Origin: an uncultured Bacillota bacterium
GTDB taxonomy: Bacteria; Bacillota_I; Bacilli_A; RFN20; CAG-288
Assembly: GCA_949282275.1 (NCBI GenBank)
Contig: CASDOO010000027.1
Location: forward strand, 1-64,000
DNA: 64,000 bases
Direction: 5' to 3'
The notes beneath the pieces are model-generated. The model did no database searches and was not told the DNA's origin. It was given only the letters and a program-made list of their open reading frames with translations. Positions 1 to 64,000 of this stretch are shown here, piece after piece. The position numbers were made by a program, and so were the translations under genes. The stretch's first letter is position 1. Each line of letters starts with the position of its first letter.

Positions 1-1
1 A

Positions 2-1807
2 GGCATCTACGTCGGCTATCGCTACTACGAGACGAGAGGACATACCGATGGCGAGGAATGGTACAAGGACAACGTCGTCTATCCCTTCGGCTATGGCCTG
101 AGCTACACCACCTTCGATTGGGAAGTCTCCAATGTCTCCCTTGCCGAGAATTCGACCCTTTCGGCGGATTCGGAAATCGAGATCACCGTCGATGTCACCA
201 ACAGCGGAGACGTTGCCGGCAAGGACGTCGTCCAGCTTTACTACACGGCCCCCTATCGCGATGGTGGAATCGAGAAGAGCCACAAGGTCCTTGCGGACTT
301 CTCCAAGACCGAGCTCATCGAGCCGGGAGAGACAAAGTCCGTGACCCTGAGCATCTCCGCTTCTGACATGAAGTCCTATGACGACAGGGATCTCAACAAG
401 AACGGCTTCAAGGGCTATGAGCTTGAAAGCGGCGAATACACGCTCTCCGTTTCCAAAAATGCCCACGAAAGCTTCAAGGACCTCAAGTATGAGGTCGCAA
501 GCGACATCCGCTACGAGAACGACGATACGACCGGAACGAAGATCGAGAATCGTTTCGATGAAGTGACCGACCACATCAAGACCTATCTCTCCCGCAGCGA
601 CTGGGAGGGAACCTGGCCGACGACGCCGACCGAGGAAGAAAGAACGGTCGACATGGCCTTCATCAACTCCCTCAACTATCGCAACAACGACGAAGGAAAG
701 CCGTGGTATACCGACACGATGCCCACCCAGGCGGAAAGCGAAATCGCTGCCGAGAACGTGACCGTCAACTTCAAGGATCTCAGCGGCCTTGAATACGACG
801 ATCCTCTTTGGGACGAGTTCCTCAACCAGCTGACCATCGGCCAAATGTCCGGTCTTATCGGAACGGGTGCCTTCGGTACCATCCCGCTTGCCAACGTCGG
901 CGTCCCGATGACCTATGCTCCGGATGGTCCTTCCGGCTTCACCAACTTCATGTCTTCCGGCGGTCCGGTCTTCGACACGGCCTTCTATGCCGCCGAATGT
1001 GTCCTCGGTGCCAGCTGGAACCGTGAGCTTGCCAAGGAATTCGGCAACATGATCGGAAACGAGGCCCTCATCGGCGACAATACCCTTGCCTATTCCGGTT
1101 GGAATGCTCCGGCCGTCAACATCCATCGTTCGCCCTTCGGCGGCCGTAACTGGGAGTACTATTCCGAGGACGGATTCCTCTCCGGCGCAATCGGCGCGGA
1201 AGTCGTCAAGGGATGCCGCGAGAAGGGCGTCATCACCTACGTGAAGCACTTCGCCATCAACGAGCAGGAAACGAATCGCGATTCCAACGGACTTGTCACC
1301 TGGGCCAGCGAGCAGAGCATGCGTGAAATCTACCTCAAGCCCTTTGAAATGACCGTCAAGGAAGGAAAGACCCTTGGCATCATGTCCTCCTTCAACCGTA
1401 TCGGAACCATCTGGGCCGGCGGAAGCCATGAGCTTCTTACCGAGATCCTGAGGAACGAATGGGGATTCGATGGTTGTGTTGTCACGGACTACTCCCTGCC
1501 GCGCTATATGAACGTTGACCAGCAAATCCGTGCTGGTGGCGATCTTGTCTTCAACCAAGGCGACAAGGCTCCCGGAAAGAACTATACGGCAACGCAGGTC
1601 ACCGCCATGCGCAATGCCGCACACAACATCCTCTACGCCATCGCCAACTCCAATGCCATGAATGCGGATATCCTCGGATATCGTCTGCCGATCTGGCAGG
1701 TCATCCTGATCGTCGTGGATGTCGTCGTCGTTGCTGGACTTCTTGCCTGGGGTGGCGCTGTCATCTACCTCGAATTCAAGAAGAAGCCTGTCGAAACAGC
1801 CGAATAA
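2..1807 (+). CDS. Domain-permuted GH3 beta-glycosidase, membrane anchored (5' partial)
   Basis: Open from the window edge, so the N-terminus is missing. The visible order is: end of the GH3 C-terminal sandwich domain (YPFGYGLSYTTF), a fibronectin-III-like domain (about residues 35-130), then the GH3 catalytic TIM barrel (from about residue 230; APDGPSG, GRNWEYYSEDG, KHFAINEQE). The candidate nucleophile is Asp in VVTDY (codon 1487-1489). A C-terminal membrane helix (about 565-590, ILIVVDVVVVAGLLAWGG) with a short Lys-rich tail suggests surface anchoring. In most GH3 enzymes the barrel comes first; the reversed order is known from some rumen Ruminococcus and Butyrivibrio beta-glucosidases. It likely trims beta-linked sugars from plant or host glycans at the cell surface. 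Substrate is not evident. A strong hairpin terminator follows directly. Confidence 0.88.
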   Translation, partial: GIYVGYRYYETRGHTDGEEWYKDNVVYPFGYGLSYTTFDWEVSNVSLAENSTLSADSEIEITVDVTNSGDVAGKDVVQLYYTAPYRDGGIEKSHKVLADFSKTELIEPGETKSVTLSISASDMKSYDDRDLNKNGFKGYELESGEYTLSVSKNAHESFKDLKYEVASDIRYENDDTTGTKIENRFDEVTDHIKTYLSRSDWEGTWPTTPTEEERTVDMAFINSLNYRNNDEGKPWYTDTMPTQAESEIAAENVTVNFKDLSGLEYDDPLWDEFLNQLTIGQMSGLIGTGAFGTIPLANVGVPMTYAPDGPSGFTNFMSSGGPVFDTAFYAAECVLGASWNRELAKEFGNMIGNEALIGDNTLAYSGWNAPAVNIHRSPFGGRNWEYYSEDGFLSGAIGAEVVKGCREKGVITYVKHFAINEQETNRDSNGLVTWASEQSMREIYLKPFEMTVKEGKTLGIMSSFNRIGTIWAGGSHELLTEILRNEWGFDGCVVTDYSLPRYMNVDQQIRAGGDLVFNQGDKAPGKNYTATQVTAMRNAAHNILYAIANSNAMNADILGYRLPIWQVILIVVDVVVVAGLLAWGGAVIYLEFKKKPVETAE

Positions 1808-1821
1808 CCATTGACTACGTC

Positions 1822-1853
1822 AGGTGCCTTGATGAATGTCAAGGCACCTTTTT
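1822..1853 (+). terminator. Rho-independent terminator of the GH3 gene
   Basis: Perfect 11-bp inverted repeat (AGGTGCCTTGA at 1822-1832, complement at 1839-1849), 6-nt loop, then five T residues, 15 bases after the GH3 stop. Confidence 0.9.
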
Positions 1854-1933
1854 CGATGGACAGCGAAAAAACAAGAATAAAAACCTTTCGAGACAACAAA
1901 GATTGTTTTCTTTTCCCTTCTTTGCAGAAGAGG

Positions 1934-2076
1934 CTATTTCCGGAGCAGAGGAATCCGATGGATGATTTTCTCGGTCGGGTTGTAGAAATGCATCATGCTA
2001 TCGAGTTTTTCTATCGTCCACAGCTCCTCTTCCGAGAGGGCTAAATCAAAGATGGCGATGTCGTATTTTGGTGCTT
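1934..2076 (-). pseudogene. Remnant: C-terminal end of an aldo/keto reductase
   Basis: The minus strand reads PKYDIAIFDLALSEEE followed by TIEKLDSM and a stop. This matches the end of aldo/keto reductases, where the last helix reads like IFDFALSEEDM..I..LD. Only about 47 codons survive and no start or catalytic part is present. It overlaps the remnant on the plus strand by a few bases, so two unrelated gene ends meet tail to tail here. The family match is by eye and needs a search. Confidence 0.5.
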
Positions 2077-2254
2077 GGAATTGTCTGAACTCAAGTCGGC
2101 CGAGAATGTGAGGGCAAAAAGCTTACAGACATTCATCAAGAAATATTCCCCGAAATATGCGATACGGGTTTCCGGCAGGAACTTAGGCTATGAAACAGGC
2201 TTGAAGTCGATTCCGTTGTATGCCCTCTTTTGCCTGAAGAAGGAGGAGCAGTAG
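2045..2254 (+). pseudogene. Remnant: C-terminus of a DUF4143 AAA ATPase
   Basis: About 70 codons without a start, reading ELKSAENVRAKSLQTF, KYAIRVSGRNLGYETGLK and SIPLYALFCL before a TAG stop at 2252-2254. This is the typical end of the predicted ATPases with a C-terminal DUF4143 nuclease-like domain (E.K.....KSL..F, then ..P.Y..). In frame, a TAA at 2042-2044 closes it upstream and the ATPase part is gone. A decayed fragment. Confidence 0.6.
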
Positions 2255-2305
2255 ATTCCTGCATCCAAAGAGAGGGAGAATAGGACATGAAAATAAAGCA
2301 ACCCT

Positions 2306-3034
2306 TTATTTGTTGATGCGTTGGTTCTGCTCTTTTGCGTGATGGAAGAAGGAAAGAACGAAGACGAAGATAAGTATGATTAGAGGAATTAGTATCATCA
2401 GTCGAATGGCGAGTTCGCTATCCGTCCCGATATGGATATAGGTGAAGTAGAAAGAGATGACGCCAAGGACGAAGAAAAGTAGGACAAGGATATGTTCGAG
2501 AAGGCGGATGGCATCATCCTCGTCTTTTTCGTGGATAAGGCCGAAAACGTCCTTGGCGATGTTGCTCATGAGGTTGGTCATCATCGTCGTCGCATAGCTC
2601 TCGCCGTTGACCTTGCGGAAGGTGGTGTACTGGAAACTGGCAAAGAGGGCCAGGAAGATGTCTGCGACGATGTCTATCCATTCGGCATCGCCATGGATGT
2701 TTCCCACGGGCAGGAAGAGAAGCGGGAGCAGGAAGACGATTTCGAAACCGAGGATGACGCTTTCCTTTGGAAGTTTTCCTTTCCGGAGGAGGAAACGGAG
2801 AAATTCCGCTAGGAAGCATCCCAGAAGGAAGACGCCGATCACAAGCAAGCGGTAAAGGCCCTGGACCATGTTGCCATCGATGAAGTCGGTGAACATGGTG
2901 ATGAGGTTTCCCGTCTGCATGCCGGCAAAGATGCTGTGGACGCGAAGGGAGTAGATTTCGATGAAGCCACCGATGAAGGTCAGCATCAAGGCCATCAGAA
3001 GCTCGATGTTCAGTTTCGAAAGGAATTTCCGCAT
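2306..3034 (-). CDS. YoaK/DUF1275 family membrane protein
   Basis: 242 residues with about six hydrophobic segments and the family's N-terminal signature FIGGFIEIYSLRVHSIFAGMQTGN (residues about 20-45), as in YoaK-type DUF1275 proteins, which average 220-250 residues. The molecular function of this family is unknown; a small-molecule transport role has been suggested. No clear Shine-Dalgarno is seen before the ATG. It is transcribed alone, divergently from pepF. Confidence 0.8.
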   Translation of the reverse strand: MRKFLSKLNIELLMALMLTFIGGFIEIYSLRVHSIFAGMQTGNLITMFTDFIDGNMVQGLYRLLVIGVFLLGCFLAEFLRFLLRKGKLPKESVILGFEIVFLLPLLFLPVGNIHGDAEWIDIVADIFLALFASFQYTTFRKVNGESYATTMMTNLMSNIAKDVFGLIHEKDEDDAIRLLEHILVLLFFVLGVISFYFTYIHIGTDSELAIRLMILIPLIILIFVFVLSFFHHAKEQNQRINK

Positions 3035-3147
3035 ACAGAGAAAAGTATAGTTTTCCTATTCAGGAAAAGCGAGGGAATCCGTGCGCACGCATGGGAAATC
3101 CTAGGTCCGTTGTGATATGATACGAAGACTTACAGGGAGGACAACAC

Positions 3148-4917
3148 ATGACCTACGATTGGGACCTGACGTCGCTCTACAAGAGCGAAGAAGACTATCA
3201 GAAGGATTTGGAAGCCTTCAAGGCGATGATTCCGCTTTTCTCGACGTTCAAGGGCCACCTTGGCGAAGAGGACAAGCTGAAGGAATACTTCGATCTCAAC
3301 ATCCGTCTTGAATTGCTCGTCAACAGGCTTTATGCCTATGCGGCAAGCAAGGCCGATCTCGACAGGCGTGTCGTCGAAAGCGTCAGCCGGGAGAATGAGC
3401 TGAGGAACCTTCTTCGTCAGCTTGGCGCGGAGACGTCCTATGCCGATCCGGAAATCCTGGCCTTGGGCAAGGAACATATGGACGCCTTCTTTAGGAAGAA
3501 TCCCGACTATGCCCAGTTCGACTTCTCCATCCGCAAGCTCTTCGACAGCCAAAGCCACGTCCTTTCCTATGACAAGGAAAAGCTCCTTGCAGACTATTCC
3601 GCCTTTGGTTCGGTTGGATCGAGCCTTTATTCCACGCTTTCCGTTTCCGACTACAAACCTTCGACGGCAACGCTCAAGGATGGGAGGACGATAATCGTTT
3701 CCACGGCAAACTGGACGAGTCTCATCGCCGATGAGAAGGATCCCGAGAACCGCAAGGCCATCTTCGAGGCCCTCTACAAGTATTTCGACGAACACAAGAA
3801 TACCTATGCCGACATTTATTCCTTCTCGCTCCAGGAGCAGCTTGGAACCATGAAGGCCAGAGGCTATGCCTCGATCCTTGAGGAACATCTTGACGGAAAC
3901 AAGATCCCCAAGGAAGTCTTCCTCAACCTGGTCGAGGTTGCCCATGAAGGCGCTCCTATCCTCCACCGCTATTACGAGCTGAGAAGGAAGACGCTCGGTC
4001 TTGAGAAGCATCGTTCCTATGACCGTTTCCTCGAGCTTGCCCAGAGCCAGACGACCCTCACCTACGAGGAGGCACAAAAGCTTTTCTTCGCCTCCATCGA
4101 GAAGTTCCCCGAGGACTTCAAGGCAAAGGCCAGGAAGGTTTCTGCCCCGGGCATGGTCGATGTCCTTCCCAAGGACGGAAAGAGGACGGGTGCCTATTCC
4201 AGGGGCGGTGGCGGACTCGAGCCGATGATCCTGCTCAATTTCCAGGGGAAGCTCGATGACGCCTTCACCCTTGCCCATGAATCCGGTCACTCCATCCATA
4301 CGCTCTACAGCCAGGAAGGCCAGCCCTTGATGAAGCAGGACTACACCATCTTCGTTGCCGAGATTGCCTCCACCTTCAACGAGCACAACCTTCTTGACTA
4401 TCTCCTTTCCTCCGGCCAGCTCAAGAAGGAGGACCGTATTTCCCTCCTGCAGAAGTCCATCGACGATATCTGCTCCACCTTCTATCGCCAGACCCTCTTC
4501 GGGGAATACGAATACCTGGCAAGCCTCAAGGCCGAGAAGGGCGAGCCCATCGACTACAAGGTCCTTTCCGACATCATGAGCGACCTCTATTCCAAGTACT
4601 ATGGTATCGACATCCGCGAAGAAGTCTACAAGCCCTTTGTCTGGTGCTACATTCCCCATCTCTTCTACACGCCCTTCTATGTCTATCAGTATGCGACAAG
4701 TTTCTCCGCTTCCCTGGAACTCTACAGAAGGGTCAAGGAAGGCGGAAGGGAAGACTTCGACCGCTATGTCTCCCTTCTGAAGATGGGCGGCAGCGACTAT
4801 CCCATCGAGGAAGTCAAGAAGGCCGGGGTCGACCTGACGACGAAGGAACCCTTCCGCGCCGTCGTCAAGCGGATGGAATTCCTTGTCGGCGAGCTTGAGA
4901 AGGCTCTTGCGGAATAA
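3148..4917 (+). CDS. pepF: Oligoendopeptidase F (M3 family metallopeptidase)
   Basis: 589 residues, the usual PepF length. The zinc site HESGH (His377, Glu378, His381) sits in LAHESGHSIH, with the downstream Glu-bearing helix FVAEIASTFNEH providing the third ligand. This cytosolic enzyme cuts peptides of roughly 7-17 residues and is used in peptide catabolism. Start chosen at the ATG eight bases after AGGGAGG. A TATGAT box lies about 30 bases upstream, but no convincing -35. A hairpin terminator closes it as a single-gene unit. Confidence 0.93.
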   Translation: MTYDWDLTSLYKSEEDYQKDLEAFKAMIPLFSTFKGHLGEEDKLKEYFDLNIRLELLVNRLYAYAASKADLDRRVVESVSRENELRNLLRQLGAETSYADPEILALGKEHMDAFFRKNPDYAQFDFSIRKLFDSQSHVLSYDKEKLLADYSAFGSVGSSLYSTLSVSDYKPSTATLKDGRTIIVSTANWTSLIADEKDPENRKAIFEALYKYFDEHKNTYADIYSFSLQEQLGTMKARGYASILEEHLDGNKIPKEVFLNLVEVAHEGAPILHRYYELRRKTLGLEKHRSYDRFLELAQSQTTLTYEEAQKLFFASIEKFPEDFKAKARKVSAPGMVDVLPKDGKRTGAYSRGGGGLEPMILLNFQGKLDDAFTLAHESGHSIHTLYSQEGQPLMKQDYTIFVAEIASTFNEHNLLDYLLSSGQLKKEDRISLLQKSIDDICSTFYRQTLFGEYEYLASLKAEKGEPIDYKVLSDIMSDLYSKYYGIDIREEVYKPFVWCYIPHLFYTPFYVYQYATSFSASLELYRRVKEGGREDFDRYVSLLKMGGSDYPIEEVKKAGVDLTTKEPFRAVVKRMEFLVGELEKALAE

Positions 4918-4934
4918 TAGGACAACTTGAAAAA

Positions 4935-4969
4935 CAGCCGCTCGGGTTCGATGGCCTGGGCGGCTTTTT
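4935..4969 (+). terminator. Terminator after pepF
   Basis: AGCCGC (4936-4941) pairs with GCGGCT (4960-4965) across a 17-nt loop with further partial pairing, followed by TTTTT. It lies 18 bases after the pepF stop. Confidence 0.75.
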
Positions 4970-5080
4970 GATTGACGGATTTCAGCCTTATAGGGATCGT
5001 TTCTCCCAAAAAGAGGACAAGTCGTTGTTCAGTGCCCCTCCCCGATTTGGTAGAATGAATGGCGATTGGAGGAAAGAACC

Positions 5081-5548
5081 ATGAAGTACTGCCCGAAATG
5101 CGGCAAGGAAGTCGAAGACGGAGACCGTTTCTGTCGGAATTGCGGATACGACTTCGAGACGCTGAACAAGGATGAAGGGGCGACATATGAGGTGAAGGAG
5201 ACGAAGACGCGGCACATTCCCGCAAGCGTCGAATACCGCAACATCGCCATCTGCATCATCCTTTCCATCGTGACGTGCGGTATCTATGGCCTCTATTGGC
5301 AGTATCGGCTGACGGAGGACTGCAACGCGCTCTATCCCAACGACTACCAGACTTCCGGTGGCATGGCCGTCGTCCTGACGATCGTGACGTGCGGCATCTA
5401 TGGTTTCTACTGGGCCTACCAAATGGGAAAGAAGGTGTCCAAGGAGGATAGCACGTCCAGCATCCTCTATGTCCTCCTCTATCTCTTCATCGGCATCGTC
5501 TGCTATGCCCTCCTGCAGTCGGAAGTCAACAAGCTTGCCAGGAAATGA
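5081..5548 (+). CDS. Zinc-ribbon plus DUF4234 membrane protein
   Basis: 155 residues. An N-terminal zinc ribbon (CPKCGKEVEDGDRFCRNCG, residues 3-21) is followed by a linker and two near-repeat membrane segments, each containing IVTCGIYG(L/F)YW, then a third helix. This is the DUF4234 pattern; function unknown. An in-frame TTG 15 bases upstream extends the frame, but the ATG at 5081 is correctly spaced after TTGGAGGAAAG. The stop overlaps the next start (ATGA), so the two are probably translated together. Confidence 0.82.
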   Translation: MKYCPKCGKEVEDGDRFCRNCGYDFETLNKDEGATYEVKETKTRHIPASVEYRNIAICIILSIVTCGIYGLYWQYRLTEDCNALYPNDYQTSGGMAVVLTIVTCGIYGFYWAYQMGKKVSKEDSTSSILYVLLYLFIGIVCYALLQSEVNKLARK

Positions 5549-5910
5549 TCGTCGTCCATAGGCATCGCCTTGCCTATCTTGTCGTCGGGTTGGGCTTTCT
5601 CTACCTCCTTTTCCTGGACTTGACGGGAATCGGGATTCCCTGCCTTTTCCATCTCGTGACAGGACTTAAGTGTCCCGGATGCGGCGTCACGACGATGGTC
5701 CTCTCCCTTTCGAGACTGGATTTTCTCTCGGCCTACAAAGCCAATCCCTTCCTTCTTTTGACCCTTCCCTTTCTCTTTTTCGAGGTCGTCTATGCCGGCT
5801 TCTATCTGCCGATGAAGAACAAGAGGAACAAGGCAAACGATGTCCTTCTCATCCTCTATGCCATCGGTCTTCTTGTCTTCGGCATCCTGAGGAACGTCTT
5901 CGGATTCTAG
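5545..5910 (+). CDS. DUF2752 small membrane protein
   Basis: 121 residues, three hydrophobic segments, and the DUF2752 signature CPGCGVTTM after the first helix followed by an N-P-F motif in ANPFLLL. Function is unknown. DUF2752 genes are often beside zinc-ribbon/DUF4234 genes, and here the start overlaps the upstream stop by four bases, so a joint membrane role is likely. Confidence 0.8.
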   Translation: MIVVHRHRLAYLVVGLGFLYLLFLDLTGIGIPCLFHLVTGLKCPGCGVTTMVLSLSRLDFLSAYKANPFLLLTLPFLFFEVVYAGFYLPMKNKRNKANDVLLILYAIGLLVFGILRNVFGF

Positions 5911-5970
5911 ACCCCGAAAAGGCCTTTCTGGGTTACAATATTCCATAGCTAACAATAGAGGTATCGGAAA

Positions 5971-6837
5971 ATGAACAAGGTAATCGTCATGTGCGATTCG
6001 ACAGCCGACCTGAGTCCTGAGCTCATCGAGAAGAACGACATCGTCGTCGTTCCCCTCCATGTTTCCTTCAAGGACGATCCGACGGACTATCTCGATGGCG
6101 TCACATTGACGGCGGAGGAGGTCTACAAAAAGGCGGAGGCCTCCGGGACCACGCCCAAGACGGGTGCCATCAATCTCTATGAGATGACGGAACATTTCCG
6201 TCCCTATATCGAGAAAGGATACGACATCGTCTTCACCGGCATCGGCTCCGGCCTTTCCTCCACCTATCAGAACGCCCTTCTTGCCAGCAGGGAATTTCCG
6301 GAAGGACGCATCGAGGTCGTCGATTCCTGGAACCTTTCGACCGGGACGGGCCTGCTCGTCCTGAAGATGTGCCAATATCGGGACGAAGGGAATGATGTCC
6401 ATGAAATTGCCGAAAAGGCAAGGAAGCTCGTCCCGAACGTCTCGGCGAAGTTCTGCATCGACAGGCTGGACTATCTCTACAAGGGCGGACGCTGCTCCGG
6501 CTTCACGATGGCCCTGGCCCACATGCTTCACATCCATCCCGTCGCCAAGATGGTCAACAACAAACTTGTCGTCTATCGAAAGGTGAGGGGCAAGTATATC
6601 CGGGCCGTTGACGAGCAGATTCGGGAATTCATGGAGGACCTGCCACGCATCGACACGTCCATGGTCTTCATCACCGATTCCGGACACATGACCGGCGAGG
6701 ACAAATACATCTACGACAAGATCAAGGAATACGTTCCCGAAGAGAACATCTACCATACGACCGCCGGTTGCGTCGTCTCCTCCCATTGCGGACCCAAGAC
6801 GATCGGTATCCTCTACATTCTCAAGGACGAACAGTAG
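5971..6837 (+). CDS. DegV family fatty-acid-binding protein
   Basis: 288 residues, full length. The N-terminus MNKVIVMCDSTADLSPEL and the motifs GTTPKTGAIN, TGIGSGLSSTYQ and RLDYLYKGGRCSG are characteristic of DegV/FakB proteins, which bind a fatty acid and can present it to the kinase FakA for phosphorylation and phospholipid synthesis. No fakA is seen in the window. Ribosome site GAGG lies ten bases before ATG, and a TACAAT box lies further upstream. It is the last gene before an AT-rich island. Confidence 0.9.
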   Translation: MNKVIVMCDSTADLSPELIEKNDIVVVPLHVSFKDDPTDYLDGVTLTAEEVYKKAEASGTTPKTGAINLYEMTEHFRPYIEKGYDIVFTGIGSGLSSTYQNALLASREFPEGRIEVVDSWNLSTGTGLLVLKMCQYRDEGNDVHEIAEKARKLVPNVSAKFCIDRLDYLYKGGRCSGFTMALAHMLHIHPVAKMVNNKLVVYRKVRGKYIRAVDEQIREFMEDLPRIDTSMVFITDSGHMTGEDKYIYDKIKEYVPEENIYHTTAGCVVSSHCGPKTIGILYILKDEQ

Positions 6838-7009
6838 GGAGACAACCGCTGGTTTTGCGGCTTGTCGACAGTGATTGGAATTCCCGTCGAGCCGTGGTAG
6901 AGCAAAAGATGACAAACGGCCATTCCATGCGTCCATCTTGGGGAAAGAACCTAAGGCATTATGACGAGGCTGTTGCCCATCTCCCGAAAGGGAGGGATTG
7001 CCGCGACGC
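6838..7009 (+). other. Intergenic, nothing recognised
   Basis: 172 bases between the convergent DegV and RloB-like genes. Only a weak CCGC/GCGG hairpin near 6848 without a T run; no coding signal that I trust. Confidence 0.5.
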
Positions 7010-7654
7010 TCAAATGCTTTGGCAATATTCCGATAGGATGTTGACCAAGACAAAAAGATGTGTGCCGGGAAAGAGGGAAGATACCTTTTTAGGTGTCACG
7101 GAGTTTTTTCGGGATTCTTCCGTTCTTTGCGATGCGAACTTAAGGGCAGTTTTCTCGTTACCATATTGTCGAAGTTTGGGATAGATGTTCCTGTCGTTTT
7201 TCTTATATTCCATCTTTGTTTTTCTTAAGAAAAGGGCTTTGAATTTGGAAATGCATTCCTTTGAGGAAGACCAACTCGGCACACTGCCGAAATAGCAGGC
7301 AAAGAATATTTCGATGCAAGGGTTCGACCAACCGACATGGATATCCGCTTTGGAAGCTTCCGAGACGATTCTATCCAAATCGGATGCTCTTTGATCACAA
7401 TCCAGGACCAACCAGACTTCATAATAATTGGGCTCGTTGTTTCTCTCTTCTTTGGCGGTCGAAATGAGGTCTTGGGTCTTTATGTCGCGAAGAATCTTGA
7501 GTTGGATTCTTTTCGTGTTCTTCTCGCTCAAAATCTCTTTGATACCATTGAAGTAGTTGTATTCCGTTTCCTTGCCATCCGTGAGGATCATGATTCTCTG
7601 GATGATTTCGTATCTTTTTCTCGTTACGCGATATGCTGGAATTCTTTTTTTCAC
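7010..7654 (-). CDS. RloB-like protein (abortive-infection type)
   Basis: 214 residues. The N-terminal region RIMILTDGKETEYNYFNGIK and the segment YEVWLVLDCDQRASD match RloB-family proteins, which carry a TOPRIM-like acidic core and sit next to an RloA/AbiLi ATPase. They are found in restriction and abortive phage-defence loci. I prefer the GTG at 7654 because it overlaps the upstream TGA (GTGA) and is seven bases after AGGAG; the ATG at 7660 is too close to that site. The partner ATPase upstream is truncated, so this gene may be an orphan on its way out. Its region is clearly AT-richer than the neighbours, suggesting transfer. Confidence 0.72.
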   Translation of the reverse strand: MKKRIPAYRVTRKRYEIIQRIMILTDGKETEYNYFNGIKEILSEKNTKRIQLKILRDIKTQDLISTAKEERNNEPNYYEVWLVLDCDQRASDLDRIVSEASKADIHVGWSNPCIEIFFACYFGSVPSWSSSKECISKFKALFLRKTKMEYKKNDRNIYPKLRQYGNEKTALKFASQRTEESRKNSVTPKKVSSLFPGTHLFVLVNILSEYCQSI

Positions 7655-8500
7655 TCCCATTCTCCTTTGTTCTGTCTATTTTCCTTTTCCGTGCCTACGC
7701 CGAAATCAAGAGGCCCGAGGGTCGGTATGCCATCGTACTTTCCTAGAAGATAGTTCTTTTCATAATCTTCGTCCGAACGAATCCTGTTGCCTTTCGAGTC
7801 CACGAAATCGGCAAGGGAGTAGAGCTCCGCCTCGCCTTTTGTCGGATCTTTTCGAGTAAAGAAGATTTCATCCCTTCGAAGAATGTTTGCTCGTAACAGC
7901 CAGGGCTCGTGGCAGGTGAAGACAATTTGGGCATGTTGAGTGTTTTTCCGATGGTTTGCGAAGACGGTCAGGAGATTTCTCAGAAGAAGGGGATGCAGCT
8001 TGGAATTGAGCTCGTCGAAAAGAAGGAGGGTTCCGTTTTCGATTGCCGTGACGATGAAAAGGTAGAGGGAAACCATCTTCTTCGTTCCCGAAGCTTCCCG
8101 GGAGAGAGGAAAGAAGACAGGGAAACCATCGATGTTCTTCCTGACGATGTCGATGCGGTAGTTTCGTCTCTCGTTTCCAAGGCATTCCAAATGAATATCC
8201 GATATGCTCGAGGATGTCTCCGTGCCCCCCATTCGACAAGTATCGGAACAAGGAATTCCATTTGTTTTCGGTAAGCGGATTCGAGGACGACCTTTTGAAA
8301 CTCGAAGACGATAGGTTGCATTTGATCGATCTTGAGGAAATCCTGAAGCCGGAATGAGTTCGTGAGATCGGCCAAGCTTGTTTTTGAAAACAAGGATGTT
8401 TCTTTGGATAGGCTATATTTGTCGGCACATTGAATTTCATAAGAAAAAGGCCAGGTTTACTTTCTGACATCTGCCTGTCTTTGCATTTCAAATAAGCGAA
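7651..8500 (-). pseudogene. RloA/AbiLi-like AAA ATPase, 5'-truncated and frameshifted
   Basis: The C-terminal half of an AAA_21-type ATPase is readable: Walker B LLLFDELNSKLHP, then QIVFTCHEPWLL and YDGIPTLGP. Upstream the product continues in two other frames (SYEIQCADKYSL and ELPFAYLKCKDRQMSESKPG). The frames join if one G is added to the six-G run (8225-8230 as C on plus) and one T to the five-T run near 8452. The Walker A region is absent: the Fic gene ends at 8526, leaving no room. RloA and RloB act together in phage defence, so this system is probably dead unless the homopolymer runs are undercalled, and even then it lacks the P-loop. Confidence 0.7.
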
Positions 8501-8525
8501 TGGAAGTTCTGTTTCTTATAGGAAT

Positions 8526-9464
8526 CTAAAATCTTCTCCAGCACTTGTCTTTCATGAACCGATGTATTTCTCCTTTGTCTTTATCTTCATAATTGTTGAT
8601 TAACAATTGTTTGAATAAAGGAACATCTTTATCCGGGACGACAATCAAGCCTTTGCCTTTCGAAATCAAGTAGTGATTGGCGAATATTATTGAGGCACGT
8701 TTGTTTCCGTCGTTGAATATCTGGGCTTTCATGCAATACAAGCATAGAGAAATCGCGATTGAAACAGAATCTTCTTGCTTGCTTTGGATTTTATCTATCG
8801 CTTCTTTGACAAGAGTTTCAACGGGCAGTGGTGGCATATAGTCGGTGCCTCCTATTGATACTGGGACGCTTCTTATTTTCCCGCCATATGTATAAAAGCC
8901 TTCGTTAATTAAGCTTGCGATATGGCAAAGTACTGTCAGACTTGTCGGAAAAGACAATACGTCTTTATCCAGGATGAATTCCCAAGCGTGTTTTAAATTC
9001 AATATCTTTTGCACATCACTGGCTTTCATCCCATTGACTTTGCCATTTTCCAAAATGGACTCAGTATCGGGGAAAGTGGTGGCTATGCCTTCCAAAATGG
9101 CTTGATCATAGATAGTGTTTTTCATATTGGCCCTGGCAAAATCGATATTCAGTAAAACTCTTGGAGATAATTCGCATTCTGTATAGCCTAAAACCGCAAG
9201 TTGTTTTTCGATTTGTCTTAATTGCTTCCTATATTCTTTTTTCTCTTTCAATAATCTTGAAATCGCGGCAAAAGAAGCATCGGAATATGCCCCAACATAG
9301 GTTGATGTATTTTTGCCTAATGCTTTTTTGCGAATATAGATATATTGCTTATCCTCTTTTTCTTTTATTTCTATGGAGCCATCATAAGGAATCAAATTGA
9401 ATCTTGCGGTTATGTCGGCTTTCTTTTCTAACAATTCATGAATTTGCATATATTTCGTATTCAT
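8526..9464 (-). CDS. Fic/DOC family protein with altered catalytic motif
   Basis: 312 residues. The Fic core reads MKAQIFNDGNKRASIIFANHYL (about residue 250), i.e. the HxFx(D/E)GNKR loop but with Gln in place of the catalytic His. An upstream helix VNGMKASDVQKILNLKHAWEF is typical of one Fic subgroup. Fic enzymes transfer AMP or other phosphate groups to proteins, often as toxins. With Gln for His, classical AMPylation would be impaired; some Fic branches naturally vary here. Start at 9464 is eight bases after GGAGG; the longer frame upstream lacks a site. No antitoxin gene is adjacent. AT-rich, like the RloAB remnant beside it. Confidence 0.8.
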   Translation of the reverse strand: MNTKYMQIHELLEKKADITARFNLIPYDGSIEIKEKEDKQYIYIRKKALGKNTSTYVGAYSDASFAAISRLLKEKKEYRKQLRQIEKQLAVLGYTECELSPRVLLNIDFARANMKNTIYDQAILEGIATTFPDTESILENGKVNGMKASDVQKILNLKHAWEFILDKDVLSFPTSLTVLCHIASLINEGFYTYGGKIRSVPVSIGGTDYMPPLPVETLVKEAIDKIQSKQEDSVSIAISLCLYCMKAQIFNDGNKRASIIFANHYLISKGKGLIVVPDKDVPLFKQLLINNYEDKDKGEIHRFMKDKCWRRF

Positions 9465-9971
9465 AGGCCGAGCCTCCAATAGGGTGAAAATTATTAAAAT
9501 AATATTAAAAAAGCACCCTATTTTCAATCTTGATTTGAGGAGACCATTTGTTTGAATCAATCTATTATTGCTATATTATTTATACCGCGGTTAAAAGATC
9601 GTTCGATTCAATTCTTATTGTCTTTCCAGGGTATCGTGTCATATGGGTGTTGCCTTTTTGGTCTGCCACTCTTTTGCCGGTATGGTTCCATTTGCTCAAT
9701 CGATACAAAATTCATATCCATATTTATTTCTTGTTAAGAGGATCAAAAACAAAATGCATTCACTTCCCAAAAGGCATATCTGAATTTCGATATCCTTTAA
9801 TTGGGTTAGGCTATTGTCTATTGGGTGGAAAAAGAGACTTGGTCTTTGGGGCTTGGAAGGAGGAACATTGGATTTTCTGTTATAAAAGGACAGAAGCATA
9901 GAAATTAAACACTTGTACAATAAGTTGCCTCTATGGTAATATTTACACCGATGTTTCAGGAGGATCAAAAA
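9465..9971 (+). other. AT-rich intergenic stretch, no gene recognised
   Basis: About 500 bases. An open frame at 9548-9901 exists but has no ribosome site, an odd aromatic-rich composition and no motif I recognise. The last 60 bases hold the promoter of the downstream TetR gene. Confidence 0.4.
9913..9942 (+). promoter_or_regulatory. Promoter of TetR gene
   Basis: TTGTAC (9913-9918), 18-base spacer, TAATAT (9937-9942), 29 bases before the chosen ATG. Confidence 0.5.
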
Positions 9972-10583
9972 ATGCGCATCAATGCCAATATCAAGGATGT
10001 CCGCATCCAGAGAAGCCGTCGGGACCTGATGAATGCCCTGGAGTCCCTTCTTCCCCAGAAGAGCTTCGATGATATCACCATAAAGGACATTACCGACAGG
10101 GCTCTTGTCAGCAAGAATACCTTCTACAACAACTTCACGGACAAGGATTCGCTTTTGGAGGCTCTCTTTGCCCGCTATGCCGAGGAGCTTCGCGGAAAAC
10201 TTGAGGCGTTGAAGAAGACCATTCCCGATTCCACGCCGATTGATGAAATATATCGATTCTTTGCCAAGGCCATCGTCGACTACCTTTACGATACCCTTCT
10301 CGAAGGCGGGAACATCTTCCTGCACGACACATCGAAGACGCTTTTCTGGGCCTTCGAGAGCTTCTGTCGGAAGGCAACTGTCCAGATTGCCGGGATCTAT
10401 GCCAAGATCGTCGATATCCATAGCGACTATGACCTTCTTTCCGCCTTCTTCGGCGGAGGTTTTGCCAACCTTATCTATTACCTCATGACGTCCAGAAAGA
10501 CAATTGATAGGCAGAAGGCCATCGATACCTTCTACGAGATTACCCTTCCCCATTCCATGCGCCGAAGGAACATCAAGGCCTAG
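9972..10583 (+). CDS. TetR/AcrR family transcriptional regulator
   Basis: 203 residues. The N-terminal helix-turn-helix (ITIKDITDRALVSKNTFYNNFTDKDSLL, residues about 28-55) is diagnostic; the C-terminal ligand domain has no obvious relative. Start chosen at ATG seven bases after AGGAGG; a longer reading from 9933 would begin inside the promoter. It lies 130 bases before the large lipoprotein gene, same strand, and may control it. A paralogous lipoprotein at 62039 also follows a TetR gene. Confidence 0.88.
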   Translation: MRINANIKDVRIQRSRRDLMNALESLLPQKSFDDITIKDITDRALVSKNTFYNNFTDKDSLLEALFARYAEELRGKLEALKKTIPDSTPIDEIYRFFAKAIVDYLYDTLLEGGNIFLHDTSKTLFWAFESFCRKATVQIAGIYAKIVDIHSDYDLLSAFFGGGFANLIYYLMTSRKTIDRQKAIDTFYEITLPHSMRRRNIKA

Positions 10584-10713
10584 CTTTGTTTTCTTTCTTC
10601 AATGTTTTCTACGCCAACTATTGACGGAGAAAACATTTTACTTCCATCTTCCACTTCATTAATATTCTATGGCGTATCCAACTTGTCACCGACTTTCATT
10701 CAAGGAGAAATAA

Positions 10714-13008
10714 ATGAAACAGAAAAAGATAGTATCCTTCCTTGCCCTTCTCTCCCTTGTTGCCCTCCCGTCTTGCAACAACCAGGCGGGAACGACCTCT
10801 TCCACCACCCCGCCTACGCCCACGATGGGTGGTTCCTCCACTACGACCACGCCGGATTCGACGACCACTTCCTCTTCCGAACCGGATCCGGAACCGCAGC
10901 CCGATCCTGTTACCTATACGAACTATACCCGCAAGGGAAGTCTGAGCCTGGATCTAAGTGCCGGTGGACTGATCGGCATGTTTGTTCCTGCCCTCAAGCA
11001 GGCAAGCTATGACTCCGAAGTTCTCTATACCTTCGAGAAGGCAAGCGACGGTTCCATGACCGACGATGCCGAGCTTCTCGTCCATCCCAACACCGTTGTC
11101 CATGGTGGCGAGAATTCCGCCTACAGCGTCGGCAAGAACTTCAGCACTCTATATACCATCTTCGGTTTCCCGGCTTCCTTTGGCTCGCTAGCATCGACTT
11201 TCGAGAGCCTTGGCGTTCCTTCGGACGTTATGCCAGATGATATCGCACTAACCGGCAATGCCTACAATGCCAATGCTTCTGCCGAGACGCCGACCGATGA
11301 GGAACTTGCCGTCCGTCTTGTCTCCGGTGACAAGGCTGTCTTCACTGCCACGAGTCAAGACAAGCTCAGGGCTTTTGCCGAGAGCGACGTCTCCGAGACC
11401 TTCGACACCATCGCCGGATTGGATCTTGGCGGACTTGCCGAGAGCTTGCTTCCCATGGTTTCCAACATGGATGTCGCCACTCTTCTCAATCTCGTCGACA
11501 CGCTTGTCGACAACATGCTTCCCGAAGAAACCCTCCGTCCCATCCTTGTCGCCATCGGCGATGCCATCGATATCCTTTCCGAAGGCCTGGATGTTTCCAT
11601 CGAGCCGGATCTGACTTATCTGGATGGTGCTTCTTCCATTACGCTCTCCCTCAATGAGGCGGGACTTCAGAAGTCCACGGAAGCCATTGCTGGTCTGATG
11701 GCCGACAATCCTTTGGCTAGCCTTCTTTCCCTTAGCCTTACCGAAGCTAGCGTCACCCTCGAGTTCTTCAACGAAAGCGAAAAGGAACTCATCAACCAGC
11801 TTGGTGGACTGAAGCTTGACCTGGGTCTGAGTGCCCTTAGTGCTCCTATCGATCTCTCCCTGGATCTTTCCTTCGATAGGGAATCCGCTGAAGCTTCAGA
11901 GAATTACTTTTATGGAATTGGCAGCCAGATGGATGGCTATCGGAAGACGGATGAGGCTTTCCATTCCTATTATTCCAAGGTCAAGCCCTACCTTACGGAC
12001 ACTTCTGCCATTGATCTGACCGCCTCCACTGCCACGACCATCGCCTCTCTCCAGACGGAATACGAAGCACTTTCCGAGGACGTCAAGTTCATGCTCGGAA
12101 GCACTGTCAATGGCGAGGCCATTGCCAGTCTCTATCAACAGGGACGGACGCTTCTTGGAAACGATGCCGAAGGCGAGAATCCTTCTACGGGCCTCATTGC
12201 CAAATGGGATGCCTTGGAATCACAAAGCTTCGCCGATCTCTCCAAAATTCACGGCTTCCTCGGCAATGTCCGCAACTACGCTTCCTGGCGTGATGCCATC
12301 AAGGAGAAGGGGACCAAGGGCGAGGCCATCCTTGCTGCCATCGACAAGACCGTCTCCGAGAGTCTTGCAAACGTTCGGGCAAGCGCCGAGAAGTACATCA
12401 AGGATTTGGAAGCCTTCCGCACGAATGTCGATGATGCGACCGCCGTTTCCGCTATTGTCTCGGATATCAATAATCATGGGACTGTCTTCGACGATATCGA
12501 TGACGATTCCTACTTCTATCTCTTTACCGAAGAGCAGAAGACGGAGGCTGAGGAACTCTATGCCTCGGTCGCCACTTTCGAGGATGACGCCTATGATATC
12601 TTCGCCAATGCTATCGTTTCTTCCCTGAAGGGCGAAGACGTGACCATCGACTATGCTCTTCTCAAGTCCGAACTCATGGGCGAGAACACGCTCTATGCGA
12701 AGAGTACCAGTTACAAGCAGAACACCATCGCCAATGTCCTTTCCGGAATCCTTGCCACGGAAGAGAATGCAGACCTTCTCAAGACCATCGATTCTTCCCT
12801 TGATGCCGAAATCGAAAACGTCAAAAAGGAGGTTGTCTCTACCTTCAAGGCGACGGAAGACAAGGAGGCCTGGGACACCTACTCTGGCACTGTCACGACC
12901 AAGCTCCAGGAAATCAACAAACTTGCCAAGGCCTATCTTGGACAGTCTTCCATCACAAACGAGATCAGTACGCTTCTCTCCGATCTGTCCACCTTCTTTG
13001 CCGAGTAG
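10714..13008 (+). CDS. Large putative lipoprotein, unknown function
   Basis: 764 residues. The signal peptide ends in a lipobox (ALPSC, Cys21), followed by a Ser/Thr/Pro-rich linker to about residue 65, so the protein should be tethered outside the membrane. The body is acidic and largely helical, with no known domain. It is clearly related to the lipoprotein beginning at 62039: after the linker both read Y...(Y/D)xRxGSLSL, and both share later segments of the FDSYxx/ LSEDVK type. Ribosome site AAGGAGA precedes the ATG; a terminator follows. Forms a likely unit with the upstream TetR gene. No function can be assigned. Confidence 0.85.
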   Translation: MKQKKIVSFLALLSLVALPSCNNQAGTTSSTTPPTPTMGGSSTTTTPDSTTTSSSEPDPEPQPDPVTYTNYTRKGSLSLDLSAGGLIGMFVPALKQASYDSEVLYTFEKASDGSMTDDAELLVHPNTVVHGGENSAYSVGKNFSTLYTIFGFPASFGSLASTFESLGVPSDVMPDDIALTGNAYNANASAETPTDEELAVRLVSGDKAVFTATSQDKLRAFAESDVSETFDTIAGLDLGGLAESLLPMVSNMDVATLLNLVDTLVDNMLPEETLRPILVAIGDAIDILSEGLDVSIEPDLTYLDGASSITLSLNEAGLQKSTEAIAGLMADNPLASLLSLSLTEASVTLEFFNESEKELINQLGGLKLDLGLSALSAPIDLSLDLSFDRESAEASENYFYGIGSQMDGYRKTDEAFHSYYSKVKPYLTDTSAIDLTASTATTIASLQTEYEALSEDVKFMLGSTVNGEAIASLYQQGRTLLGNDAEGENPSTGLIAKWDALESQSFADLSKIHGFLGNVRNYASWRDAIKEKGTKGEAILAAIDKTVSESLANVRASAEKYIKDLEAFRTNVDDATAVSAIVSDINNHGTVFDDIDDDSYFYLFTEEQKTEAEELYASVATFEDDAYDIFANAIVSSLKGEDVTIDYALLKSELMGENTLYAKSTSYKQNTIANVLSGILATEENADLLKTIDSSLDAEIENVKKEVVSTFKATEDKEAWDTYSGTVTTKLQEINKLAKAYLGQSSITNEISTLLSDLSTFFAE

Positions 13009-13025
13009 TTCTTCCAATGGAAATG

Positions 13026-13066
13026 AAAGCCTGGGATATCTTCTCTAGGAATGTCCCAGGCTTTTT
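13026..13066 (+). terminator. Terminator after the lipoprotein gene
   Basis: AAAGCCTGGGA pairs with TCCCAGGCTTT around a ~17-nt loop and is followed by a T run (TTTTTC), 18 bases past the stop. Confidence 0.9.
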
Positions 13067-13119
13067 CTATGAGAACTTGAAAGGTCATGTCGCTTCCCTC
13101 TATAATCCCAATGAAGGAA

Positions 13120-13525
13120 CCGGCGGAGGCTCTGCCTCATGATCAACAAACTTGGTGGTTAGTGATCATCACGGTTCTTTTTCATATGATTTGTTCCAGG
13201 ATGATCCCCGGCCCCTGCCATGGGTTGCCCCTAGGGGCAACCGGCGGCGTAGAATCAATGTGCCGCCAGTGGCGGAGGCCGCACAGGTCTCCTGGTTTTC
13301 TTTTGCGCAGGCATGCGCGGGAAGGCCTCGGGAATGACGGGGCGGTCCTTTTTGGGCATCCAGCCCGCACTGAAAAATCCCGCATTCCCGTCCCTTCGGC
13401 CCGAGCCGGCTTACACCTAATTGGAAGGCATTCGCGCCATTCCGCATCACGCACGTGAAAATCGGCACGCCGACGGGTAGGGGAACCCGGCCAATGGCGG
13501 AAACATCCAGAAAGGAGGCCATCAA
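13120..13525 (+). ncRNA. Candidate IS110 bridge RNA / left-end region, copy 1
   Basis: A long non-coding leader before the IS110 transposase. It holds a perfect 20-bp palindrome (13223-13242, centre CCTAGG), a GGCGGC/GCCGCC hairpin (13243-13248/13262-13267), the motif GTCTCCTGGT (13287-13296) and a hairpin GCGCA-GGCA-TGCGC (13305-13318). Copy 2 (minus strand) has the same order with compensating base changes. IS110 elements are known to express a bridge RNA from the non-coding end beside the transposase, which guides target and donor pairing. Exact RNA ends cannot be read. Confidence 0.55.
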
Positions 13526-14106
13526 ATGGATGGGCCAGTCATTTCGTTCGACGTCTCCAAGGGAAGCAGCCACATGCGGGGGTTCCTCGGCCACGGGAGG
13601 CCCGCCGGAAAGGTGGCCGTCGTCCGGCACGACAGGGACGCCCTGCGGGAAAGGATCCTAAGGGAGACGGGAAGCGACCCCGCGGCAGTCCACGAGCACA
13701 CCGGCGTCTACGGCCACGTCCTGGAGCGCTACCTCGACGCCATCGGCATGAGGAGGTACGCCATCTCCCCGCTCGAGTCCGCCAAGGTCCGCAAGTCCAT
13801 GGTCCGGCCGACGAAGAACGACTCGCTGGACTGCACGACCATCGCCGAGGTCTACTACCTGAGGGATGTCCGCGTGGCAAGGACGGATGGCGGGACGTAC
13901 GGGAGGCTGAGGGAGATGTCGCGCCACTATCGCTACCTCCTCGGGCTCAAGGTCATCGAGAAGGGCCGCTACTTCCGGTGCCTCGACGACGTCTGGCCCG
14001 GGTTCGACGAGGTCGTCGGGCCGTTCTCCGAGAAGTCCCTTGCCGTCGTCGCCCACTACGGGCACCCCTCCGGGATAAGGTCCGTCGCGGGGGTGATGGC
14101 GTTCCT
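13526..14106 (+). pseudogene. IS110 transposase, N-terminal part, cut by IS21
   Basis: About 194 codons survive. The RuvC-like DEDD domain is visible: Asp9 in SFDVSKGS, Glu in HEHTGVYG, Asp in PTKNDSLDC. The reading frame then runs into the left end of the IS21 element (TGATAATTG at 14107), so the second domain with the catalytic Ser is lost. AAGGAGG sits seven bases before ATG. Base composition is much GC-richer than the AT-rich islands around it. The missing 3' half is not found immediately beyond the IS21. Confidence 0.82.
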
Positions 14107-14243
14107 TGATAATTGTTTAATAAAAATAGCCAGTTCTGGTGAGATAAAAATCACCAGTTCTGGCGAAAATTAAATCACTAAGGCGTTTCTCGTTTGCATA
14201 GACTTCCTTCTGGTTGCTTATCAACCGGAAGGGAGGAATGACA

Positions 14244-15482
14244 ATGGGAAAAGCCAAGGCCGCTCAGCTTTCCGCCGAAATCAACATGCTCAAACATTTC
14301 GACATCAAGCCCAACTTCACCAAGCTGGCCGTGAAGTACGGGATGGACCGCCACACGGTCAGCAAGTACTACAGGTCGGGGATGCCCCCGAGGCAGAAGA
14401 GGAACAGGGTCAGCCAGTACGACCCCTACCGGGAGGAGATAGAGGCCCTCATCGGCGAGGACGGCGACGTCTCCATCGTGGCGGCGTACAAGGCGCTCGC
14501 GCACATGCACCCGGAATTCCCGGGGAACTACTGGTCCTTCCACTCCTACGTCCGCGCAAGGGGCATCTGGAAGAGCGCCAGGGAAAGGATGAAGCCCCAC
14601 CCCGCGTACGAGACCGCCCCCGGCGAGATGTTCCAGTTCGACTGGAAGGAGGACGTGACCCTGACGACGAGCAAGGGCGAGAAGGTCACCAGGCAGATCT
14701 TCTCCCTTGTCTCCGCATACTCCCTCTACCACGTCTTCGTCTGCTCCGTCGGGAAGGGCACGGACGACGTCATCCGCTGCCTCATCGACGCCATAAGGCA
14801 GATCGGCGGACTGCCGAGGCGGTTCCTGACCGACAACATGGCGGCGGTCTGCGACACCCGGGGCAAGGCGAAGAGGAAGGTCCCGAGGATCGTCCAGTTC
14901 GAGAAGGACGTCGGGGCCAGGGTGGAGCTCTGCAAGGTGCGGACCCCGCAGACGAAGGGAAAGGTCGAGAGCGGCAACAGGTTCCTCAACAGGATCTCGG
15001 CCTACGACGGGAGGATAGAGTCGGCAGGGGAGTTCGAGAAGATCGTGGCACGGATACAGAACGACGCCAACGCGAAGCCCAACCAGACCACCGGGATCCC
15101 GCCCGCGCTGCTGCTGAAGAAGGAGATTCCCCGTCTGAGGCCCCTTCCGCCGGCCATGCTGCTGGAAAGCTACGTTCCCGGCTCGACATGCCACAAGGTC
15201 CCCGCGACGCTCCTCGTGCCCCATGGCGGCTGTCTCTACTCGGTCCCTCCGGACTACATAGGGAAGACGGTCAGGGTGTTCGGGATGGCGGGAGGCGTCG
15301 CCATACAGCACAACGGCTCCACGATCGCCTACCACGAGATCGCGGAGGGCAGGAAGATAAACTACAATCTCGATGACTACATCGGCGCGATGAGGGGCAA
15401 GATGGGCGACGACGGCAAGATCGAGGAGGTGTCCAGGAGGAACATCGAGATGCTCGGACGCATAGGGGGCGACGCGGAATGA
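14244..15482 (+). CDS. istA: IS21 transposase IstA
   Basis: 412 residues. A helix-turn-helix (KLAVKYGMDRHTVSKYYRSG, about residues 20-40) precedes the DDE integrase core: Asp in FQFDWKED, Asp in LTDNMAAV, Glu in KGKVESGNRF. A C-terminal beta-rich domain follows. This catalyses strand transfer of the element. I start at the ATG seven bases after GGGAGG; the ATG two codons earlier is only one base from that site. The stop overlaps the istB start (ATGA at 15479). Confidence 0.92.
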   Translation: MGKAKAAQLSAEINMLKHFDIKPNFTKLAVKYGMDRHTVSKYYRSGMPPRQKRNRVSQYDPYREEIEALIGEDGDVSIVAAYKALAHMHPEFPGNYWSFHSYVRARGIWKSARERMKPHPAYETAPGEMFQFDWKEDVTLTTSKGEKVTRQIFSLVSAYSLYHVFVCSVGKGTDDVIRCLIDAIRQIGGLPRRFLTDNMAAVCDTRGKAKRKVPRIVQFEKDVGARVELCKVRTPQTKGKVESGNRFLNRISAYDGRIESAGEFEKIVARIQNDANAKPNQTTGIPPALLLKKEIPRLRPLPPAMLLESYVPGSTCHKVPATLLVPHGGCLYSVPPDYIGKTVRVFGMAGGVAIQHNGSTIAYHEIAEGRKINYNLDDYIGAMRGKMGDDGKIEEVSRRNIEMLGRIGGDAE

Positions 15483-16243
15483 GCGGCAACGAAAGGATAC
15501 GCCTGGAGAACGCCCTGGCCTAGCTTGGTCTCCAGTCCGTCAGGGACGGGCTCGGGTGGATGGAGGACAAGACGGCGTCCGGGGAACTCGACGCCACCTC
15601 CGCCCTATGCGAGCTGTTCGAGAGGGAGGCACGCCGAAGGGACGCCATAGCGCGGAAGATCTGCGTCTCCACGGCACACCTGCCGATGCAGAGGACGTTC
15701 GAGGACTTCGACCAGCCATCGCTGAACAGGGAGGAGGTCCTCCAGCTCAGGTATCTCCGCTTCGTCGAGGAGGCCGGCAACGTCTTCTTCATCGGCTCGC
15801 CGGGAGTGGGGAAGACGCACCTCGCCTGCGCCCTCGGGATGTGCGCCGCCGAGCAGCGGATGCCGACATACTTCGTCCGTTTCCCCGAGCTCCTGGAGAG
15901 GCTCGTTGCCGCAAAGAGGTCGAACACGCTGGAGAGGTCGCTGTCGGCGTTCGCCCGCTACAAGCTCCTGATCGTCGACGAGGTCGGGTTCCTTCCGGTC
16001 ACCCAGGAGGAGGCGGCACTCTTCTTCCAGCTGGTGTCCCTGAGGTACGAGAAGAAGTCGACGGTGATAACGACGAACAAGCCGATAGCGAAATGGACGG
16101 AAACCTTCGGGGACCCTGTCCTGACGAACGCCATCCTGGACAGGCTGCTGCACCATGCCAAGGTGATCAAGATAGTCGGCCAGTCCTACAGGACGAGGGA
16201 ATTGGCCTCCGAGCTGGCGAAAAATTCGGCCGCGAACCCCTAG
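15479..16243 (+). pseudogene. istB: IS21 helper ATPase IstB with early amber codon
   Basis: The natural start ATG at 15479 overlaps the istA stop, and the frame matches the downstream ATPase, but codon 15 is TAG (15521-15523, after RLENALA). Past it the protein is intact: GSPGVGKTHLACA (Walker A), LLIVDEVGFLP (Walker B), VITTNKPIAKW (sensor). IstB is the AAA+ target-selection helper. TAG is used as a normal stop elsewhere in this window, so this is either a nonsense mutation that disables the element or translation starts again at ATG 15560, which would drop about 27 residues. No good ribosome site is seen there. Confidence 0.8.
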
Positions 16244-16386
16244 GGGTTCCATCCCCTGAAGGATACGGACAAGGAAACGAATACGACACAGGATACGGAA
16301 AAGAAAGGAGGATACGGAAAGACTGACAGATACGGATGGTGAAAATTAAATCACTAGAATTGGTGAAAATTAAATTGCAATTATCA

Positions 16387-16628
16387 TCGTATATGTCGGG
16401 GGTCGACGCCTCCCATTCCCTGCCGGCGCGTCCCCTTCCCGTTGCGGAGAGCGCTGGCACGCCCTCCTCCCTGTCTTCCTCGTGCATGAAAAATGTGGAT
16501 AAGCTTTGTCAAGCGAAACGGCGAGAAACGATTCGGCGGCAAGGAAGGTTCCTTTCGGCATGCCGAAAGGAACGACGGGGAAGGTCCCGCTTTGAAATGT
16601 CGTCCCGAATGCCCTAAAATATCACCGC
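16387..16628 (-). other. Non-coding end region of IS110 copy 2
   Basis: About 240 bases between the IS21 right end and the stop of the inverted IS110 copy. It contains a perfect 26-bp palindrome (16548-16573, centre GGCATGCC), which could form a strong hairpin 3' of the transposase. No gene seen. Confidence 0.45.
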
Positions 16629-17092
16629 CTAGATTTCTTTGTACGCCGTTCCGTGCCTCAGCATGGAATGGATGATCCTCGCCAGCTTTGCGCAGCCGGC
16701 GACGATCGCGGCCTTGCGGTTGAGGCCGCTTTTCTTTTTGCGCGCGACGAACCGGCTCACGGCGGCATCCGGACGGAGGTTGCACATGTTCACGACCGCC
16801 ACGTACAGGACCCTCCTGAGCCTCCTGTTGCCCTTCCTCGTCATCCCGAGGTGCCTCCCGTCCGTCCTTCCGGACGACCGGACCATGGGATCGACCCCGG
16901 TCGCCTCGAAGACGACGGCGGGAGCGACGCCCGACCTGTCCTTCAGTTCCGCGATGGCCTCGTAGAGCCTCGCGAAGCCCCGGCGTCGTGGCCGATGACC
17001 TCCACCCTTCCGGAGGGCCTTCCCCTTGCGAGGAAGGGCCTCATGTGGCTCTCCCCCTTGGAGACGTCGACGCTGATGATCGGTCCATCCAT
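16629..17092 (-). pseudogene. IS110 transposase, internally deleted and frameshifted (copy 2)
   Basis: The start MDGPIISVDVSKGESHM is clear, with GGAGG seven bases before it. After GHDAG the frame breaks; one extra G in the four-G run near 16970 would restore it and continue as GFARLYEAIAELK..VVFEATGV. The protein then jumps directly to the C-terminal transposase domain (GVDPMVRSSGRTDG with the likely catalytic Ser, GMTRKGNRRLRRVLY), so roughly 200 central residues including two of the DEDD acids are missing. The junction lies in similar ATGV/AGVD sequence, as expected from a recombination deletion. Confidence 0.75.
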
Positions 17093-17425
17093 TGCGGGCC
17101 TCCTTCCTGGCATGCCGAGATGGGACGGGATCGCTCCTCAGCCTTCCTCCGCGCCTTTTCTTGTGTGTTGATGCGGGGTGCGGGCGAAGCCGCCCCCAAG
17201 TGGATAAACCGCGCTCGGGAGAGAAGGAGGGAACGGAAAAATGTGTCATGCGGGATCTTCGGCAAGGACGGATTGCCGAGTCCCGAAAAGCCCTTCTTCC
17301 TCGTTCCCGGGTCCCTCCGTATGCCTACGGAAAAGACCAGGAGACACCTTCGTCTCACATCCATCCGGATGCCACCATTCTATAGGATGGAGGCGGCTGA
17401 TGGCACCCTAGGGTGCCATCAGGGA
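17093..17425 (-). ncRNA. Candidate IS110 bridge RNA / left-end region, copy 2
   Basis: On the minus strand this leader has, in the same order as copy 1: a perfect 24-bp palindrome centred on CCTAGG (17398-17421), GTCTCCTGGT (complement at 17336-17345), and a hairpin CCGTA-GGCA-TACGG (17317-17330). Against copy 1 (GCGCA-GGCA-TGCGC) two stem pairs are changed on both sides while the GGCA loop and flanking motif stay constant. Distance from palindrome to ATG is about 318 bases versus 293 in copy 1. Confidence 0.55.
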
Positions 17426-17460
17426 TGTGCCTCGGTATGTCCTGGTCTAAATATAAGAAA

Positions 17461-17548
17461 AGCCTCCTCGCGGCGGTTTCCGGACCGGGGCCCTGGAGGC
17501 GTTGCTAGACTGACCCGCTTGGCCCCGGCCCGGAAGCCGATCTAGCAA
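17461..17548. repeat. Interlocked inverted repeats (pseudoknot-like)
   Basis: Three inverted repeats interleave: GCCTCC 17462-17467 with GGAGGC 17495-17500; a 15-bp arm 17478-17492 with 17521-17535 (one mismatch, TTCCGGACCGGGGCC); and TTGCTAGA 17502-17509 with TCTAGCAA 17541-17548. Arms cross rather than nest. Sits just outside IS110 copy 2. Function unknown. Confidence 0.5.
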
Positions 17549-17955
17549 GGAAGATTCTACCACCCGGCACGGTGCCATGAAAGACGCTTACAACACTTAA
17601 CTAGGATTTTCTTTTTCTCATAAAGTCAGCCTCCACGAGAAAAAGGATACCAACCCGCCTGGGCTTAAACTAGGAGACAGGTTCTTTGACGCTTACTTTC
17701 AACGATTTGGGGAGGAACTGTCTTCTTGGTTCTCCGTTAGGTCCATCTAAGCGCACAAACATATAGAAGGAGAATGGTCTAGACTCCCAAAAAGAGACAT
17801 TGAAACGGAAGGACGAGGAGGTTAAATTTTGAGACAAAAAGACCCGTGTGTCATCATAAGCCAGATATTCCAAACGATGTCTCAGCCTTAGACGTATGCC
17901 CTTGGCTTTGTGCTTATTCGGACACACTAATAAGAGAAGAGTCGGATGATGAAAG
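17549..17955. other. Intergenic, no gene supported
   Basis: About 400 bases at the 3' end of the big minus-strand operon. A minus-strand frame at 17670-17927 lacks a ribosome site and any known motif; it could be a relic. Confidence 0.4.
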
Positions 17956-20898
17956 TCATGCTGGTATTATGGCTTGACCGCTCTGTATTAAGTAATTTAG
18001 ATAGTCTACATAATGAAGTAGTTCATCTAAAGTAACCATTTCTTTTCCAATAGCAATTTTCAAGTACTTTACATTAAAGGAAACAAAGGTTTCTCTTGTG
18101 ATGTAGGGCTCCCATTCTTCAAAAGTAAAGAGACCATATCTTTTGATGTCCGTCTCTATTTGGAAAAGGTTGAATCTAAGGCCTTCACCGACATCAAAGA
18201 TATTGAACATTCCTTGGATGTAAGGAGTCATGGTAAGGAAGCCGTTTGCGACAGCATTCAAATCTACAGAACTGAAGATACCATAGCTCTCGAGATAACG
18301 TGTTTTGATGGAATAACTTACCAGTTTGGTCGTATTCTCAACGTTGGCTTGGTTGTAAATGACAAAGTTATGGCCGATATATGTCAATATATTCTCTTTT
18401 TTGATTGTCTCATATTGCATCGTATTCATATCAAACAAAGCATGTTCGGCAATAATCTCTAACGATTCTCCATTGTCAAAGTGCAACGCAATCACTTCAT
18501 AGTTCGACTTTCCATGATTAACAAGCAAAGCAATCGGGCGGGCTACATATTTTCCGATGACGTGGTCAAACGACATGATCATTTCTCCTGGTTGAATATC
18601 CTCAACAGCTTTTTCAGTTCCATCAGCCATTAAGATGCGGGTGCCTTCGACAAAGCATCCTTTCTCAACCTTAATTGTGACAGAAGGTACATCAGAAATC
18701 ACTCGGCCATCATATCCATCCGTAACAACGACAGAGAGGGTATATGTGACACTATTTTCATCCTCATTTTTTGGTATTGTCACAGAAACGACGTTTCCAA
18801 TTTCATTTTGCACATTAATAGGAAGAGTCTCATTCGTTCCGCTCTTAGTGCACGACCATGAAAATTGGGTATTTGGAGAAAGGGAACCACCATTTGTGAT
18901 GGTTGTATTTGCTCGGAAATACTTTGTTGCTCCATCATTTGTTACAGTTAAAGTTTGTCCATCATCCCAACTTTCACCATCACTACTATTTTGAATCAAA
19001 ATATCGGCGATTGGTTGAACAGTTCTCAGTATCGGAATAATCTTGATTTCATGGCTCACGCTGCTGACAGGAACAATTAAATTTTCCGAATATGGTTCGT
19101 CATCGATTTGAATTTCCATGATGTTTTCAATTGAGCGGATAGCAAATCCTTCCCCATCATAAACACGAATCAATTCAGGGTTTTCAAATGTTTCTGTCGA
19201 ACCGTCACGTCTACGAATTTCGACCTGATAGGAGGGAGAATAGTAATTATCATCATTTACAAAGGGATTTACGAAATTTAATAGATATCCTTCTAACATC
19301 CAGTAAAAGTCAGTGCCATTTGTTCCATAGGAATAGTTTTCTTGCTCAAGTTTAGCATCGGAAGTAAAATCCAACGCATCGGAAGTAAGTGCAACATCTG
19401 CAACTGCCGGAAATGTGAAAGGAGAGATTGTTAGCGAAAGAATCGAACCACCTGTATGCTCAGTTGCAGGTGATTCCTGTAGAATATTGACAGTGATTCT
19501 ACTATTTGCATTGTTTTCTTTGCCGGCTGTGATTTTTCCACCAAAACCAGAATTGATGTTGATGATGCCATCATTCGTCAATGTTGCCGGAGTTGAGATT
19601 GTATAATCTCGCATCACTGTGCCAGAAGCGTTTCGGTTGGATGCGTAAAATGAGGTGTTTGCATTGATATTCAATGTTGCATTCTTTTGAACATGTAAAG
19701 ATGCTCCAGGTAAAAACTTCACTTGATAATTGATATCATATGTGCCATCGTCAATGAAAATATGATAAGTTCCAGGAATGGGGAAGAAAAGATTCTCGCT
19801 AGATACATCAATCATGATATTTACTGAAACATATCCAAAAGAGAAATTTCCTTTCAGATGCGCATCAACGGAGTGTGAATAAAAATCTTTTGTCAGCATT
19901 TCTGTAGAATGAGTTTGTCTCCATTCAATAACAGAACCTTCCGTGTCAATAATGATAAACGAATTGCTTGTGTTCCAAGAGATGATTTTTCCTTCAGTGA
20001 ATTCGTTCACTGCCGGTTTGTGTCCGACACTATTTCCGTAAATGTGGGCCAATCCATACATTTCGCTTTGATAATGAAAATACATCTTAGCCGAAATATT
20101 AGGCAAATCGAAACGATTGAATGGAAATACATTTTTTAAATAAACCATTCCAGCTGTTGTCGCTGATGAATAATCGTAAATCGCGAGTGGTTGTTTGATG
20201 ACTCCGCCAGAAAGAACATCGATGTGAGCATTTGACTCTGTCTCAGTCTTAATAAATCCAATGCAGTTGATGGTTCCGGAATTCTCGATAACTGAATCGT
20301 CGGACAGATTTATTTCGACAAACATTCCACAGGTTGCAGATTGTGGACTCGCGCCACCAACTTGACCGCCAATATTCAGTGTCCCTCCCGTCTCGATTGT
20401 TAAGGTTGGAATGATTTGTCCAACATTGTCTCTACACGTTTCGATAAGAACATTGTTTCTCATTAAGGTATAATTGCCATCGGAAAATCCTGCTGGAGTA
20501 GTATTTTCTGTTAAATCTGCAAATTGATACTGTTCGCCTTCGACAGCAAAGGTTAAAGTGACATTTGCACCAATAGTGCAAGGATCATCTATGATAATCT
20601 GATTTTCTTTCCACCATTGCTCTGGAGTTTCTGTTCCTTCAGGCATGACTTTAGGGATAACGTAAATTGTTTGTGCCCCAGCCCCGGAAGAAGCCCTTTC
20701 ATTGGCAACTTCCAGAGCTTTTTCAATCGAGGTGAAATAAGAATTGTCGGTGTCAATATAGCAAATTGGCTCTTCTTGTTTCAAAGATACTTCTTCTTTT
20801 TGATTTAGGCCGACAATCCAACTCGAAAATGCCGTCAAAAACAAAGTCGAAAGGAGAATGCACAAAATATACGTGTACGTAATTCTCGTTTTAAGCAT
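17956..20898 (-). CDS. Surface beta-helix protein with C-terminal Hint domain (A)
   Basis: 980 residues. The N-terminal hydrophobic segment ends in AFSSWIVGL, like the SipW-type signals of the other operon products. A long beta-rich region (about 40-560) has repeated IENSGTINC/TLNIGG-like turns suggesting a parallel beta-helix, then Ig-like segments (590-740). From Cys748 a Hint domain follows: GCFVEGTRILMADG, AVEDIQPGEMIMSFD, and IIAEHALFD in place of the usual TxxH block. After it comes a ~110-residue C-terminal domain (IKRYGLFTFEEWEPYIT) shared with the paralogue at 21586. Hint domains can cut or join proteins at the N-terminal Cys. Start at ATG nine bases after GGAGG. Role: probable adhesin or fibre component. 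Confidence 0.8.
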   Translation of the reverse strand: MLKTRITYTYILCILLSTLFLTAFSSWIVGLNQKEEVSLKQEEPICYIDTDNSYFTSIEKALEVANERASSGAGAQTIYVIPKVMPEGTETPEQWWKENQIIIDDPCTIGANVTLTFAVEGEQYQFADLTENTTPAGFSDGNYTLMRNNVLIETCRDNVGQIIPTLTIETGGTLNIGGQVGGASPQSATCGMFVEINLSDDSVIENSGTINCIGFIKTETESNAHIDVLSGGVIKQPLAIYDYSSATTAGMVYLKNVFPFNRFDLPNISAKMYFHYQSEMYGLAHIYGNSVGHKPAVNEFTEGKIISWNTSNSFIIIDTEGSVIEWRQTHSTEMLTKDFYSHSVDAHLKGNFSFGYVSVNIMIDVSSENLFFPIPGTYHIFIDDGTYDINYQVKFLPGASLHVQKNATLNINANTSFYASNRNASGTVMRDYTISTPATLTNDGIININSGFGGKITAGKENNANSRITVNILQESPATEHTGGSILSLTISPFTFPAVADVALTSDALDFTSDAKLEQENYSYGTNGTDFYWMLEGYLLNFVNPFVNDDNYYSPSYQVEIRRRDGSTETFENPELIRVYDGEGFAIRSIENIMEIQIDDEPYSENLIVPVSSVSHEIKIIPILRTVQPIADILIQNSSDGESWDDGQTLTVTNDGATKYFRANTTITNGGSLSPNTQFSWSCTKSGTNETLPINVQNEIGNVVSVTIPKNEDENSVTYTLSVVVTDGYDGRVISDVPSVTIKVEKGCFVEGTRILMADGTEKAVEDIQPGEMIMSFDHVIGKYVARPIALLVNHGKSNYEVIALHFDNGESLEIIAEHALFDMNTMQYETIKKENILTYIGHNFVIYNQANVENTTKLVSYSIKTRYLESYGIFSSVDLNAVANGFLTMTPYIQGMFNIFDVGEGLRFNLFQIETDIKRYGLFTFEEWEPYITRETFVSFNVKYLKIAIGKEMVTLDELLHYVDYLNYLIQSGQAIIPA

Positions 20899-21573
20899 TG
20901 TTTTCAACCTCCGAAAAATCTACACCCAATTGGAAAGGTATTGTTGGTGTGGCCTTTAACTTCGGGTACAAGGAATCAAAGTCCTCTATAGCAAAAGCAA
21001 ATTTCACATTTACAATGAAATAACGCTCAGTAGTCGAACCAGAAACATCGGGTAGATTGGCAATATTCATGTAGGCCGTCAAAACAGAATCCATCCATAT
21101 TGCATTTCCCGGGATATCTTGAGTTGTATTGGCATGCGAATAGAATACCTGAAAAGCAGTTGCTGAACTGAAGACATCAGCCTCGTCAGAAGCAAGACCA
21201 CGACTATAGGATAAACGAAGACGCAAAGGCAAACTGTCATCAATTAAAGGAAAAGGCGAGTTACCAGCTTGAAGTAAGGTGAGATTTAATGTCAAAGAGG
21301 CTGAAAAGACAGCAGTGTTTCCTACAGCTTCGTCAACAATAAATCCTTTTTCGCAAAATGGTGAAAAGGAGAAATCGCCAACGGAGCAATATTTCGAAAT
21401 CTCCTGGACATCATCGGCATCAACAATCAGTTCATCAATGGAAAGGTTAGCAGAAGATTGAATGGTCCATGATGCATAGCCAATGCTAAAGAGAGATAAA
21501 GCAACGAGGAATTGACCCCCCCCGCAAATCTCATATGGTGACGTCGCAACCAGTACTTTAAATTCAACTTCAT
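20891..21573 (-). pseudogene. SipW-type secreted protein, frameshifted at an 8-G run
   Basis: The start ATG (21573) reads MKLNLKYWLRRHHMRFAGG, then a run of eight C on plus (21516-21523) puts it out of frame. One extra base would join it to QFLVALSLFSIGYASWTI, a SipW-type signal, and a continuous ~200-residue beta-rich protein down to 20891, which overlaps the next start by eight bases. It resembles the intact 211-residue protein at 24423 in size, position before a Hint protein and N-terminus. The tract could be a phase-variation switch, a true mutation, or an undercalled homopolymer. Annotated here as disrupted as written. Confidence 0.7.
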
Positions 21574-21585
21574 TTTGCTAATCCT

Positions 21586-24426
21586 CTATTCACCTTCTCT
21601 TAGATAGTGTTGGATAATTTCACGGAGCCTTTCTTCCGTAAAGAGTCCTTTTCCAACGCCTATTTTAAAGATTGGGCCATTAAACATATCAAATTGTTCT
21701 TTTGTCAAAATATCTTTGAATTCTTCATATCTATAGAGTCCGTATTTGTCGATATCTTCTTTCTTCTTTTGGCTATCATAACGGAATTCAGAGTCGATAT
21801 CAAAGAAGTTTGTATCACATATGATGGGCTCAACAATCATCAAATTGTTCGCGAAAAGATTAAAGTTTTTTGCTGTAATAGGAGAGTATGTATCCGACAC
21901 TGCCTCTTCAACTTGAACATCTTTGACACGTTTGAAAACCAACCTGTTATTTTCATAGACGGCTAGAGCTCTTCCAATTGTGGAGATAGCAGTAGAAGAA
22001 TCAACGCAAAAATACTTTTTACTATCATAATCGAAGAAAGAATGTTCATCTGCCACATCAAAAGTTGAGCCATCATCAAAGAATAGACGAATTCTTGTGT
22101 AAGAAATTTGATGAGAAACTTCATTGAAGATAATTGGCTGAGGTTCAAAACGTCCTTTTTCAAAGTCCCAAGTCATAACAACATCACCAATAGATAAGTC
22201 TTCTATCGGTCGAGTAGAACCGTCTGGCAAGAGAATCAATGTTCCAGGAAGAATACAGCTAGTATCAATTGTCAGTGAAGGGGCGGAATCGATAATTTGA
22301 TACCAATCGTCCCCAATATTAGATAGACCATTCGATGTAGAAATACCTCCACGAGTGTTTATCATGACATATCCGCCAACACGAACAATAAACGGAGAAG
22401 TTTCGTTTGTAAAAACAGAGTTTCCAAATTGATTGGCAAACAAATTGTTAGAAGTAGAGACTGTGTCAATATCATTATACGAAATAGTATAGCTGACTCT
22501 ATCTACACGGTCGCCAATAACTGTAACAGAAAATTCCATAATTGGATTTTTCTGATGGAAGCGAATGGTTGGAAAACATGAGGAAATGGAATATGAACCA
22601 CTATTGTCATCTAAGCCAATATACTCGACCCAGGAATCTTGATGGAGCTTTTCGCTAATAGAAATGGATGCGCCAATAGATAAGTCATTCGAACTTAGAT
22701 CGGAATCCGCCTCAATATCAGAACCCAAAGGAATTGTTTCGCCATTTTTAGTATAAGAAACAGTACAATAAGTTTCGATAACACCAGAATCAAATCGAAC
22801 TTTGATTTCTGGATGGAATTCCTGGGGTACTTCTTTCCAACCATATGCAACCAAGCCTTCACTTGTCATGCCAGTCGTAGAAACATAATGTGTAATTTCT
22901 GCATTGACGTAATCACTGACTATTGATGAAACCTCGTCAACTAACCTTAAGCTCGCATTACAAGTAATAGTTTCACGTGTTCCGGAATCTAGTAAAGATC
23001 CATTATAAAGCTCAACTGAATTAACATTTACATTTTCAACAATAGTTAATTCAGCGTTTTGGCTTGTGTTTATATCGATTTTTCCACTTAAATTTGCAGC
23101 TACAACTCTTCCATCAATTGTAAATTTAGCTGGGCCTGTCAAATCTCTGGATGGATATTTTGTTTTAATGGTTGAACCATCTTGCCAAGTGTCAGGATAG
23201 ATTATTAGTGATTGTGCTTCAAGGACTGCATCTGAATCAACAAACAATGAAGCACCAGGCAGCAACTTGAAATCACTCAACATAGAATATTCACCATCAT
23301 GGAGATTGATGTCATACAAAAAAGATATCGGGAAAACGACCTCTGTTGTATTAAGAGAAATCGTAGAAGAACCCATAAATGCACCAAGAGGTCCAACATA
23401 TAAAGAAATATTTAAACCATTAGTATTTGCACCACCAAAAATATCAATATTTGTTTTTCCAACATTGGGACATGAAATCGTTTCGCCTGCACGATTGAAT
23501 TTTGAAACCATATAAGCTCCGGAATGCAACTGAATCAAACAATCTGTTGAAGAACCGACCAATGTTCCTGAGGCAGTATTGCATTTGTCACCTGCATAAA
23601 GCCTAACATCAATATTGATAGTCCCACTAAAATAGGTATACATCAATGTTTCAATGTTTACGAATGCAAACATGTTGAAAGGGCTAGCTTTAATTTCGTT
23701 TAAATTTCGATATGAGCAGGCAAAAAAATTGCCTCCGCCAAAATCAAGCATAACGAATGGTATTCGAATTTGGCCATAATTGTGAAGAATCGATTGATTA
23801 TTATGTGTTTTTTCCTGAATAAAACCACGACAATCAATGTTCCCGCGATTAATTAATTGTGCGTTTTTTCCAAGAAGGATTGTGGCATAATTCCCACTTG
23901 TCTGGCCGGAAAAGTATCCTGCTCCACCACCTCCATAATTGATTTCACCGCCGACAAGAATTTGTCCATAATTGATGATAGAGACATTGTCTGCAATCTC
24001 AAGAGTGTTTTTGCAATTGCTTTTGTTATTAGTGGCAAATTGATAGTCGAAAACTTTTGTGCATGTCACAGTGCCATCTGCATTCTTTGTTTCATTGGAG
24101 TAAGTTTCACCAGAATAGGGGAGAATTAATGTGACATTTGATCCGATAGTCAAACCATCCGTTGAAATACTGGCTTTTGTGCTAGGAACGACATATACCG
24201 TTACTCTATCAGAAACACTATTGGCGGCCAAAATAGCTTTATCAACAGAAGCAAAATTTCTGCGATGTCCTTGAGAATCGAGAATATAACTGACAATTTC
24301 AGCCTCATCAGAAAGAACGGGAGTTAGTTGATCAGCAGGAACAATATAAGAGGAATGGCCAACTAAACAAAGAGATAATACTGATGTTGACAAAACAAAA
24401 AGCGAAATTCTCTTTTTCTTTTTCAT
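21586..24426 (-). CDS. Surface beta-helix protein with C-terminal Hint domain (B)
   Basis: 946 residues, paralogue of protein A. Signal region ends GHSSYIV. A beta-helix-like stretch (about 40-480; LIN.GNID, ILHNYGQI) and Ig-like parts precede the Hint domain starting at Cys724: SCILPGTLILLPDG, PIEDLSIGDVVMTWD, FDVADEHSFFD, and a C-terminal block AKNFNLFANNLMIVEP resembling the end of Hint/intein folds (..NF.ANGL). A further ~100-residue domain (IDKYGLYRYEEFKDILT, GKGLFTEERLREI) matches the tail of protein A. The start overlaps the upstream stop (ATGA). The conserved tail after the Hint fold may be the cargo that is released or attached. Confidence 0.82.
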   Translation of the reverse strand: MKKKKRISLFVLSTSVLSLCLVGHSSYIVPADQLTPVLSDEAEIVSYILDSQGHRRNFASVDKAILAANSVSDRVTVYVVPSTKASISTDGLTIGSNVTLILPYSGETYSNETKNADGTVTCTKVFDYQFATNNKSNCKNTLEIADNVSIINYGQILVGGEINYGGGGAGYFSGQTSGNYATILLGKNAQLINRGNIDCRGFIQEKTHNNQSILHNYGQIRIPFVMLDFGGGNFFACSYRNLNEIKASPFNMFAFVNIETLMYTYFSGTINIDVRLYAGDKCNTASGTLVGSSTDCLIQLHSGAYMVSKFNRAGETISCPNVGKTNIDIFGGANTNGLNISLYVGPLGAFMGSSTISLNTTEVVFPISFLYDINLHDGEYSMLSDFKLLPGASLFVDSDAVLEAQSLIIYPDTWQDGSTIKTKYPSRDLTGPAKFTIDGRVVAANLSGKIDINTSQNAELTIVENVNVNSVELYNGSLLDSGTRETITCNASLRLVDEVSSIVSDYVNAEITHYVSTTGMTSEGLVAYGWKEVPQEFHPEIKVRFDSGVIETYCTVSYTKNGETIPLGSDIEADSDLSSNDLSIGASISISEKLHQDSWVEYIGLDDNSGSYSISSCFPTIRFHQKNPIMEFSVTVIGDRVDRVSYTISYNDIDTVSTSNNLFANQFGNSVFTNETSPFIVRVGGYVMINTRGGISTSNGLSNIGDDWYQIIDSAPSLTIDTSCILPGTLILLPDGSTRPIEDLSIGDVVMTWDFEKGRFEPQPIIFNEVSHQISYTRIRLFFDDGSTFDVADEHSFFDYDSKKYFCVDSSTAISTIGRALAVYENNRLVFKRVKDVQVEEAVSDTYSPITAKNFNLFANNLMIVEPIICDTNFFDIDSEFRYDSQKKKEDIDKYGLYRYEEFKDILTKEQFDMFNGPIFKIGVGKGLFTEERLREIIQHYLREGE

Positions 24427-25058
24427 GCGGCAATACTCCCGAGGTCAATTTTTAAAGAAAGCCTTAAAGGATTTTGCAAAAAGTCAGTATAAATTTGTTT
24501 AAAACTATCTATAGTTGATACATTAAAATTAAGAATTAATTTCAAGTGAAGAAAATCTGATTGAATAGAAGCCGTGGTGATAGAAGGAAATTGTCCTACA
24601 ATCGAAGCGGAATCTCTTATTAGCGTCGATGAAATTTGATTCTTATAATCGTAAGTAGAATCATACGAAAGAACGATAGAATCAATCACATTAAACAAAG
24701 CCGTATTCATAGATTTATTTGTCAATGTCACATTAAATAAAACAAAGTTTGTTTTTGTTTCATCATAATAATGCTTCAAATCAAAACTCAAATAAAAAGA
24801 AACAGAAGCATTGGTGACAAATTCATCTTCGTTTAAAAAGCCAAAATTAGTCAAGATAATTTCGTCAACGGCATCATTTCCTGATCCTTGTGTTTTATCC
24901 AAATTAAGATATTCGCCGATATAATAAACATTATCGGCGCCTACTTGAATATTTGGGACATCTATTGCAGATTCTGAAATAATAAACGTTGAAAATCCTA
25001 ACCCAGCAAGGCTGGCTGTGCATAATGCAAAAACAGTTGCAATCTTCCACTTCTTCAT
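24423..25058 (-). CDS. Small SipW-type secreted protein (TasA-like)
   Basis: 211 residues. The N-terminus MKKWKIATVFALCTASLAGLGFSTFII has the G-[FY]-[AS]-[ST]-aromatic ending typical of SipW-dependent signals, followed by a beta-rich secreted domain with no Cys after the signal. Size and placement fit a TasA/camelysin-like subunit or a partner for the Hint protein immediately downstream. Overlaps both neighbours by four bases (ATGA). Base composition is notably AT-rich compared with the upstream half of the operon. Confidence 0.75.
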   Translation of the reverse strand: MKKWKIATVFALCTASLAGLGFSTFIISESAIDVPNIQVGADNVYYIGEYLNLDKTQGSGNDAVDEIILTNFGFLNEDEFVTNASVSFYLSFDLKHYYDETKTNFVLFNVTLTNKSMNTALFNVIDSIVLSYDSTYDYKNQISSTLIRDSASIVGQFPSITTASIQSDFLHLKLILNFNVSTIDSFKQIYTDFLQNPLRLSLKIDLGSIAA

Positions 25059-26197
25059 TCTTCGACCTCCCAGTGAGCATAGAGAATAAGTTGCTCACCA
25101 TAAATAGGAGTCAAATCGGTAAACTGCCCACTCAGATATTCATCCGTGGGCGAGGTATACCAGCCAGAGAACTTAAATCCATTCATATTTGGAACACCAA
25201 TTGTCTCGAAGCTATTCGATCCAGTAAGAGGTATATTTGTTCCGACTTCCATGGTGGTTAAGAATTTAACATTTTCTCCACCAATGAAGGAACCACCATT
25301 AGCATCGAAATAGATTGTACAATACTCTTTTTGTTGAGTGGCACCTGTTCCTTTCATTGAAAAAAGAGGTGCTTCCCAGCCAATGTCACTCTTGAAATAA
25401 ACTTCACCGGTTGCGATATTGAGGTAATAATCCCCTGCTATTCCGATGGTGGAGGAAGGAGCGACGTCTCCGTAATACCAATGTGTGGCTTGTGGTCGGG
25501 GAATACGGAGAATAGAAGTCGTACCATCAGTATAGGAAATAAGGAGACCAAAGTTGTTTTCGTCAGATTGGGTTTCCGAATATGAAATAAAAGAAACTCC
25601 CGTTCCATTTTCGCTGGGAGGTATTTCGATTGTCGTGGCTTCCCTTCCGTCTGTATAAGTGATCGTAATGATGTAATTCCCAGTCTGGCTATCCAATTGA
25701 GAGGATATGGTATCGATACCGACACCATTCTGTCCATTCTGTGCCTTGGGTATGGTGAAGCTGTTCGTGGTTCCGTCGGAATAGGTAAAGGAAAGGACGT
25801 TGTTTCCGCTCTCATCCTGTGTCATGGCGACGTTTGCGATTCCTTTTCCATCCTGGCCCTGAACGACAGGAATCGAAAGGACGGTATCAACAACGCTAGG
25901 GTCGGTATAGGAGATGGTCAAGGTAAGGGTATTGTCGGCAAAGGAATAGTCAACGTTAGCGATGCCGACACCCGGCTTTCCGGAAAGACCGGCAGGAAGG
26001 GTGACAACAAGGGGATCCTTGGTTTCGTCGGTATAGGAGATGGTTAAAGTGACATCGCCGTTTGCAGCCGTGCTTTGGCTGACGTTCTGGATATGGTAGC
26101 CCTCGTCTCCGCCGAAGATGAAGTTGCAGGAGGAAAGACTCGGCGCAAGGCCGATGAGCGAAAGGGCGATGAAGAAGCGACGGAATCTCTTTTTCAT
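25055..26197 (-). CDS. Lipoprotein with DG repeats and an InlB-type B repeat (1)
   Basis: 380 residues. Lipobox SLSSC (Cys24). Residues about 30-245 hold about five ~40-residue repeats of the form LTISYTDxxxx..L.IP..., separated by G.(D/N)G.GI turns. A linker around WYYGDVAP leads to a Listeria-Bacteroides (InlB B) repeat at about 290-380: YFDANGGSF.....GFKFSGWYTSPT....LYAHW. Such repeats form beta-grasp surface modules. It is a tandem paralogue of the gene at 26210. AGGAGG precedes the ATG. Likely a membrane-tethered surface or anchoring subunit of the fibre system. Confidence 0.82.
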   Translation of the reverse strand: MKKRFRRFFIALSLIGLAPSLSSCNFIFGGDEGYHIQNVSQSTAANGDVTLTISYTDETKDPLVVTLPAGLSGKPGVGIANVDYSFADNTLTLTISYTDPSVVDTVLSIPVVQGQDGKGIANVAMTQDESGNNVLSFTYSDGTTNSFTIPKAQNGQNGVGIDTISSQLDSQTGNYIITITYTDGREATTIEIPPSENGTGVSFISYSETQSDENNFGLLISYTDGTTSILRIPRPQATHWYYGDVAPSSTIGIAGDYYLNIATGEVYFKSDIGWEAPLFSMKGTGATQQKEYCTIYFDANGGSFIGGENVKFLTTMEVGTNIPLTGSNSFETIGVPNMNGFKFSGWYTSPTDEYLSGQFTDLTPIYGEQLILYAHWEVEE

Positions 26198-26209
26198 TTT
26201 CTGTTCCTC

Positions 26210-27316
26210 CTATATTTCATCATACCAGGCATAGAGGGTCAGATCCCTCAAGACCTTGGTCGTATCGTCGAATTTTCCGGAATTGGGATCATAGGTCGGA
26301 CTGGTATGCCAACCGATGAAGGTGGCATTCTCCTTTGTGGGAATGCCAACCATATTGTGCAAGGTCGTCCTGTCGAGATAGGATTCTTCCTGGACCATGA
26401 AGGTGATGCTTTGATTCCTGCCGTTTGGAAGGACGCCACCATTCGGGTCGAAGGTGACGCTGTGGTAGGGAAGGGGTTCTTCGACGCCATAGCCGTCTAT
26501 CGTCAGAAGATAGGTCCACTCTCCATCATCCTTGGCATAGAGGTCTCCCGAACGGATGTCGACATAAAAGTCCCTGTCCTTGCCAAGGCTTGAAGGCGGT
26601 TCGCCAACGCCTCGATGCCATTCCTGAGGGCTTTCATGAGGGATTTCAAGCGGGAAGATCCGGCCATCGGACAAGGTGAAGGTATAGGTGATGGTCGTGT
26701 CCGTCGTGTTTGTGATCTGGACATCGGTTATCGTTGCGCCATCCACTCCATCCGGAATGAGGATGACAATCGGCGTCGAGCCATCGCTCCAGGACACGGT
26801 CACCTGCGTTCCTTCCTCTGTCTTCTCTGTCTGGATGGAAGAAATCAAGTGCGTGGCATCCTCGCCATCCATTCCCTTTGGGATCGTAAGAAGAGGGCTT
26901 TGGGTGCCATCGGAATAGGTAAAGCGAAGAGTCGTATCCCCTTCTTCGTCCCTTCCGAGCGTCAGTCCCGTCACGATTATACCATCCTTGCCCCTGCGAT
27001 TGGGGACGCGAAGGACGGTCGGTTCCTTGGTTGCGTCGGTATAGTTGATGGTCAGGACGATTTCCTCCCCTTCGGGAACGGCAGTGACGTCCTTTATGGA
27101 AGCACCGTCAATGCCTGCAGTTCCCGTCGGAACGGTGAAGGTGAAGTCGGGCCTGGCATCGTCCATGAAGGCGATGGTGACGATGGTGTTGCCGAGATTG
27201 TCCGCCGCCGTGGCGACGTTTTCGATCATGTAGGATTCCGTCGCACCGAAAATGAGGTCGCAGGAGGAAAGGGGAAGGGTCGCGATGGACAGGGCAAGAA
27301 GGAGTGCCTTTTTCAT
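26210..27316 (-). CDS. Lipoprotein with DG repeats and an InlB-type B repeat (2)
   Basis: 368 residues, same architecture as its downstream neighbour: lipobox PLSSC (Cys19), repeats such as LTINYTDATKEP and LRFTYSDGTQSP separated by G.DG turns, a spacer with a W.R.GVGEPPSS motif, and a C-terminal InlB-like repeat (TFDPNGGVLPNG...FIGWHTSPT...LYAWY). Start overlaps the upstream stop (ATGA) with GGAGGT nearby. A tandem duplication followed by divergence; this copy is GC-richer than copy 1. Confidence 0.82.
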   Translation of the reverse strand: MKKALLLALSIATLPLSSCDLIFGATESYMIENVATAADNLGNTIVTIAFMDDARPDFTFTVPTGTAGIDGASIKDVTAVPEGEEIVLTINYTDATKEPTVLRVPNRRGKDGIIVTGLTLGRDEEGDTTLRFTYSDGTQSPLLTIPKGMDGEDATHLISSIQTEKTEEGTQVTVSWSDGSTPIVILIPDGVDGATITDVQITNTTDTTITYTFTLSDGRIFPLEIPHESPQEWHRGVGEPPSSLGKDRDFYVDIRSGDLYAKDDGEWTYLLTIDGYGVEEPLPYHSVTFDPNGGVLPNGRNQSITFMVQEESYLDRTTLHNMVGIPTKENATFIGWHTSPTYDPNSGKFDDTTKVLRDLTLYAWYDEI

Positions 27317-29772
27317 GGGAGCACCTCCACCCTTGTCAGGTCGTCGATCGTCGGGGCCTTGTCGAAGGTATCGGGCGTGCCAGTCACCGGGCCGTTGATG
27401 ACGGAGCGGAAGGGATGGATGCCAGTGACGGCGACGACTGCCTTGGAAAGGACGGAGAAGGCCATGCTCAGGGTCTCGTCGCCCATGTCGGGGGAATAGA
27501 CGCCGGAGAGGATGCCCCTGGCGAAGTCGATCTCGAACTCGTCGGAATAGTCATCGGTCTCGGTCTGGAAGTCGACGCTCGAAAGGTTGAGTCCGCCACC
27601 ATAGAAGATGACGTCCGTGGAGACATAGTCGTTTTCGCCGTCGTTGTAGTAGAGGTCGGAATCCGCAAGGTAGTCCTTGATGATCTTCTTGATCGGGAAG
27701 AAGTCGTCGATGTTGATGTCGACGTCGAATCCCTGCTGCTCCAGCAAAGTGGAAAGGCTCTGGAAGATGAGGCAGGAGAGATCCATCGAGTCGATCGTCT
27801 TCCAGTCGTAGAAGCGGACGTCGCCCTTCAGGGTCAGGTTGACGGGAAGGGAGGTTCCGCCGACATCCTGCGGCGGAAGGGCCATGTCGCCTAGGAGCTG
27901 GTTGACAAGGGAAGGCATGCCGTTATAGAGGTAGCCGCCGTTGAACATGCTGTCCAGGGCGATGGAGAAGACGGCGGAATTGTGGAAGAAGGTATCCTCG
28001 ACGGTGACGTTGGTTCCCATGTCGGGCGTATAGGAATCGGCATTGTCGAGCGCATCCTGGATGGCCTCGAGGACGGGGATGTAGCCTGTCGCGTTCTGTG
28101 CCTTTAAGGCCTCGAGCATGTAGTAGTCGGCACTTTCCATCGTCTTGTCGTTTCCTTCGACATAGAGGGTATCCATGAAGTCCTTGAAGGCATGCTGATG
28201 TTCCTCGCCGTTGTAGGTAAAGGAAATGTCGGCATCCTTGTCGCTCTTCGCCCTTTCGTTGTTTCCGAGGTAGAGGAGGAACTGGCCGGCGTTCTGGAGA
28301 ATGCTGTTTCTGATCGTGAGGTTGTCGCTGGAAAAGGCGCGGACGACGTTCTTTCCGTTCTGGATGATGCTGTTCTCGATGGTGCAGTTCTCGCCCTCGA
28401 TGTCGATGACCGAGCCCGTATAGAAGAAATCGTACATGTTCTGCTGGTTGTCGGTGTTCTGGAGATGGACATCGTCGATGGTCACGTTGTCCGTGTCGAC
28501 GAAGATGCCGCAATTGTCCTGGCCGAAGGACTGGATGAGGGCGTTCATGCCGATCTGTCCCAAGGCGACATAGGCAAGGGGACCATGGAAATAGTCCTTC
28601 TCGGGATCGGGCGTCATCAAGCCGTTGGGGGCTATTGAGCCGTTGTTTGGGAAGGCGAGGTTATGCATGTTGATGGAGAAGCCGTTTCCATGGAAGTCCT
28701 TCTGGACGTGGAGTCCGGCCCGGAGGGTCGTTTCGACCGTCCTGACGTCGGCGCTGTCCTTGAAGTAGTCGTTGTACTGGTCGATGAAATCGGTCGGATA
28801 GGTCGACTCGAAGGTATAGAGCTCGTCCTCGAAGGAGAAGGACTTGCTTGCGAAGTCATAGTGGCCGAAAAGACGCATCGTGTCGGAGACGTACTCCTCG
28901 ACATAGGTCCTCTTTCCGTCGGCATCGACCGTGTAGCGATAGGTATCCTGGAGGGAACCCAAGGATGTCTGCAGGACGACGACCTCGCCCTCGCTGGAGT
29001 AGTTCGTGCAACGAAGAAGATCGTCATAGTCGCGGACGTTGACGCCCTCGTCGATGATCTCGAAGGAATAGGTGCCCTGGATGCTGTCATCCATCTCGGA
29101 GACGAAGGTGATCGAGGCAAGGCCGCCATCCAGAAGCGTCAGGCTCTCGCTTGCGGAATCGAAGCGGATGTTGTCGCTGATGGACTGGATTTGGAGGTTG
29201 TCCTGCTCTTGACCATCGACCATGACCTGGATGTCGAGGTCGATCTTGGCCGGAGAGAGCGTATAGTCGTCCATTGTCGTGGAAGAGGCATTGTAGTCGA
29301 TCTCGTACTGGCCATAGCGGCGGGCATCGTAAAGGGACTGGCCGGAAGTCCTTTCCGTGTCGTTGATGATGATGGCACCGCGCTCGTAGCAGATGGCGGT
29401 GAAGGTCTTGGCCTTGGTATTGGTGAGGTTGCTCACCCTTACCCTGGCCTGGCCTTCGTTGAGGGCATGGAGATAATAGTTTCCGTTTCCGTCCTGTTCG
29501 ATGGAACAGACTTCCTCCCCTTCCGGATTCTCCACGGACCACGTGAGAGTATAGCTCTCCTCCTTGATGATCTGGCTGTCGTCATAGACGGCCGTGGCGA
29601 CAAGGGGATAGCCTTCTTCCTGGATCTTGAAGCCTTCGTTCTCGCGATAGTCCATCCGGATGTCGGAGATGTCGATGGCGACATTGTTGATCAGGACCTG
29701 GACGGTGACATAGGTCAAAAGGGAAACGACGACGGGAACCACCAGAAGGGCAGCAATCGTTTTCTTTTTCAT
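27313..29772 (-). CDS. Membrane-anchored beta-helix surface protein
   Basis: 819 residues. An N-terminal helix (residues 5-28, IAALLVVPVVVSLLTYVTVQ) without a lipobox or SipW ending suggests a retained anchor. Residues about 35-125 look like a bacterial Ig-like domain; 330-560 have beta-helix turns (VTIDDVHLQNTD, CTIENSIIQNGKNVV, LTIRNSILQNAGQ, VTVEDTFFHNS) as in right-handed parallel beta-helix proteins. No polysaccharide-lyase site is evident. Start chosen at ATG 29772, which overlaps the permease stop (ATGA) behind GGAGGTG. Likely a scaffold or substrate of the ABC pair just upstream. Confidence 0.82.
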   Translation of the reverse strand: MKKKTIAALLVVPVVVSLLTYVTVQVLINNVAIDISDIRMDYRENEGFKIQEEGYPLVATAVYDDSQIIKEESYTLTWSVENPEGEEVCSIEQDGNGNYYLHALNEGQARVRVSNLTNTKAKTFTAICYERGAIIINDTERTSGQSLYDARRYGQYEIDYNASSTTMDDYTLSPAKIDLDIQVMVDGQEQDNLQIQSISDNIRFDSASESLTLLDGGLASITFVSEMDDSIQGTYSFEIIDEGVNVRDYDDLLRCTNYSSEGEVVVLQTSLGSLQDTYRYTVDADGKRTYVEEYVSDTMRLFGHYDFASKSFSFEDELYTFESTYPTDFIDQYNDYFKDSADVRTVETTLRAGLHVQKDFHGNGFSINMHNLAFPNNGSIAPNGLMTPDPEKDYFHGPLAYVALGQIGMNALIQSFGQDNCGIFVDTDNVTIDDVHLQNTDNQQNMYDFFYTGSVIDIEGENCTIENSIIQNGKNVVRAFSSDNLTIRNSILQNAGQFLLYLGNNERAKSDKDADISFTYNGEEHQHAFKDFMDTLYVEGNDKTMESADYYMLEALKAQNATGYIPVLEAIQDALDNADSYTPDMGTNVTVEDTFFHNSAVFSIALDSMFNGGYLYNGMPSLVNQLLGDMALPPQDVGGTSLPVNLTLKGDVRFYDWKTIDSMDLSCLIFQSLSTLLEQQGFDVDINIDDFFPIKKIIKDYLADSDLYYNDGENDYVSTDVIFYGGGLNLSSVDFQTETDDYSDEFEIDFARGILSGVYSPDMGDETLSMAFSVLSKAVVAVTGIHPFRSVINGPVTGTPDTFDKAPTIDDLTRVEVLP

Positions 29773-31373
29773 GCGTTCACCTCCATTCTTCGATAAAGCC
29801 TGTCGACGCGCTTGGGCGGGAAGAGAAGAAGCGGGACAAGGGCAAGGAGACTCAGAAGGAAGGAAGAAAGGTAGATCGTCTCCCGCTTTGCGCCAGAGAA
29901 GGAGAGGACAAGGCCGATGGCAAGGATGGCGACAGGGACAAGATAGCTCGCCATGGACGAGAGGAAGGAAAGACGCGCCTTGCTCTCGCCAAGGTCGTGG
30001 ATGTCGCCAAGAAGGGAGAGCAGGTTCATGGCAAGGATGAGAAGGAGACTGGCGGCAAGGGCGACGCCGAAAAGCGGCCAGGAGAGGGTATTCGTGCCCG
30101 CAAGGACAAGCAGGGAGATGGTGCTGGAAAGAAGGGAAAGAAGGCTCGGGCAAAGAAGCTTCACCAGGAGGACATAGGAGGGCTTGTAGGGGAGGATCTT
30201 GCTCACCGTCAGGGCCTTGCCCTCCAGGGAAGGCTTGAGGGCATTGCCGGCATTGACGATGCCGACGAAGAGCAGGAAGAGGGCAAGGAAGACGACGTTG
30301 AGGGTCTCCGGATAGTAGGCAAGGAAGACGGAGAGGTTGTAGGTCAACGTGGCCTTGAGGGAAGAGAGGACGACGAAGGAGAGGAAAGGCAGCATGATGA
30401 GGACGGAGGTATAGGAGAAGGTATTCGAACTGTCCTTGAAGAGAAGAAGGAGTTCCTTCTTGAGAAGGGCCTTCTTCGGGGAATCGATGCGGAAGCTTGC
30501 GATGTCGACGCTCTTTTCCTTCTCGCGGAAGAAGAGACGCTTGGAAAGAGCAAAGTCCGCCGCAAGATAGCCGGCGGCAACGGCAAAGACAAGAAGGCCG
30601 AGGATGATGAGGACGTTGGAAACGATGTTGTCATGGCCCATGAAGAGGTCGAGCATGGAAAAGACCGGGACAAGGAAGAAGGTCGTGTCGGCAAGGCCCT
30701 GGACGAATTCCGTCGAGAGCGTACCCGTCAGTGCCGAATCGGAAAGGGAGACGAGGAAGAGGTCGAGGAAGACCTGGTAGGCATAGCAGAGAAGGACGAC
30801 CAGGACCGATGCCAAGGCAAACTGGATCAGGTTCCGGTCCTTGAGAAGGAGGTAGAAGACCTGGAAGAGAAGGGAGAGGAGGAAGGAGAGGCCGGTGGAG
30901 AAGACGGACAGGAGGAGGCAATAGACCACGGACATGACATGGTACCAATAGGGGAAGTTGACCTTGACGCCGAAGGTGATGAGAAGCGGCATCGAGAGCA
31001 GGGCCAGCTCGACAAGCTGGACCAGATAGATATAAAGCATCTTCGAGAGGATGACTTGGTGGCGTGCGATCGGAAGTGGGGCGATGACCTGGGAGTCGTC
31101 CTTGTCGAAGAGGCATTTCCTTGCCCTTGTCGCGCCTTCCAGGATCGTGACCGCAAGGACGATGAAGAGGAAGAACACGAGCGTATGGAAAGGCGCGGAG
31201 TAGGAATAGGCCGTCAGCTTGTCATAGAGGGCACCGGTGAGGAAGGAGAGCAGGGCAACGAAAAGAATGCCGCCAAGAAGCGTGAGGACGTTCTTGACGA
31301 TGCGGGAAGAGAGCGATTCGTCCCTGCCCCGGAAGCCGAGGCGGAATTCCTTGAAGAGAAGGGTGATGATCAT
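29769..31373 (-). CDS. ABC transporter permease
   Basis: 534 residues with about 12 hydrophobic segments, resembling the ABC-2-like permeases of exporter pairs (motif ARKCLFDKDDSQVIAPLPIARHQV between helices 2 and 3 fits the family's cytosolic PLP/PI.R.QI loop). It overlaps the ATPase by four bases and the beta-helix gene by four, so all three should be co-translated. It may export a fibre component or extract one from the membrane; substrate not known. Confidence 0.85.
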   Translation of the reverse strand: MIITLLFKEFRLGFRGRDESLSSRIVKNVLTLLGGILFVALLSFLTGALYDKLTAYSYSAPFHTLVFFLFIVLAVTILEGATRARKCLFDKDDSQVIAPLPIARHQVILSKMLYIYLVQLVELALLSMPLLITFGVKVNFPYWYHVMSVVYCLLLSVFSTGLSFLLSLLFQVFYLLLKDRNLIQFALASVLVVLLCYAYQVFLDLFLVSLSDSALTGTLSTEFVQGLADTTFFLVPVFSMLDLFMGHDNIVSNVLIILGLLVFAVAAGYLAADFALSKRLFFREKEKSVDIASFRIDSPKKALLKKELLLLFKDSSNTFSYTSVLIMLPFLSFVVLSSLKATLTYNLSVFLAYYPETLNVVFLALFLLFVGIVNAGNALKPSLEGKALTVSKILPYKPSYVLLVKLLCPSLLSLLSSTISLLVLAGTNTLSWPLFGVALAASLLLILAMNLLSLLGDIHDLGESKARLSFLSSMASYLVPVAILAIGLVLSFSGAKRETIYLSSFLLSLLALVPLLLFPPKRVDRLYRRMEVNA

Positions 31374-32179
31374 TCCTTCTCCTCCTCCACGTCAAAGGAG
31401 CGGAAGATGTCCTTGAGCTTCCTCCTTTCGAGGGGCTCCTTCCGGAAATCGATATGGCGCTTGATCCTTCCCTTGTCGAGGATGCCGACGCTATCGCAGA
31501 TCTTGGAGACGAAGTCGATGTTGTGGCTGGTGAGGAAGATCGTCCTGCCCCGGGCCTTGAGATCCTTCATCAGGCTGAAGAGCATCTCGTTGACGACAAG
31601 GTCGAGACCGACCGTCGGCTCGTCCAGGATCCAGATCTTCGGATTGTGGATCAGGGAAGCGATGAGGCAGATCTTCTGCTTCATGCCGTGGGAATAGTCG
31701 CGGATCCTCTTGCGGAGGTCGTTGTCGTTGAAGCTTAGGCGGGAGGCCAGGACGCGATAGTTCTCGACGAAGTCCTTCTGGCTGACGCCATAGGCGCCGG
31801 CGACAAAGGAAAGGTATTCCTTTCCGGTCATGATCTCGTAGGCCGTCGGTTCGCTGGCGACATAGCCAAAGCAGGACTTGGCCTTTTCCGTCTCGGAAAG
31901 GACGTCATGGCCGAAAATGGAGATGGAACCCTCGTCGAAGGCCTTGAGACCGACAAGGCAGTCGATGGTCGTCGACTTGCCGATGCCGTTCCTTCCGATG
32001 AGGCCGAAGCTCTCGCCTTCCATGACGGTGATGTCGATGTCCTTGAGAACCTCAAAGGTGCCGTAGCTCTTCTTCAGGTGGTCGATGCGTATGGCAACCT
32101 GGTCGCTAGGGACAATGGCTTGGTCGTTCTCGTTCTGGGGAGTCTTCTCTCCCTTGAGCATTTGCAATAGACGGTTCAT
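31370..32179 (-). CDS. ABC transporter ATPase
   Basis: 269 residues. Walker A GRNGIGKST, Q-loop region SCFGYVASEP, signature YSHGMKQK (a LSGGQ variant), Walker B IWILDEPTVGLD, H-loop LTSHN. An N-terminal 25-residue extension precedes the ATPase fold. Start ATG 32179 overlaps the upstream TGA (ATGA) five bases after GGAGG. Energises the permease encoded next. Confidence 0.9.
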   Translation of the reverse strand: MNRLLQMLKGEKTPQNENDQAIVPSDQVAIRIDHLKKSYGTFEVLKDIDITVMEGESFGLIGRNGIGKSTTIDCLVGLKAFDEGSISIFGHDVLSETEKAKSCFGYVASEPTAYEIMTGKEYLSFVAGAYGVSQKDFVENYRVLASRLSFNDNDLRKRIRDYSHGMKQKICLIASLIHNPKIWILDEPTVGLDLVVNEMLFSLMKDLKARGRTIFLTSHNIDFVSKICDSVGILDKGRIKRHIDFRKEPLERRKLKDIFRSFDVEEEKE

Positions 32180-33561
32180 GATGCCCTCCAGAGTCCTTCG
32201 ATCCACGTATAGGACTCTCCCTTATGGATGACGTTCTTCATCGTGGCATGGCAGTTGGGACAGTGATAGTGATCTCCCGCCTTGTTCAGGTGCATGCAGG
32301 AGCAGACCGGGCAGGAAAGATCGAACCCTTCCTTCTCGTGGAAAACGAGGAAAAGGGAAGAGAGATAGAGGCGAAGGGAAGTCATTGAATAGGCGTTGTC
32401 CGGACGCAGGACAAGGACATGATCCCTTTCCTCGGGGATGGGACCATAGGTGACAAGGGTCCTGTCGACAAAGTCCGGATCTCTTTGCGAAAGCCTGGCC
32501 TTGAAGGCATCGAGCTTCTTCTCGTCGCTGTCGACGTCGATCTCGAGAAGCCTTTCCGCCTTGAGGATGGTGGCGTTGTTGTCCCTATCCAGGAACAGGG
32601 TACGAAGCCGGAAGCCCTTTTCATGGGGATAGAGGGAAAGGGAGAGGTTGTCCTTCCTGGCGATGAGGCAATCGAAACAGATCTCGCCTTCGCGGAAGCT
32701 GAGGCCATAGTCGGAGAACTCGAACCCGTTCTTCCTGAGGACGTCGAGGATGGAAAGAAGGACGAAATCCTTGAAGCCGACCTGCTCTTCCTCGTCCTCT
32801 TTGGGTTCCTTGAGGATTTCCTGGACATAGAAGCGATAGCAGCGGGAATAGAGCGGATGATGGAGAAGGACGTTCGTCGGCTGGAGGTTTCCCTTGATGG
32901 GGAAGGCGCTCAGCTCGTGATAGAAGGTTCCGCTCTTGAGCCTCTTGAGATAGCGGAAGGACTGGTTGAGACAGCTCTGGACTTCCTCGTCCTTTTCCGG
33001 AAGGATCCTTTGGTCTTCATAAGGTGCCCTGAAGTCGGAAAAGAGGGAAAGAAGACCGGTCGGACGATAGGAAATCCTCTTCTCGGGGACGATGTCCAGC
33101 AGGGAGGAAAGCTTTCTCTTCGAAAGAAGGCGCAGCTCCTGGACTTCCTTCTCGATGGCATCGATGAGCATGCAGAGGAAGCGGTTCTCGTAGGTGAGGA
33201 TGGTATCCACCTTTTCCGAGGCATGGAGGAATTCCGGAACCATCTCTCCGCCCTTTCTCTTCCAGAGGGAAGGATCCGCGATTGTCCGTTGGAAACCCTC
33301 CGGCGTCAAGGGGCCGGCATTCTCCACGCGCTTGATTTCCTCTTCCCTCGATGTCACGATGGCCGGATCGAAGACGATGGAGACGATGGTCGAGAGGATG
33401 GATAGGAGCCTTTTTGCCCAAGAAGCGGTCGCCTCGTGGTCATAGGGCTTGTGGAGGGAAATCCTGCCGCTGTCCAACAGGAAAAGCAGGGCGGAGAGAT
33501 GGTGTTCTCTCCCCATCGTGGCAACCTGCTGTCTGTAAGCGGCAAGAGAGGATCTTTTCAT
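32176..33561 (-). CDS. DUF2357/McrC-like protein with C-terminal zinc ribbon
   Basis: 461 residues. The segment TILTYENRFLCMLIDAIEKEV (about 120-145) and LQPTNVLLHHPLYSRCYRFY (about 225-245) match DUF2357-type proteins, the usual partners of McrB-like GTPases/ATPases in McrBC-like loci. The C-terminus has a zinc ribbon (CPVCSCMHL ... YHCPNC, about 415-440). A clear PD-(D/E)XK nuclease core is not obvious by eye, so DNA cutting is uncertain. It starts two bases after the McrB-like gene's stop. Its setting inside a secretion operon argues for a non-restriction role. Confidence 0.65.
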   Translation of the reverse strand: MKRSSLAAYRQQVATMGREHHLSALLFLLDSGRISLHKPYDHEATASWAKRLLSILSTIVSIVFDPAIVTSREEEIKRVENAGPLTPEGFQRTIADPSLWKRKGGEMVPEFLHASEKVDTILTYENRFLCMLIDAIEKEVQELRLLSKRKLSSLLDIVPEKRISYRPTGLLSLFSDFRAPYEDQRILPEKDEEVQSCLNQSFRYLKRLKSGTFYHELSAFPIKGNLQPTNVLLHHPLYSRCYRFYVQEILKEPKEDEEEQVGFKDFVLLSILDVLRKNGFEFSDYGLSFREGEICFDCLIARKDNLSLSLYPHEKGFRLRTLFLDRDNNATILKAERLLEIDVDSDEKKLDAFKARLSQRDPDFVDRTLVTYGPIPEERDHVLVLRPDNAYSMTSLRLYLSSLFLVFHEKEGFDLSCPVCSCMHLNKAGDHYHCPNCHATMKNVIHKGESYTWIEGLWRAS

Positions 33562-33563
33562 GT

Positions 33564-35372
33564 CTACAGTCTCTTGATCAGCTTCGCAAGGGCGTGGTGG
33601 GTAAGGGGGAAGCTGTCCTTTCCATAGATGGTGTCCAAAAGGCTCTCCAGATCCTGGAGTCCCTGCTTGACGAAGTCTTCATAACGGCCTTCGAGCTTGT
33701 AGAGGACCTTGCGGGCGAAGAGGAAGTCCAAGGCATCGGTCTTCTTTCCGCCGCAGGCGACATAGACGGGAACGAGAATCTGGATCTGGTTGAGGACACG
33801 GTTACCGAAGGTGATGTCGAAGGTCTCGGAGACGAAGGAGGTCAGACGGTCGAAGGAGGCAAGCTCCGCCTTGGAAAGACGGTTCTTCTCCTCGGAAATG
33901 GCCTGGGCGAAGAGATCGTTGAGGTGGCTGTAGGAAAGATGGATGGGAGTGATATCCTCCTTTACCTCGAAGGGTTCGTTGCGGTCATCGAAGGAAATGG
34001 TGATGGCACGGTCATAGACCTTGTCGGTGATGGTATAGGTGGAATCGTCCTTGTTGGCCGTACCGATGAACCAGGTGTTCTCGGGAATCTGGAGGACGCC
34101 TTCCTCAAGATGGCTGGGACCTTCGAAATCATAGGGAACCTGCATGATGCGAAGCTTCCACTTGTCGACGGGATATTCGAGGATCGAGAGGAAGTCGGCG
34201 AAGTAATATTCGACGCGGGAAATGTTGACTTCATCCAGGACCATGATGTTGACATCGTTCTGGCGATAGCTCATGCGATAGAGACGCTTGAGGAAGTCCG
34301 TCTCGGAATAGCGTCTGGAGAAGTCGTTGTAGAAGCCGAGGATGGAAGTACGATCCCTCCAGGAAGCCTGGACGGCCTCGAAGAAGGATTCCTCGCCGAT
34401 GAATTCGGAGAAATAGCGGGCAAGGGAGGACTTACCGGTACCGGAGAGACCCTCGAGGATGATAAGACGGCTGGCCGCCATGCCGGAGAGGAAGGCACGG
34501 AGCGTATCCAAAGAGAAGTAAAGGCCTTCGTTCTTGGCGAGATAGAGGCGGAAGTTCTCGACGATCTGGGCAAGACTGTAATTCGTCTCGGGAACGATCT
34601 TGGCGACACGGCTTTCCTCTTCCTCGTCGATCGAGCAGAGGGCAGGGAAGACATATTCCTTGCTGCCGAGGGGAACTTCCTTCGTTCCTTCCTCGCCTTC
34701 CGTTCCGGAAAGGCCGGAAGTCAGGGCCTGAAGGGCACCGCCGGTTCCAAGGGCAGAGACAAGACTGTCGGAGGAAGGCATGGCACCAGGTTCACGACTT
34801 TCATCTTCCTTCTTCTCGTCGTCGATGTCTTCCGTATCCTCACCCTTGTTGAAACGGAAGGGCTTGTCGATGTTGCGGACATTGACGATGAGCATGACGA
34901 GGAAGAAGATGGGAAGGCCAAGGATGAGGAAGAGAATCGTGCCGATGAGAAGGCTCTCGCCGAAGAAGAGGAAGGCATCGCCAACGTTCTGTCCGATGTT
35001 GGCAAGGAGGGAGAGACCGATCCAGAGGGCAGAGAGGATGACGAAGGTTCCGGCATAGATAAGGCTCCACTTCGTCGTGAAGATCTTCTTCTCATAGAAC
35101 TTCGCCAGGCGGATTTCATAGAGGAAGGCGCAGGCGAAGAAGAAGGCATAGACCGCGAAAAAGCCCAAGACGAGCCATCCAGACATCTGAACGGAAACCT
35201 CGGGCAGATGGAGGGCGCTGATGAACAGTCTCTTCAGCGGGCTGTTGGCTTGGATGACGGAATTGGAGGCATCGGCGATGAAGCCGGCAGCCAGGAGGAA
35301 GAGGAGATAGAAGAAGAGCAAGGCAATGAAGATGAAGTTCTTTCGTGTAAAGTGCGTTTTCTTATTCGTCAT
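33564..35372 (-). CDS. Membrane-anchored McrB-like AAA+ ATPase
   Basis: 602 residues. Four or so N-terminal membrane helices (about 12-35, 62-88, 103-128, 137-165), an acidic linker (175-230), then an AAA+ domain of the McrB/MoxR type: Walker A LEGLSGTGKSS, IQ-like DRTSILGFYND, Walker B VNIMVLDEVNISRVE, sensor-1 WFIGTANKDDS. Such ATPases act as hexameric motors. The start (ATG 35372) overlaps the sipW stop by 11 bases with AAAGGGAGG before it; a longer reading frame lies inside sipW. Membrane anchoring is unusual for McrB and suggests a remodelling role at the fibre export site. Confidence 0.82.
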   Translation of the reverse strand: MTNKKTHFTRKNFIFIALLFFYLLFLLAAGFIADASNSVIQANSPLKRLFISALHLPEVSVQMSGWLVLGFFAVYAFFFACAFLYEIRLAKFYEKKIFTTKWSLIYAGTFVILSALWIGLSLLANIGQNVGDAFLFFGESLLIGTILFLILGLPIFFLVMLIVNVRNIDKPFRFNKGEDTEDIDDEKKEDESREPGAMPSSDSLVSALGTGGALQALTSGLSGTEGEEGTKEVPLGSKEYVFPALCSIDEEEESRVAKIVPETNYSLAQIVENFRLYLAKNEGLYFSLDTLRAFLSGMAASRLIILEGLSGTGKSSLARYFSEFIGEESFFEAVQASWRDRTSILGFYNDFSRRYSETDFLKRLYRMSYRQNDVNIMVLDEVNISRVEYYFADFLSILEYPVDKWKLRIMQVPYDFEGPSHLEEGVLQIPENTWFIGTANKDDSTYTITDKVYDRAITISFDDRNEPFEVKEDITPIHLSYSHLNDLFAQAISEEKNRLSKAELASFDRLTSFVSETFDITFGNRVLNQIQILVPVYVACGGKKTDALDFLFARKVLYKLEGRYEDFVKQGLQDLESLLDTIYGKDSFPLTHHALAKLIKRL

Positions 35373-36336
35373 TCTTCTCAACCTCCCTTTCTGGAATGTT
35401 TTCTTTGATTTCTTCTTTCTTCTCCGGAGGCTTTTCCTCAAGCGGAAGAAGGACGTATTCTTTGTCTTTGTAGATGAGTGTCTGATGGAAGCTGTTGTCG
35501 ATCTTCTCAAGATCCTCTATGCCACCGGGGTCGAAGGGGACCTGTTCAAGAAGATAGGCTTTCCTTCGTTCTATCGCCCTGTCGTATCGCGTCGAGAACC
35601 AGTCGAACATGAGGAAGCAGTAGAGAATGGAGACGATCGTGATGATTCCCGCATTGGACTGGAGGAAGACGATGATGGATCCGATTCCTGGAACACGGGA
35701 ACCCTCGTAATGACCAAGGATGTCTTCATAGGACAGATGGCCATCATAGGTGACGCCGGTATCGGAAGCGGCATTGGCATCGCCCCTGGTGATATAGCCA
35801 TCCTCATCGATTTCGATGATTCTGTGGACGATGATCGTCCCATCGTCGGCCTTGTAGGCGACGACGTCGTAGAGCTCGACCTCGACTTCCGATGCATAGC
35901 GTTGGATCTGGATCATGTCATAGGCATCGAACTGATCGTCAAGTCCCAGGGATGAATCGAAGAGATAGTCGTTTGCCTTGTTCTTCTCCGACATGGAACC
36001 CGTCGCAATGACAAGATAGGCGCTGTCTCCCAGGAAGAGAGCGCCAGCGCCAGAGGAAAAGCGGGATATCAAGGTCATGATGAAGAAGACGCCCACCGCA
36101 GCCAGGACGACGTACCCGGCAATCTTCCCGATGAGCATCGCAATCTTTCTTTTTTTGTCGACGTTTCTCTCCGCATCGATGGCAATGTCCTCCAGCAACG
36201 CCTTGTCTTCCTTACCCAGGAGAACCTTTTCCGTCTCGCTCTTATAGTAATGCCTGAAAAGGAACGTGAATGCGAGACAGAAGCTCACCAGGCAAATGAT
36301 GGTGACGACAAGGGAAACGATTTCAATGGAGGACAT
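35362..36336 (-). CDS. sipW: SipW-type signal peptidase I
   Basis: 324 residues. Membrane helices at about 5-28, 69-92 and 218-240. Catalytic Ser114 in IATGSMS, His171 in TIIVHRI (the archaeal/ER-type Ser-His pair that marks SipW rather than Ser-Lys SipS), and GDANAASD (Asp192) downstream. SipW processes TasA-like precursors in Bacillus subtilis. Six proteins encoded in this operon carry SipW-type signal endings, so this is their likely processing enzyme. The first helix plus a long cytosolic loop and a charged C-terminal tail make it longer than B. subtilis SipW (about 190 residues). Confidence 0.88.
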   Translation of the reverse strand: MSSIEIVSLVVTIICLVSFCLAFTFLFRHYYKSETEKVLLGKEDKALLEDIAIDAERNVDKKRKIAMLIGKIAGYVVLAAVGVFFIMTLISRFSSGAGALFLGDSAYLVIATGSMSEKNKANDYLFDSSLGLDDQFDAYDMIQIQRYASEVEVELYDVVAYKADDGTIIVHRIIEIDEDGYITRGDANAASDTGVTYDGHLSYEDILGHYEGSRVPGIGSIIVFLQSNAGIITIVSILYCFLMFDWFSTRYDRAIERRKAYLLEQVPFDPGGIEDLEKIDNSFHQTLIYKDKEYVLLPLEEKPPEKKEEIKENIPEREVEKNDE

Positions 36337-36355
36337 TTAAAAGGAAATAGTGGAT

Positions 36356-37060
36356 TTAGGCAGTCGCAGCCTCTGTCGTGAGTGTAATGGCGATTTTATC
36401 TTGGTTATAGCTGTAAATCGTTTTCAGAGCAGAGATGGCATTTTCCAAAGTTACGGTTGAGCCATCAATGTATGATTCCGTGCCTTCAGCCGGATTTTGA
36501 TTATCAAAATAGTCTCCCCAACCAAATTTGAAAACAGCTTCGAATGTGTAAGTGGTGGATTCCTTGAGATTGACGGTAACGCCACTGGTTCCAGAAGCAG
36601 CTGTCGCAGTTCCACTTGTGATGTTGACCAAAGTTACTTTGGAAGCCAAAGGATTGACAATATAAGTCGGGTCCCAAGAATCGGAGCCAGTGATAGCCGC
36701 TGTTGCAACAATGTTTCCATTGAAAGTGGAACCTTGAGGAATGTCCACATCAAAGTGTATGGCAAAAGTAAGATCTTCGGCATCTTCGGTAGAGGTGATT
36801 TGTCCCTCACTATCCGAAACAGGGCCAAAACGGAGGGAAGTATCACTCATATTACTCCCACCCTCAAAGCCACCGACTGCTGCGTTTTTAATCGTGATTC
36901 TATTGTCCGTGACATTATCGGCCGTGACCGATATGTTGCTGACGGTTTGACTATTTGTCGTAGAAATGACCCAAGAGGCATACCCGATTCCAGCCGTAGC
37001 AACGGCAACAAGGGAAATGACGGAGACAGCGATGGCCTTTTTGTGTTTAATCTGTTTCAT
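36356..37060 (-). CDS. TasA-like fibre protein 2
   Basis: 234 residues. N-terminus KKAIAVSVISLVAVATAGIGYASWVISTTN is a textbook SipW-dependent signal. The mature part is beta-rich, Thr/Ser/Asn-rich and Cys-free. Near the C-terminus it has FKFGWGDYFDNQNP; the neighbouring protein has a matching WGNYFGGKAP. TasA and camelysin form extracellular fibres; the same role is inferred here. AGGAG precedes the ATG, and the gap to sipW is 19 bases. Confidence 0.82.
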   Translation of the reverse strand: MKQIKHKKAIAVSVISLVAVATAGIGYASWVISTTNSQTVSNISVTADNVTDNRITIKNAAVGGFEGGSNMSDTSLRFGPVSDSEGQITSTEDAEDLTFAIHFDVDIPQGSTFNGNIVATAAITGSDSWDPTYIVNPLASKVTLVNITSGTATAASGTSGVTVNLKESTTYTFEAVFKFGWGDYFDNQNPAEGTESYIDGSTVTLENAISALKTIYSYNQDKIAITLTTEAATA

Positions 37061-37087
37061 GGATTATATAGCTCCTAGTTATTGAGA

Positions 37088-37903
37088 TTATTCGGCCTTA
37101 GGTGTCGCATCGACGGAAACAAGGATCGTCAAGGTCGGTTTCTGGTTTTCTTCAAGGCTGGAAGGATTGAGTTTCTCTTCCATCATCTGAAGTTCCTGAG
37201 TGACCTTTTGAAGGGTATCGAAATCATTGGCCAAACCTGTTTTGCTACCCGCCTTGAACATATCGTTGTAATAAGCGGTAGGAGCTTTTCCTCCAAAATA
37301 GTTGCCCCATTCCAGTTCGCAGACAAGATCATCGCCGGCAGCATTATATTGATAAGTGCCATCTCCCTTGCTGGTGAGGTTTTCACCGGCCGTCAATTGA
37401 ATTGTCTTGCTAAACTCGACATAATGATAATCTTCAGCATCATCACGCTTTCCAATAAGGTCATGCTCTGCATCGCCTTTGAAGGTATTTTCTTTTGTGA
37501 CATCGGGAAGTTCGGCTTCAGAAGAATAGTCAATGGAAACAGTCAAGGAGATATCGTTTTCCAAAGCATAGGCTTCACCGCAGGTCAGCTGAATGGAGGA
37601 AAAAGAAAACTCCATGTCCGGCGTCAATTTGCTGTCCTCGACGGTGACAATGTCGCCAGCAGTGCTGGCAGAGGGCGTTTCCGCAATCGTAATCGACTCG
37701 CCTTCGGCAATCGTGGCAGCCAAGGTGACGGCGCTGTTCTTGGCCGTATCGATTGCGATGTTGATGTTTCCTTCCTGTTCCTGCGCCTGATTACCGATGA
37801 TCCAGGTCGCAAAACCGGTCGTAACCAACGTTACGGCAGCGAAAGCAGCGATACCTCCAGCAATCCATTTCTTGCGTCCGACGGATTTGTTGGTCTTAGC
37901 CAT
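37088..37903 (-). CDS. TasA-like fibre protein 1 (operon head)
   Basis: 271 residues. SipW-type signal ending VTTGFATWIIGNQ after a Lys/Arg-rich N-terminus. Acidic, beta-rich, Cys in a few positions (LTCGEAY, DLVCELEWGNYFGG). I start at the ATG nine bases after AGAAAGGAG; the longer frame from 37966 would begin in the promoter. As first gene behind a strong promoter it is probably the most expressed product, fitting a major fibre subunit. Confidence 0.82.
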   Translation of the reverse strand: MAKTNKSVGRKKWIAGGIAAFAAVTLVTTGFATWIIGNQAQEQEGNINIAIDTAKNSAVTLAATIAEGESITIAETPSASTAGDIVTVEDSKLTPDMEFSFSSIQLTCGEAYALENDISLTVSIDYSSEAELPDVTKENTFKGDAEHDLIGKRDDAEDYHYVEFSKTIQLTAGENLTSKGDGTYQYNAAGDDLVCELEWGNYFGGKAPTAYYNDMFKAGSKTGLANDFDTLQKVTQELQMMEEKLNPSSLEENQKPTLTILVSVDATPKAE

Positions 37904-37945
37904 ATAAAACGACTCCTTTCTGTTGTTGAACAAACTAATAGCTTT

Positions 37946-37973
37946 TATATAGCGGGAGGGGGACAAAAGTCAA
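37946..37973 (-). promoter_or_regulatory. Promoter of the fibre/Hint operon
   Basis: On the minus strand TTGACT (37968-37973), 16-base spacer, TATATA (37946-37951; TATAAA two bases on gives 18), about 40 bases before the first ATG. Confidence 0.65.
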
Positions 37974-38203
37974 TAAATAGAAAGCTAATCTAAAGATTAT
38001 ATGTAAACTTTTTGCCAAAAGTTGGATAGACTAATATTAGAAAATGACATGAAGATAAGAAAAATACGATACAAAAGTAAAGAAAAGCAAAGACTTTAGT
38101 GCCAGAAACATTCTTTTTCAATGGAAAAATGAAAAAGTTTATCAAATTTGTGCTTTTGGCTCAACGAAAATGACACGTGCCAAAAACCGCAAATGCGATT
38201 TGA

Positions 38204-38232
38204 TTGAGGAAAAAAGGCAAAGAACCTATAAT
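38204..38232 (+). promoter_or_regulatory. Promoter of cysK-cysE
   Basis: TTGAGG (38204-38209), 17-base spacer, perfect TATAAT (38227-38232), 24 bases before the ATG. No riboswitch or T-box is evident; the leader is short. Confidence 0.7.
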
Positions 38233-38255
38233 CCTTGCGAAGGAGATGCTTCCAA

Positions 38256-39185
38256 ATGGACACAAAGGAAACAGTCTTGGATGTTGTTGGCAATACCCCG
38301 CTCATCCATTTAAATAGGATAAAGGAACACTTCCAACTGAAGGCAGATATCTATGCCAAGCTGGAGAGATGCAATCCCACAGGCGCCATCAAGGACAGGA
38401 TCGCCAAAGAGATGATCCTTGATGCGATGAAAAGGGGAGAAATAAAGTCCGATACCCTTATCATCGAACCGACAAGTGGCAACACCGGAATCGGCCTTGC
38501 CATGGTCTGTGCCACTTTGGGATTGAAGGCCATCATCTTCATGCCCGAGAACTGTTCCAAGGAAAGAATCGCCATGATGAAGGCCTTTGGGGCGGAGGTA
38601 AGGCTCACTCCGGCAAAGGATGGCATGGCAGGAGCCGTAAGGGAAGCAAAGAAATTGGCGGAGACCAATCCTTCTTCTTTCATTCCGGACCAGTTCGAGA
38701 ACAAGGACAATTCCCTTGCCCACTACAAGACGACGGGACCGGAAATCTATCGCCAGATGGATGGGAAGATCGATATCCTTGTCGCTGCCTTTGGGACTGG
38801 TGGAACCTTAACCGGAATCGCAAGATATCTCAAGGAAAGGAAACCTGGAATCCGTTGCATCGGCCTTGAACCAAAGACATCGCCATTTGTCACGGAAGGC
38901 CATGGCGGAAGCCACAAAATCCAAGGAATTGGCGCCGGGTTCAAGCCTGGTGTTCTGGAACTATCCTTTGTTGATGAAGTCCGGACGATCACGAATGAGG
39001 AAGCCTATGAATTCACAAGGCTTCTTTGCAGGAAAGAAGGCCTGTTCTGCGGCATTTCCTCTGGTTGCAACCTTGCCGGAGCCGTGAAAGAGGCAATGAA
39101 GAAGGAAAATGAAGGAAAGAACATCGTCACCGTCCTTCCGGACAATGGCGAAAGATATCTTTCCGTGGAGGGACTCTATGACTGA
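38256..39185 (+). CDS. cysK: Cysteine synthase A (O-acetylserine sulfhydrylase)
   Basis: 309 residues. PLP lysine K46 in CNPTGAIKDR, phosphate loop PTSGNTGIGLAM, GTGGTLTGIARYL, and EPKTSPF. Converts O-acetylserine and sulfide to cysteine in the cytosol. ATG at 38256 after AAGGAG. It overlaps cysE by eight bases, so the last two steps of cysteine synthesis are one unit, probably forming the CysK-CysE complex. Confidence 0.94.
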   Translation: MDTKETVLDVVGNTPLIHLNRIKEHFQLKADIYAKLERCNPTGAIKDRIAKEMILDAMKRGEIKSDTLIIEPTSGNTGIGLAMVCATLGLKAIIFMPENCSKERIAMMKAFGAEVRLTPAKDGMAGAVREAKKLAETNPSSFIPDQFENKDNSLAHYKTTGPEIYRQMDGKIDILVAAFGTGGTLTGIARYLKERKPGIRCIGLEPKTSPFVTEGHGGSHKIQGIGAGFKPGVLELSFVDEVRTITNEEAYEFTRLLCRKEGLFCGISSGCNLAGAVKEAMKKENEGKNIVTVLPDNGERYLSVEGLYD

Positions 39186-40020
39186 GGACAAGGTTCTGCA
39201 ATCTTTGCTGTCGCTTTACGAGGAAGAGAAGGGAAGGAAGCTTCCTTTGGACAAGGGACTCTTTTATTCTTTCCTGGATGACTGCAAGAAGCTTCTTATC
39301 CTGGACTTCCTGCGCCCGGACTATGAGGAAGAGGATGCAAGACGACTTCTTCTCCATGTGAAGGCGAAGCTGAATCTTCTTCTTTCCGATTACCAGACCG
39401 AGGACCCTGTCGGAAAGACGGAATTCTTCCTTTCCGAACTGCCAAAGACAAGGGAACTTCTCATCGGTTCCGCCCATGCCATCCTCGAAGGCGATCCGGC
39501 CTGTGATTCGGTCCAGGAAGTCATCCTGTGCTATCCCGGATTCAAGGCAATCCAAAACTACCGCATTGCCAATATCCTCTATCGGATGGGACTTCGTTTC
39601 CTTTCCCGTCTGGCAACGGAGGATGCCCATCGTTCCACGGGCATCGACATCAATCCAGGTGCCACCATCGGAAAGAACTTCTTTATCGACCACGGCACGG
39701 GCATTGTCATCGGCGAGACGACCATCATCGGGGATGACGTCAAGCTCTACCAAGGCGTTACTCTGGGTGCCCTCTCCTTGAGGGAAGGCCAGAAGCTCCA
39801 GGGAAAGAAAAGGCATCCCACCGTCGAAAGCGGATGCACCATCTATTCCAATGCCTCCATCCTCGGCGGAGAGACCGTCATCGGCAGAGGCTCGACAATC
39901 GGGGCAAATACATATCTCCTCCATTCTGTTCCGCCTTATTCACGCGTCATCCTTACCACGAATGGCGTGACGATCATGCAAAAGGGCGAGAAGCAAGACC
40001 AGGAAAAAGACGAGAAGTAG
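39178..40020 (+). CDS. cysE: Serine O-acetyltransferase
   Basis: 280 residues. Left-handed beta-helix hexapeptide repeats are visible from about 150 on (GIDINPGATIGKNFFIDHGTGIVIGETTIIGDDVKLYQGVTLG), with the catalytic His in DHGTG. The helical N-terminal half is the EpsC-like type. Makes O-acetylserine from serine and acetyl-CoA for the cysK product. The start ATG lies inside the end of cysK. Confidence 0.92.
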   Translation: MTEDKVLQSLLSLYEEEKGRKLPLDKGLFYSFLDDCKKLLILDFLRPDYEEEDARRLLLHVKAKLNLLLSDYQTEDPVGKTEFFLSELPKTRELLIGSAHAILEGDPACDSVQEVILCYPGFKAIQNYRIANILYRMGLRFLSRLATEDAHRSTGIDINPGATIGKNFFIDHGTGIVIGETTIIGDDVKLYQGVTLGALSLREGQKLQGKKRHPTVESGCTIYSNASILGGETVIGRGSTIGANTYLLHSVPPYSRVILTTNGVTIMQKGEKQDQEKDEK

Positions 40021-40535
40021 GCTGTTTTGATTGATTCTGCCTTTCTTCTTACTACTAGAAGGTTCATCTTCCTAATTTTGGTTTACCCTTATGTTTTGAA
40101 TTTCTAGTTATTTGTCATATAGAATCATCGAGAAAAAATACATAGCTTTCGCATAGTGAATCTCTATGAGCATTGATTTTATCTATAATGGCAACTTTGA
40201 AATATAGAACAAGTTTTATATGGATTTCTATGGTTGAGGATCAATAGGACAGGGAAGATGTTCTAAGGTTCTTTTGCCCCATGACGTTAAGACAAACCAT
40301 TAAGATTATGCGAAATGGGGAAAGAATAAGAGGTAAACATTTTGTGATTTGCGTCATTTTCGGACGAAAACATTTTGCAAATTGCGTAGTTTTTGGGAAT
40401 CGAACATTTTGCAAAATGCGTATGTCTTGATGAAAATGAGATAGAAAAGATCTCTATGTCATCTATTCGAAGAATCTTCAGCGCGATGGAAGAGTCGTCT
40501 ACCTCCCTCTCTGCATGACAGGTTTGATATGAAGA
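40021..40535. other. AT-rich intergenic region with direct repeats
   Basis: About 500 bases between cysE and the convergent P-loop gene. Contains the three 19-base repeats described separately; no gene with a ribosome site. A minus-strand frame across it (40287-40547) owes its length to the repeats. Confidence 0.5.
40336..40422 (+). repeat. Three direct repeats of about 19 bases
   Basis: AACATTTTGTGATTTGCGT (40336), AACATTTTGCAAATTGCGT (40369) and AACATTTTGCAAAATGCGT (40404), start-to-start 33 and 35 bases. The third contains the palindrome CATTTTGCAAAATG. Could be a protein-binding array. Confidence 0.7.
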
Positions 40536-40567
40536 CAAAAAAGGCATTCCACAACGGGAATGCCTTT
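40536..40567 (-). terminator. Terminator of the ldh operon
   Basis: On the minus strand, AAAGGCATTCC and GGAATGCC pair around a short loop and are followed by TTTTTT, 57 bases past the last stop. Confidence 0.8.
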
Positions 40568-40623
40568 GAGCTTTCGAAATAGGATTGGAAGAAACGTTTC
40601 CTCTTTTCCTTCGAAGGTGGCTT

Positions 40624-42288
40624 TTACTTTTCCTCGGTCAGCTTGTCGAAGAGCTTGAGCAGGGCCTTGGCGCCGCACTTGGGACCGTCCTTCCTGTCGA
40701 GGGAAAGGCGGGTGTAGAGCCTTCCGACAGGGACGTTGTCCTCGAAGAGGGCATGGAAGAAGTCGGGCAGGTACTGCTGGACTTCCTTCTTCCTCTGGAC
40801 GGGACCGAAGGGATTGGCGAAGTAGGTCGTGACGAGGCCTTTCTCGTTGGTGGTGTTGAGGGCGACCCTCTCTCCCTTGGAGAAGCTGTCGATGGCTTCC
40901 TCTGGGGATTCCATCATCTGGATGCCCTTGTCGGTATCGGTGAAGTTGTCGGCAAGGAGGAAGCAATCGACCTCGTGGAGGGTATAGGTCATCTCGAAGT
41001 CCTCGATGGGGATGACGACCCTGGAGTTGTCCTCCTCGATGTTGAAGTAGACGGCACGGTCGGCGCTTCTCAGGGAATAGCCCTGGTCGAGGTCGTCCAG
41101 ACGGACGAAGGCACCGATTTCCGTGCCCGTGGCATAGACGCGGTTGTTGATGAGGTGGAAGGTTCCCATGTCGTCGAAGATCGTCTCGATCTGGTACTGG
41201 CCCTTGGAGAGGCTCTTGACGGCCTCGAGGGTCTCGCTCTTTCCAGCTCCCGAATCGCCCAGGAAGAAGATGTTCTTGACCTTCTCGCCCTTGCGGATGC
41301 GGACGCCAGCGCCATGGATGGGAAGAAGCTTCCTGTCGATGGCGGTGAGGTTGTAGAGGGTGAGGATCATCTTCTTGGCATAGCCGAAGTAGTCGATCTT
41401 CGCTTTCTTCGGGCAGACGCCGACATAGGTCTTTCCTTCCTTGTAGTAGTAGCATTCCTCGCCCGTGTCCTCCGTGCCGAAGAGGACGACGAAGTCGAAT
41501 TCCTTCTTGCTCTCGACGTAGTAGGGCTCGATCTGGAAGAGGTTGCCAAGGGCGACGAGGAATCCCAGATAGTCCTTGTCGAAGAAGATGAGGGCCCTCT
41601 TGTCGTAGATGCGAAGGATGACGCCATAGGCGCGGCGGGGATCGAAGTTTCCTTCCTCGACCATCCTGTCCTTGTATTCGAAGAGGCCCTTCCTCTTGTT
41701 CTCCCGGGTCTTGATGATGAAGGGCGGATGGGTGATGACCGACTCCATCAACGGGACCTTCTTCAGGAAGGAAAGGCTCTTTGGAAGGGGAAGGGGCTTC
41801 CTGTCGAGGAGGATGCCGGCATTGCCGCCGGCGGGAAGGATGCGGTAGACCGTCTGCTCATGGCCGGAGACGGTCTCGTAGATGTCGCGGTAGAAGGCGA
41901 TAAGGGCATCGGAAAGGGCCTCGAAGCGGTCGATGAAGTCCCGGTGGGTGATCCGCTCGCCCTTGGTGTTGTCATAGAAGACATAGCGCTCCCTTCCGCG
42001 GTAGTAGTCGTAGATGGAGTCGATGAGGTTGAGCATGTCGTCCTTCTTCTGGGCGGAGAGGGAGGAAAGCATCGAAAGGGTCCTCTCGTCCTTCTCCAGG
42101 ATATGGCGGAGGAAGAGCTTGGTACTCTTGGGCCCGTATTCGTGATAGTAGAGGGAATTCGGCCTGTCGTTCTTGTCCGATTCCCTGAAGTAGCTTTCGA
42201 TGACCTTGTCGACGATGGGATCTTCGAGGATCTCCTCGTTGGTGAGGGGCGTCTCGATCTTGTTCAGGTCGAAGAGGATCTGTCTCAT
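40624..42288 (-). CDS. P-loop kinase-like protein (PEPCK/HPr kinase fold)
   Basis: 554 residues. The centre has LLPIHGAGVRIRKGEKVKNIFFLGDSGAGKSETLEAV: Walker A GDSGAGKSE is the form seen in HPr kinase and PEP carboxykinase-like P-loops, with a preceding His-Gly-Ala block as in that fold. Later IFDDMGTFH offers an Asp pair. The N-terminal 300 residues are not recognised. A metabolic kinase or regulator acting with the neighbouring lactate dehydrogenase and aminotransferase is inferred from overlap (the start overlaps the aminotransferase stop). Function not settled. Confidence 0.6.
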   Translation of the reverse strand: MRQILFDLNKIETPLTNEEILEDPIVDKVIESYFRESDKNDRPNSLYYHEYGPKSTKLFLRHILEKDERTLSMLSSLSAQKKDDMLNLIDSIYDYYRGRERYVFYDNTKGERITHRDFIDRFEALSDALIAFYRDIYETVSGHEQTVYRILPAGGNAGILLDRKPLPLPKSLSFLKKVPLMESVITHPPFIIKTRENKRKGLFEYKDRMVEEGNFDPRRAYGVILRIYDKRALIFFDKDYLGFLVALGNLFQIEPYYVESKKEFDFVVLFGTEDTGEECYYYKEGKTYVGVCPKKAKIDYFGYAKKMILTLYNLTAIDRKLLPIHGAGVRIRKGEKVKNIFFLGDSGAGKSETLEAVKSLSKGQYQIETIFDDMGTFHLINNRVYATGTEIGAFVRLDDLDQGYSLRSADRAVYFNIEEDNSRVVIPIEDFEMTYTLHEVDCFLLADNFTDTDKGIQMMESPEEAIDSFSKGERVALNTTNEKGLVTTYFANPFGPVQRKKEVQQYLPDFFHALFEDNVPVGRLYTRLSLDRKDGPKCGAKALLKLFDKLTEEK

Positions 42289-43466
42289 GCGTGCATTCTC
42301 CTTTCGAATTCCTCGATTTCCTCGAGGTTGAGCCCGCTGACGGCGATGCGGACATGGCTCTCGTCGATCGGTGCGAAGAAGATGTCCTTTGCCTCCAGCT
42401 TCTGGCAGAAGCCGATCGGATCCTTGACGGTGAAGGTCAGATAGAAGCCGCCCTTGTAGGGGAAGTGCTCGATCTGGAGGTCGTCGAGGACCTGTGCCAT
42501 CCTCGTCCCGATCCTGTGGATCCTCTTTCCTTCCGCCGTGATCTTCTCCTGGACGGCCTTCTTGGCTTCCTCGTCCTGGAAGAAGGAAGAGACCGGACCC
42601 ATCGCCCCGTTGTTGGCACAGCTGTAGGTGCCCCTTGCGATGCGCTTCATCTCCTCCAGAAGCGTCGAGATGTCCTTCTTCTTGTCCAGAAGGGCGAAAA
42701 GGGCGCCAAGGCGCAGGCCATAGAGGCCAAAGGACTTGGAGGCGGAGAAGCAGACATAGATGCCGAAGGGGACTTCCTTCCTCGAAAGGAGCTCCTGAAG
42801 GAAGAGGAAGCCCTCGGGCGCATAGTCGACATAGGCGATGTCCATCAGGAGGCTCACCCTATCTCCGTAGCGGGAAAGAAGGTCGAAGAGTTCCTCGTAT
42901 TCCTTCCTGTCCATGCAATAGCCGATCGGGTTCTGGCAGGGATCGTTGACAAGGACGAGGACGTTCTCGTGTTCCTGTAGGCCTTTCTCGATAGCCTCCT
43001 TGAGGGAAGGAATGTCCAGCCGTCCTTTTTCGGAAAGGAGGCGATAGGTCGAAAAGGGAAGGTGGGCCTGGTCGGCGATGGTGTCGTAGTTTGGCCAGCG
43101 GATGTCGCTGGAAAGAAGGATTCCGTCCTTCTTCGCGAAGAGACTGAAGACCATAAAGAGGGCCCCGGTCCCGCCAAGGGTCACGCCGAAGGGAATGGCA
43201 AAGCGGTCCTCGATTTCCCTCTTGCGTTCCCTGAAGAGCCAGGAAAGGACCCCTTCTCTATAGTCGGCGCTTCCAAGGACGGCAGGATAGGAGAGATAGG
43301 AGCGGAAATCCGCCTCGATCTTCCTGTTCACGTCCTCATAGACGCAAAGCCGCTTGTCGTCCTCGAAGAGCATGCCGACGCATCCGTTGATGACGTCGTG
43401 CCCTTCCGCCTTGCGTGCCATGGCCCTCTCCTGGACGGAGAGGATGTCGTACTTCATGCTCTTCAT
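42285..43466 (-). CDS. Class I/II aminotransferase
   Basis: 393 residues, full length. FSASKSFGLYGLRLGAL carries the PLP lysine (ASKSF), NDPCQNPIGY is the NPxG region, MDIAYVDYAPEG the D..Y pair, and VRIAVSGLN the C-terminal Arg that binds the carboxylate. It resembles aspartate/aromatic aminotransferases. First of two nearby ATGs chosen, seven bases after GGAGG; it overlaps the dehydrogenase stop. Likely interconverts an amino acid and a 2-oxoacid used by the dehydrogenase. Confidence 0.85.
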   Translation of the reverse strand: MKSMKYDILSVQERAMARKAEGHDVINGCVGMLFEDDKRLCVYEDVNRKIEADFRSYLSYPAVLGSADYREGVLSWLFRERKREIEDRFAIPFGVTLGGTGALFMVFSLFAKKDGILLSSDIRWPNYDTIADQAHLPFSTYRLLSEKGRLDIPSLKEAIEKGLQEHENVLVLVNDPCQNPIGYCMDRKEYEELFDLLSRYGDRVSLLMDIAYVDYAPEGFLFLQELLSRKEVPFGIYVCFSASKSFGLYGLRLGALFALLDKKKDISTLLEEMKRIARGTYSCANNGAMGPVSSFFQDEEAKKAVQEKITAEGKRIHRIGTRMAQVLDDLQIEHFPYKGGFYLTFTVKDPIGFCQKLEAKDIFFAPIDESHVRIAVSGLNLEEIEEFERRMHA

Positions 43467-44422
43467 GCCCTGTCCTCCTTTTTGCCGTCGCGGATGGAAA
43501 GGCTATCGATATAGGAACCGATGGCCTTTGCCGATTCCGCAAGAAGCCTTTCCTCTTCCTCGTTTATGTCGACGGGAAGCTTCCCTACGCCATGCCTGGA
43601 GACGTGGTAGGGAAGGGAGATGGCGATGTCGCCAAGGCCATCTTTCTCATCGGTCCTCAAGGCCAGGGGAAGGTCCTCGCCCTTGTCGGAGAGAAGATCC
43701 TCGATGATCCTGGCAATCGCCGAGGCAATGCCATAGCAGGTCGAGCCCAGCCTCTTTGCGATTTCGTAGCCGGCATTGCGGACATCCTCCGTCAGGCCAT
43801 CAAGGACATCCGTGGCAAGACCGTTCCTTTTCAGGTACTCCGCAAGGGGAAGGCCATCGACCCACGTGGCGGAATAGACCGGGAAGGAAGTGTCGCCGTG
43901 CTCGCCAAGGACGAAGCCCGTGATCCTTTTCCTGGCAATGCCAAGCCGCTTCGAAAGGAGGGTGACGTAACGCGCGGTATCGAGGCTGCAGCCTGTCCCG
44001 ATGACCCTTTCCCTTGGAAGGCCCGTCAGGACACTGAAGGCATAGGTCATGACATCAAGGGGGTTTGAGGCGATGACCAAGGTGCCGTCAAAGCCGCTTT
44101 CCTTGATGCGCGAGGCAATCGACGAGACGATGGCATAGGCCTGTTCCATGCCCGTGAGCCTTGTGCCGCCGTTCTCGATCTGGGGCTTGACCCCGGCCGT
44201 GATGACGAGGAAGTCCAGGTCGGCGATGTCGTCATACGTCCCGACTCTCACTGCACAGTCCGAGTCGAAGAGGGAAGACTGCTCGATGTCCATGGCATTG
44301 GCAATGGTCGCTTCCCTGTTGGGATCGATGAGGACAAGCTCTTCGCAATAGGGCTTTTCGCTCAGGGCATAGGCGGTCGTGCTTCCGACCCTTCCCACGC
44401 CGATGATTCCGATTCTGGCCAT
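43463..44422 (-). CDS. ldh: L-lactate / 2-hydroxyacid dehydrogenase
   Basis: 319 residues. Rossmann start MARIGIIGVGRVGSTTAYAL, catalytic His in VLGEHGDTSFPVYS, NAD-family motif GTGCSLDTARYV. Belongs to the LDH/MDH family; the sequence around the substrate loop could equally suit a 2-hydroxyisocaproate dehydrogenase, so substrate is open. Regenerates NAD+ in fermentation. AAGGAGG before the ATG; heads a three-gene operon. Confidence 0.88.
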   Translation of the reverse strand: MARIGIIGVGRVGSTTAYALSEKPYCEELVLIDPNREATIANAMDIEQSSLFDSDCAVRVGTYDDIADLDFLVITAGVKPQIENGGTRLTGMEQAYAIVSSIASRIKESGFDGTLVIASNPLDVMTYAFSVLTGLPRERVIGTGCSLDTARYVTLLSKRLGIARKRITGFVLGEHGDTSFPVYSATWVDGLPLAEYLKRNGLATDVLDGLTEDVRNAGYEIAKRLGSTCYGIASAIARIIEDLLSDKGEDLPLALRTDEKDGLGDIAISLPYHVSRHGVGKLPVDINEEEERLLAESAKAIGSYIDSLSIRDGKKEDRA

Positions 44423-44619
44423 ACGAAACCTCCTTTGAATAACCGCTCTATTTTATCGTATCTCCCTTTCCGCGTGCCACAGAAAGCGAAAGAATCCCCT
44501 TTCCGGGACCCATGCCTGAAACAAGGAGGGGAAAAACGTCCCAAAACGACCAAAGAGGCACGATACCGACGCATTTTGGAATATACTATAGCCAACAACG
44601 GCCAGAAGGAGGTTCCAAC

Positions 44620-45513
44620 ATGTATTATGTCGTCACGGCAAGGCAGAGCAGACAGGCAGACAAGGAGACGATCCACCACGGGACTGGCGCACTGACGCTG
44701 ATGGAAAACGCCGGCGTCGAGGCCTACAACCGCATCCGCAAGGAGATTCGCAAGAAGGACAGGATCCTCGTCCTCTGCGGCACGGGAGGAAACGGCGGGG
44801 ATGGCTACGTCATCGCACGCCTTCTCCATGATTCCGGCTACCGGAAGGTCGAAGTCCTTCCCCTTGGCGAGTCCGTCAATCCGGAGGCGAAGATCAACGC
44901 CGATCTCTACAAGGGAAAGAAGGTCGACAGCATCAAGAGGCGCTATGACGTCTATATCGACTGCCTCTTCGGGACGGGCTTCTCGGGCGTCCTTCCCCAG
45001 AAGGCATGGCAAGTCGTTGAGAAGGTCAATGCCCTCCCCGGAAGGAAGTTCTCCGTCGACATGCCCTCGGGCGTCGATGCCACCACGGGCCAGGTCCACG
45101 GCATGGCCTTTCGTTGCGACCTCCTTCTTGTCGTCCAGTATCTCAAGACCGGCCTCTTCCTCAACCAGGCGCCGGAATATTTCGGAAGGATCCAGCTTCT
45201 GGACATCTCCGTCGATCTCGCCGGCAAGGAAGGCCTTCCCGTCTTCTACCGGAAGGAAGAACTCCGGTCCACGGCCTGCTCTTCCGAAGACTACGAAATC
45301 CTCGACAAGGAAAGCCTTGTCCGCTTCCAGGGCCTTGGCGAGAGGGGCTATTTGCACTTCGGACACCATCTCAAGGAAATGGCGCGGCTTGCCAAGAAGA
45401 TCCTGGTCGTCCCCGGACGGGGCTCCTGGATTTCCGATGGCAAAAAGGTCGTCATCGTCCCGTCCTCCCATGAGAAGGACATCCAAAAAGGCATCGCCCT
45501 CCTTTCGAAATAG
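44620..45513 (+). CDS. nnrE: NAD(P)H-hydrate epimerase (YjeF N-terminal domain)
   Basis: 297 residues. The YjeF_N signature LCGTGGNGGDGYVIARLL (about 46-63), DCLFGTGFSG and SVDMPSGVDATTG are all present. Repairs damaged NAD(P)H hydrates. The ADP-dependent dehydratase domain often fused to it is absent; the last ~90 residues are poorly conserved. Start at ATG seven bases after AGGAGG. A TATACT box lies about 35 bases upstream. Confidence 0.88.
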   Translation: MYYVVTARQSRQADKETIHHGTGALTLMENAGVEAYNRIRKEIRKKDRILVLCGTGGNGGDGYVIARLLHDSGYRKVEVLPLGESVNPEAKINADLYKGKKVDSIKRRYDVYIDCLFGTGFSGVLPQKAWQVVEKVNALPGRKFSVDMPSGVDATTGQVHGMAFRCDLLLVVQYLKTGLFLNQAPEYFGRIQLLDISVDLAGKEGLPVFYRKEELRSTACSSEDYEILDKESLVRFQGLGERGYLHFGHHLKEMARLAKKILVVPGRGSWISDGKKVVIVPSSHEKDIQKGIALLSK

Positions 45514-45541
45514 CATACTCTGCCCAAAGGCCTGATCGACC

Positions 45542-45856
45542 ATGTCCCAAAGCTTCCACATGGACGAGGCTTTCGTCTTTCTCGTCCTCTCCATCGTCGA
45601 CGAGATTCCGCCGGGCTTTGTCATGACCTATGGCGACATCGCTCGCCTTTGCGGACACGAAAGGAACAGCAGGCTCGTCGGAAAAGTCCTCTCGAGGGCG
45701 GACCTCTATGGCACGCATCCCTGCCATAGAGTCGTCAACCACGAAGGACGCCTGGCACCGGATTTCCCGGAGCAGAGAAGGCTTCTCTCGGAAGAGGGCG
45801 TCCGTTTTACCAAGAGGGGACTAGTCGACATGAAGCGATTCCATTTCAAGGAGTGA
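45542..45856 (+). CDS. MGMT-like DNA alkyltransferase domain protein
   Basis: 104 residues, only the C-terminal DNA-binding/active-site domain: VMTYGDIARLCG, and PCHRVVN with the acceptor Cys of O6-alkylguanine-DNA methyltransferase. Short stand-alone versions in bacteria either repair or flag O6-alkylguanine; the Cys suggests it can accept alkyl groups. Followed four bases later by tag, another alkylation-repair gene. Weak ribosome site. Confidence 0.82.
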   Translation: MSQSFHMDEAFVFLVLSIVDEIPPGFVMTYGDIARLCGHERNSRLVGKVLSRADLYGTHPCHRVVNHEGRLAPDFPEQRRLLSEEGVRFTKRGLVDMKRFHFKE

Positions 45857-45860
45857 TCGG

Positions 45861-46403
45861 ATGAAAGAGAAAAAACGCTGTTCGTGGTGCAACCTGAACA
45901 ATCCGCTCTACGTGAAGTACCATGACGAGGAATGGGGCGTCCTCAACCTCGACGAAAGGTATCTTTTCGAGATGCTTGTCCTGGAAACCTTCCAGGCAGG
46001 ACTGACCTGGGAATGCGTCCTCAACAAGAGACGCGCCATCCGCGAGGCGTTCAAGAACTTCGACCCGGAAATGGTAGCCCAGTTCGACGGCAGGAAGGTC
46101 GACGACCTCATGACCGACTTGAAGATCATCCGCAACAGAAGGAAGATCTGGGCCGCCATCAACAATGCGAAGGTCTTCCTGGAGATCCAGAAGGAATTCC
46201 GCGGCTTTGCGAACTATCTCCTCTCCTTCACCAAGGGGAGGATCTACCGTGAGATCGGCACGACGGAGAACGTCCTCTCCGAAAGGATATCCGATGACCT
46301 GAAAAGACGCGGGATGGGCTTCGTCGGCTCGACGATCGTCTTCTCCTATCTCGAGGCCATCGGCATCATCAAGGGACACGAGATGGACTGCTTCCTCTTC
46401 TGA
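45861..46403 (+). CDS. tag: DNA-3-methyladenine glycosylase I
   Basis: 180 residues. CSWCNLNNPLYVKYHDEEWGV is the Tag N-terminal signature with zinc Cys residues; LVLETFQAGLTWECVLNKR, and C-terminal GHEMDCFLF giving the other zinc ligands. Removes 3-methyladenine from DNA. Forms a small alkylation-repair pair with the upstream gene. Confidence 0.93.
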   Translation: MKEKKRCSWCNLNNPLYVKYHDEEWGVLNLDERYLFEMLVLETFQAGLTWECVLNKRRAIREAFKNFDPEMVAQFDGRKVDDLMTDLKIIRNRRKIWAAINNAKVFLEIQKEFRGFANYLLSFTKGRIYREIGTTENVLSERISDDLKRRGMGFVGSTIVFSYLEAIGIIKGHEMDCFLF

Positions 46404-46458
46404 AGAAGAAAAGCTTTGTTTCAAAAACAAGTTGGTTTATTCTTGTTTAACGAAAAAA

Positions 46459-46493
46459 GGCAGGAGACTATGCCTTTGTCTCCTGTCCTTTTT
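46459..46493 (+). terminator. Terminator after tag
   Basis: GGCAGGAGAC (46459-46468) pairs with GTCTCCTGTC (46478-46487) and is followed by CTTTTTG. The stem overlaps the last codons of the convergent minus-strand gene. Confidence 0.8.
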
Positions 46494-46836
46494 GTCTTTC
46501 CTTCTTCGCGATTCGCCTTTTCTCCGCCTTCATGCTGAGGACGTGGTGGATGGCCATGATGGGACGATGGAAGAGCATCCTCGGGCCGGAGAAGCGCATG
46601 ACTTCCCTGATCTTTTCCTTCATCTTCGGCATGTAGCAATGGACCTTGCAGTTGCTGCAGAAGGTCTTCTCCTTCATGAAGGGACAGACGTCGCTCCGGT
46701 GGAAGGCATAGTCTTTTAGCTCCCGGCATTCCGGACAGAGTTCCTTTCCCTTGGTATGGTGCTTTTTGTGGCAGTAGATGCGGATCATCTCCTCGACGAC
46801 CTTCTTCTCGCGTTCGCGTTTCTTTTCGATTGTCAT
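46468..46836 (-). CDS. Nitrous oxide-stimulated promoter family protein
   Basis: 122 residues. Cys-rich pattern CPECRELKDYAFHRSDVCPF...TFCSNCKVHCY..KMKEKI.EVMRFSGPRMLFHRP fits this small family (PF11756-type); cofactor or metal binding is likely, function unknown. Start chosen at the ATG of MTIEKKRER; the upstream extension has no ribosome site and would cover the divergent regulatory region. Confidence 0.82.
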   Translation of the reverse strand: MTIEKKREREKKVVEEMIRIYCHKKHHTKGKELCPECRELKDYAFHRSDVCPFMKEKTFCSNCKVHCYMPKMKEKIREVMRFSGPRMLFHRPIMAIHHVLSMKAEKRRIAKKERQKGQETKA

Positions 46837-46877
46837 GGCGTCAGGATAGGACGACGCCCTTGATTTGTCAACCTTTG

Positions 46878-46963
46878 TTAACAAAATTGTTAATCATGGC
46901 AAACATTCCTTGATAACCAACATTAACTTTGATAATATCGCTTGTTGTTAGCCTTGGTTATCA
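46878..46963 (+). promoter_or_regulatory. Promoter with operator-like inverted repeats before the exporter/ECF operon
   Basis: Promoter TTGATA (46910-46915), 17-base spacer, TAATAT (46933-46938). It is flanked by a perfect 10-bp inverted repeat TGATAACCAA (46911-46920) and TTGGTTATCA (46954-46963), and preceded by TTAACAA-AA-TTGTTAA (46878-46893). Strong sign of repressor control. Confidence 0.65.
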
Positions 46964-46996
46964 CGATGACCGGGGATTCCTTGAAAGGGAGCATCC

Positions 46997-48730
46997 ATGA
47001 TCGACAAAGATTTGCTGCGCCTGCTTGGGAAGGACAGGAAGTACCTCGTCCTGACGACGCTTTCGATGGTCCTCGTCCTTCTTTCCAACATCGCCATCAG
47101 TTTCGCCATCTGCCATTTCTTTTATCTCTTTTCCCATGCCGAAAGCGGCATGGCCTATCTCTTCCCATCCCTTCTTCTTTCCCTTGCCGTCCTTCTGCGC
47201 TTCCTCTTCGGCTTTTTGCGGGAGAGGGCCAAGGAACGGATCGGAAGGGAAGTCCGGAAGAAGATACGGCGGATGGCCTATGACAAGATCCTCCGTCTCG
47301 GGGAGGGCGAAAACCGTTCTCTGTCCCTTTCCGGCATGACGCAGGTGACGATGGAGGGCGTCGAGCAGCTCGATCTCTACTATTCCTCCTATCTGCCCCA
47401 GTTCTTCTATGCCATGATCGCCCCGATCGTCCTCTTCCTCGTCCTTGTCTTCGTCTCCTGGCGGGCAAGCCTTGTCCTTCTAGGCCTTGTTCCCCTCATT
47501 CCGATCTCCATCATCCTCTTCTCCCACTATGCCAAGCGGATCTTTGCCAAGTACTGGGGAAAGTACATCGCCATGGGCGATGACTTCCTCGATGCCATCC
47601 AGGGGTTCAAGGAACTGAAGATCTTCGACGCGGACGGAAGGCAGGAAGAGAAGATCCAGCAAAGCTCCGAATCCTTCCGCCACGTCACGATGCGCGTCCT
47701 TGTCATGCAGCTCTTCTCCACGACGATCATGGACCTTGTCGCCTATGCCGGGGCAGGAGGGGGCATCGCCCTTGCCATATTGGACCTGCAGGCGGGGACG
47801 ATCTCCCCCTTTGCCTGTCTTTTCGTCGTCCTCGAGGCGGTCGAGTTTTTCCTGCCGATGCGCGCCTTCGGAAGTGCCTTCCACGTTGCCATGAACGGCC
47901 TTTCCGCCGGAAGGAAGATCTTAGACCTTCTTGCCATGAAGGAAGAGCCGTGGGGAGAGAAGAGCCTTCCCGGATCGGAGATGGCCCTCTTTCATGTCAC
48001 TTTCTCCTATGACGGGAAGAAGGACGTCCTGAAGGACGTCGACCTATCCTTGGAGAAGGGAAGGCTGACGGCCATCGTCGGCAAGAGCGGATGCGGAAAG
48101 TCGACCATCGTCCGCCTTCTTCTGGGACAGGGGATGCCTTCCTCCGGAAAGGTCCTTCTTTCGGGAAGGGACATCCGCGAAGGCACGCGCGAGGATCTCT
48201 ATGGCAAGATAGCCGTCGTCTCCCCGGAGACCTATCTTTTCCACGAGAGCATAAGGGACAATTTCCTCATGGCGAGGAAGGATCTTGACGACGCACAAAT
48301 AGAGAAGGCCCTTCAGGAGGTCCGCCTTTCCGCCCTTCTTCTAAGGGAAGGCGGCCTTGGCCATGTCCTGAGGGAAGGGGCGGAGGATCTCTCCGGCGGG
48401 GAAAGGCAACGTCTATCCCTTGCCATTGCCCTTCTTGCCGACAGGGACATCTATCTTTTCGACGAGGCAACGAGCAACATCGATATCGAAAGCGAGAAGA
48501 TCGTCCTGGAGAAGATCCTCTCCCTGCGCAAACGGGGGAAGACCATCCTCCTCATCTCCCACCGCCTTGTCAACGTGGTCCAGAGCGACAGGATCTACTT
48601 CCTGAGGGAGGGAAGGATTGAGGAAGCGGGAAGGCATGAGGAACTGATGGAAAAGGGCGGCGAGTATGCGACGCTCTATCTTAGACAGCGGGAACTGGAG
48701 GAGAGTCCGCTTAGGGAGGTCCTGGCATGA
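46997..48730 (+). CDS. ABC exporter half-transporter, CydD/SiaD-like
   Basis: 577 residues: six-helix membrane domain (1-310), then ATPase with Walker A VGKSGCGKST, signature LSGGERQR, Walker B IYLFDEATSNID, H-loop ISHRL. Pairs with the next gene (starts four bases before this stop). In Streptococcus pyogenes the heme locus has the same order: two such half-transporters (siaD, siaE) followed by an ECF importer (siaFGH). Substrate by analogy heme or a related compound; not shown by sequence. Confidence 0.85.
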   Translation: MIDKDLLRLLGKDRKYLVLTTLSMVLVLLSNIAISFAICHFFYLFSHAESGMAYLFPSLLLSLAVLLRFLFGFLRERAKERIGREVRKKIRRMAYDKILRLGEGENRSLSLSGMTQVTMEGVEQLDLYYSSYLPQFFYAMIAPIVLFLVLVFVSWRASLVLLGLVPLIPISIILFSHYAKRIFAKYWGKYIAMGDDFLDAIQGFKELKIFDADGRQEEKIQQSSESFRHVTMRVLVMQLFSTTIMDLVAYAGAGGGIALAILDLQAGTISPFACLFVVLEAVEFFLPMRAFGSAFHVAMNGLSAGRKILDLLAMKEEPWGEKSLPGSEMALFHVTFSYDGKKDVLKDVDLSLEKGRLTAIVGKSGCGKSTIVRLLLGQGMPSSGKVLLSGRDIREGTREDLYGKIAVVSPETYLFHESIRDNFLMARKDLDDAQIEKALQEVRLSALLLREGGLGHVLREGAEDLSGGERQRLSLAIALLADRDIYLFDEATSNIDIESEKIVLEKILSLRKRGKTILLISHRLVNVVQSDRIYFLREGRIEEAGRHEELMEKGGEYATLYLRQRELEESPLREVLA

Positions 48731-50409
48731 AAAAGACTAGAAGAAACGGCATCGTCATCATGTTCCGCCTCTTTGGCCTCCTTGGCAACCTCAGTCTCTT
48801 CATGGTCCTTGCCATCCTCAATGGCCTCCTTGGCAACCTGATGGCCTTTGCCGTCCCGACGCTTGGCGCCCTGGCCGTGGTCAAGGCCCTGGGCGAGGAT
48901 ATCATTCTCTCCTATGGCGCCATCATCGCCATCCTCGTCTCCTGCGGCGTCCTGCGCGGCATCCTTCGCTATCTTGAGCAGTATTCCAATCACTTCATCG
49001 CCTTCAAGATCCTTGCCATCCTTCGGGACAGGGTCTTCAAGGCCCTAAGACGGCTTGGCCCGGCGAAGGTCGAGGAAAAGGAGAAGGGGGGGCTTCTCTC
49101 CCTGGTGACTTCCGACATCGAGACCTTGGAGGTCTTCTATGCCCATACGCTCTCCCCCATCGCCATCGCCATCCTTTTCTCGCTTGTCGTCTTCCTTCTC
49201 GTCGGCTTCCTTTCGTCCTTTGTCCTTGCCCTCGTCGCCCTTCTTGGCTATCTCCTTGTCGGCATCCTCCTGCCCGTCCTTTCCTCGAAGCTGCTCAAGG
49301 ACGTCGGCGTCGACTATCGGAAGGAATTTGCCTCCTTTGGCTCCTATTTCCTGGATTCCATCAAGGGCATAAGGGAAGTCCTCCTCTATGGAAAGGGACA
49401 GGAACGCGGAAAGGAGAACGACAGAAGGACGGACAGCCTCCTTTCCCAGACAAGAAGGCTCAAGGACAGGACGGCCTTCTTCATGCTGACGACGGAATTC
49501 GTCGTCACCCTCGTCTTCTCCCTTGCCGTGATGGTCTCTTTCTTCCTCGTCCAGGAGGGCCTTCCCCTTCCGCGGGCGGTCCTTGGGATGGTGATGATCC
49601 TTTCTTCCTTCGGTCCCGTCCTTGCCATCGCGAACCTCCCCGCGAACCTTACCCAGACCTTCGCAAGCGGCGACAGGCTTCTCGACCTCGTCGACGAGAA
49701 GGGCGAAATCGAGGATGTCATCGATGGAAAGGACTTTGCCTTCGACAGTCTCCGGGTCGAGAATCTTGTCTTTTCCTATGAGGACGGAAAAAAGATCCTC
49801 GACGGGGATTTCTTCCATGTCGAAAAAGGCGAGATCGTCGGCATCAAGGGCGAAAGCGGAGAAGGGAAGTCTACCCTCCTCAAGCTCCTTCTGGGCTTTG
49901 TGAAAAAGGAAGAGGGACAGATCGAGTATTCCGGCATTCCCATCGAGGAAATCAATACCAAGTCCCTTAGGGACAATGTCACGATGGTCTCGCAGACGAC
50001 CTATCTCTTCAACGGAACGATAGAAGACAACCTCCGGATCGCTCGCCAGGACAGCACGCCTGAGGAGATGATTCAGGCCTTGGAAGAAGCGTCCCTCTCC
50101 GATTTCGTGAAGGAGCGGGAGAAAGGCCTGAGGACGTCTGTCGGCGAGATGGGAAGGCTTCTCTCCGCCGGGGAAAGGCAGCGCCTTGGCCTTGCCCGGG
50201 CCTTCCTTAGGAAGGCACCCCTTGTCCTTTTGGACGAGCCGACGAGCAACGTGGACGGCATCAACGAGGGCATTATCCTCTCTTCGATCCTGAAAAAGAA
50301 GAAGGACCATGCCTTCCTGCTTGTCTCCCATCGGAGCTCGACCCTTGCGATATGCGACCGTGTCTACGTCCTGAAGGACGGAAGAATGATGGAGGAAACG
50401 AAAGAATGA
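48727..50409 (+). CDS. ABC exporter half-transporter, CydC/SiaE-like
   Basis: 560 residues. Membrane domain with YLEQYSNHFIAFKILAILRDRVFKALRRL, typical of CydC-like subunits, then ATPase: Walker A KGESGEGKST, signature LLSAGERQRLG (SAGE variant), Walker B LVLLDEPTSNVD, LVSHR. Overlaps its partner upstream and the S-component gene downstream (ATGA), so the five genes are one transcript. Confidence 0.87.
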   Translation: MKKTRRNGIVIMFRLFGLLGNLSLFMVLAILNGLLGNLMAFAVPTLGALAVVKALGEDIILSYGAIIAILVSCGVLRGILRYLEQYSNHFIAFKILAILRDRVFKALRRLGPAKVEEKEKGGLLSLVTSDIETLEVFYAHTLSPIAIAILFSLVVFLLVGFLSSFVLALVALLGYLLVGILLPVLSSKLLKDVGVDYRKEFASFGSYFLDSIKGIREVLLYGKGQERGKENDRRTDSLLSQTRRLKDRTAFFMLTTEFVVTLVFSLAVMVSFFLVQEGLPLPRAVLGMVMILSSFGPVLAIANLPANLTQTFASGDRLLDLVDEKGEIEDVIDGKDFAFDSLRVENLVFSYEDGKKILDGDFFHVEKGEIVGIKGESGEGKSTLLKLLLGFVKKEEGQIEYSGIPIEEINTKSLRDNVTMVSQTTYLFNGTIEDNLRIARQDSTPEEMIQALEEASLSDFVKEREKGLRTSVGEMGRLLSAGERQRLGLARAFLRKAPLVLLDEPTSNVDGINEGIILSSILKKKKDHAFLLVSHRSSTLAICDRVYVLKDGRMMEETKE

Positions 50410-51050
50410 ACGATGAAGAAAAGAAGAACGAGGCGGAAGAGGAGCTGACCTTCCCCCAGGAAGAAAAGGCGCCAAAGAAGGAAAAGGAGGACACCGGGAA
50501 GGTCTTCCTTCGCTTCCAGGTCCGGGACATCGTCTTTCTGGCGATCGTCTCCGCCCTCTGTCTTGTCACCTGCGCCGTGATGCCGCTTGTCATCTCTCTC
50601 CAGCATCAGATCTTCGGCATCGCCCAGGTCGTCACCGGATTCCAGCTTGCCCTCTTCTTTGCCATCGGCCTGTACAAGGTCCGCAAGCCGGGCGCCCTCT
50701 TCCTCATGGCCTGCTTCACCGGCATAATCCAGCTCATCATGGCCCCGCCGATGTTCTTCTCCAACATCGTCTGCGGCCTTATCCTGGAGGCCCTTGTCCT
50801 TCTTTTCTTCCGTGGCTATCGCAAGGACAGGGCAATCTTCTTTGCCGTCCTTCTCTACAATCCCCTTTCCCTTCCCTTCAACTATCTCTACAACCTTGCC
50901 ATCGGAAACGAGGAAATCACCGCCGTCGCCGCCAACAACCCCTGGGGTGCCGTCGGCATGAGCGTCGCCGTCCTTGCCATCGCCGCCGTGGGTGGCCTTG
51001 TCGGACTGAAGGTCAGCAAGGAACTGAAGAAGGCGGGCGTCCTCAAATGA
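50406..51050 (+). CDS. ECF transporter S component (MptD/SiaF-like)
   Basis: 214 residues. A charged 40-residue N-terminal tail, then about six membrane helices (IVFLAIVSALCLVTCAVM..., ..ALFFAIGLYKVRKPGALFLMACFTGIIQLIM). This is the substrate-binding subunit of an energy-coupling-factor importer. Neighbouring exporters and the order of genes suggest heme-type substrates; vitamin precursors remain possible. Confidence 0.78.
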   Translation: MNDEEKKNEAEEELTFPQEEKAPKKEKEDTGKVFLRFQVRDIVFLAIVSALCLVTCAVMPLVISLQHQIFGIAQVVTGFQLALFFAIGLYKVRKPGALFLMACFTGIIQLIMAPPMFFSNIVCGLILEALVLLFFRGYRKDRAIFFAVLLYNPLSLPFNYLYNLAIGNEEITAVAANNPWGAVGMSVAVLAIAAVGGLVGLKVSKELKKAGVLK

Positions 51051-51724
51051 CTTCCTTCCTCTATGTCCGGAGGCCGATCTATCCCCTGGTTACCCTGCTT
51101 CTTGTCCTTGTCGTCCTCGTCTTCGGCCTTTGCATGGCAAAGGACCTTTCGACCCTCTATTTCCTCGGCGGCGTCTATCTGCTCTATCTGGCTTTCGGCT
51201 ATTGGAAGGCCTGCCTTGGAATCCTTCCCGTCGCCGCGGTCTTCGTCGGTCTCTTTGCCGGATTGACCTATGCCATTTCCAAGGACACGCAGGAGACCGT
51301 CGCCGCGACAAACCGCGTCCTTGCCGTCCTTGTCGCCGTCATCCCCTCCCTTGGCATGAAGCCGATCGACCTTGTCCGCTCCCTCAACGCCATCCATGTC
51401 TCCAGGAAGGTGACCTTGGGAATGCTCATCACGTGGACGTTCTTCCCCCTGCTCAAGAGGGAGGTAAAGACCGTAAGGGAGGCGATGAAGACAAGAGGGG
51501 CCTCTTCCGTTCTCTCCCCGCAGGTCCTCTACCGTTCCTTCCTCGTTCCCCTGACGATGCGCCTGGTCAACATCTCCGACACCCTTTCCCTCTCCGTTGA
51601 GACGCGGGGCTATGTCCTGGACAGGACGCCCTTTACGATCTACCATCCCCGAAGGCTGACCATGCTCGACTTCCTTCCGCTCCTTCTTGTCGTGTCGGGC
51701 ATCGTCCTGGTGTGCGTATTATGA
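51047..51724 (+). CDS. ECF transporter T component (EcfT)
   Basis: 225 residues, about five hydrophobic segments, with the EcfT coupling motif AMKTRGAS (A-R-G box) and a second S.ETRGY motif in a late cytosolic helix. These contact the two ATPase domains. ATGA overlaps at both ends. Confidence 0.85.
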   Translation: MTSFLYVRRPIYPLVTLLLVLVVLVFGLCMAKDLSTLYFLGGVYLLYLAFGYWKACLGILPVAAVFVGLFAGLTYAISKDTQETVAATNRVLAVLVAVIPSLGMKPIDLVRSLNAIHVSRKVTLGMLITWTFFPLLKREVKTVREAMKTRGASSVLSPQVLYRSFLVPLTMRLVNISDTLSLSVETRGYVLDRTPFTIYHPRRLTMLDFLPLLLVVSGIVLVCVL

Positions 51725-53178
51725 ACAAGGTCATCGAATTCCGGGACGTCTCCTTCAGTTACGACGGAAGGAAGGCCGTCCTCCTTGGCTGTTCCTTCCA
51801 TGTCGACCAAGGGGAACTCGTCCTCATAAGCGGCTCTTCCGGTTCGGGAAAGAGCACCATCGCCAACCTCCTCTCCGGCATCATCCCCGCCGTGGTCAAG
51901 GGCAAGACAAGGGGCGAGGTCCTTCTCTATGGCAAGGACGTCAAGGAAGAGGGCATCGGAAGCCTCTCGCGCAAGGTCGCGACGGTCCTCCAGGATGCCG
52001 ACAGCCAGATCGTCAATTCCATCGTCGAGGACGAGCTGGCCTTCGGATTGGAGAACTTCGCCGTGCCGGAAAGAGAGATGGAAGAGAGGATCGCCTCTCT
52101 TTCCCGACTCTTCGGCCTGGACATCCACAAGGACACCAAGACCCTCTCCGGCGGCCAGAAGCAGAAGCTCGTCATCGCCTCCGCCCTTGCCATGGGACAG
52201 AGGATTCTCCTCCTGGACGAGCCTTTGGCAAACCTCGACCGGACAAGCGCCATCGAACTTCTCTCCATCCTCAGGAAGATGGCAAGGGAAGGCTATTCGA
52301 TCGTCCTCATGGAACACCGGCTCGACCTCGTCCTTCCCTTCGTCGACAGGATCTATCGTCTCGACAGGGGGCGTATGGAAAGGGTGGAAGACGTCGATGC
52401 CTTCCACGCCAAGGAGAATGGCACCATCGGAAGTCCCAAGGCAAGCCTGGCGACGGGAAGGAAGATCCTCCGTTTGGAGGACGTCTCCGTCATCAAGGGG
52501 AAGAGGCTAATCCTCAAGGACGTTTCCCTCTCCCTTGCCGAAGGCGAGAAGCTTCTTCTCGTCGGCGAGAACGGCTGCGGGAAGACGACGCTCTTGAGGA
52601 CTCTTGCCAAGCTCGAGAGGTGCAGGAAGGGCCGTGTCCTCCAGGACATCGACCCGAAACTTGGCCAGCGAAAGCACGGAAACCGGAAATACTACCGCAA
52701 GGTCGGCATCATCTATCAGAATCCCAACTACCAGCTCTTCATGGACACGGTCGAGAAGGAAGTCCTTTTCGGGGCCGAAAGTCCGGAATACGCCGAGAGG
52801 ATGCTTTCCCTCTTCGACCTCCTTTCGCTCAAGGACAGGCATCCCCACTCCCTTTCCGAAGGCCAGAAGAGACGCCTTGCCATCGCCGCGGTGATGGCGA
52901 CGAAGCCCACCGTCGTCCTTCTTGACGAACCCACCGTCGGCCAGGATTCCCTCTCCCTTTCCAAGATCGTCTTTGCCCTTCTTGTCATCCACGAGGAAGA
53001 GAGGAACACGATGGTCACCATCAGTCACGATAGGCGCGTCCTTAAAAGCCTTGCCGACCGCGTCCTCTGGATCGAAAAGGGCGCGATCCGCCAAGAAGGG
53101 GACATTTCCGTCGGAAAGGCGTTCTTCGAGCAGGAAATTCCTTCGATGCAATCAAATCGATTGACGGAAGGAAGATAA
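51721..53178 (+). CDS. ECF transporter fused ATPase (EcfA-EcfA')
   Basis: 485 residues with two ABC ATPase domains: first Walker A SGSSGSGKST, signature LSGGQKQK, LLDEPLANLD; second Walker A VGENGCGKTT, signature LSEGQKRR, LLDEPTVGQD. EcfA and EcfA' are commonly two genes; here one polypeptide serves both. Start overlaps the EcfT stop. Powers the S/T import unit. Confidence 0.9.
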   Translation: MNKVIEFRDVSFSYDGRKAVLLGCSFHVDQGELVLISGSSGSGKSTIANLLSGIIPAVVKGKTRGEVLLYGKDVKEEGIGSLSRKVATVLQDADSQIVNSIVEDELAFGLENFAVPEREMEERIASLSRLFGLDIHKDTKTLSGGQKQKLVIASALAMGQRILLLDEPLANLDRTSAIELLSILRKMAREGYSIVLMEHRLDLVLPFVDRIYRLDRGRMERVEDVDAFHAKENGTIGSPKASLATGRKILRLEDVSVIKGKRLILKDVSLSLAEGEKLLLVGENGCGKTTLLRTLAKLERCRKGRVLQDIDPKLGQRKHGNRKYYRKVGIIYQNPNYQLFMDTVEKEVLFGAESPEYAERMLSLFDLLSLKDRHPHSLSEGQKRRLAIAAVMATKPTVVLLDEPTVGQDSLSLSKIVFALLVIHEEERNTMVTISHDRRVLKSLADRVLWIEKGAIRQEGDISVGKAFFEQEIPSMQSNRLTEGR

Positions 53179-53231
53179 GTCTTTAAACTTTCAAAGGCTG
53201 TTTTCGATTACCACAAGGAGGTAATTTGCAT

Positions 53232-55478
53232 ATGAGAGAAGAATGGAAGGGATTCGTCCCGGGACACTACGAGGAAGAAATCGACGTCCGGGACTTCATC
53301 CAGAAGAACTACACGCCCTATGATGGCGATGAGTCCTTCCTCGAGGGACCGACTCAGGCCACCGACAGGCTTTGGGGCCATCTCCAGGAGCTCCAGAAGG
53401 AAGAGAGGGCCAAGGGCGGCGTCCTCGACATGGAAGAGCATGTCGTCTCCAGCATCAATGCCTATGGACCGGCCTACCTCTCCCCCGAAGGCGCGGGCGA
53501 CGAGAAGGTCGTCGGACTCCAGACCGACAAGCCCCTCAAGAGGGCCTTCATGCCCTATGGCGGCATCAAGATGGCCGAGGAGAGCTTGACCACCTACGGC
53601 TACACGCCCGATCCGGAACTCCACAAGATCTTCAACGACTACCACAAGACCCACAACCAGGGTGTCTTCGATGTCTACACCCCCGAGATGCGCAAGGCCA
53701 GGCATAGCCACATCATCACCGGCCTTCCCGACACCTATGGCAGAGGAAGGATCGTCGGCGACTATCGCCGTGTTGCCCTCTATGGCATCGACTACCTCAT
53801 CGAGAAGAAGAAGGAAGACTTCGCCAACACCGGCGATGGCACGATGACCGACGACGTCATCCGCCAGAGGGAGGAAATCTCCGACCAGGTCAAGTCCCTC
53901 CTTGCCATGAAGAAGCTTGCCGAGAGCTATGGCTTCGACATTTCCAAGCCCGCCAAGAACGCCAGGGAAGCCTTCCAGTGGCTCTACTTCGGCTATCTTG
54001 CCGCCATCAAGACGCAGAACGGCGCCGCCATGTCCGTCGGCCGCATTTCCACCTTCCTGGACATCTACATCGAAAGGGACCTCAAGAACGGCACCCTGAC
54101 GGAGAAGGAGGCCCAGGAGCTTGTCGACCATCTCGTCATGAAGTTCCGCATGGTCAAGTTCGCCCGCATTCCTTCCTACAACCAGCTCTTCTCCGGCGAT
54201 CCCGTCTGGGCGACCCTCGAGCTTGCTGGCATGGGCATGGACGGAAGGAGCATGGTCACCAAGAACGACTTCCGTTTCCTCCACACCCTCGAGAACATGG
54301 GACCTTCCCCCGAGCCGAACCTCACCGTCCTCTATTCGCCTAGGCTTGGCATCAACTTCAAGCGCTATGCTTCCCGCATCTCTATCGAGACCTCTTCCAT
54401 CCAGTACGAGAACGACGAGGTCATGCGTCCGGTCTGGAAGGACGACTACTCCATCTGCTGCTGCGTCTCCGCTACCGAGACCGGCAAGGAAATGCAGTTC
54501 TTCGGCGCCAGGGCAAATCTTGCCAAGTGCCTTCTTTACGCCATCAACGGCGGCAAGGACGAGATGCTCAAGACCCAGGTCGGCCCCGAGCTTGCCCCGA
54601 TCACGAGCGAATACCTCGACTACGACGAGGTCGTCCACAAGTTCGATCTCATGATGGACTGGCTTGCCAAGCTCTACGTCAACGTCCTCAACGCCATCCA
54701 CTACATGCACGACAAGTACTACTATGAGGCTGCCGAGATGGCCCTCATCGATACCGACGTCCGCCGCACCTTCGCGACCGGCATCGCCGGCTTCAGCCAC
54801 GTCGTCGATTCCCTTTCCGCCATCAAGTATGCCAAGGTCAAGGCCATCCGCGATGAGGACGGCATCGTCACCGACTTCGAGATCGAGGGCGACTTCCCCC
54901 GTTACGGAAACGACGACGAGCGTGCCGACTCCATCGCCGTCGACCTTCTCAAGACCTTCATGAAGAAGATCCGCAAGCACCACACCTATCGCAATTCCGA
55001 GGCCACGACCTCCATCCTCACCATCACCTCCAACGTTGTCTACGGAAAGGCTACGGGTGCCCTGCCCGACGGCAGAAAGGCCAAGGAGCCCTTCGCTCCG
55101 GGTGCCAACCCCGCCTATGGTGCCGAGAAGAACGGCCTCCTTGCTTCCCTCAACTCCGTCGCCAAGCTTCCCTATGAGTATGCCCTCGACGGCATCTCCA
55201 ACACGCAGACCATCAATCCGGGTGCCCTCGGCCACGATGTCAATGAGCGCGTCACCAACCTCGTCAACGTCCTCGACGGCTACTTCACCAACGGCGGCCA
55301 TCACCTCAACGTCAACGTCTTCGGCAGGGAGAAGCTCATCGACTGCATGGAGCATCCCGAGAAGCCCGAATACGCCAACTTCACCATCCGTGTCTCCGGC
55401 TATGCGGTCAAGTTCATCGACCTGACCAGGGAGCAGCAGCTGGACGTCATCTCCAGGACCTGCCACAGCGAGCTTTGA
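53232..55478 (+). CDS. pflB: Pyruvate formate-lyase
   Basis: 748 residues. Active-site cysteines in [14 protein letters not shown], and the glycyl radical site RVSGYAVKF near the C-terminus. Converts pyruvate and CoA to acetyl-CoA and formate, anaerobic only. Start ATG after AAGGAGG with a ten-base gap; an in-frame TTG two codons upstream is less likely. Activated by the product of the overlapping next gene. Confidence 0.96.
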
Positions 55479-56203
55479 TCCAAGGCAAGATACAATCCAT
55501 CGAGACGTTCGGGTCGGTCGACGGCCCGGGCGTCCGATTCGTCCTCTTCCTTTCCACCTGCCCCTTCCGCTGCCTGTACTGCCACAATCCGGAGACGTGG
55601 ACGGACAAGGACAGCACCCTGATGGACGTGGACGCTGTCTTCAGGAAGGCGATGCGCTACCGTTCCTATTGGGGAAAGGACGGCGGCATCACCGTCAGCG
55701 GCGGCGAACCGCTCAACCAGATCGACTTCCTCATCGAGCTCTTCGAGCGCTTCCATGAGGCGGGCGTCTCCACCTGCATCGATACCTCCCTTGCCCCCTT
55801 CACCAAGGAAGGCGAGTGGTTTGCGAAGTTCGAGAAGCTGATGTCCCTTACCGACATCCTCCTTGTCGACATCAAGGAAATCGACGCGAAGAAGCACGTC
55901 CTCCTGACCGGAAAGACCAATCGCATGGTCCTTGAGGGCCTGGAATACCTCTCCGCGATCCACAAGAAAGTCTGGATAAGGCATGTCCTCGTCCCGGGCT
56001 ATACCGATTTCGACGAGGATCTTATCCGACTTCGCGCCTTCATCGACACGTTGGACAATGTAGAGCGCGTCGAGGTCCTTCCCTATCACGACTTGGCCAA
56101 GCCCAAGTACGAGAAGCTCGGAATCGACTACGTCCTAAAGGACGTCCTCCCCCCGAGCAAGGAAAGGATCGACAACGCCAGAAGGATCCTGAAGGCGTTC
56201 TAA
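55475..56203 (+). CDS. pflA: Pyruvate formate-lyase activating enzyme
   Basis: 242 residues. Radical SAM cluster motif [10 protein letters not shown] (CxxxCxxC), [11 protein letters not shown], and the family start [20 protein letters not shown]. Generates the glycyl radical on PflB. The start appears to be TTG at 55475 overlapping the pflB TGA (TTGA), with a poor ribosome site, so translation is likely coupled to pflB. Confidence 0.95.
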
Positions 56204-56213
56204 AGACAAGAAA

Positions 56214-56253
56214 AAAGCCATCTTCCTCTGAATAACAGGGAGATGGCTTTTAT
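56214..56253. terminator. Bidirectional terminator between pflA and the lipoprotein gene
   Basis: AAAGCCATCTTCC pairs with GGGAGATGGCTTT around a ~10-nt loop; T runs lie on both outer sides, so it can serve both convergent genes. Confidence 0.85.
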
Positions 56254-56262
56254 TGTGTTTTC

Positions 56263-57342
56263 TTATTCCTTTTCGATGTCCGGCAGGAAGGAATAGCCTT
56301 GGAAGGCTGTTTCCTCCTTCTCGGGGATGGAAAGGGAGATCGACTTGCTGTCCTTCTGGAACGTGCCGTCCTTGGAACGGAGGTAGGTCGTCTCCATGAC
56401 CTGCTCGACATCGTTGAAGTAGACGATTTCCCCCAGGATAAGGATGGGAACGTCCAGGCGTGTCGTGTAGGTCGAGGACAATAGGTCGAGGTTCCTGTCG
56501 AGATGGAAGACCAGGTCGCAGCCATGGACATGGAGCTCGTCATAGAGGTTTGCCACCTGGCTGAAGAGCTTGGCATAGTAGCGGTTTCCCTTCTGCTCGT
56601 CCAAGGAAAGCGTGATCGTGAAGGTGCCGTCCTCGTTTTCGAGAAGGTCGCCATCGATGACCGTATCCGCATCGACGTCGAAGAGGGTCGACCCGGTGCG
56701 TTGTCTCTTCCTTTCGTCCGGACAGAGGTCGTATTCCTTTCTCGTGTCGGAGAGGAAGGTTTCCTTTTGGCTTTTCTCGTCCTCGAGGACATAGTATCCC
56801 CTGTGGAAGAGCATGCCGAAGGTCTCCAGGAAGCCGTCGTAGTCGAAGGTGGCCATTTCCGCCGTCTGGAAGTCCTCTGCCGTGCTTCCCTGATAGACAT
56901 GACAGGATCCGGAAAAGTCGTCATAGCCCCTTAGGGCCCGCTTGATGACGATTCCGCCATCAACAAGGCCCTCGACGAAGCTCTTTTCCGGCGTGTAGTA
57001 GGTCGCCATCTTCATGTCGATGTCGTAGGGGATTCCGACGAAGGTGGCGCCAAAGCGGCTATGGGAGACGGAAAGGGAATAAGGGCTTTCGTCCTGTCGA
57101 AGCAGGGCGTGGAGAGCGACCTGGTAGGCTTTCGGGCCATCGAATTCCTTTTCCACGACGCCTTTCTGCAAGGCCGTCCGGATTTTCCTCTTTGTCTCGG
57201 CCGTCTCCAAAAGGCCTTCGTCCTCGTCCTCGATGGGAACGAAGGGTGTCGTCGTGGTGGAAGGAAGCAAGGAAGAAGAACTCTCCTGTGAGCAGGAAGC
57301 GACAAGGAAGAGAAGGGGAAGAATCAGGAAACGCCCGTTCAT
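56263..57342 (-). CDS. Putative lipoprotein, unknown function
   Basis: 359 residues. Signal MNGRFLILPLLFLVASC with lipobox LVASC, then a Ser/Thr-rich linker. The rest is acidic with no domain I recognise (TYYTPEKSFVEGLVDGG, LHVHGCDLVFHLDRN). I chose the ATG giving a normal signal peptide; another ATG three codons upstream is possible, and the longer open frame adds a Phe/Cys-rich stretch unlikely to be real. Stands alone between two terminator-bounded units. Confidence 0.75.
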   Translation of the reverse strand: MNGRFLILPLLFLVASCSQESSSSLLPSTTTTPFVPIEDEDEGLLETAETKRKIRTALQKGVVEKEFDGPKAYQVALHALLRQDESPYSLSVSHSRFGATFVGIPYDIDMKMATYYTPEKSFVEGLVDGGIVIKRALRGYDDFSGSCHVYQGSTAEDFQTAEMATFDYDGFLETFGMLFHRGYYVLEDEKSQKETFLSDTRKEYDLCPDERKRQRTGSTLFDVDADTVIDGDLLENEDGTFTITLSLDEQKGNRYYAKLFSQVANLYDELHVHGCDLVFHLDRNLDLLSSTYTTRLDVPILILGEIVYFNDVEQVMETTYLRSKDGTFQKDSKSISLSIPEKEETAFQGYSFLPDIEKE

Positions 57343-57588
57343 GCCTTCCATTTTCCGACAAACGATTGGAAATAGCCATAGGAAACAGATGAAAAAGGCA
57401 AGAATGCAAACAAATGGGAATGAAATGCCCATGCCAAAAGAGGGGATTTCTACACAAGAAGGAAACACGTCGCGGAAAGCGCGAAAGAAAGGATATGGAC
57501 GAATCGCCGTGACCGCTTCGCAAGCAAATGCGGAAAGAAGATTCTTTCGATTCGCTTGGAACCGGTGATGCTATCTTCCCGGCAAACT

Positions 57589-58140
57589 TCAGCGCGCGGA
57601 CTTTCTTTTGCTTTCCTGAAGAATCTCTTCGAAGAAAAGGAGGAATTCGGTGACGGAACGATGAGAAAGACGTGCCTTGAGTTCATTCTCGTCTAGCGTG
57701 AAGGTTGGATTCTTGGCAAGGAAACGGAGGACTCCCATAAGGAAGACATGATCCAGGATCAAGGCCGTTCTCTCTTTTGGCTCGAGGTTTTCGATTCTTC
57801 GAAGGAACTTTTTCTCGATGTTCTTCTCGAAAAGATAGACAAGGGATTCCTGTTCGAACATTTGACGGATCACGGAGCTCTGGCTGACGATTTCGTTGAT
57901 TCCTTGGTGAATGTTGTCTTCTGGGGTGTCTTGACTTTGGAATCGTCTAAGAAATCCAAGGATCGATTGGGAGAGCCCTTTTTCCAGGAAGTCCTCCTTG
58001 TCTCGATAATGGTAATAGAACGTTTCCCGTGGAAACCCGGCACGATCGCAGATGTCCTTCACGGTAATTCTGTCGATGTCCTCTTTGACCATCAGTTCCT
58101 GAAGGGCCTTGGAAAAAAATTCTTTTGCGTTTTTGTTCAT
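57589..58140 (-). CDS. TetR family transcriptional regulator
   Basis: 183 residues. Helix-turn-helix ITVKDICDRAGFPRETFYYHYRDKEDFL (about 25-52) is diagnostic. Divergent from the ABC pair, whose promoter region carries a palindromic operator candidate; a self- and ABC-controlling role is the simplest reading. The C-terminal ligand domain is not informative. Confidence 0.88.
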   Translation of the reverse strand: MNKNAKEFFSKALQELMVKEDIDRITVKDICDRAGFPRETFYYHYRDKEDFLEKGLSQSILGFLRRFQSQDTPEDNIHQGINEIVSQSSVIRQMFEQESLVYLFEKNIEKKFLRRIENLEPKERTALILDHVFLMGVLRFLAKNPTFTLDENELKARLSHRSVTEFLLFFEEILQESKRKSAR

Positions 58141-58155
58141 GCCTTGATTTTAGTA

Positions 58156-58190
58156 TGAACCTGACAAAACAGCAAGAAATGTTTGGTTCA
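58156..58190. promoter_or_regulatory. Inverted repeat near the TetR start
   Basis: TGAACC (58156-58161) and GGTTCA (58185-58190) in the divergent intergenic region, 16 bases from the TetR start codon; weaker operator candidate. Confidence 0.35.
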
Positions 58191-58265
58191 GATCATGCTT
58201 TCGGGTTTTGCATCTAGAATAGTACTGATGATAAATCGTTCAGGAAAGAAAAAGCAAAGAAACTC

Positions 58266-58285
58266 AAAATCGATTTGTCGATTTT
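58266..58285. promoter_or_regulatory. Operator candidate for the TetR/ABC divergent pair
   Basis: Perfect AAAATCGA-TTTG-TCGATTTT palindrome 42 bases before the ABC start, where a TetR dimer would block transcription. Confidence 0.6.
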
Positions 58286-58326
58286 CCTCGATCGATGTTG
58301 GATGACATATAAGGAAAGAGACTGGA

Positions 58327-60543
58327 ATGATTTCCATAACCGATTTGAAAAAGAACTACGACACTAAAATGTTCTCACTTGAAATCGAGAAGGTGGTTTT
58401 TCCGGATTCCGGTCTCTTTCTTCTTGTTGGTCCATCCGGATGCGGAAAGACGACTTTATTGGATTTGATCTCTGGTCTGACTCTTCCGGATTCCGGAACC
58501 ATTCTTTTCGACGGCAAGGAAACTCGTTATGACACCTTGTTCTACAGAAATGTTTTGACCTATGTGCAAGTGGAGAACAATGTCTTCAATGGCTTGACTG
58601 TCCGGCAGAATCTGTTTATGGCCTCTTCCGATCGGGAACGGGCAACGGAAATAGGCGAATCTTTTGGGTTGGATCCTTCCGCAAAAGCTTCCTGCCTTTC
58701 CAAAGGTGAAAGCGAACGGTTGGCTTTGGCCTGTGGAATACTCAAAGATACGCCGATCCTTCTTGTCGATGAGCCGACTGCCAACCTTGATGAGGAGACC
58801 AGTGTTGTCGTTCTTCGAATCCTCAAGGAATTTTCAAGGAATCATCTCGTCATCGTCGCCACGCATGACCTTGATCTTTTCGAGAACATGGCAGACGGCA
58901 GGCTGTCCCTTTCCAAAGGAAGGCTGATTCAAGAGAGTTTCGATAAGAAAGTAGTGGAAGGGAAAGCGCATTTCGAAAAGGATCATGGGAAACCTATCAA
59001 AAGTCCTCTTCTGTCTCTTGGTCTCCATAAGGCCTTCTCCGGCAAGATTGCCTACTTCTCGACGACCATTCTTCTTTTTCTTGCCTTCTTTTCCTGTTTC
59101 TTGGGTTCCAATTTCTACGGATTCGACCAATGGGCCAGTCTTTCCTTGGCTTTGGAGGACAAGGAGATCTATGTCTGTCGAATCGATGAGGAAAGTCTTT
59201 CTCCTGCTGAAGAAAGTCTCGCTCCTTGCCTTGCTGTGCAGAACAGCGAAAGCGGAAAATACGCCATCTATCTGGATAAGGATATTCAGCCTTTCTTCAA
59301 AGAGCCTTTGGTCTTTCCGGACGATGTGGACAATGACGAGGCCATTCCTCTTCTGATCGATTCCTCCGTTCGGTCGGAAATCGATGCCAAAGAAGGTCTT
59401 TCTTCCGAGATCGGCAATGCTTTTCCTCTTGAATCCGGGGACTTGGATTTTGTCATTGCTGGTTATTTCGACTCTGGAAATGTCTCCTCCTTTCCGATGG
59501 CAATTGCATCCTCAAAAGCCTATCGGGAATATGTGAATGAGAATGTCTCTCTCTTTGGGACGGATCGACTTGCCGAGACGCTCAATCGTTTCTATGATGG
59601 CATCGGGATTGATGAAAGGGAAAGGGATACCTACTTCTCGACGCTTTTCAAGGATTGTGCCAGTCATTCCTTCTTCCCTAGCAAAGAAGAGGCGGAAGCC
59701 AACTATCGTGAAAATGGCGGAAGTAGTTATTACCTTCTTGGCCGTTTGCCGGAAAGCGAGGACGAAATTGTCGTCAATAACGGTTGCGTGGAAGAGTATT
59801 TCTTCGGGGCGGAGAAAGAATTGGGAGAAGACTTTTTGAAGGAAGAGGGCGAGGCAAACCTCGTCATCGATTTCATGACGCCGGAAAACGCCTATTGCAA
59901 GACTATGACTCATGCTTTCAAAATCGTCGGTTGCTACGGGGTCGTCGACGGTCAACCCAATATGCCTCTTCCGTGCCTTGTTCAGGACAATGTCCTGGAA
60001 TCGCTTGGCAACGAACTTGTTTCCCTGCGGGCAGGATTTCCCGATGCCAGTTTTTCCTCCGCCTATCTTCAGGAAAACGGGGAAGAGGTGCTCGATGGGA
60101 AAATCGATATCCTTGGGTTAGGCATCCAAAATGTCTTCCCCTTCATCCAAGGGCAGGCAAGAACCATGTGGGTCGCCATATCCCTGTCCCTGTTTGCCGT
60201 TGCCATTCTGATTGCCCTTCTCTATCTCATCACCATCCAGAAGGAACTTGCCAAGGAGAATATCCTGCTTGTCCTGTGGGGCTTCCGGAAAGAGGATCGA
60301 CTTCTTCTCTATCTTTGCTCCATTCTGGCGATTCTCCTTCCGCCTTTTCTTCTTGCCTTGGTCCTGTCTCCTTCCCTCTTCCATCCCATCGTCCATGCGA
60401 TTTATTCCGCCTTCCCGGGAACGCTTGTCTTCTCTTATGGTTATGGTTTCCTATCCCTTGTTCTCTCCCTTGTACTTCTTGTCCTTCTCTTCCTTCTTCC
60501 CCTTCTGGTGACGAAAGGAAAGAAACATGGTCGTTCGAATTGA
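58327..60543 (+). CDS. ABC ATPase fused to FtsX-like permease (1)
   Basis: 738 residues. N-terminal ATPase (1-210): Walker A GPSGCGKTT, signature LSKGESERL (degenerate), Walker B ILLVDEPTANLD, ATHD. Then one membrane helix (about 240-262), a large extracytoplasmic domain (270-610) and three helices (615-735), i.e. the MacB-type topology. Such transporters act as mechanotransmitters for export, signalling or antimicrobial peptide resistance. It overlaps the next gene by 17 bases. TetR control is likely from the divergent gene. Confidence 0.87.
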   Translation: MISITDLKKNYDTKMFSLEIEKVVFPDSGLFLLVGPSGCGKTTLLDLISGLTLPDSGTILFDGKETRYDTLFYRNVLTYVQVENNVFNGLTVRQNLFMASSDRERATEIGESFGLDPSAKASCLSKGESERLALACGILKDTPILLVDEPTANLDEETSVVVLRILKEFSRNHLVIVATHDLDLFENMADGRLSLSKGRLIQESFDKKVVEGKAHFEKDHGKPIKSPLLSLGLHKAFSGKIAYFSTTILLFLAFFSCFLGSNFYGFDQWASLSLALEDKEIYVCRIDEESLSPAEESLAPCLAVQNSESGKYAIYLDKDIQPFFKEPLVFPDDVDNDEAIPLLIDSSVRSEIDAKEGLSSEIGNAFPLESGDLDFVIAGYFDSGNVSSFPMAIASSKAYREYVNENVSLFGTDRLAETLNRFYDGIGIDERERDTYFSTLFKDCASHSFFPSKEEAEANYRENGGSSYYLLGRLPESEDEIVVNNGCVEEYFFGAEKELGEDFLKEEGEANLVIDFMTPENAYCKTMTHAFKIVGCYGVVDGQPNMPLPCLVQDNVLESLGNELVSLRAGFPDASFSSAYLQENGEEVLDGKIDILGLGIQNVFPFIQGQARTMWVAISLSLFAVAILIALLYLITIQKELAKENILLVLWGFRKEDRLLLYLCSILAILLPPFLLALVLSPSLFHPIVHAIYSAFPGTLVFSYGYGFLSLVLSLVLLVLLFLLPLLVTKGKKHGRSN

Positions 60544-61837
60544 GAAACTCCAGAAGTCGTTTCCGGAAAACGGACACGACCGTCTTGTCCTGAAGGGAAT
60601 TGACTATCGCTTCGTTCCCGGCCGGCTTTATGTCCTGAAAGGGCGAAGCGGATGCGGAAAAAGCACGCTCTTCAGCTTGATTGGTCTTCTGGACAAGCCG
60701 TCTTCCGGTACGATTCTTTTCGATGGCCGAGACATTCAAGCCATGTCGGACAAGGAACGTGAGGAATTTCGACAAAAGAATATTTCCTTTTTGACGCAAG
60801 ATGAAAACGACATTCCAGAGTGGAGCGTCATTGACAATCTTCATCTTGTTTCGAAGGATGATGAAAGAATCGAAAGGACGATTTCCAGGCTTGGCCTTGC
60901 CGACAAGAAAAAGCAAAATGCAGAAAACCTTTCGCAGGGAGAGAAAATCCGCCTTGCCATGGCCCGTATCCTTCTGGAAGACAAGAACCTTCTTCTCCTG
61001 GACGAGCCGACGGCGAATCTCGATGAAACGAATGCAAAGATTCTTTTCGGGATTCTGTGCGAGCTTTCCAAAACAAGGATCGTCATCGTCATCTCCCACG
61101 ACTACCAGGAGGAATGGCATCTTCCAGACTTAGTCCTTCTCCATCTGCGGCATGGAAAGATAGTCGAGGACACGCCGCCAGAAGAGGACACGCCGAGTGC
61201 GGATTCCGGCCGTCTTCTGCGACTTCCGAAAAGGGCCTATCTGTCTCTTTCGCTTCTGACAATCCGGAAAAGCGTTTTTCGCACGACGTTGGCCTTCCTT
61301 CTCCTTTCTTTGTTTTCCTTAGTCGTCTTTCTCTTCGCCTCTCTTCTTTCGTTTGATCCAAGTCCCTTTCTTGACCAGGGAGAATTCCTATCCCCAAATG
61401 ACATCAATGCCCTGTCTTTCCTGAACGACATGGCCTATCTCATCTGGCTGATTCTTTTGGCAGGCGTTCTTTTCTTCGTGCTGACGCTTTTTCTGCTTTC
61501 TTATGCCTATGGAAGGGAGGAGAGGAAGCGGATGTGTCTTTTGCGGCTGATTGGCTTTTCCGAAAGGGAAAACTTTCTTCTTTCTTCCATCCCGCTCCTT
61601 CTTGTTGCCTTTTCGAGTGCTGTTGTCGGACTGATTCTTTATTTCTCCCTCCATGGCATGCTGGAAAGCCTGGTTGCCAAAGCCTTTGCCTCGGAGGCTT
61701 TTCCTTTCCTTCCGATGACGCCTTTCCTTGCCCTTCCTTTTTTGCTCCTTCCCCTCTTCGCCTTGCTATTTGCCTTCCTGAAAACGCACGCCATCGGAAG
61801 AAAACTCGCCGATCAAATCAAACAGGCAAAGGAATAA
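60527..61837 (+). CDS. ABC ATPase fused to FtsX-like permease (2, short)
   Basis: 436 residues. ATPase domain: Walker A GRSGCGKST, signature LSQGEKIRL, Walker B LLLLDEPTANLDE, ISHD. The membrane part has four helices (about 245-270, 300-325, 340-365, 395-420) but only a ~35-residue extracytoplasmic loop, unlike its partner. The pair probably forms a heterodimer. Start lies inside the end of the upstream gene. Confidence 0.85.
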   Translation: MVVRIEKLQKSFPENGHDRLVLKGIDYRFVPGRLYVLKGRSGCGKSTLFSLIGLLDKPSSGTILFDGRDIQAMSDKEREEFRQKNISFLTQDENDIPEWSVIDNLHLVSKDDERIERTISRLGLADKKKQNAENLSQGEKIRLAMARILLEDKNLLLLDEPTANLDETNAKILFGILCELSKTRIVIVISHDYQEEWHLPDLVLLHLRHGKIVEDTPPEEDTPSADSGRLLRLPKRAYLSLSLLTIRKSVFRTTLAFLLLSLFSLVVFLFASLLSFDPSPFLDQGEFLSPNDINALSFLNDMAYLIWLILLAGVLFFVLTLFLLSYAYGREERKRMCLLRLIGFSERENFLLSSIPLLLVAFSSAVVGLILYFSLHGMLESLVAKAFASEAFPFLPMTPFLALPFLLLPLFALLFAFLKTHAIGRKLADQIKQAKE

Positions 61838-62038
61838 ACTGGGAGGATTAGCGACGCTTTTCCATCTCCATGCCTGAGAATTCGTGTCGATTAGTCAAAT
61901 GCACCACATCGAAATTCTCCATCTTGTTTTCTCAGTCCTCGATAAAGAAACACCGGCATTCCGACATACAAATCCTTAGGCCACTTTCTGTGTTTGGGCT
62001 ATAATTAAGTAGATGAATTATTCGAAGGAGGTTTTTTC
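61838..62038 (+). promoter_or_regulatory. Intergenic region with -10 box of the last lipoprotein gene
   Basis: TATAAT at 62000-62005 lies 33 bases before the start codon; no good -35. No other feature seen. Confidence 0.4.
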
Positions 62039-64000
62039 ATGAAAAGAAAAAGCTCTTGGCTCCTTGTTGCCGGCCTTCTCCTGCTTCCGCTTGCCTCCTG
62101 CTCCGGCGAATCCTCTTCCACGACAGGGGACTCTTCCACCACCTCTTCTTCCGAACCGGTCTATCTTTACGATGACTATCGGCGCGACGGCAGCCTTTCC
62201 CTTGGGATAAGGACTCCCCTTGCCGGATCGCTTGGCCGTATCGGCTATGAAAGTCCGATTTCTCTTTTCTACCAGGCAAACGAAAAGAGAGCCTATGGCG
62301 ACGATGCCTCCCTCCAGATATATCCTTATGGAGGACTTGAGGGCACGGATGCCCAGAAGCTTAGTCAAGCCAGCACGAATAGGCAGGTCCTTCATTCCCT
62401 GATGTCCCTTTCCCATACGCTTCTTAAGGAGACGGAAATTGCCGACATGGGAATGCTTCCCGTTCTTGTCGATCGATATGCGACCGACTTCGAGTCCCTT
62501 TCCGACGTTCCCGATGAGACCATCTCCTTCAATTCCATCGATGGGACGGCAGCGGCCTTCGTGACACAGAAGGAGGGCGAGGAAGATTCCCTTCTCTTCT
62601 ATTCCGAAGGGGAGAATCTTTCGGAATCCCTCTCCGGAATCGACCTGTCGACGATCCAGATCAATGCCCCTGCCCTCCTTTCCTATCTTCAGGAACTGCT
62701 CTCGGGAAACGCTGTCTTCGATACCTTCCTTTCCAGTATTGGCGGCATCGTCAATTTCCTTGTCGAAGGCGTGGACATCGAAGTGGATTGCCCGGATTCG
62801 GACAATAGCACAATTACCTTCCGAGTCAATGATGAAGGAAAGCAAAAATTGGAAGACGCCATAGAAAACAATTTTGGCACTTCCATTGAAATGATTCAAA
62901 TTGGTGATATTTCCTTTTCTCTTTCCGTTTTCAACGACGATATCCTGATCAACCAAATCGAGTCGGCTACCTTCTCCCTTTCCGTGCGTACTATGCTTGG
63001 TACTGCTGAGCTTTATTTCGATGCCCGACTGGACAGAGAGGCGACGGCCCTGACGCCAGGCTTCTTCCAGGAAAAGAGGGCGACTGTCGATGGGTTTGAC
63101 GCCATCTATCAGGAGGCAAGGGACTTCTTCGAGACCGTTTCCGCCTATGCGCCGTTTAAGACATCCCTCACCGGGGAGGAAGAACCGGATTTGTCGAAGA
63201 TCGACGTCTCCGATGCCATCGTCCCTTCCTTGGAGGAGGCCTCTTCGGACTACTTCTCCCTTTCCGAAAAAGCAAGGAAACTTCTTGGCCCGGTCTTTGA
63301 GGCATGCCAGGACGAAGGGAAAATGGAAGATCTTCTTCTTTCCAGGCATCAGGAAGGCGTCGATATCCTTACGGACATGATTGCCTCCTACAATGAGGAA
63401 GGAAGGGTTGACGAGAGCAATTTCGAAACGCTTTTCGGCACCGTCGCCGATTATCTGGAATGGGAACAGGGCGTCCTCGACAATGACGGAAAAGAGGCCC
63501 TCGACGCCCTTTATGCCTATCTCTCGGAAAGAATGGACGAGATTGAAGACATACTTTCCGGAAGCGAGGAAAACGCCTTGGATTCCTTCCTTGTCTCCCC
63601 GGTCGAAGACAATCTCGAAGCTGCCCTGGAGCTCGACGACAGGCTTCAGGCCTTGCTCTCGTTGGACAGGAAATACCTCAGCGGCGAGAGGCTTGCGCGG
63701 TTCGAGGGACTTGAAGAGGCGCATGATGCCTTCCAAAAGCGACTTCAGTCTGCCGGACATGCCTATCTTGCCACGAGGCTTTCGGGAATCGACTACGAAG
63801 GCCTTGCCGCTCTTGGAAGGGAACAGGTCGTCCTTAATTCCGACTTCTTCGACAAAAGCCTCCTTACGGAGTCGGAGAAGGAGAACGTCGCCTCCCTTGT
63901 TGCACAAGAGGGAAAGAGCATCCGGCAGGATCTTCTCTCCTCTGCCGATTCCTTGGAGAGCCTCAATGCCGCCTATCTCGCCCTGGGAACGCGCCTGACG
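62039..64000 (+). CDS. Large putative lipoprotein (3' partial), paralogue of 10714 gene
   Basis: 654 codons are open to the window end. Signal MKRKSSWLLVAGLLLLPLASC with lipobox PLASC (Cys21), a Ser/Thr linker, then a body that parallels the 764-residue lipoprotein at 10714: Y..YRRDGSLSLGIR versus Y.NYTRKGSLSLDLS, and later SLEEAS..YFSLSEKARKLLG versus TEYEALSEDVKFMLG. No known domain. AAGGAGG precedes the ATG. It follows the TetR-controlled ABC pair on the same strand and may be its accessory binding protein, by inference only. Confidence 0.82.
   Translation, partial: MKRKSSWLLVAGLLLLPLASCSGESSSTTGDSSTTSSSEPVYLYDDYRRDGSLSLGIRTPLAGSLGRIGYESPISLFYQANEKRAYGDDASLQIYPYGGLEGTDAQKLSQASTNRQVLHSLMSLSHTLLKETEIADMGMLPVLVDRYATDFESLSDVPDETISFNSIDGTAAAFVTQKEGEEDSLLFYSEGENLSESLSGIDLSTIQINAPALLSYLQELLSGNAVFDTFLSSIGGIVNFLVEGVDIEVDCPDSDNSTITFRVNDEGKQKLEDAIENNFGTSIEMIQIGDISFSLSVFNDDILINQIESATFSLSVRTMLGTAELYFDARLDREATALTPGFFQEKRATVDGFDAIYQEARDFFETVSAYAPFKTSLTGEEEPDLSKIDVSDAIVPSLEEASSDYFSLSEKARKLLGPVFEACQDEGKMEDLLLSRHQEGVDILTDMIASYNEEGRVDESNFETLFGTVADYLEWEQGVLDNDGKEALDALYAYLSERMDEIEDILSGSEENALDSFLVSPVEDNLEAALELDDRLQALLSLDRKYLSGERLARFEGLEEAHDAFQKRLQSAGHAYLATRLSGIDYEGLAALGREQVVLNSDFFDKSLLTESEKENVASLVAQEGKSIRQDLLSSADSLESLNAAYLALGTRLT

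Follow-up and report, generated by a model that had tools for sequence, protein, structure and literature searches.

A conserved gene set joining SipW, an McrB-like AAA+ protein and Hint-domain proteins, with a probable role at the cell surface of uncultured gut bacteria

Why should a SipW-type signal peptidase, an AAA+ protein related to McrB, an ABC transporter pair and giant Hint-domain proteins be encoded side by side? A minus-strand gene array in the window (the whole 64,000-nucleotide stretch of DNA analysed here) raises this question, and the carriers of such arrays are uncultured gut bacteria known mostly from metagenomes. On the gene evidence, the set probably serves to build or anchor fibres or large proteins at the cell surface. 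The observations behind this reading are gene content, gene order, co-divergence, sequence motifs, an absent nuclease signal, the signal motif of the client proteins and the link between Hint proteins and the system across genomes. Together they provide a precise and widespread gene set for a barely explored connection between McrBC-type motors and surface appendages.

Layout of the operon

The operon occupies window positions 37,903–17,956 on the minus strand and contains 14 genes, listed here from 5' to 3' with one homopolymer tract.

37088..37903 (-): TasA-like 1, small SipW-type secreted protein; signal ...GFATWIIG
36356..37060 (-): TasA-like 2, small SipW-type secreted protein; AlphaFold model an Ig-like β-sandwich with an N-terminal helix
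35362..36336 (-): SipW, ER/archaeal-type signal peptidase I; TIGR02228 above cut-off, 3 TM
33564..35372 (-): McrB-like AAA+ protein; 4 N-terminal TM, Walker A/B, NxD motif
32176..33561 (-): DUF2357 (McrC-N-like) protein; C-terminal four-Cys zinc ribbon
31370..32206 (-): ABC ATPase; PF00005
29769..31373 (-): ABC permease; about 12 TM, relatives match PF16949, one ABC2_membrane_4
27313..29772 (-): conserved exported membrane-anchored protein; predicted N-terminal Ig-like domains and β-helix
26210..27316 (-): lipoprotein 1; lipobox, repeats, PF09479 at the C-terminus
25055..26197 (-): lipoprotein 2, a paralogue of lipoprotein 1
24423..25058 (-): TasA-like 3, small, paired with Hint 1; signal ...GFSTFIIS
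21586..24426 (-): Hint 1, giant surface protein of SipW type; ends in a Hint domain and a conserved tail of some 75 aa
20891..21573 (-): TasA-like 4, small, paired with Hint 2; frame disrupted at the G8 tract
21516..21523 (-): G8 homopolymer within the TasA-like 4 signal peptide
17956..20898 (-): Hint 2, giant SipW-type surface protein; Hint domain and tail at the C-terminus

The first-pass annotation had described a minus-strand operon at 17956-37973, and all of the gene types that it named are found there. Its gaps of at most 27 bases also agree with the measured intergenic distances, which range from -31 to +27 bases with numerous gene overlaps, but its count of thirteen genes falls one short of the 14, the missed gene probably being the small frameshifted one at 21,573-20,891. 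Several true starts lie inside mechanically called open reading frames, namely those of TasA-like 1 (37,903), McrB (35,372), the β-helix protein (29,772) and Hint 2 (20,898). A promoter-like TTGACT...TATAAA sequence, scoring under the threshold of the scanner, lies 5' of 37,903, and 39 promoter-like sites occur inside the operon (17-36.9 kb) against 22 expected. The operon may form a single transcript, and some of the internal sites may act as promoters.

Two successive pairs, each a small SipW-type protein followed by a giant Hint-domain protein, make up the 3' end. GC3 is uneven along the operon, at 0.66-0.83 in the core genes, 0.43-0.52 in the two first TasA-like genes, 0.48 in lipoprotein 2 and 0.25-0.35 in the AT-rich last four genes (TasA-like 3, Hint 1, TasA-like 4 and Hint 2), and because of this difference the Hint end looks like a cassette that evolves separately or was acquired. 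In TasA-like 4 the initial reading frame is lost within the signal peptide, at eight consecutive G (21,523-21,516). This run is one of two G/C runs of at least seven in the 64 kb, and when the 7.1 kb AT-rich region was simulated 2000 times with a Markov model, such a run appeared in 40 of the simulations; phase variation, a broken or decaying gene and a sequencing error are all candidate explanations for it. Just past the end of the operon lie two pieces of IS110-type transposases in opposite orientations, at 13526-14173 (+) and 16629-17249 (-). Further on, an isolated patch of low GC (38.6% at 8-10 kb) encodes a Fic/DOC protein at 8526-9560.

The McrB-like protein and the proteins encoded beside it

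The McrB-like protein bears a Walker A motif (GLSGTGKSS), a Walker B motif (VLDEVN) and the NxD motif NKDD. The form N-[KR]-D-D is present in all 63 McrB sequences examined, whereas E. coli McrB has NTAD, of the NxxD type, at the same motif. The relationship to E. coli McrB was detected by hhalign (1.7e-7), and E. coli McrB structures are the sole, weak PDB matches (E 0.011–0.03). Four hydrophobic helices are found in the window protein and 4-6 TM segments in all 62 McrB relatives, while Pfam returned no FtsB/DivIC match for the window protein. Among the members of the partner family, 23 of 47 match PF09823 in Pfam; the McrB and DUF2357 assignments of the first-pass annotation both stand, and the four C-terminal cysteines of the zinc ribbon are invariant across the DUF2357 relatives. 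None of the same 47 members matched a nuclease domain in Pfam, and residues 266 to 402 hold no conserved D/E/K set, so that no PD-(D/E)xK signature was seen. A comparison of the DUF2357 alignment with the single E. coli McrC by hhalign gave no match, Pfam searches with many members being more sensitive, and no DNA-binding domain was found in the McrB-like system. An ordinary McrBC restriction system was rejected because no nuclease was found.

An ABC ATPase and a permease are present, as expected of the ABC-2 exporters named earlier, but on the gene evidence the exporter role is doubtful, because the clients bear Sec/SipW-type signals and the ABC genes adjoin the gene of an outside-facing Ig/β-helix protein. 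AlphaFold models this exported, anchored protein as Ig-like domains plus a β-helix, and the β-helix part has no good match to any solved structure. A NosD identity was dropped, with no NosD match in Pfam and none among the Foldseek matches listed, and was kept as an analogy. The lipoproteins of the first-pass annotation proved to be two paralogues, the first of them with a lipobox, repeats and a C-terminal PF09479; the lipobox is present in 64 of 64 lipoproteins of relatives.

Conservation of the gene set and its clients

A scan of GTDB genomes returned 474 McrB relatives, from which the best 80 by similarity to the query McrB were retained, and the conservation figures therefore describe loci close to that protein. 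Most of these 80 are MAGs labelled as Bacilli, Bacillales, Clostridia or bacteria of unspecified kind; a few carry the label Acholeplasmatales, and one is an Anaeroplasma. Within this set 58 loci had enough flanking sequence, and the order SipW–McrB–DUF2357–ABC–ABC–β-helix–lipoprotein was identical in 53 of them. The gene-neighbourhood search proposed for sipW, McrB and DUF2357 thus recovered a core that is strongly conserved in relatives, and the idea that the set might be peculiar to this one genome fails. SipW is present in 73 of the best 80 loci and is missing mostly from truncated ones, SipW-type secreted proteins occur at nearly every locus, and no nuclease or HEPN gene belongs to the core order. 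The two ABC genes overlap or lie at most 5 bases apart in 54 of 62 loci, as do the ABC and β-helix genes in 61 of 62. Moreover, the distance matrices of the seven core proteins correlate with r of 0.47-0.90, while 200 permutations each gave no value above 0.14, in a test that covered 62 loci, all of them relatives and the window locus not among them.

A second gene order was seen in three of the 58 eligible loci and also in the source genome, whose second copy of the system (L032, G000:C20:18000-37999) has the genes of a lipoprotein, of a small protein and of a surface protein of 950 aa between the DUF2357 and ABC genes; this order recurs in L031, L033 and L119. The remaining two eligible loci (L093 and L120) have McrB–DUF2357 only. 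These two, together with L113 and L124, carry McrB-DUF2357 pairs with neither SipW nor an ABC neighbour in the examined sequence and are possible stand-alone paralogues. Short McrB matches (L034–L045) had no adjoining SipW and were left out.

The set recurs across several genera of the source organism's family. Within the class the β-helix protein is patchy, occurring in 29 of 290 good genomes, and among 392 genomes drawn evenly from the phylum there was no match outside the class. Patchiness fits a defence system as well as an accessory one, and it is conceivable, if unlikely, that the operon is an envelope anti-phage system, in which a nuclease-less McrB/DUF2357 pair detects phage at the membrane, with the surface proteins as sensors or decoys. 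McrBC relatives mostly act in defence, the AAA domain of the McrB-like protein matches the PADLOC defence candidate PDC-M26A (7.9e-34), and NxD relatives are, in the main text of Bell et al. 2024 (PMC11090510), predicted to form RNA-targeting defence systems. However, such a role sits poorly with a core order devoid of nuclease or HEPN genes, with the other core components having no specific defence-family match beyond generic ATPase ones, with SipW-type secreted proteins in nearly all loci, and with core genes that co-diverge as a stable unit.

It is also quite unlikely that the operon is a composite of two adjacent modules, a fibre operon resembling tapA-sipW-tasA and an unrelated ABC/McrBC stress module, with the promoter alone in common. 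SipW and TasA-like genes do occur elsewhere without the rest, and the alternative gene order (L031, L032, L119) would suit such an arrangement, but the strict order and overlaps of the 53 loci, a McrB-SipW distance correlation of 0.86, the retention of the same parts in both gene orders and the possession of the β-helix protein by all 18 genomes with strong SipW matches argue against it. An example of SipW apart from the rest is L166 (G152:C25), where an apparent operon with no McrB nearby combines a short SipW with a classical TasA-type signal (AYFTDTESVTNTF) and a Hint-domain protein, a SipW-Hint linkage outside the McrB system.

The catalytic Ser114, His171, Asp186 and Asp192 of SipW are invariant in the alignment of relatives, and the window protein has both these catalytic residues and the family model of the ER/archaeal-type SipW. 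The SipW-type signal motif was found in 152 of the 162 TasA-like proteins and in 35 of the 531 unassigned ORFs, where the motif was defined on the TasA-like family itself, some of the 35 are client genes themselves, and the TasA-like counts are approximate, one seed of the first HMM being out of frame. The first-pass annotation spoke of SipW/TasA fibres. SipW, an N-terminal signal of SipW type and the Ig-like β-sandwich predicted by AlphaFold (pLDDT 83) are consistent with this, but a TasA fold is not confirmed: the Foldseek matches listed are generic Ig-like ones with E > 0.01, none at E <= 0.001 and TasA not among them, and NCBIfam profiles, a PDB sequence search and fold comparison gave no convincing match to TasA. 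The predicted role of the small proteins as TasA-type fibre subunits is accordingly the weaker part of that earlier reading.

Hint 2 matches PF01079 above cut-off. Cys1 is kept in 17 of 17 Hint sequences and the block-B His in at least 90%, the C-terminal His-Asn at block G is absent from all 17, and a conserved tail of about 75 aa follows the domain. Since Cys1 and His are kept and His-Asn is absent, the chemistry expected is cleavage or transfer at the Hint N-terminus, without splicing. A small SipW-type gene often lies 3' of the lipoprotein gene; the giant encoded after it shares the signal motif and frequently ends in a Hint domain. Moreover, several unlinked Hint giants keep the same small partner gene. 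Of 296 genomes of the class, 19 encode giants of the Hint family, and 16 of these 19 also have the system, represented by its β-helix protein, against 28 of 296 overall and about 2 expected (Fisher p 2e-16, related genomes being counted as independent), which supports the earlier inclusion of Hint domains in the unit. Many loci have no Hint giant nearby, and the Hint step would therefore be accessory. A 4,168-aa Hint protein adjoins a β-helix relative in L168 (G269:C16), and a 2,029-aa one lies upstream of ABC-ABC-β-helix in L169 (G310:C38). The least probable alternative that we weighed, a system dedicated to the secretion and anchoring of giant adhesins with the small β-sandwich proteins as their chaperones and not fibre subunits, would explain why a small SipW-type partner usually precedes the giants, unlinked ones included, but not the two or more small proteins (up to six) 5' of SipW in most loci, nor the many loci without a nearby giant. 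Finally, chance adjacency of the core genes is rejected because of order conservation and the distance-matrix correlation.

Proposed mechanism and comparison with known systems

We hold, with somewhat more belief than doubt, that the operon encodes a conserved module which assembles SipW-dependent surface structures at the membrane, its McrBC motor being repurposed and its clients Hint-processed, and we infer the following chemistry and mechanics for it. Small β-sandwich subunits and giants would exit via Sec, tethered by their SipW-type signals, and SipW would then cleave both. The McrB-like AAA+ ring, a hexamer by analogy, would sit in the membrane through four TM helices per subunit, and its DUF2357/zinc-ribbon partner would stimulate it, such that NTP gates or drives SipW processing and subunit assembly in a complex that would no longer cut DNA. 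It is plausible that the ABC ATPase/permease relays ATP-driven motion to the Ig/β-helix protein on the outer face, which together with the lipoprotein would receive subunits or anchor the structure. In a last step the Hint domain of the giants would act at Cys1, releasing or covalently attaching the client in a Hedgehog-like manner, without splicing.

The role first proposed, assembly and covalent processing of cell-surface fibres or adhesins, survives in so far as one conserved unit handles SipW-dependent surface proteins, Hint domains included, and is weaker with respect to TasA fibres and an ABC-2 exporter. The main doubts about the predicted assembly arise from the unconfirmed TasA fold and the AAA match to a defence candidate. 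A bolder version, which we regard as tentative and would sooner doubt than accept, is a new class of surface-organelle machine, in which a restriction-type GTPase/AAA+ pair serves as membrane motor of a SipW-dependent secretion line and is coupled to an ABC-driven β-helix tower, while giants attach themselves covalently through their Hint domains, without need of a sortase. If true, these proposals would mean that a defence motor has been reused in envelope assembly and that bacterial Hint domains play a sortase-like role.

Several known systems share parts with the operon. In the tapA-sipW-tasA locus of Bacillus subtilis a SipW-type peptidase is found beside small secreted β-sandwich proteins (PMC9674648, PMC10151520). 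Similarly, the SipW of the operon adjoins small predicted β-sandwich proteins with SipW-type signals. We know of no McrB, DUF2357, ABC, β-helix or Hint parts in the B. subtilis locus. The type IV restriction system McrBC shares an AAA+ domain, related in the operon to E. coli McrB, and a DUF2357 partner, but the McrB of the operon is membrane-anchored, carries NxD and not NxxD, and comes with no nuclease or DNA-binding domain that we could find. NosDFY comprises an ABC ATPase, an ABC-2 permease and an extracytoplasmic β-helix protein, and the ATPase/permease/β-helix trio of the operon, with its overlapping genes, resembles it by analogy only, there being no NosD match. As in Hedgehog and bacterial intein-like Hint domains, the Hint domain is C-terminal with an invariant Cys1 and a nearly invariant His; unlike inteins, it has no C-terminal His-Asn, so that no splicing is expected, and the conserved tail of about 75 aa that follows it is a feature of its own.

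The first-pass annotation knew of no described locus with this set, which was nearly right, as a related McrB-family clade, CoCoPALM, was named in one paragraph by Bell et al. 2024 (PMC11090510). As described there, an NxD-motif McrB-like GTPase is fused to an FtsB-like TM/coiled-coil domain, coiled coils occur on both the McrB and McrC homologues, a signal-peptidase-family protein is associated, and a role in pilus assembly is suggested. The operon shares the NxD McrB-like protein with TM segments, the McrC-type partner and the signal-peptidase-family protein. It differs from that description in an McrB that has four TM helices but gave no FtsB/DivIC match, in the zinc ribbon of its DUF2357 protein and, relative to the main text of that paper, in its fixed ABC ATPase/permease/β-helix/lipoprotein core and its Hint clients. 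We have not filed the operon under CoCoPALM because of the missing FtsB-like feature, the added core and the Hint clients, and it may be a variant or a sister of that clade; as far as the published description goes, it would work like the CoCoPALM system.
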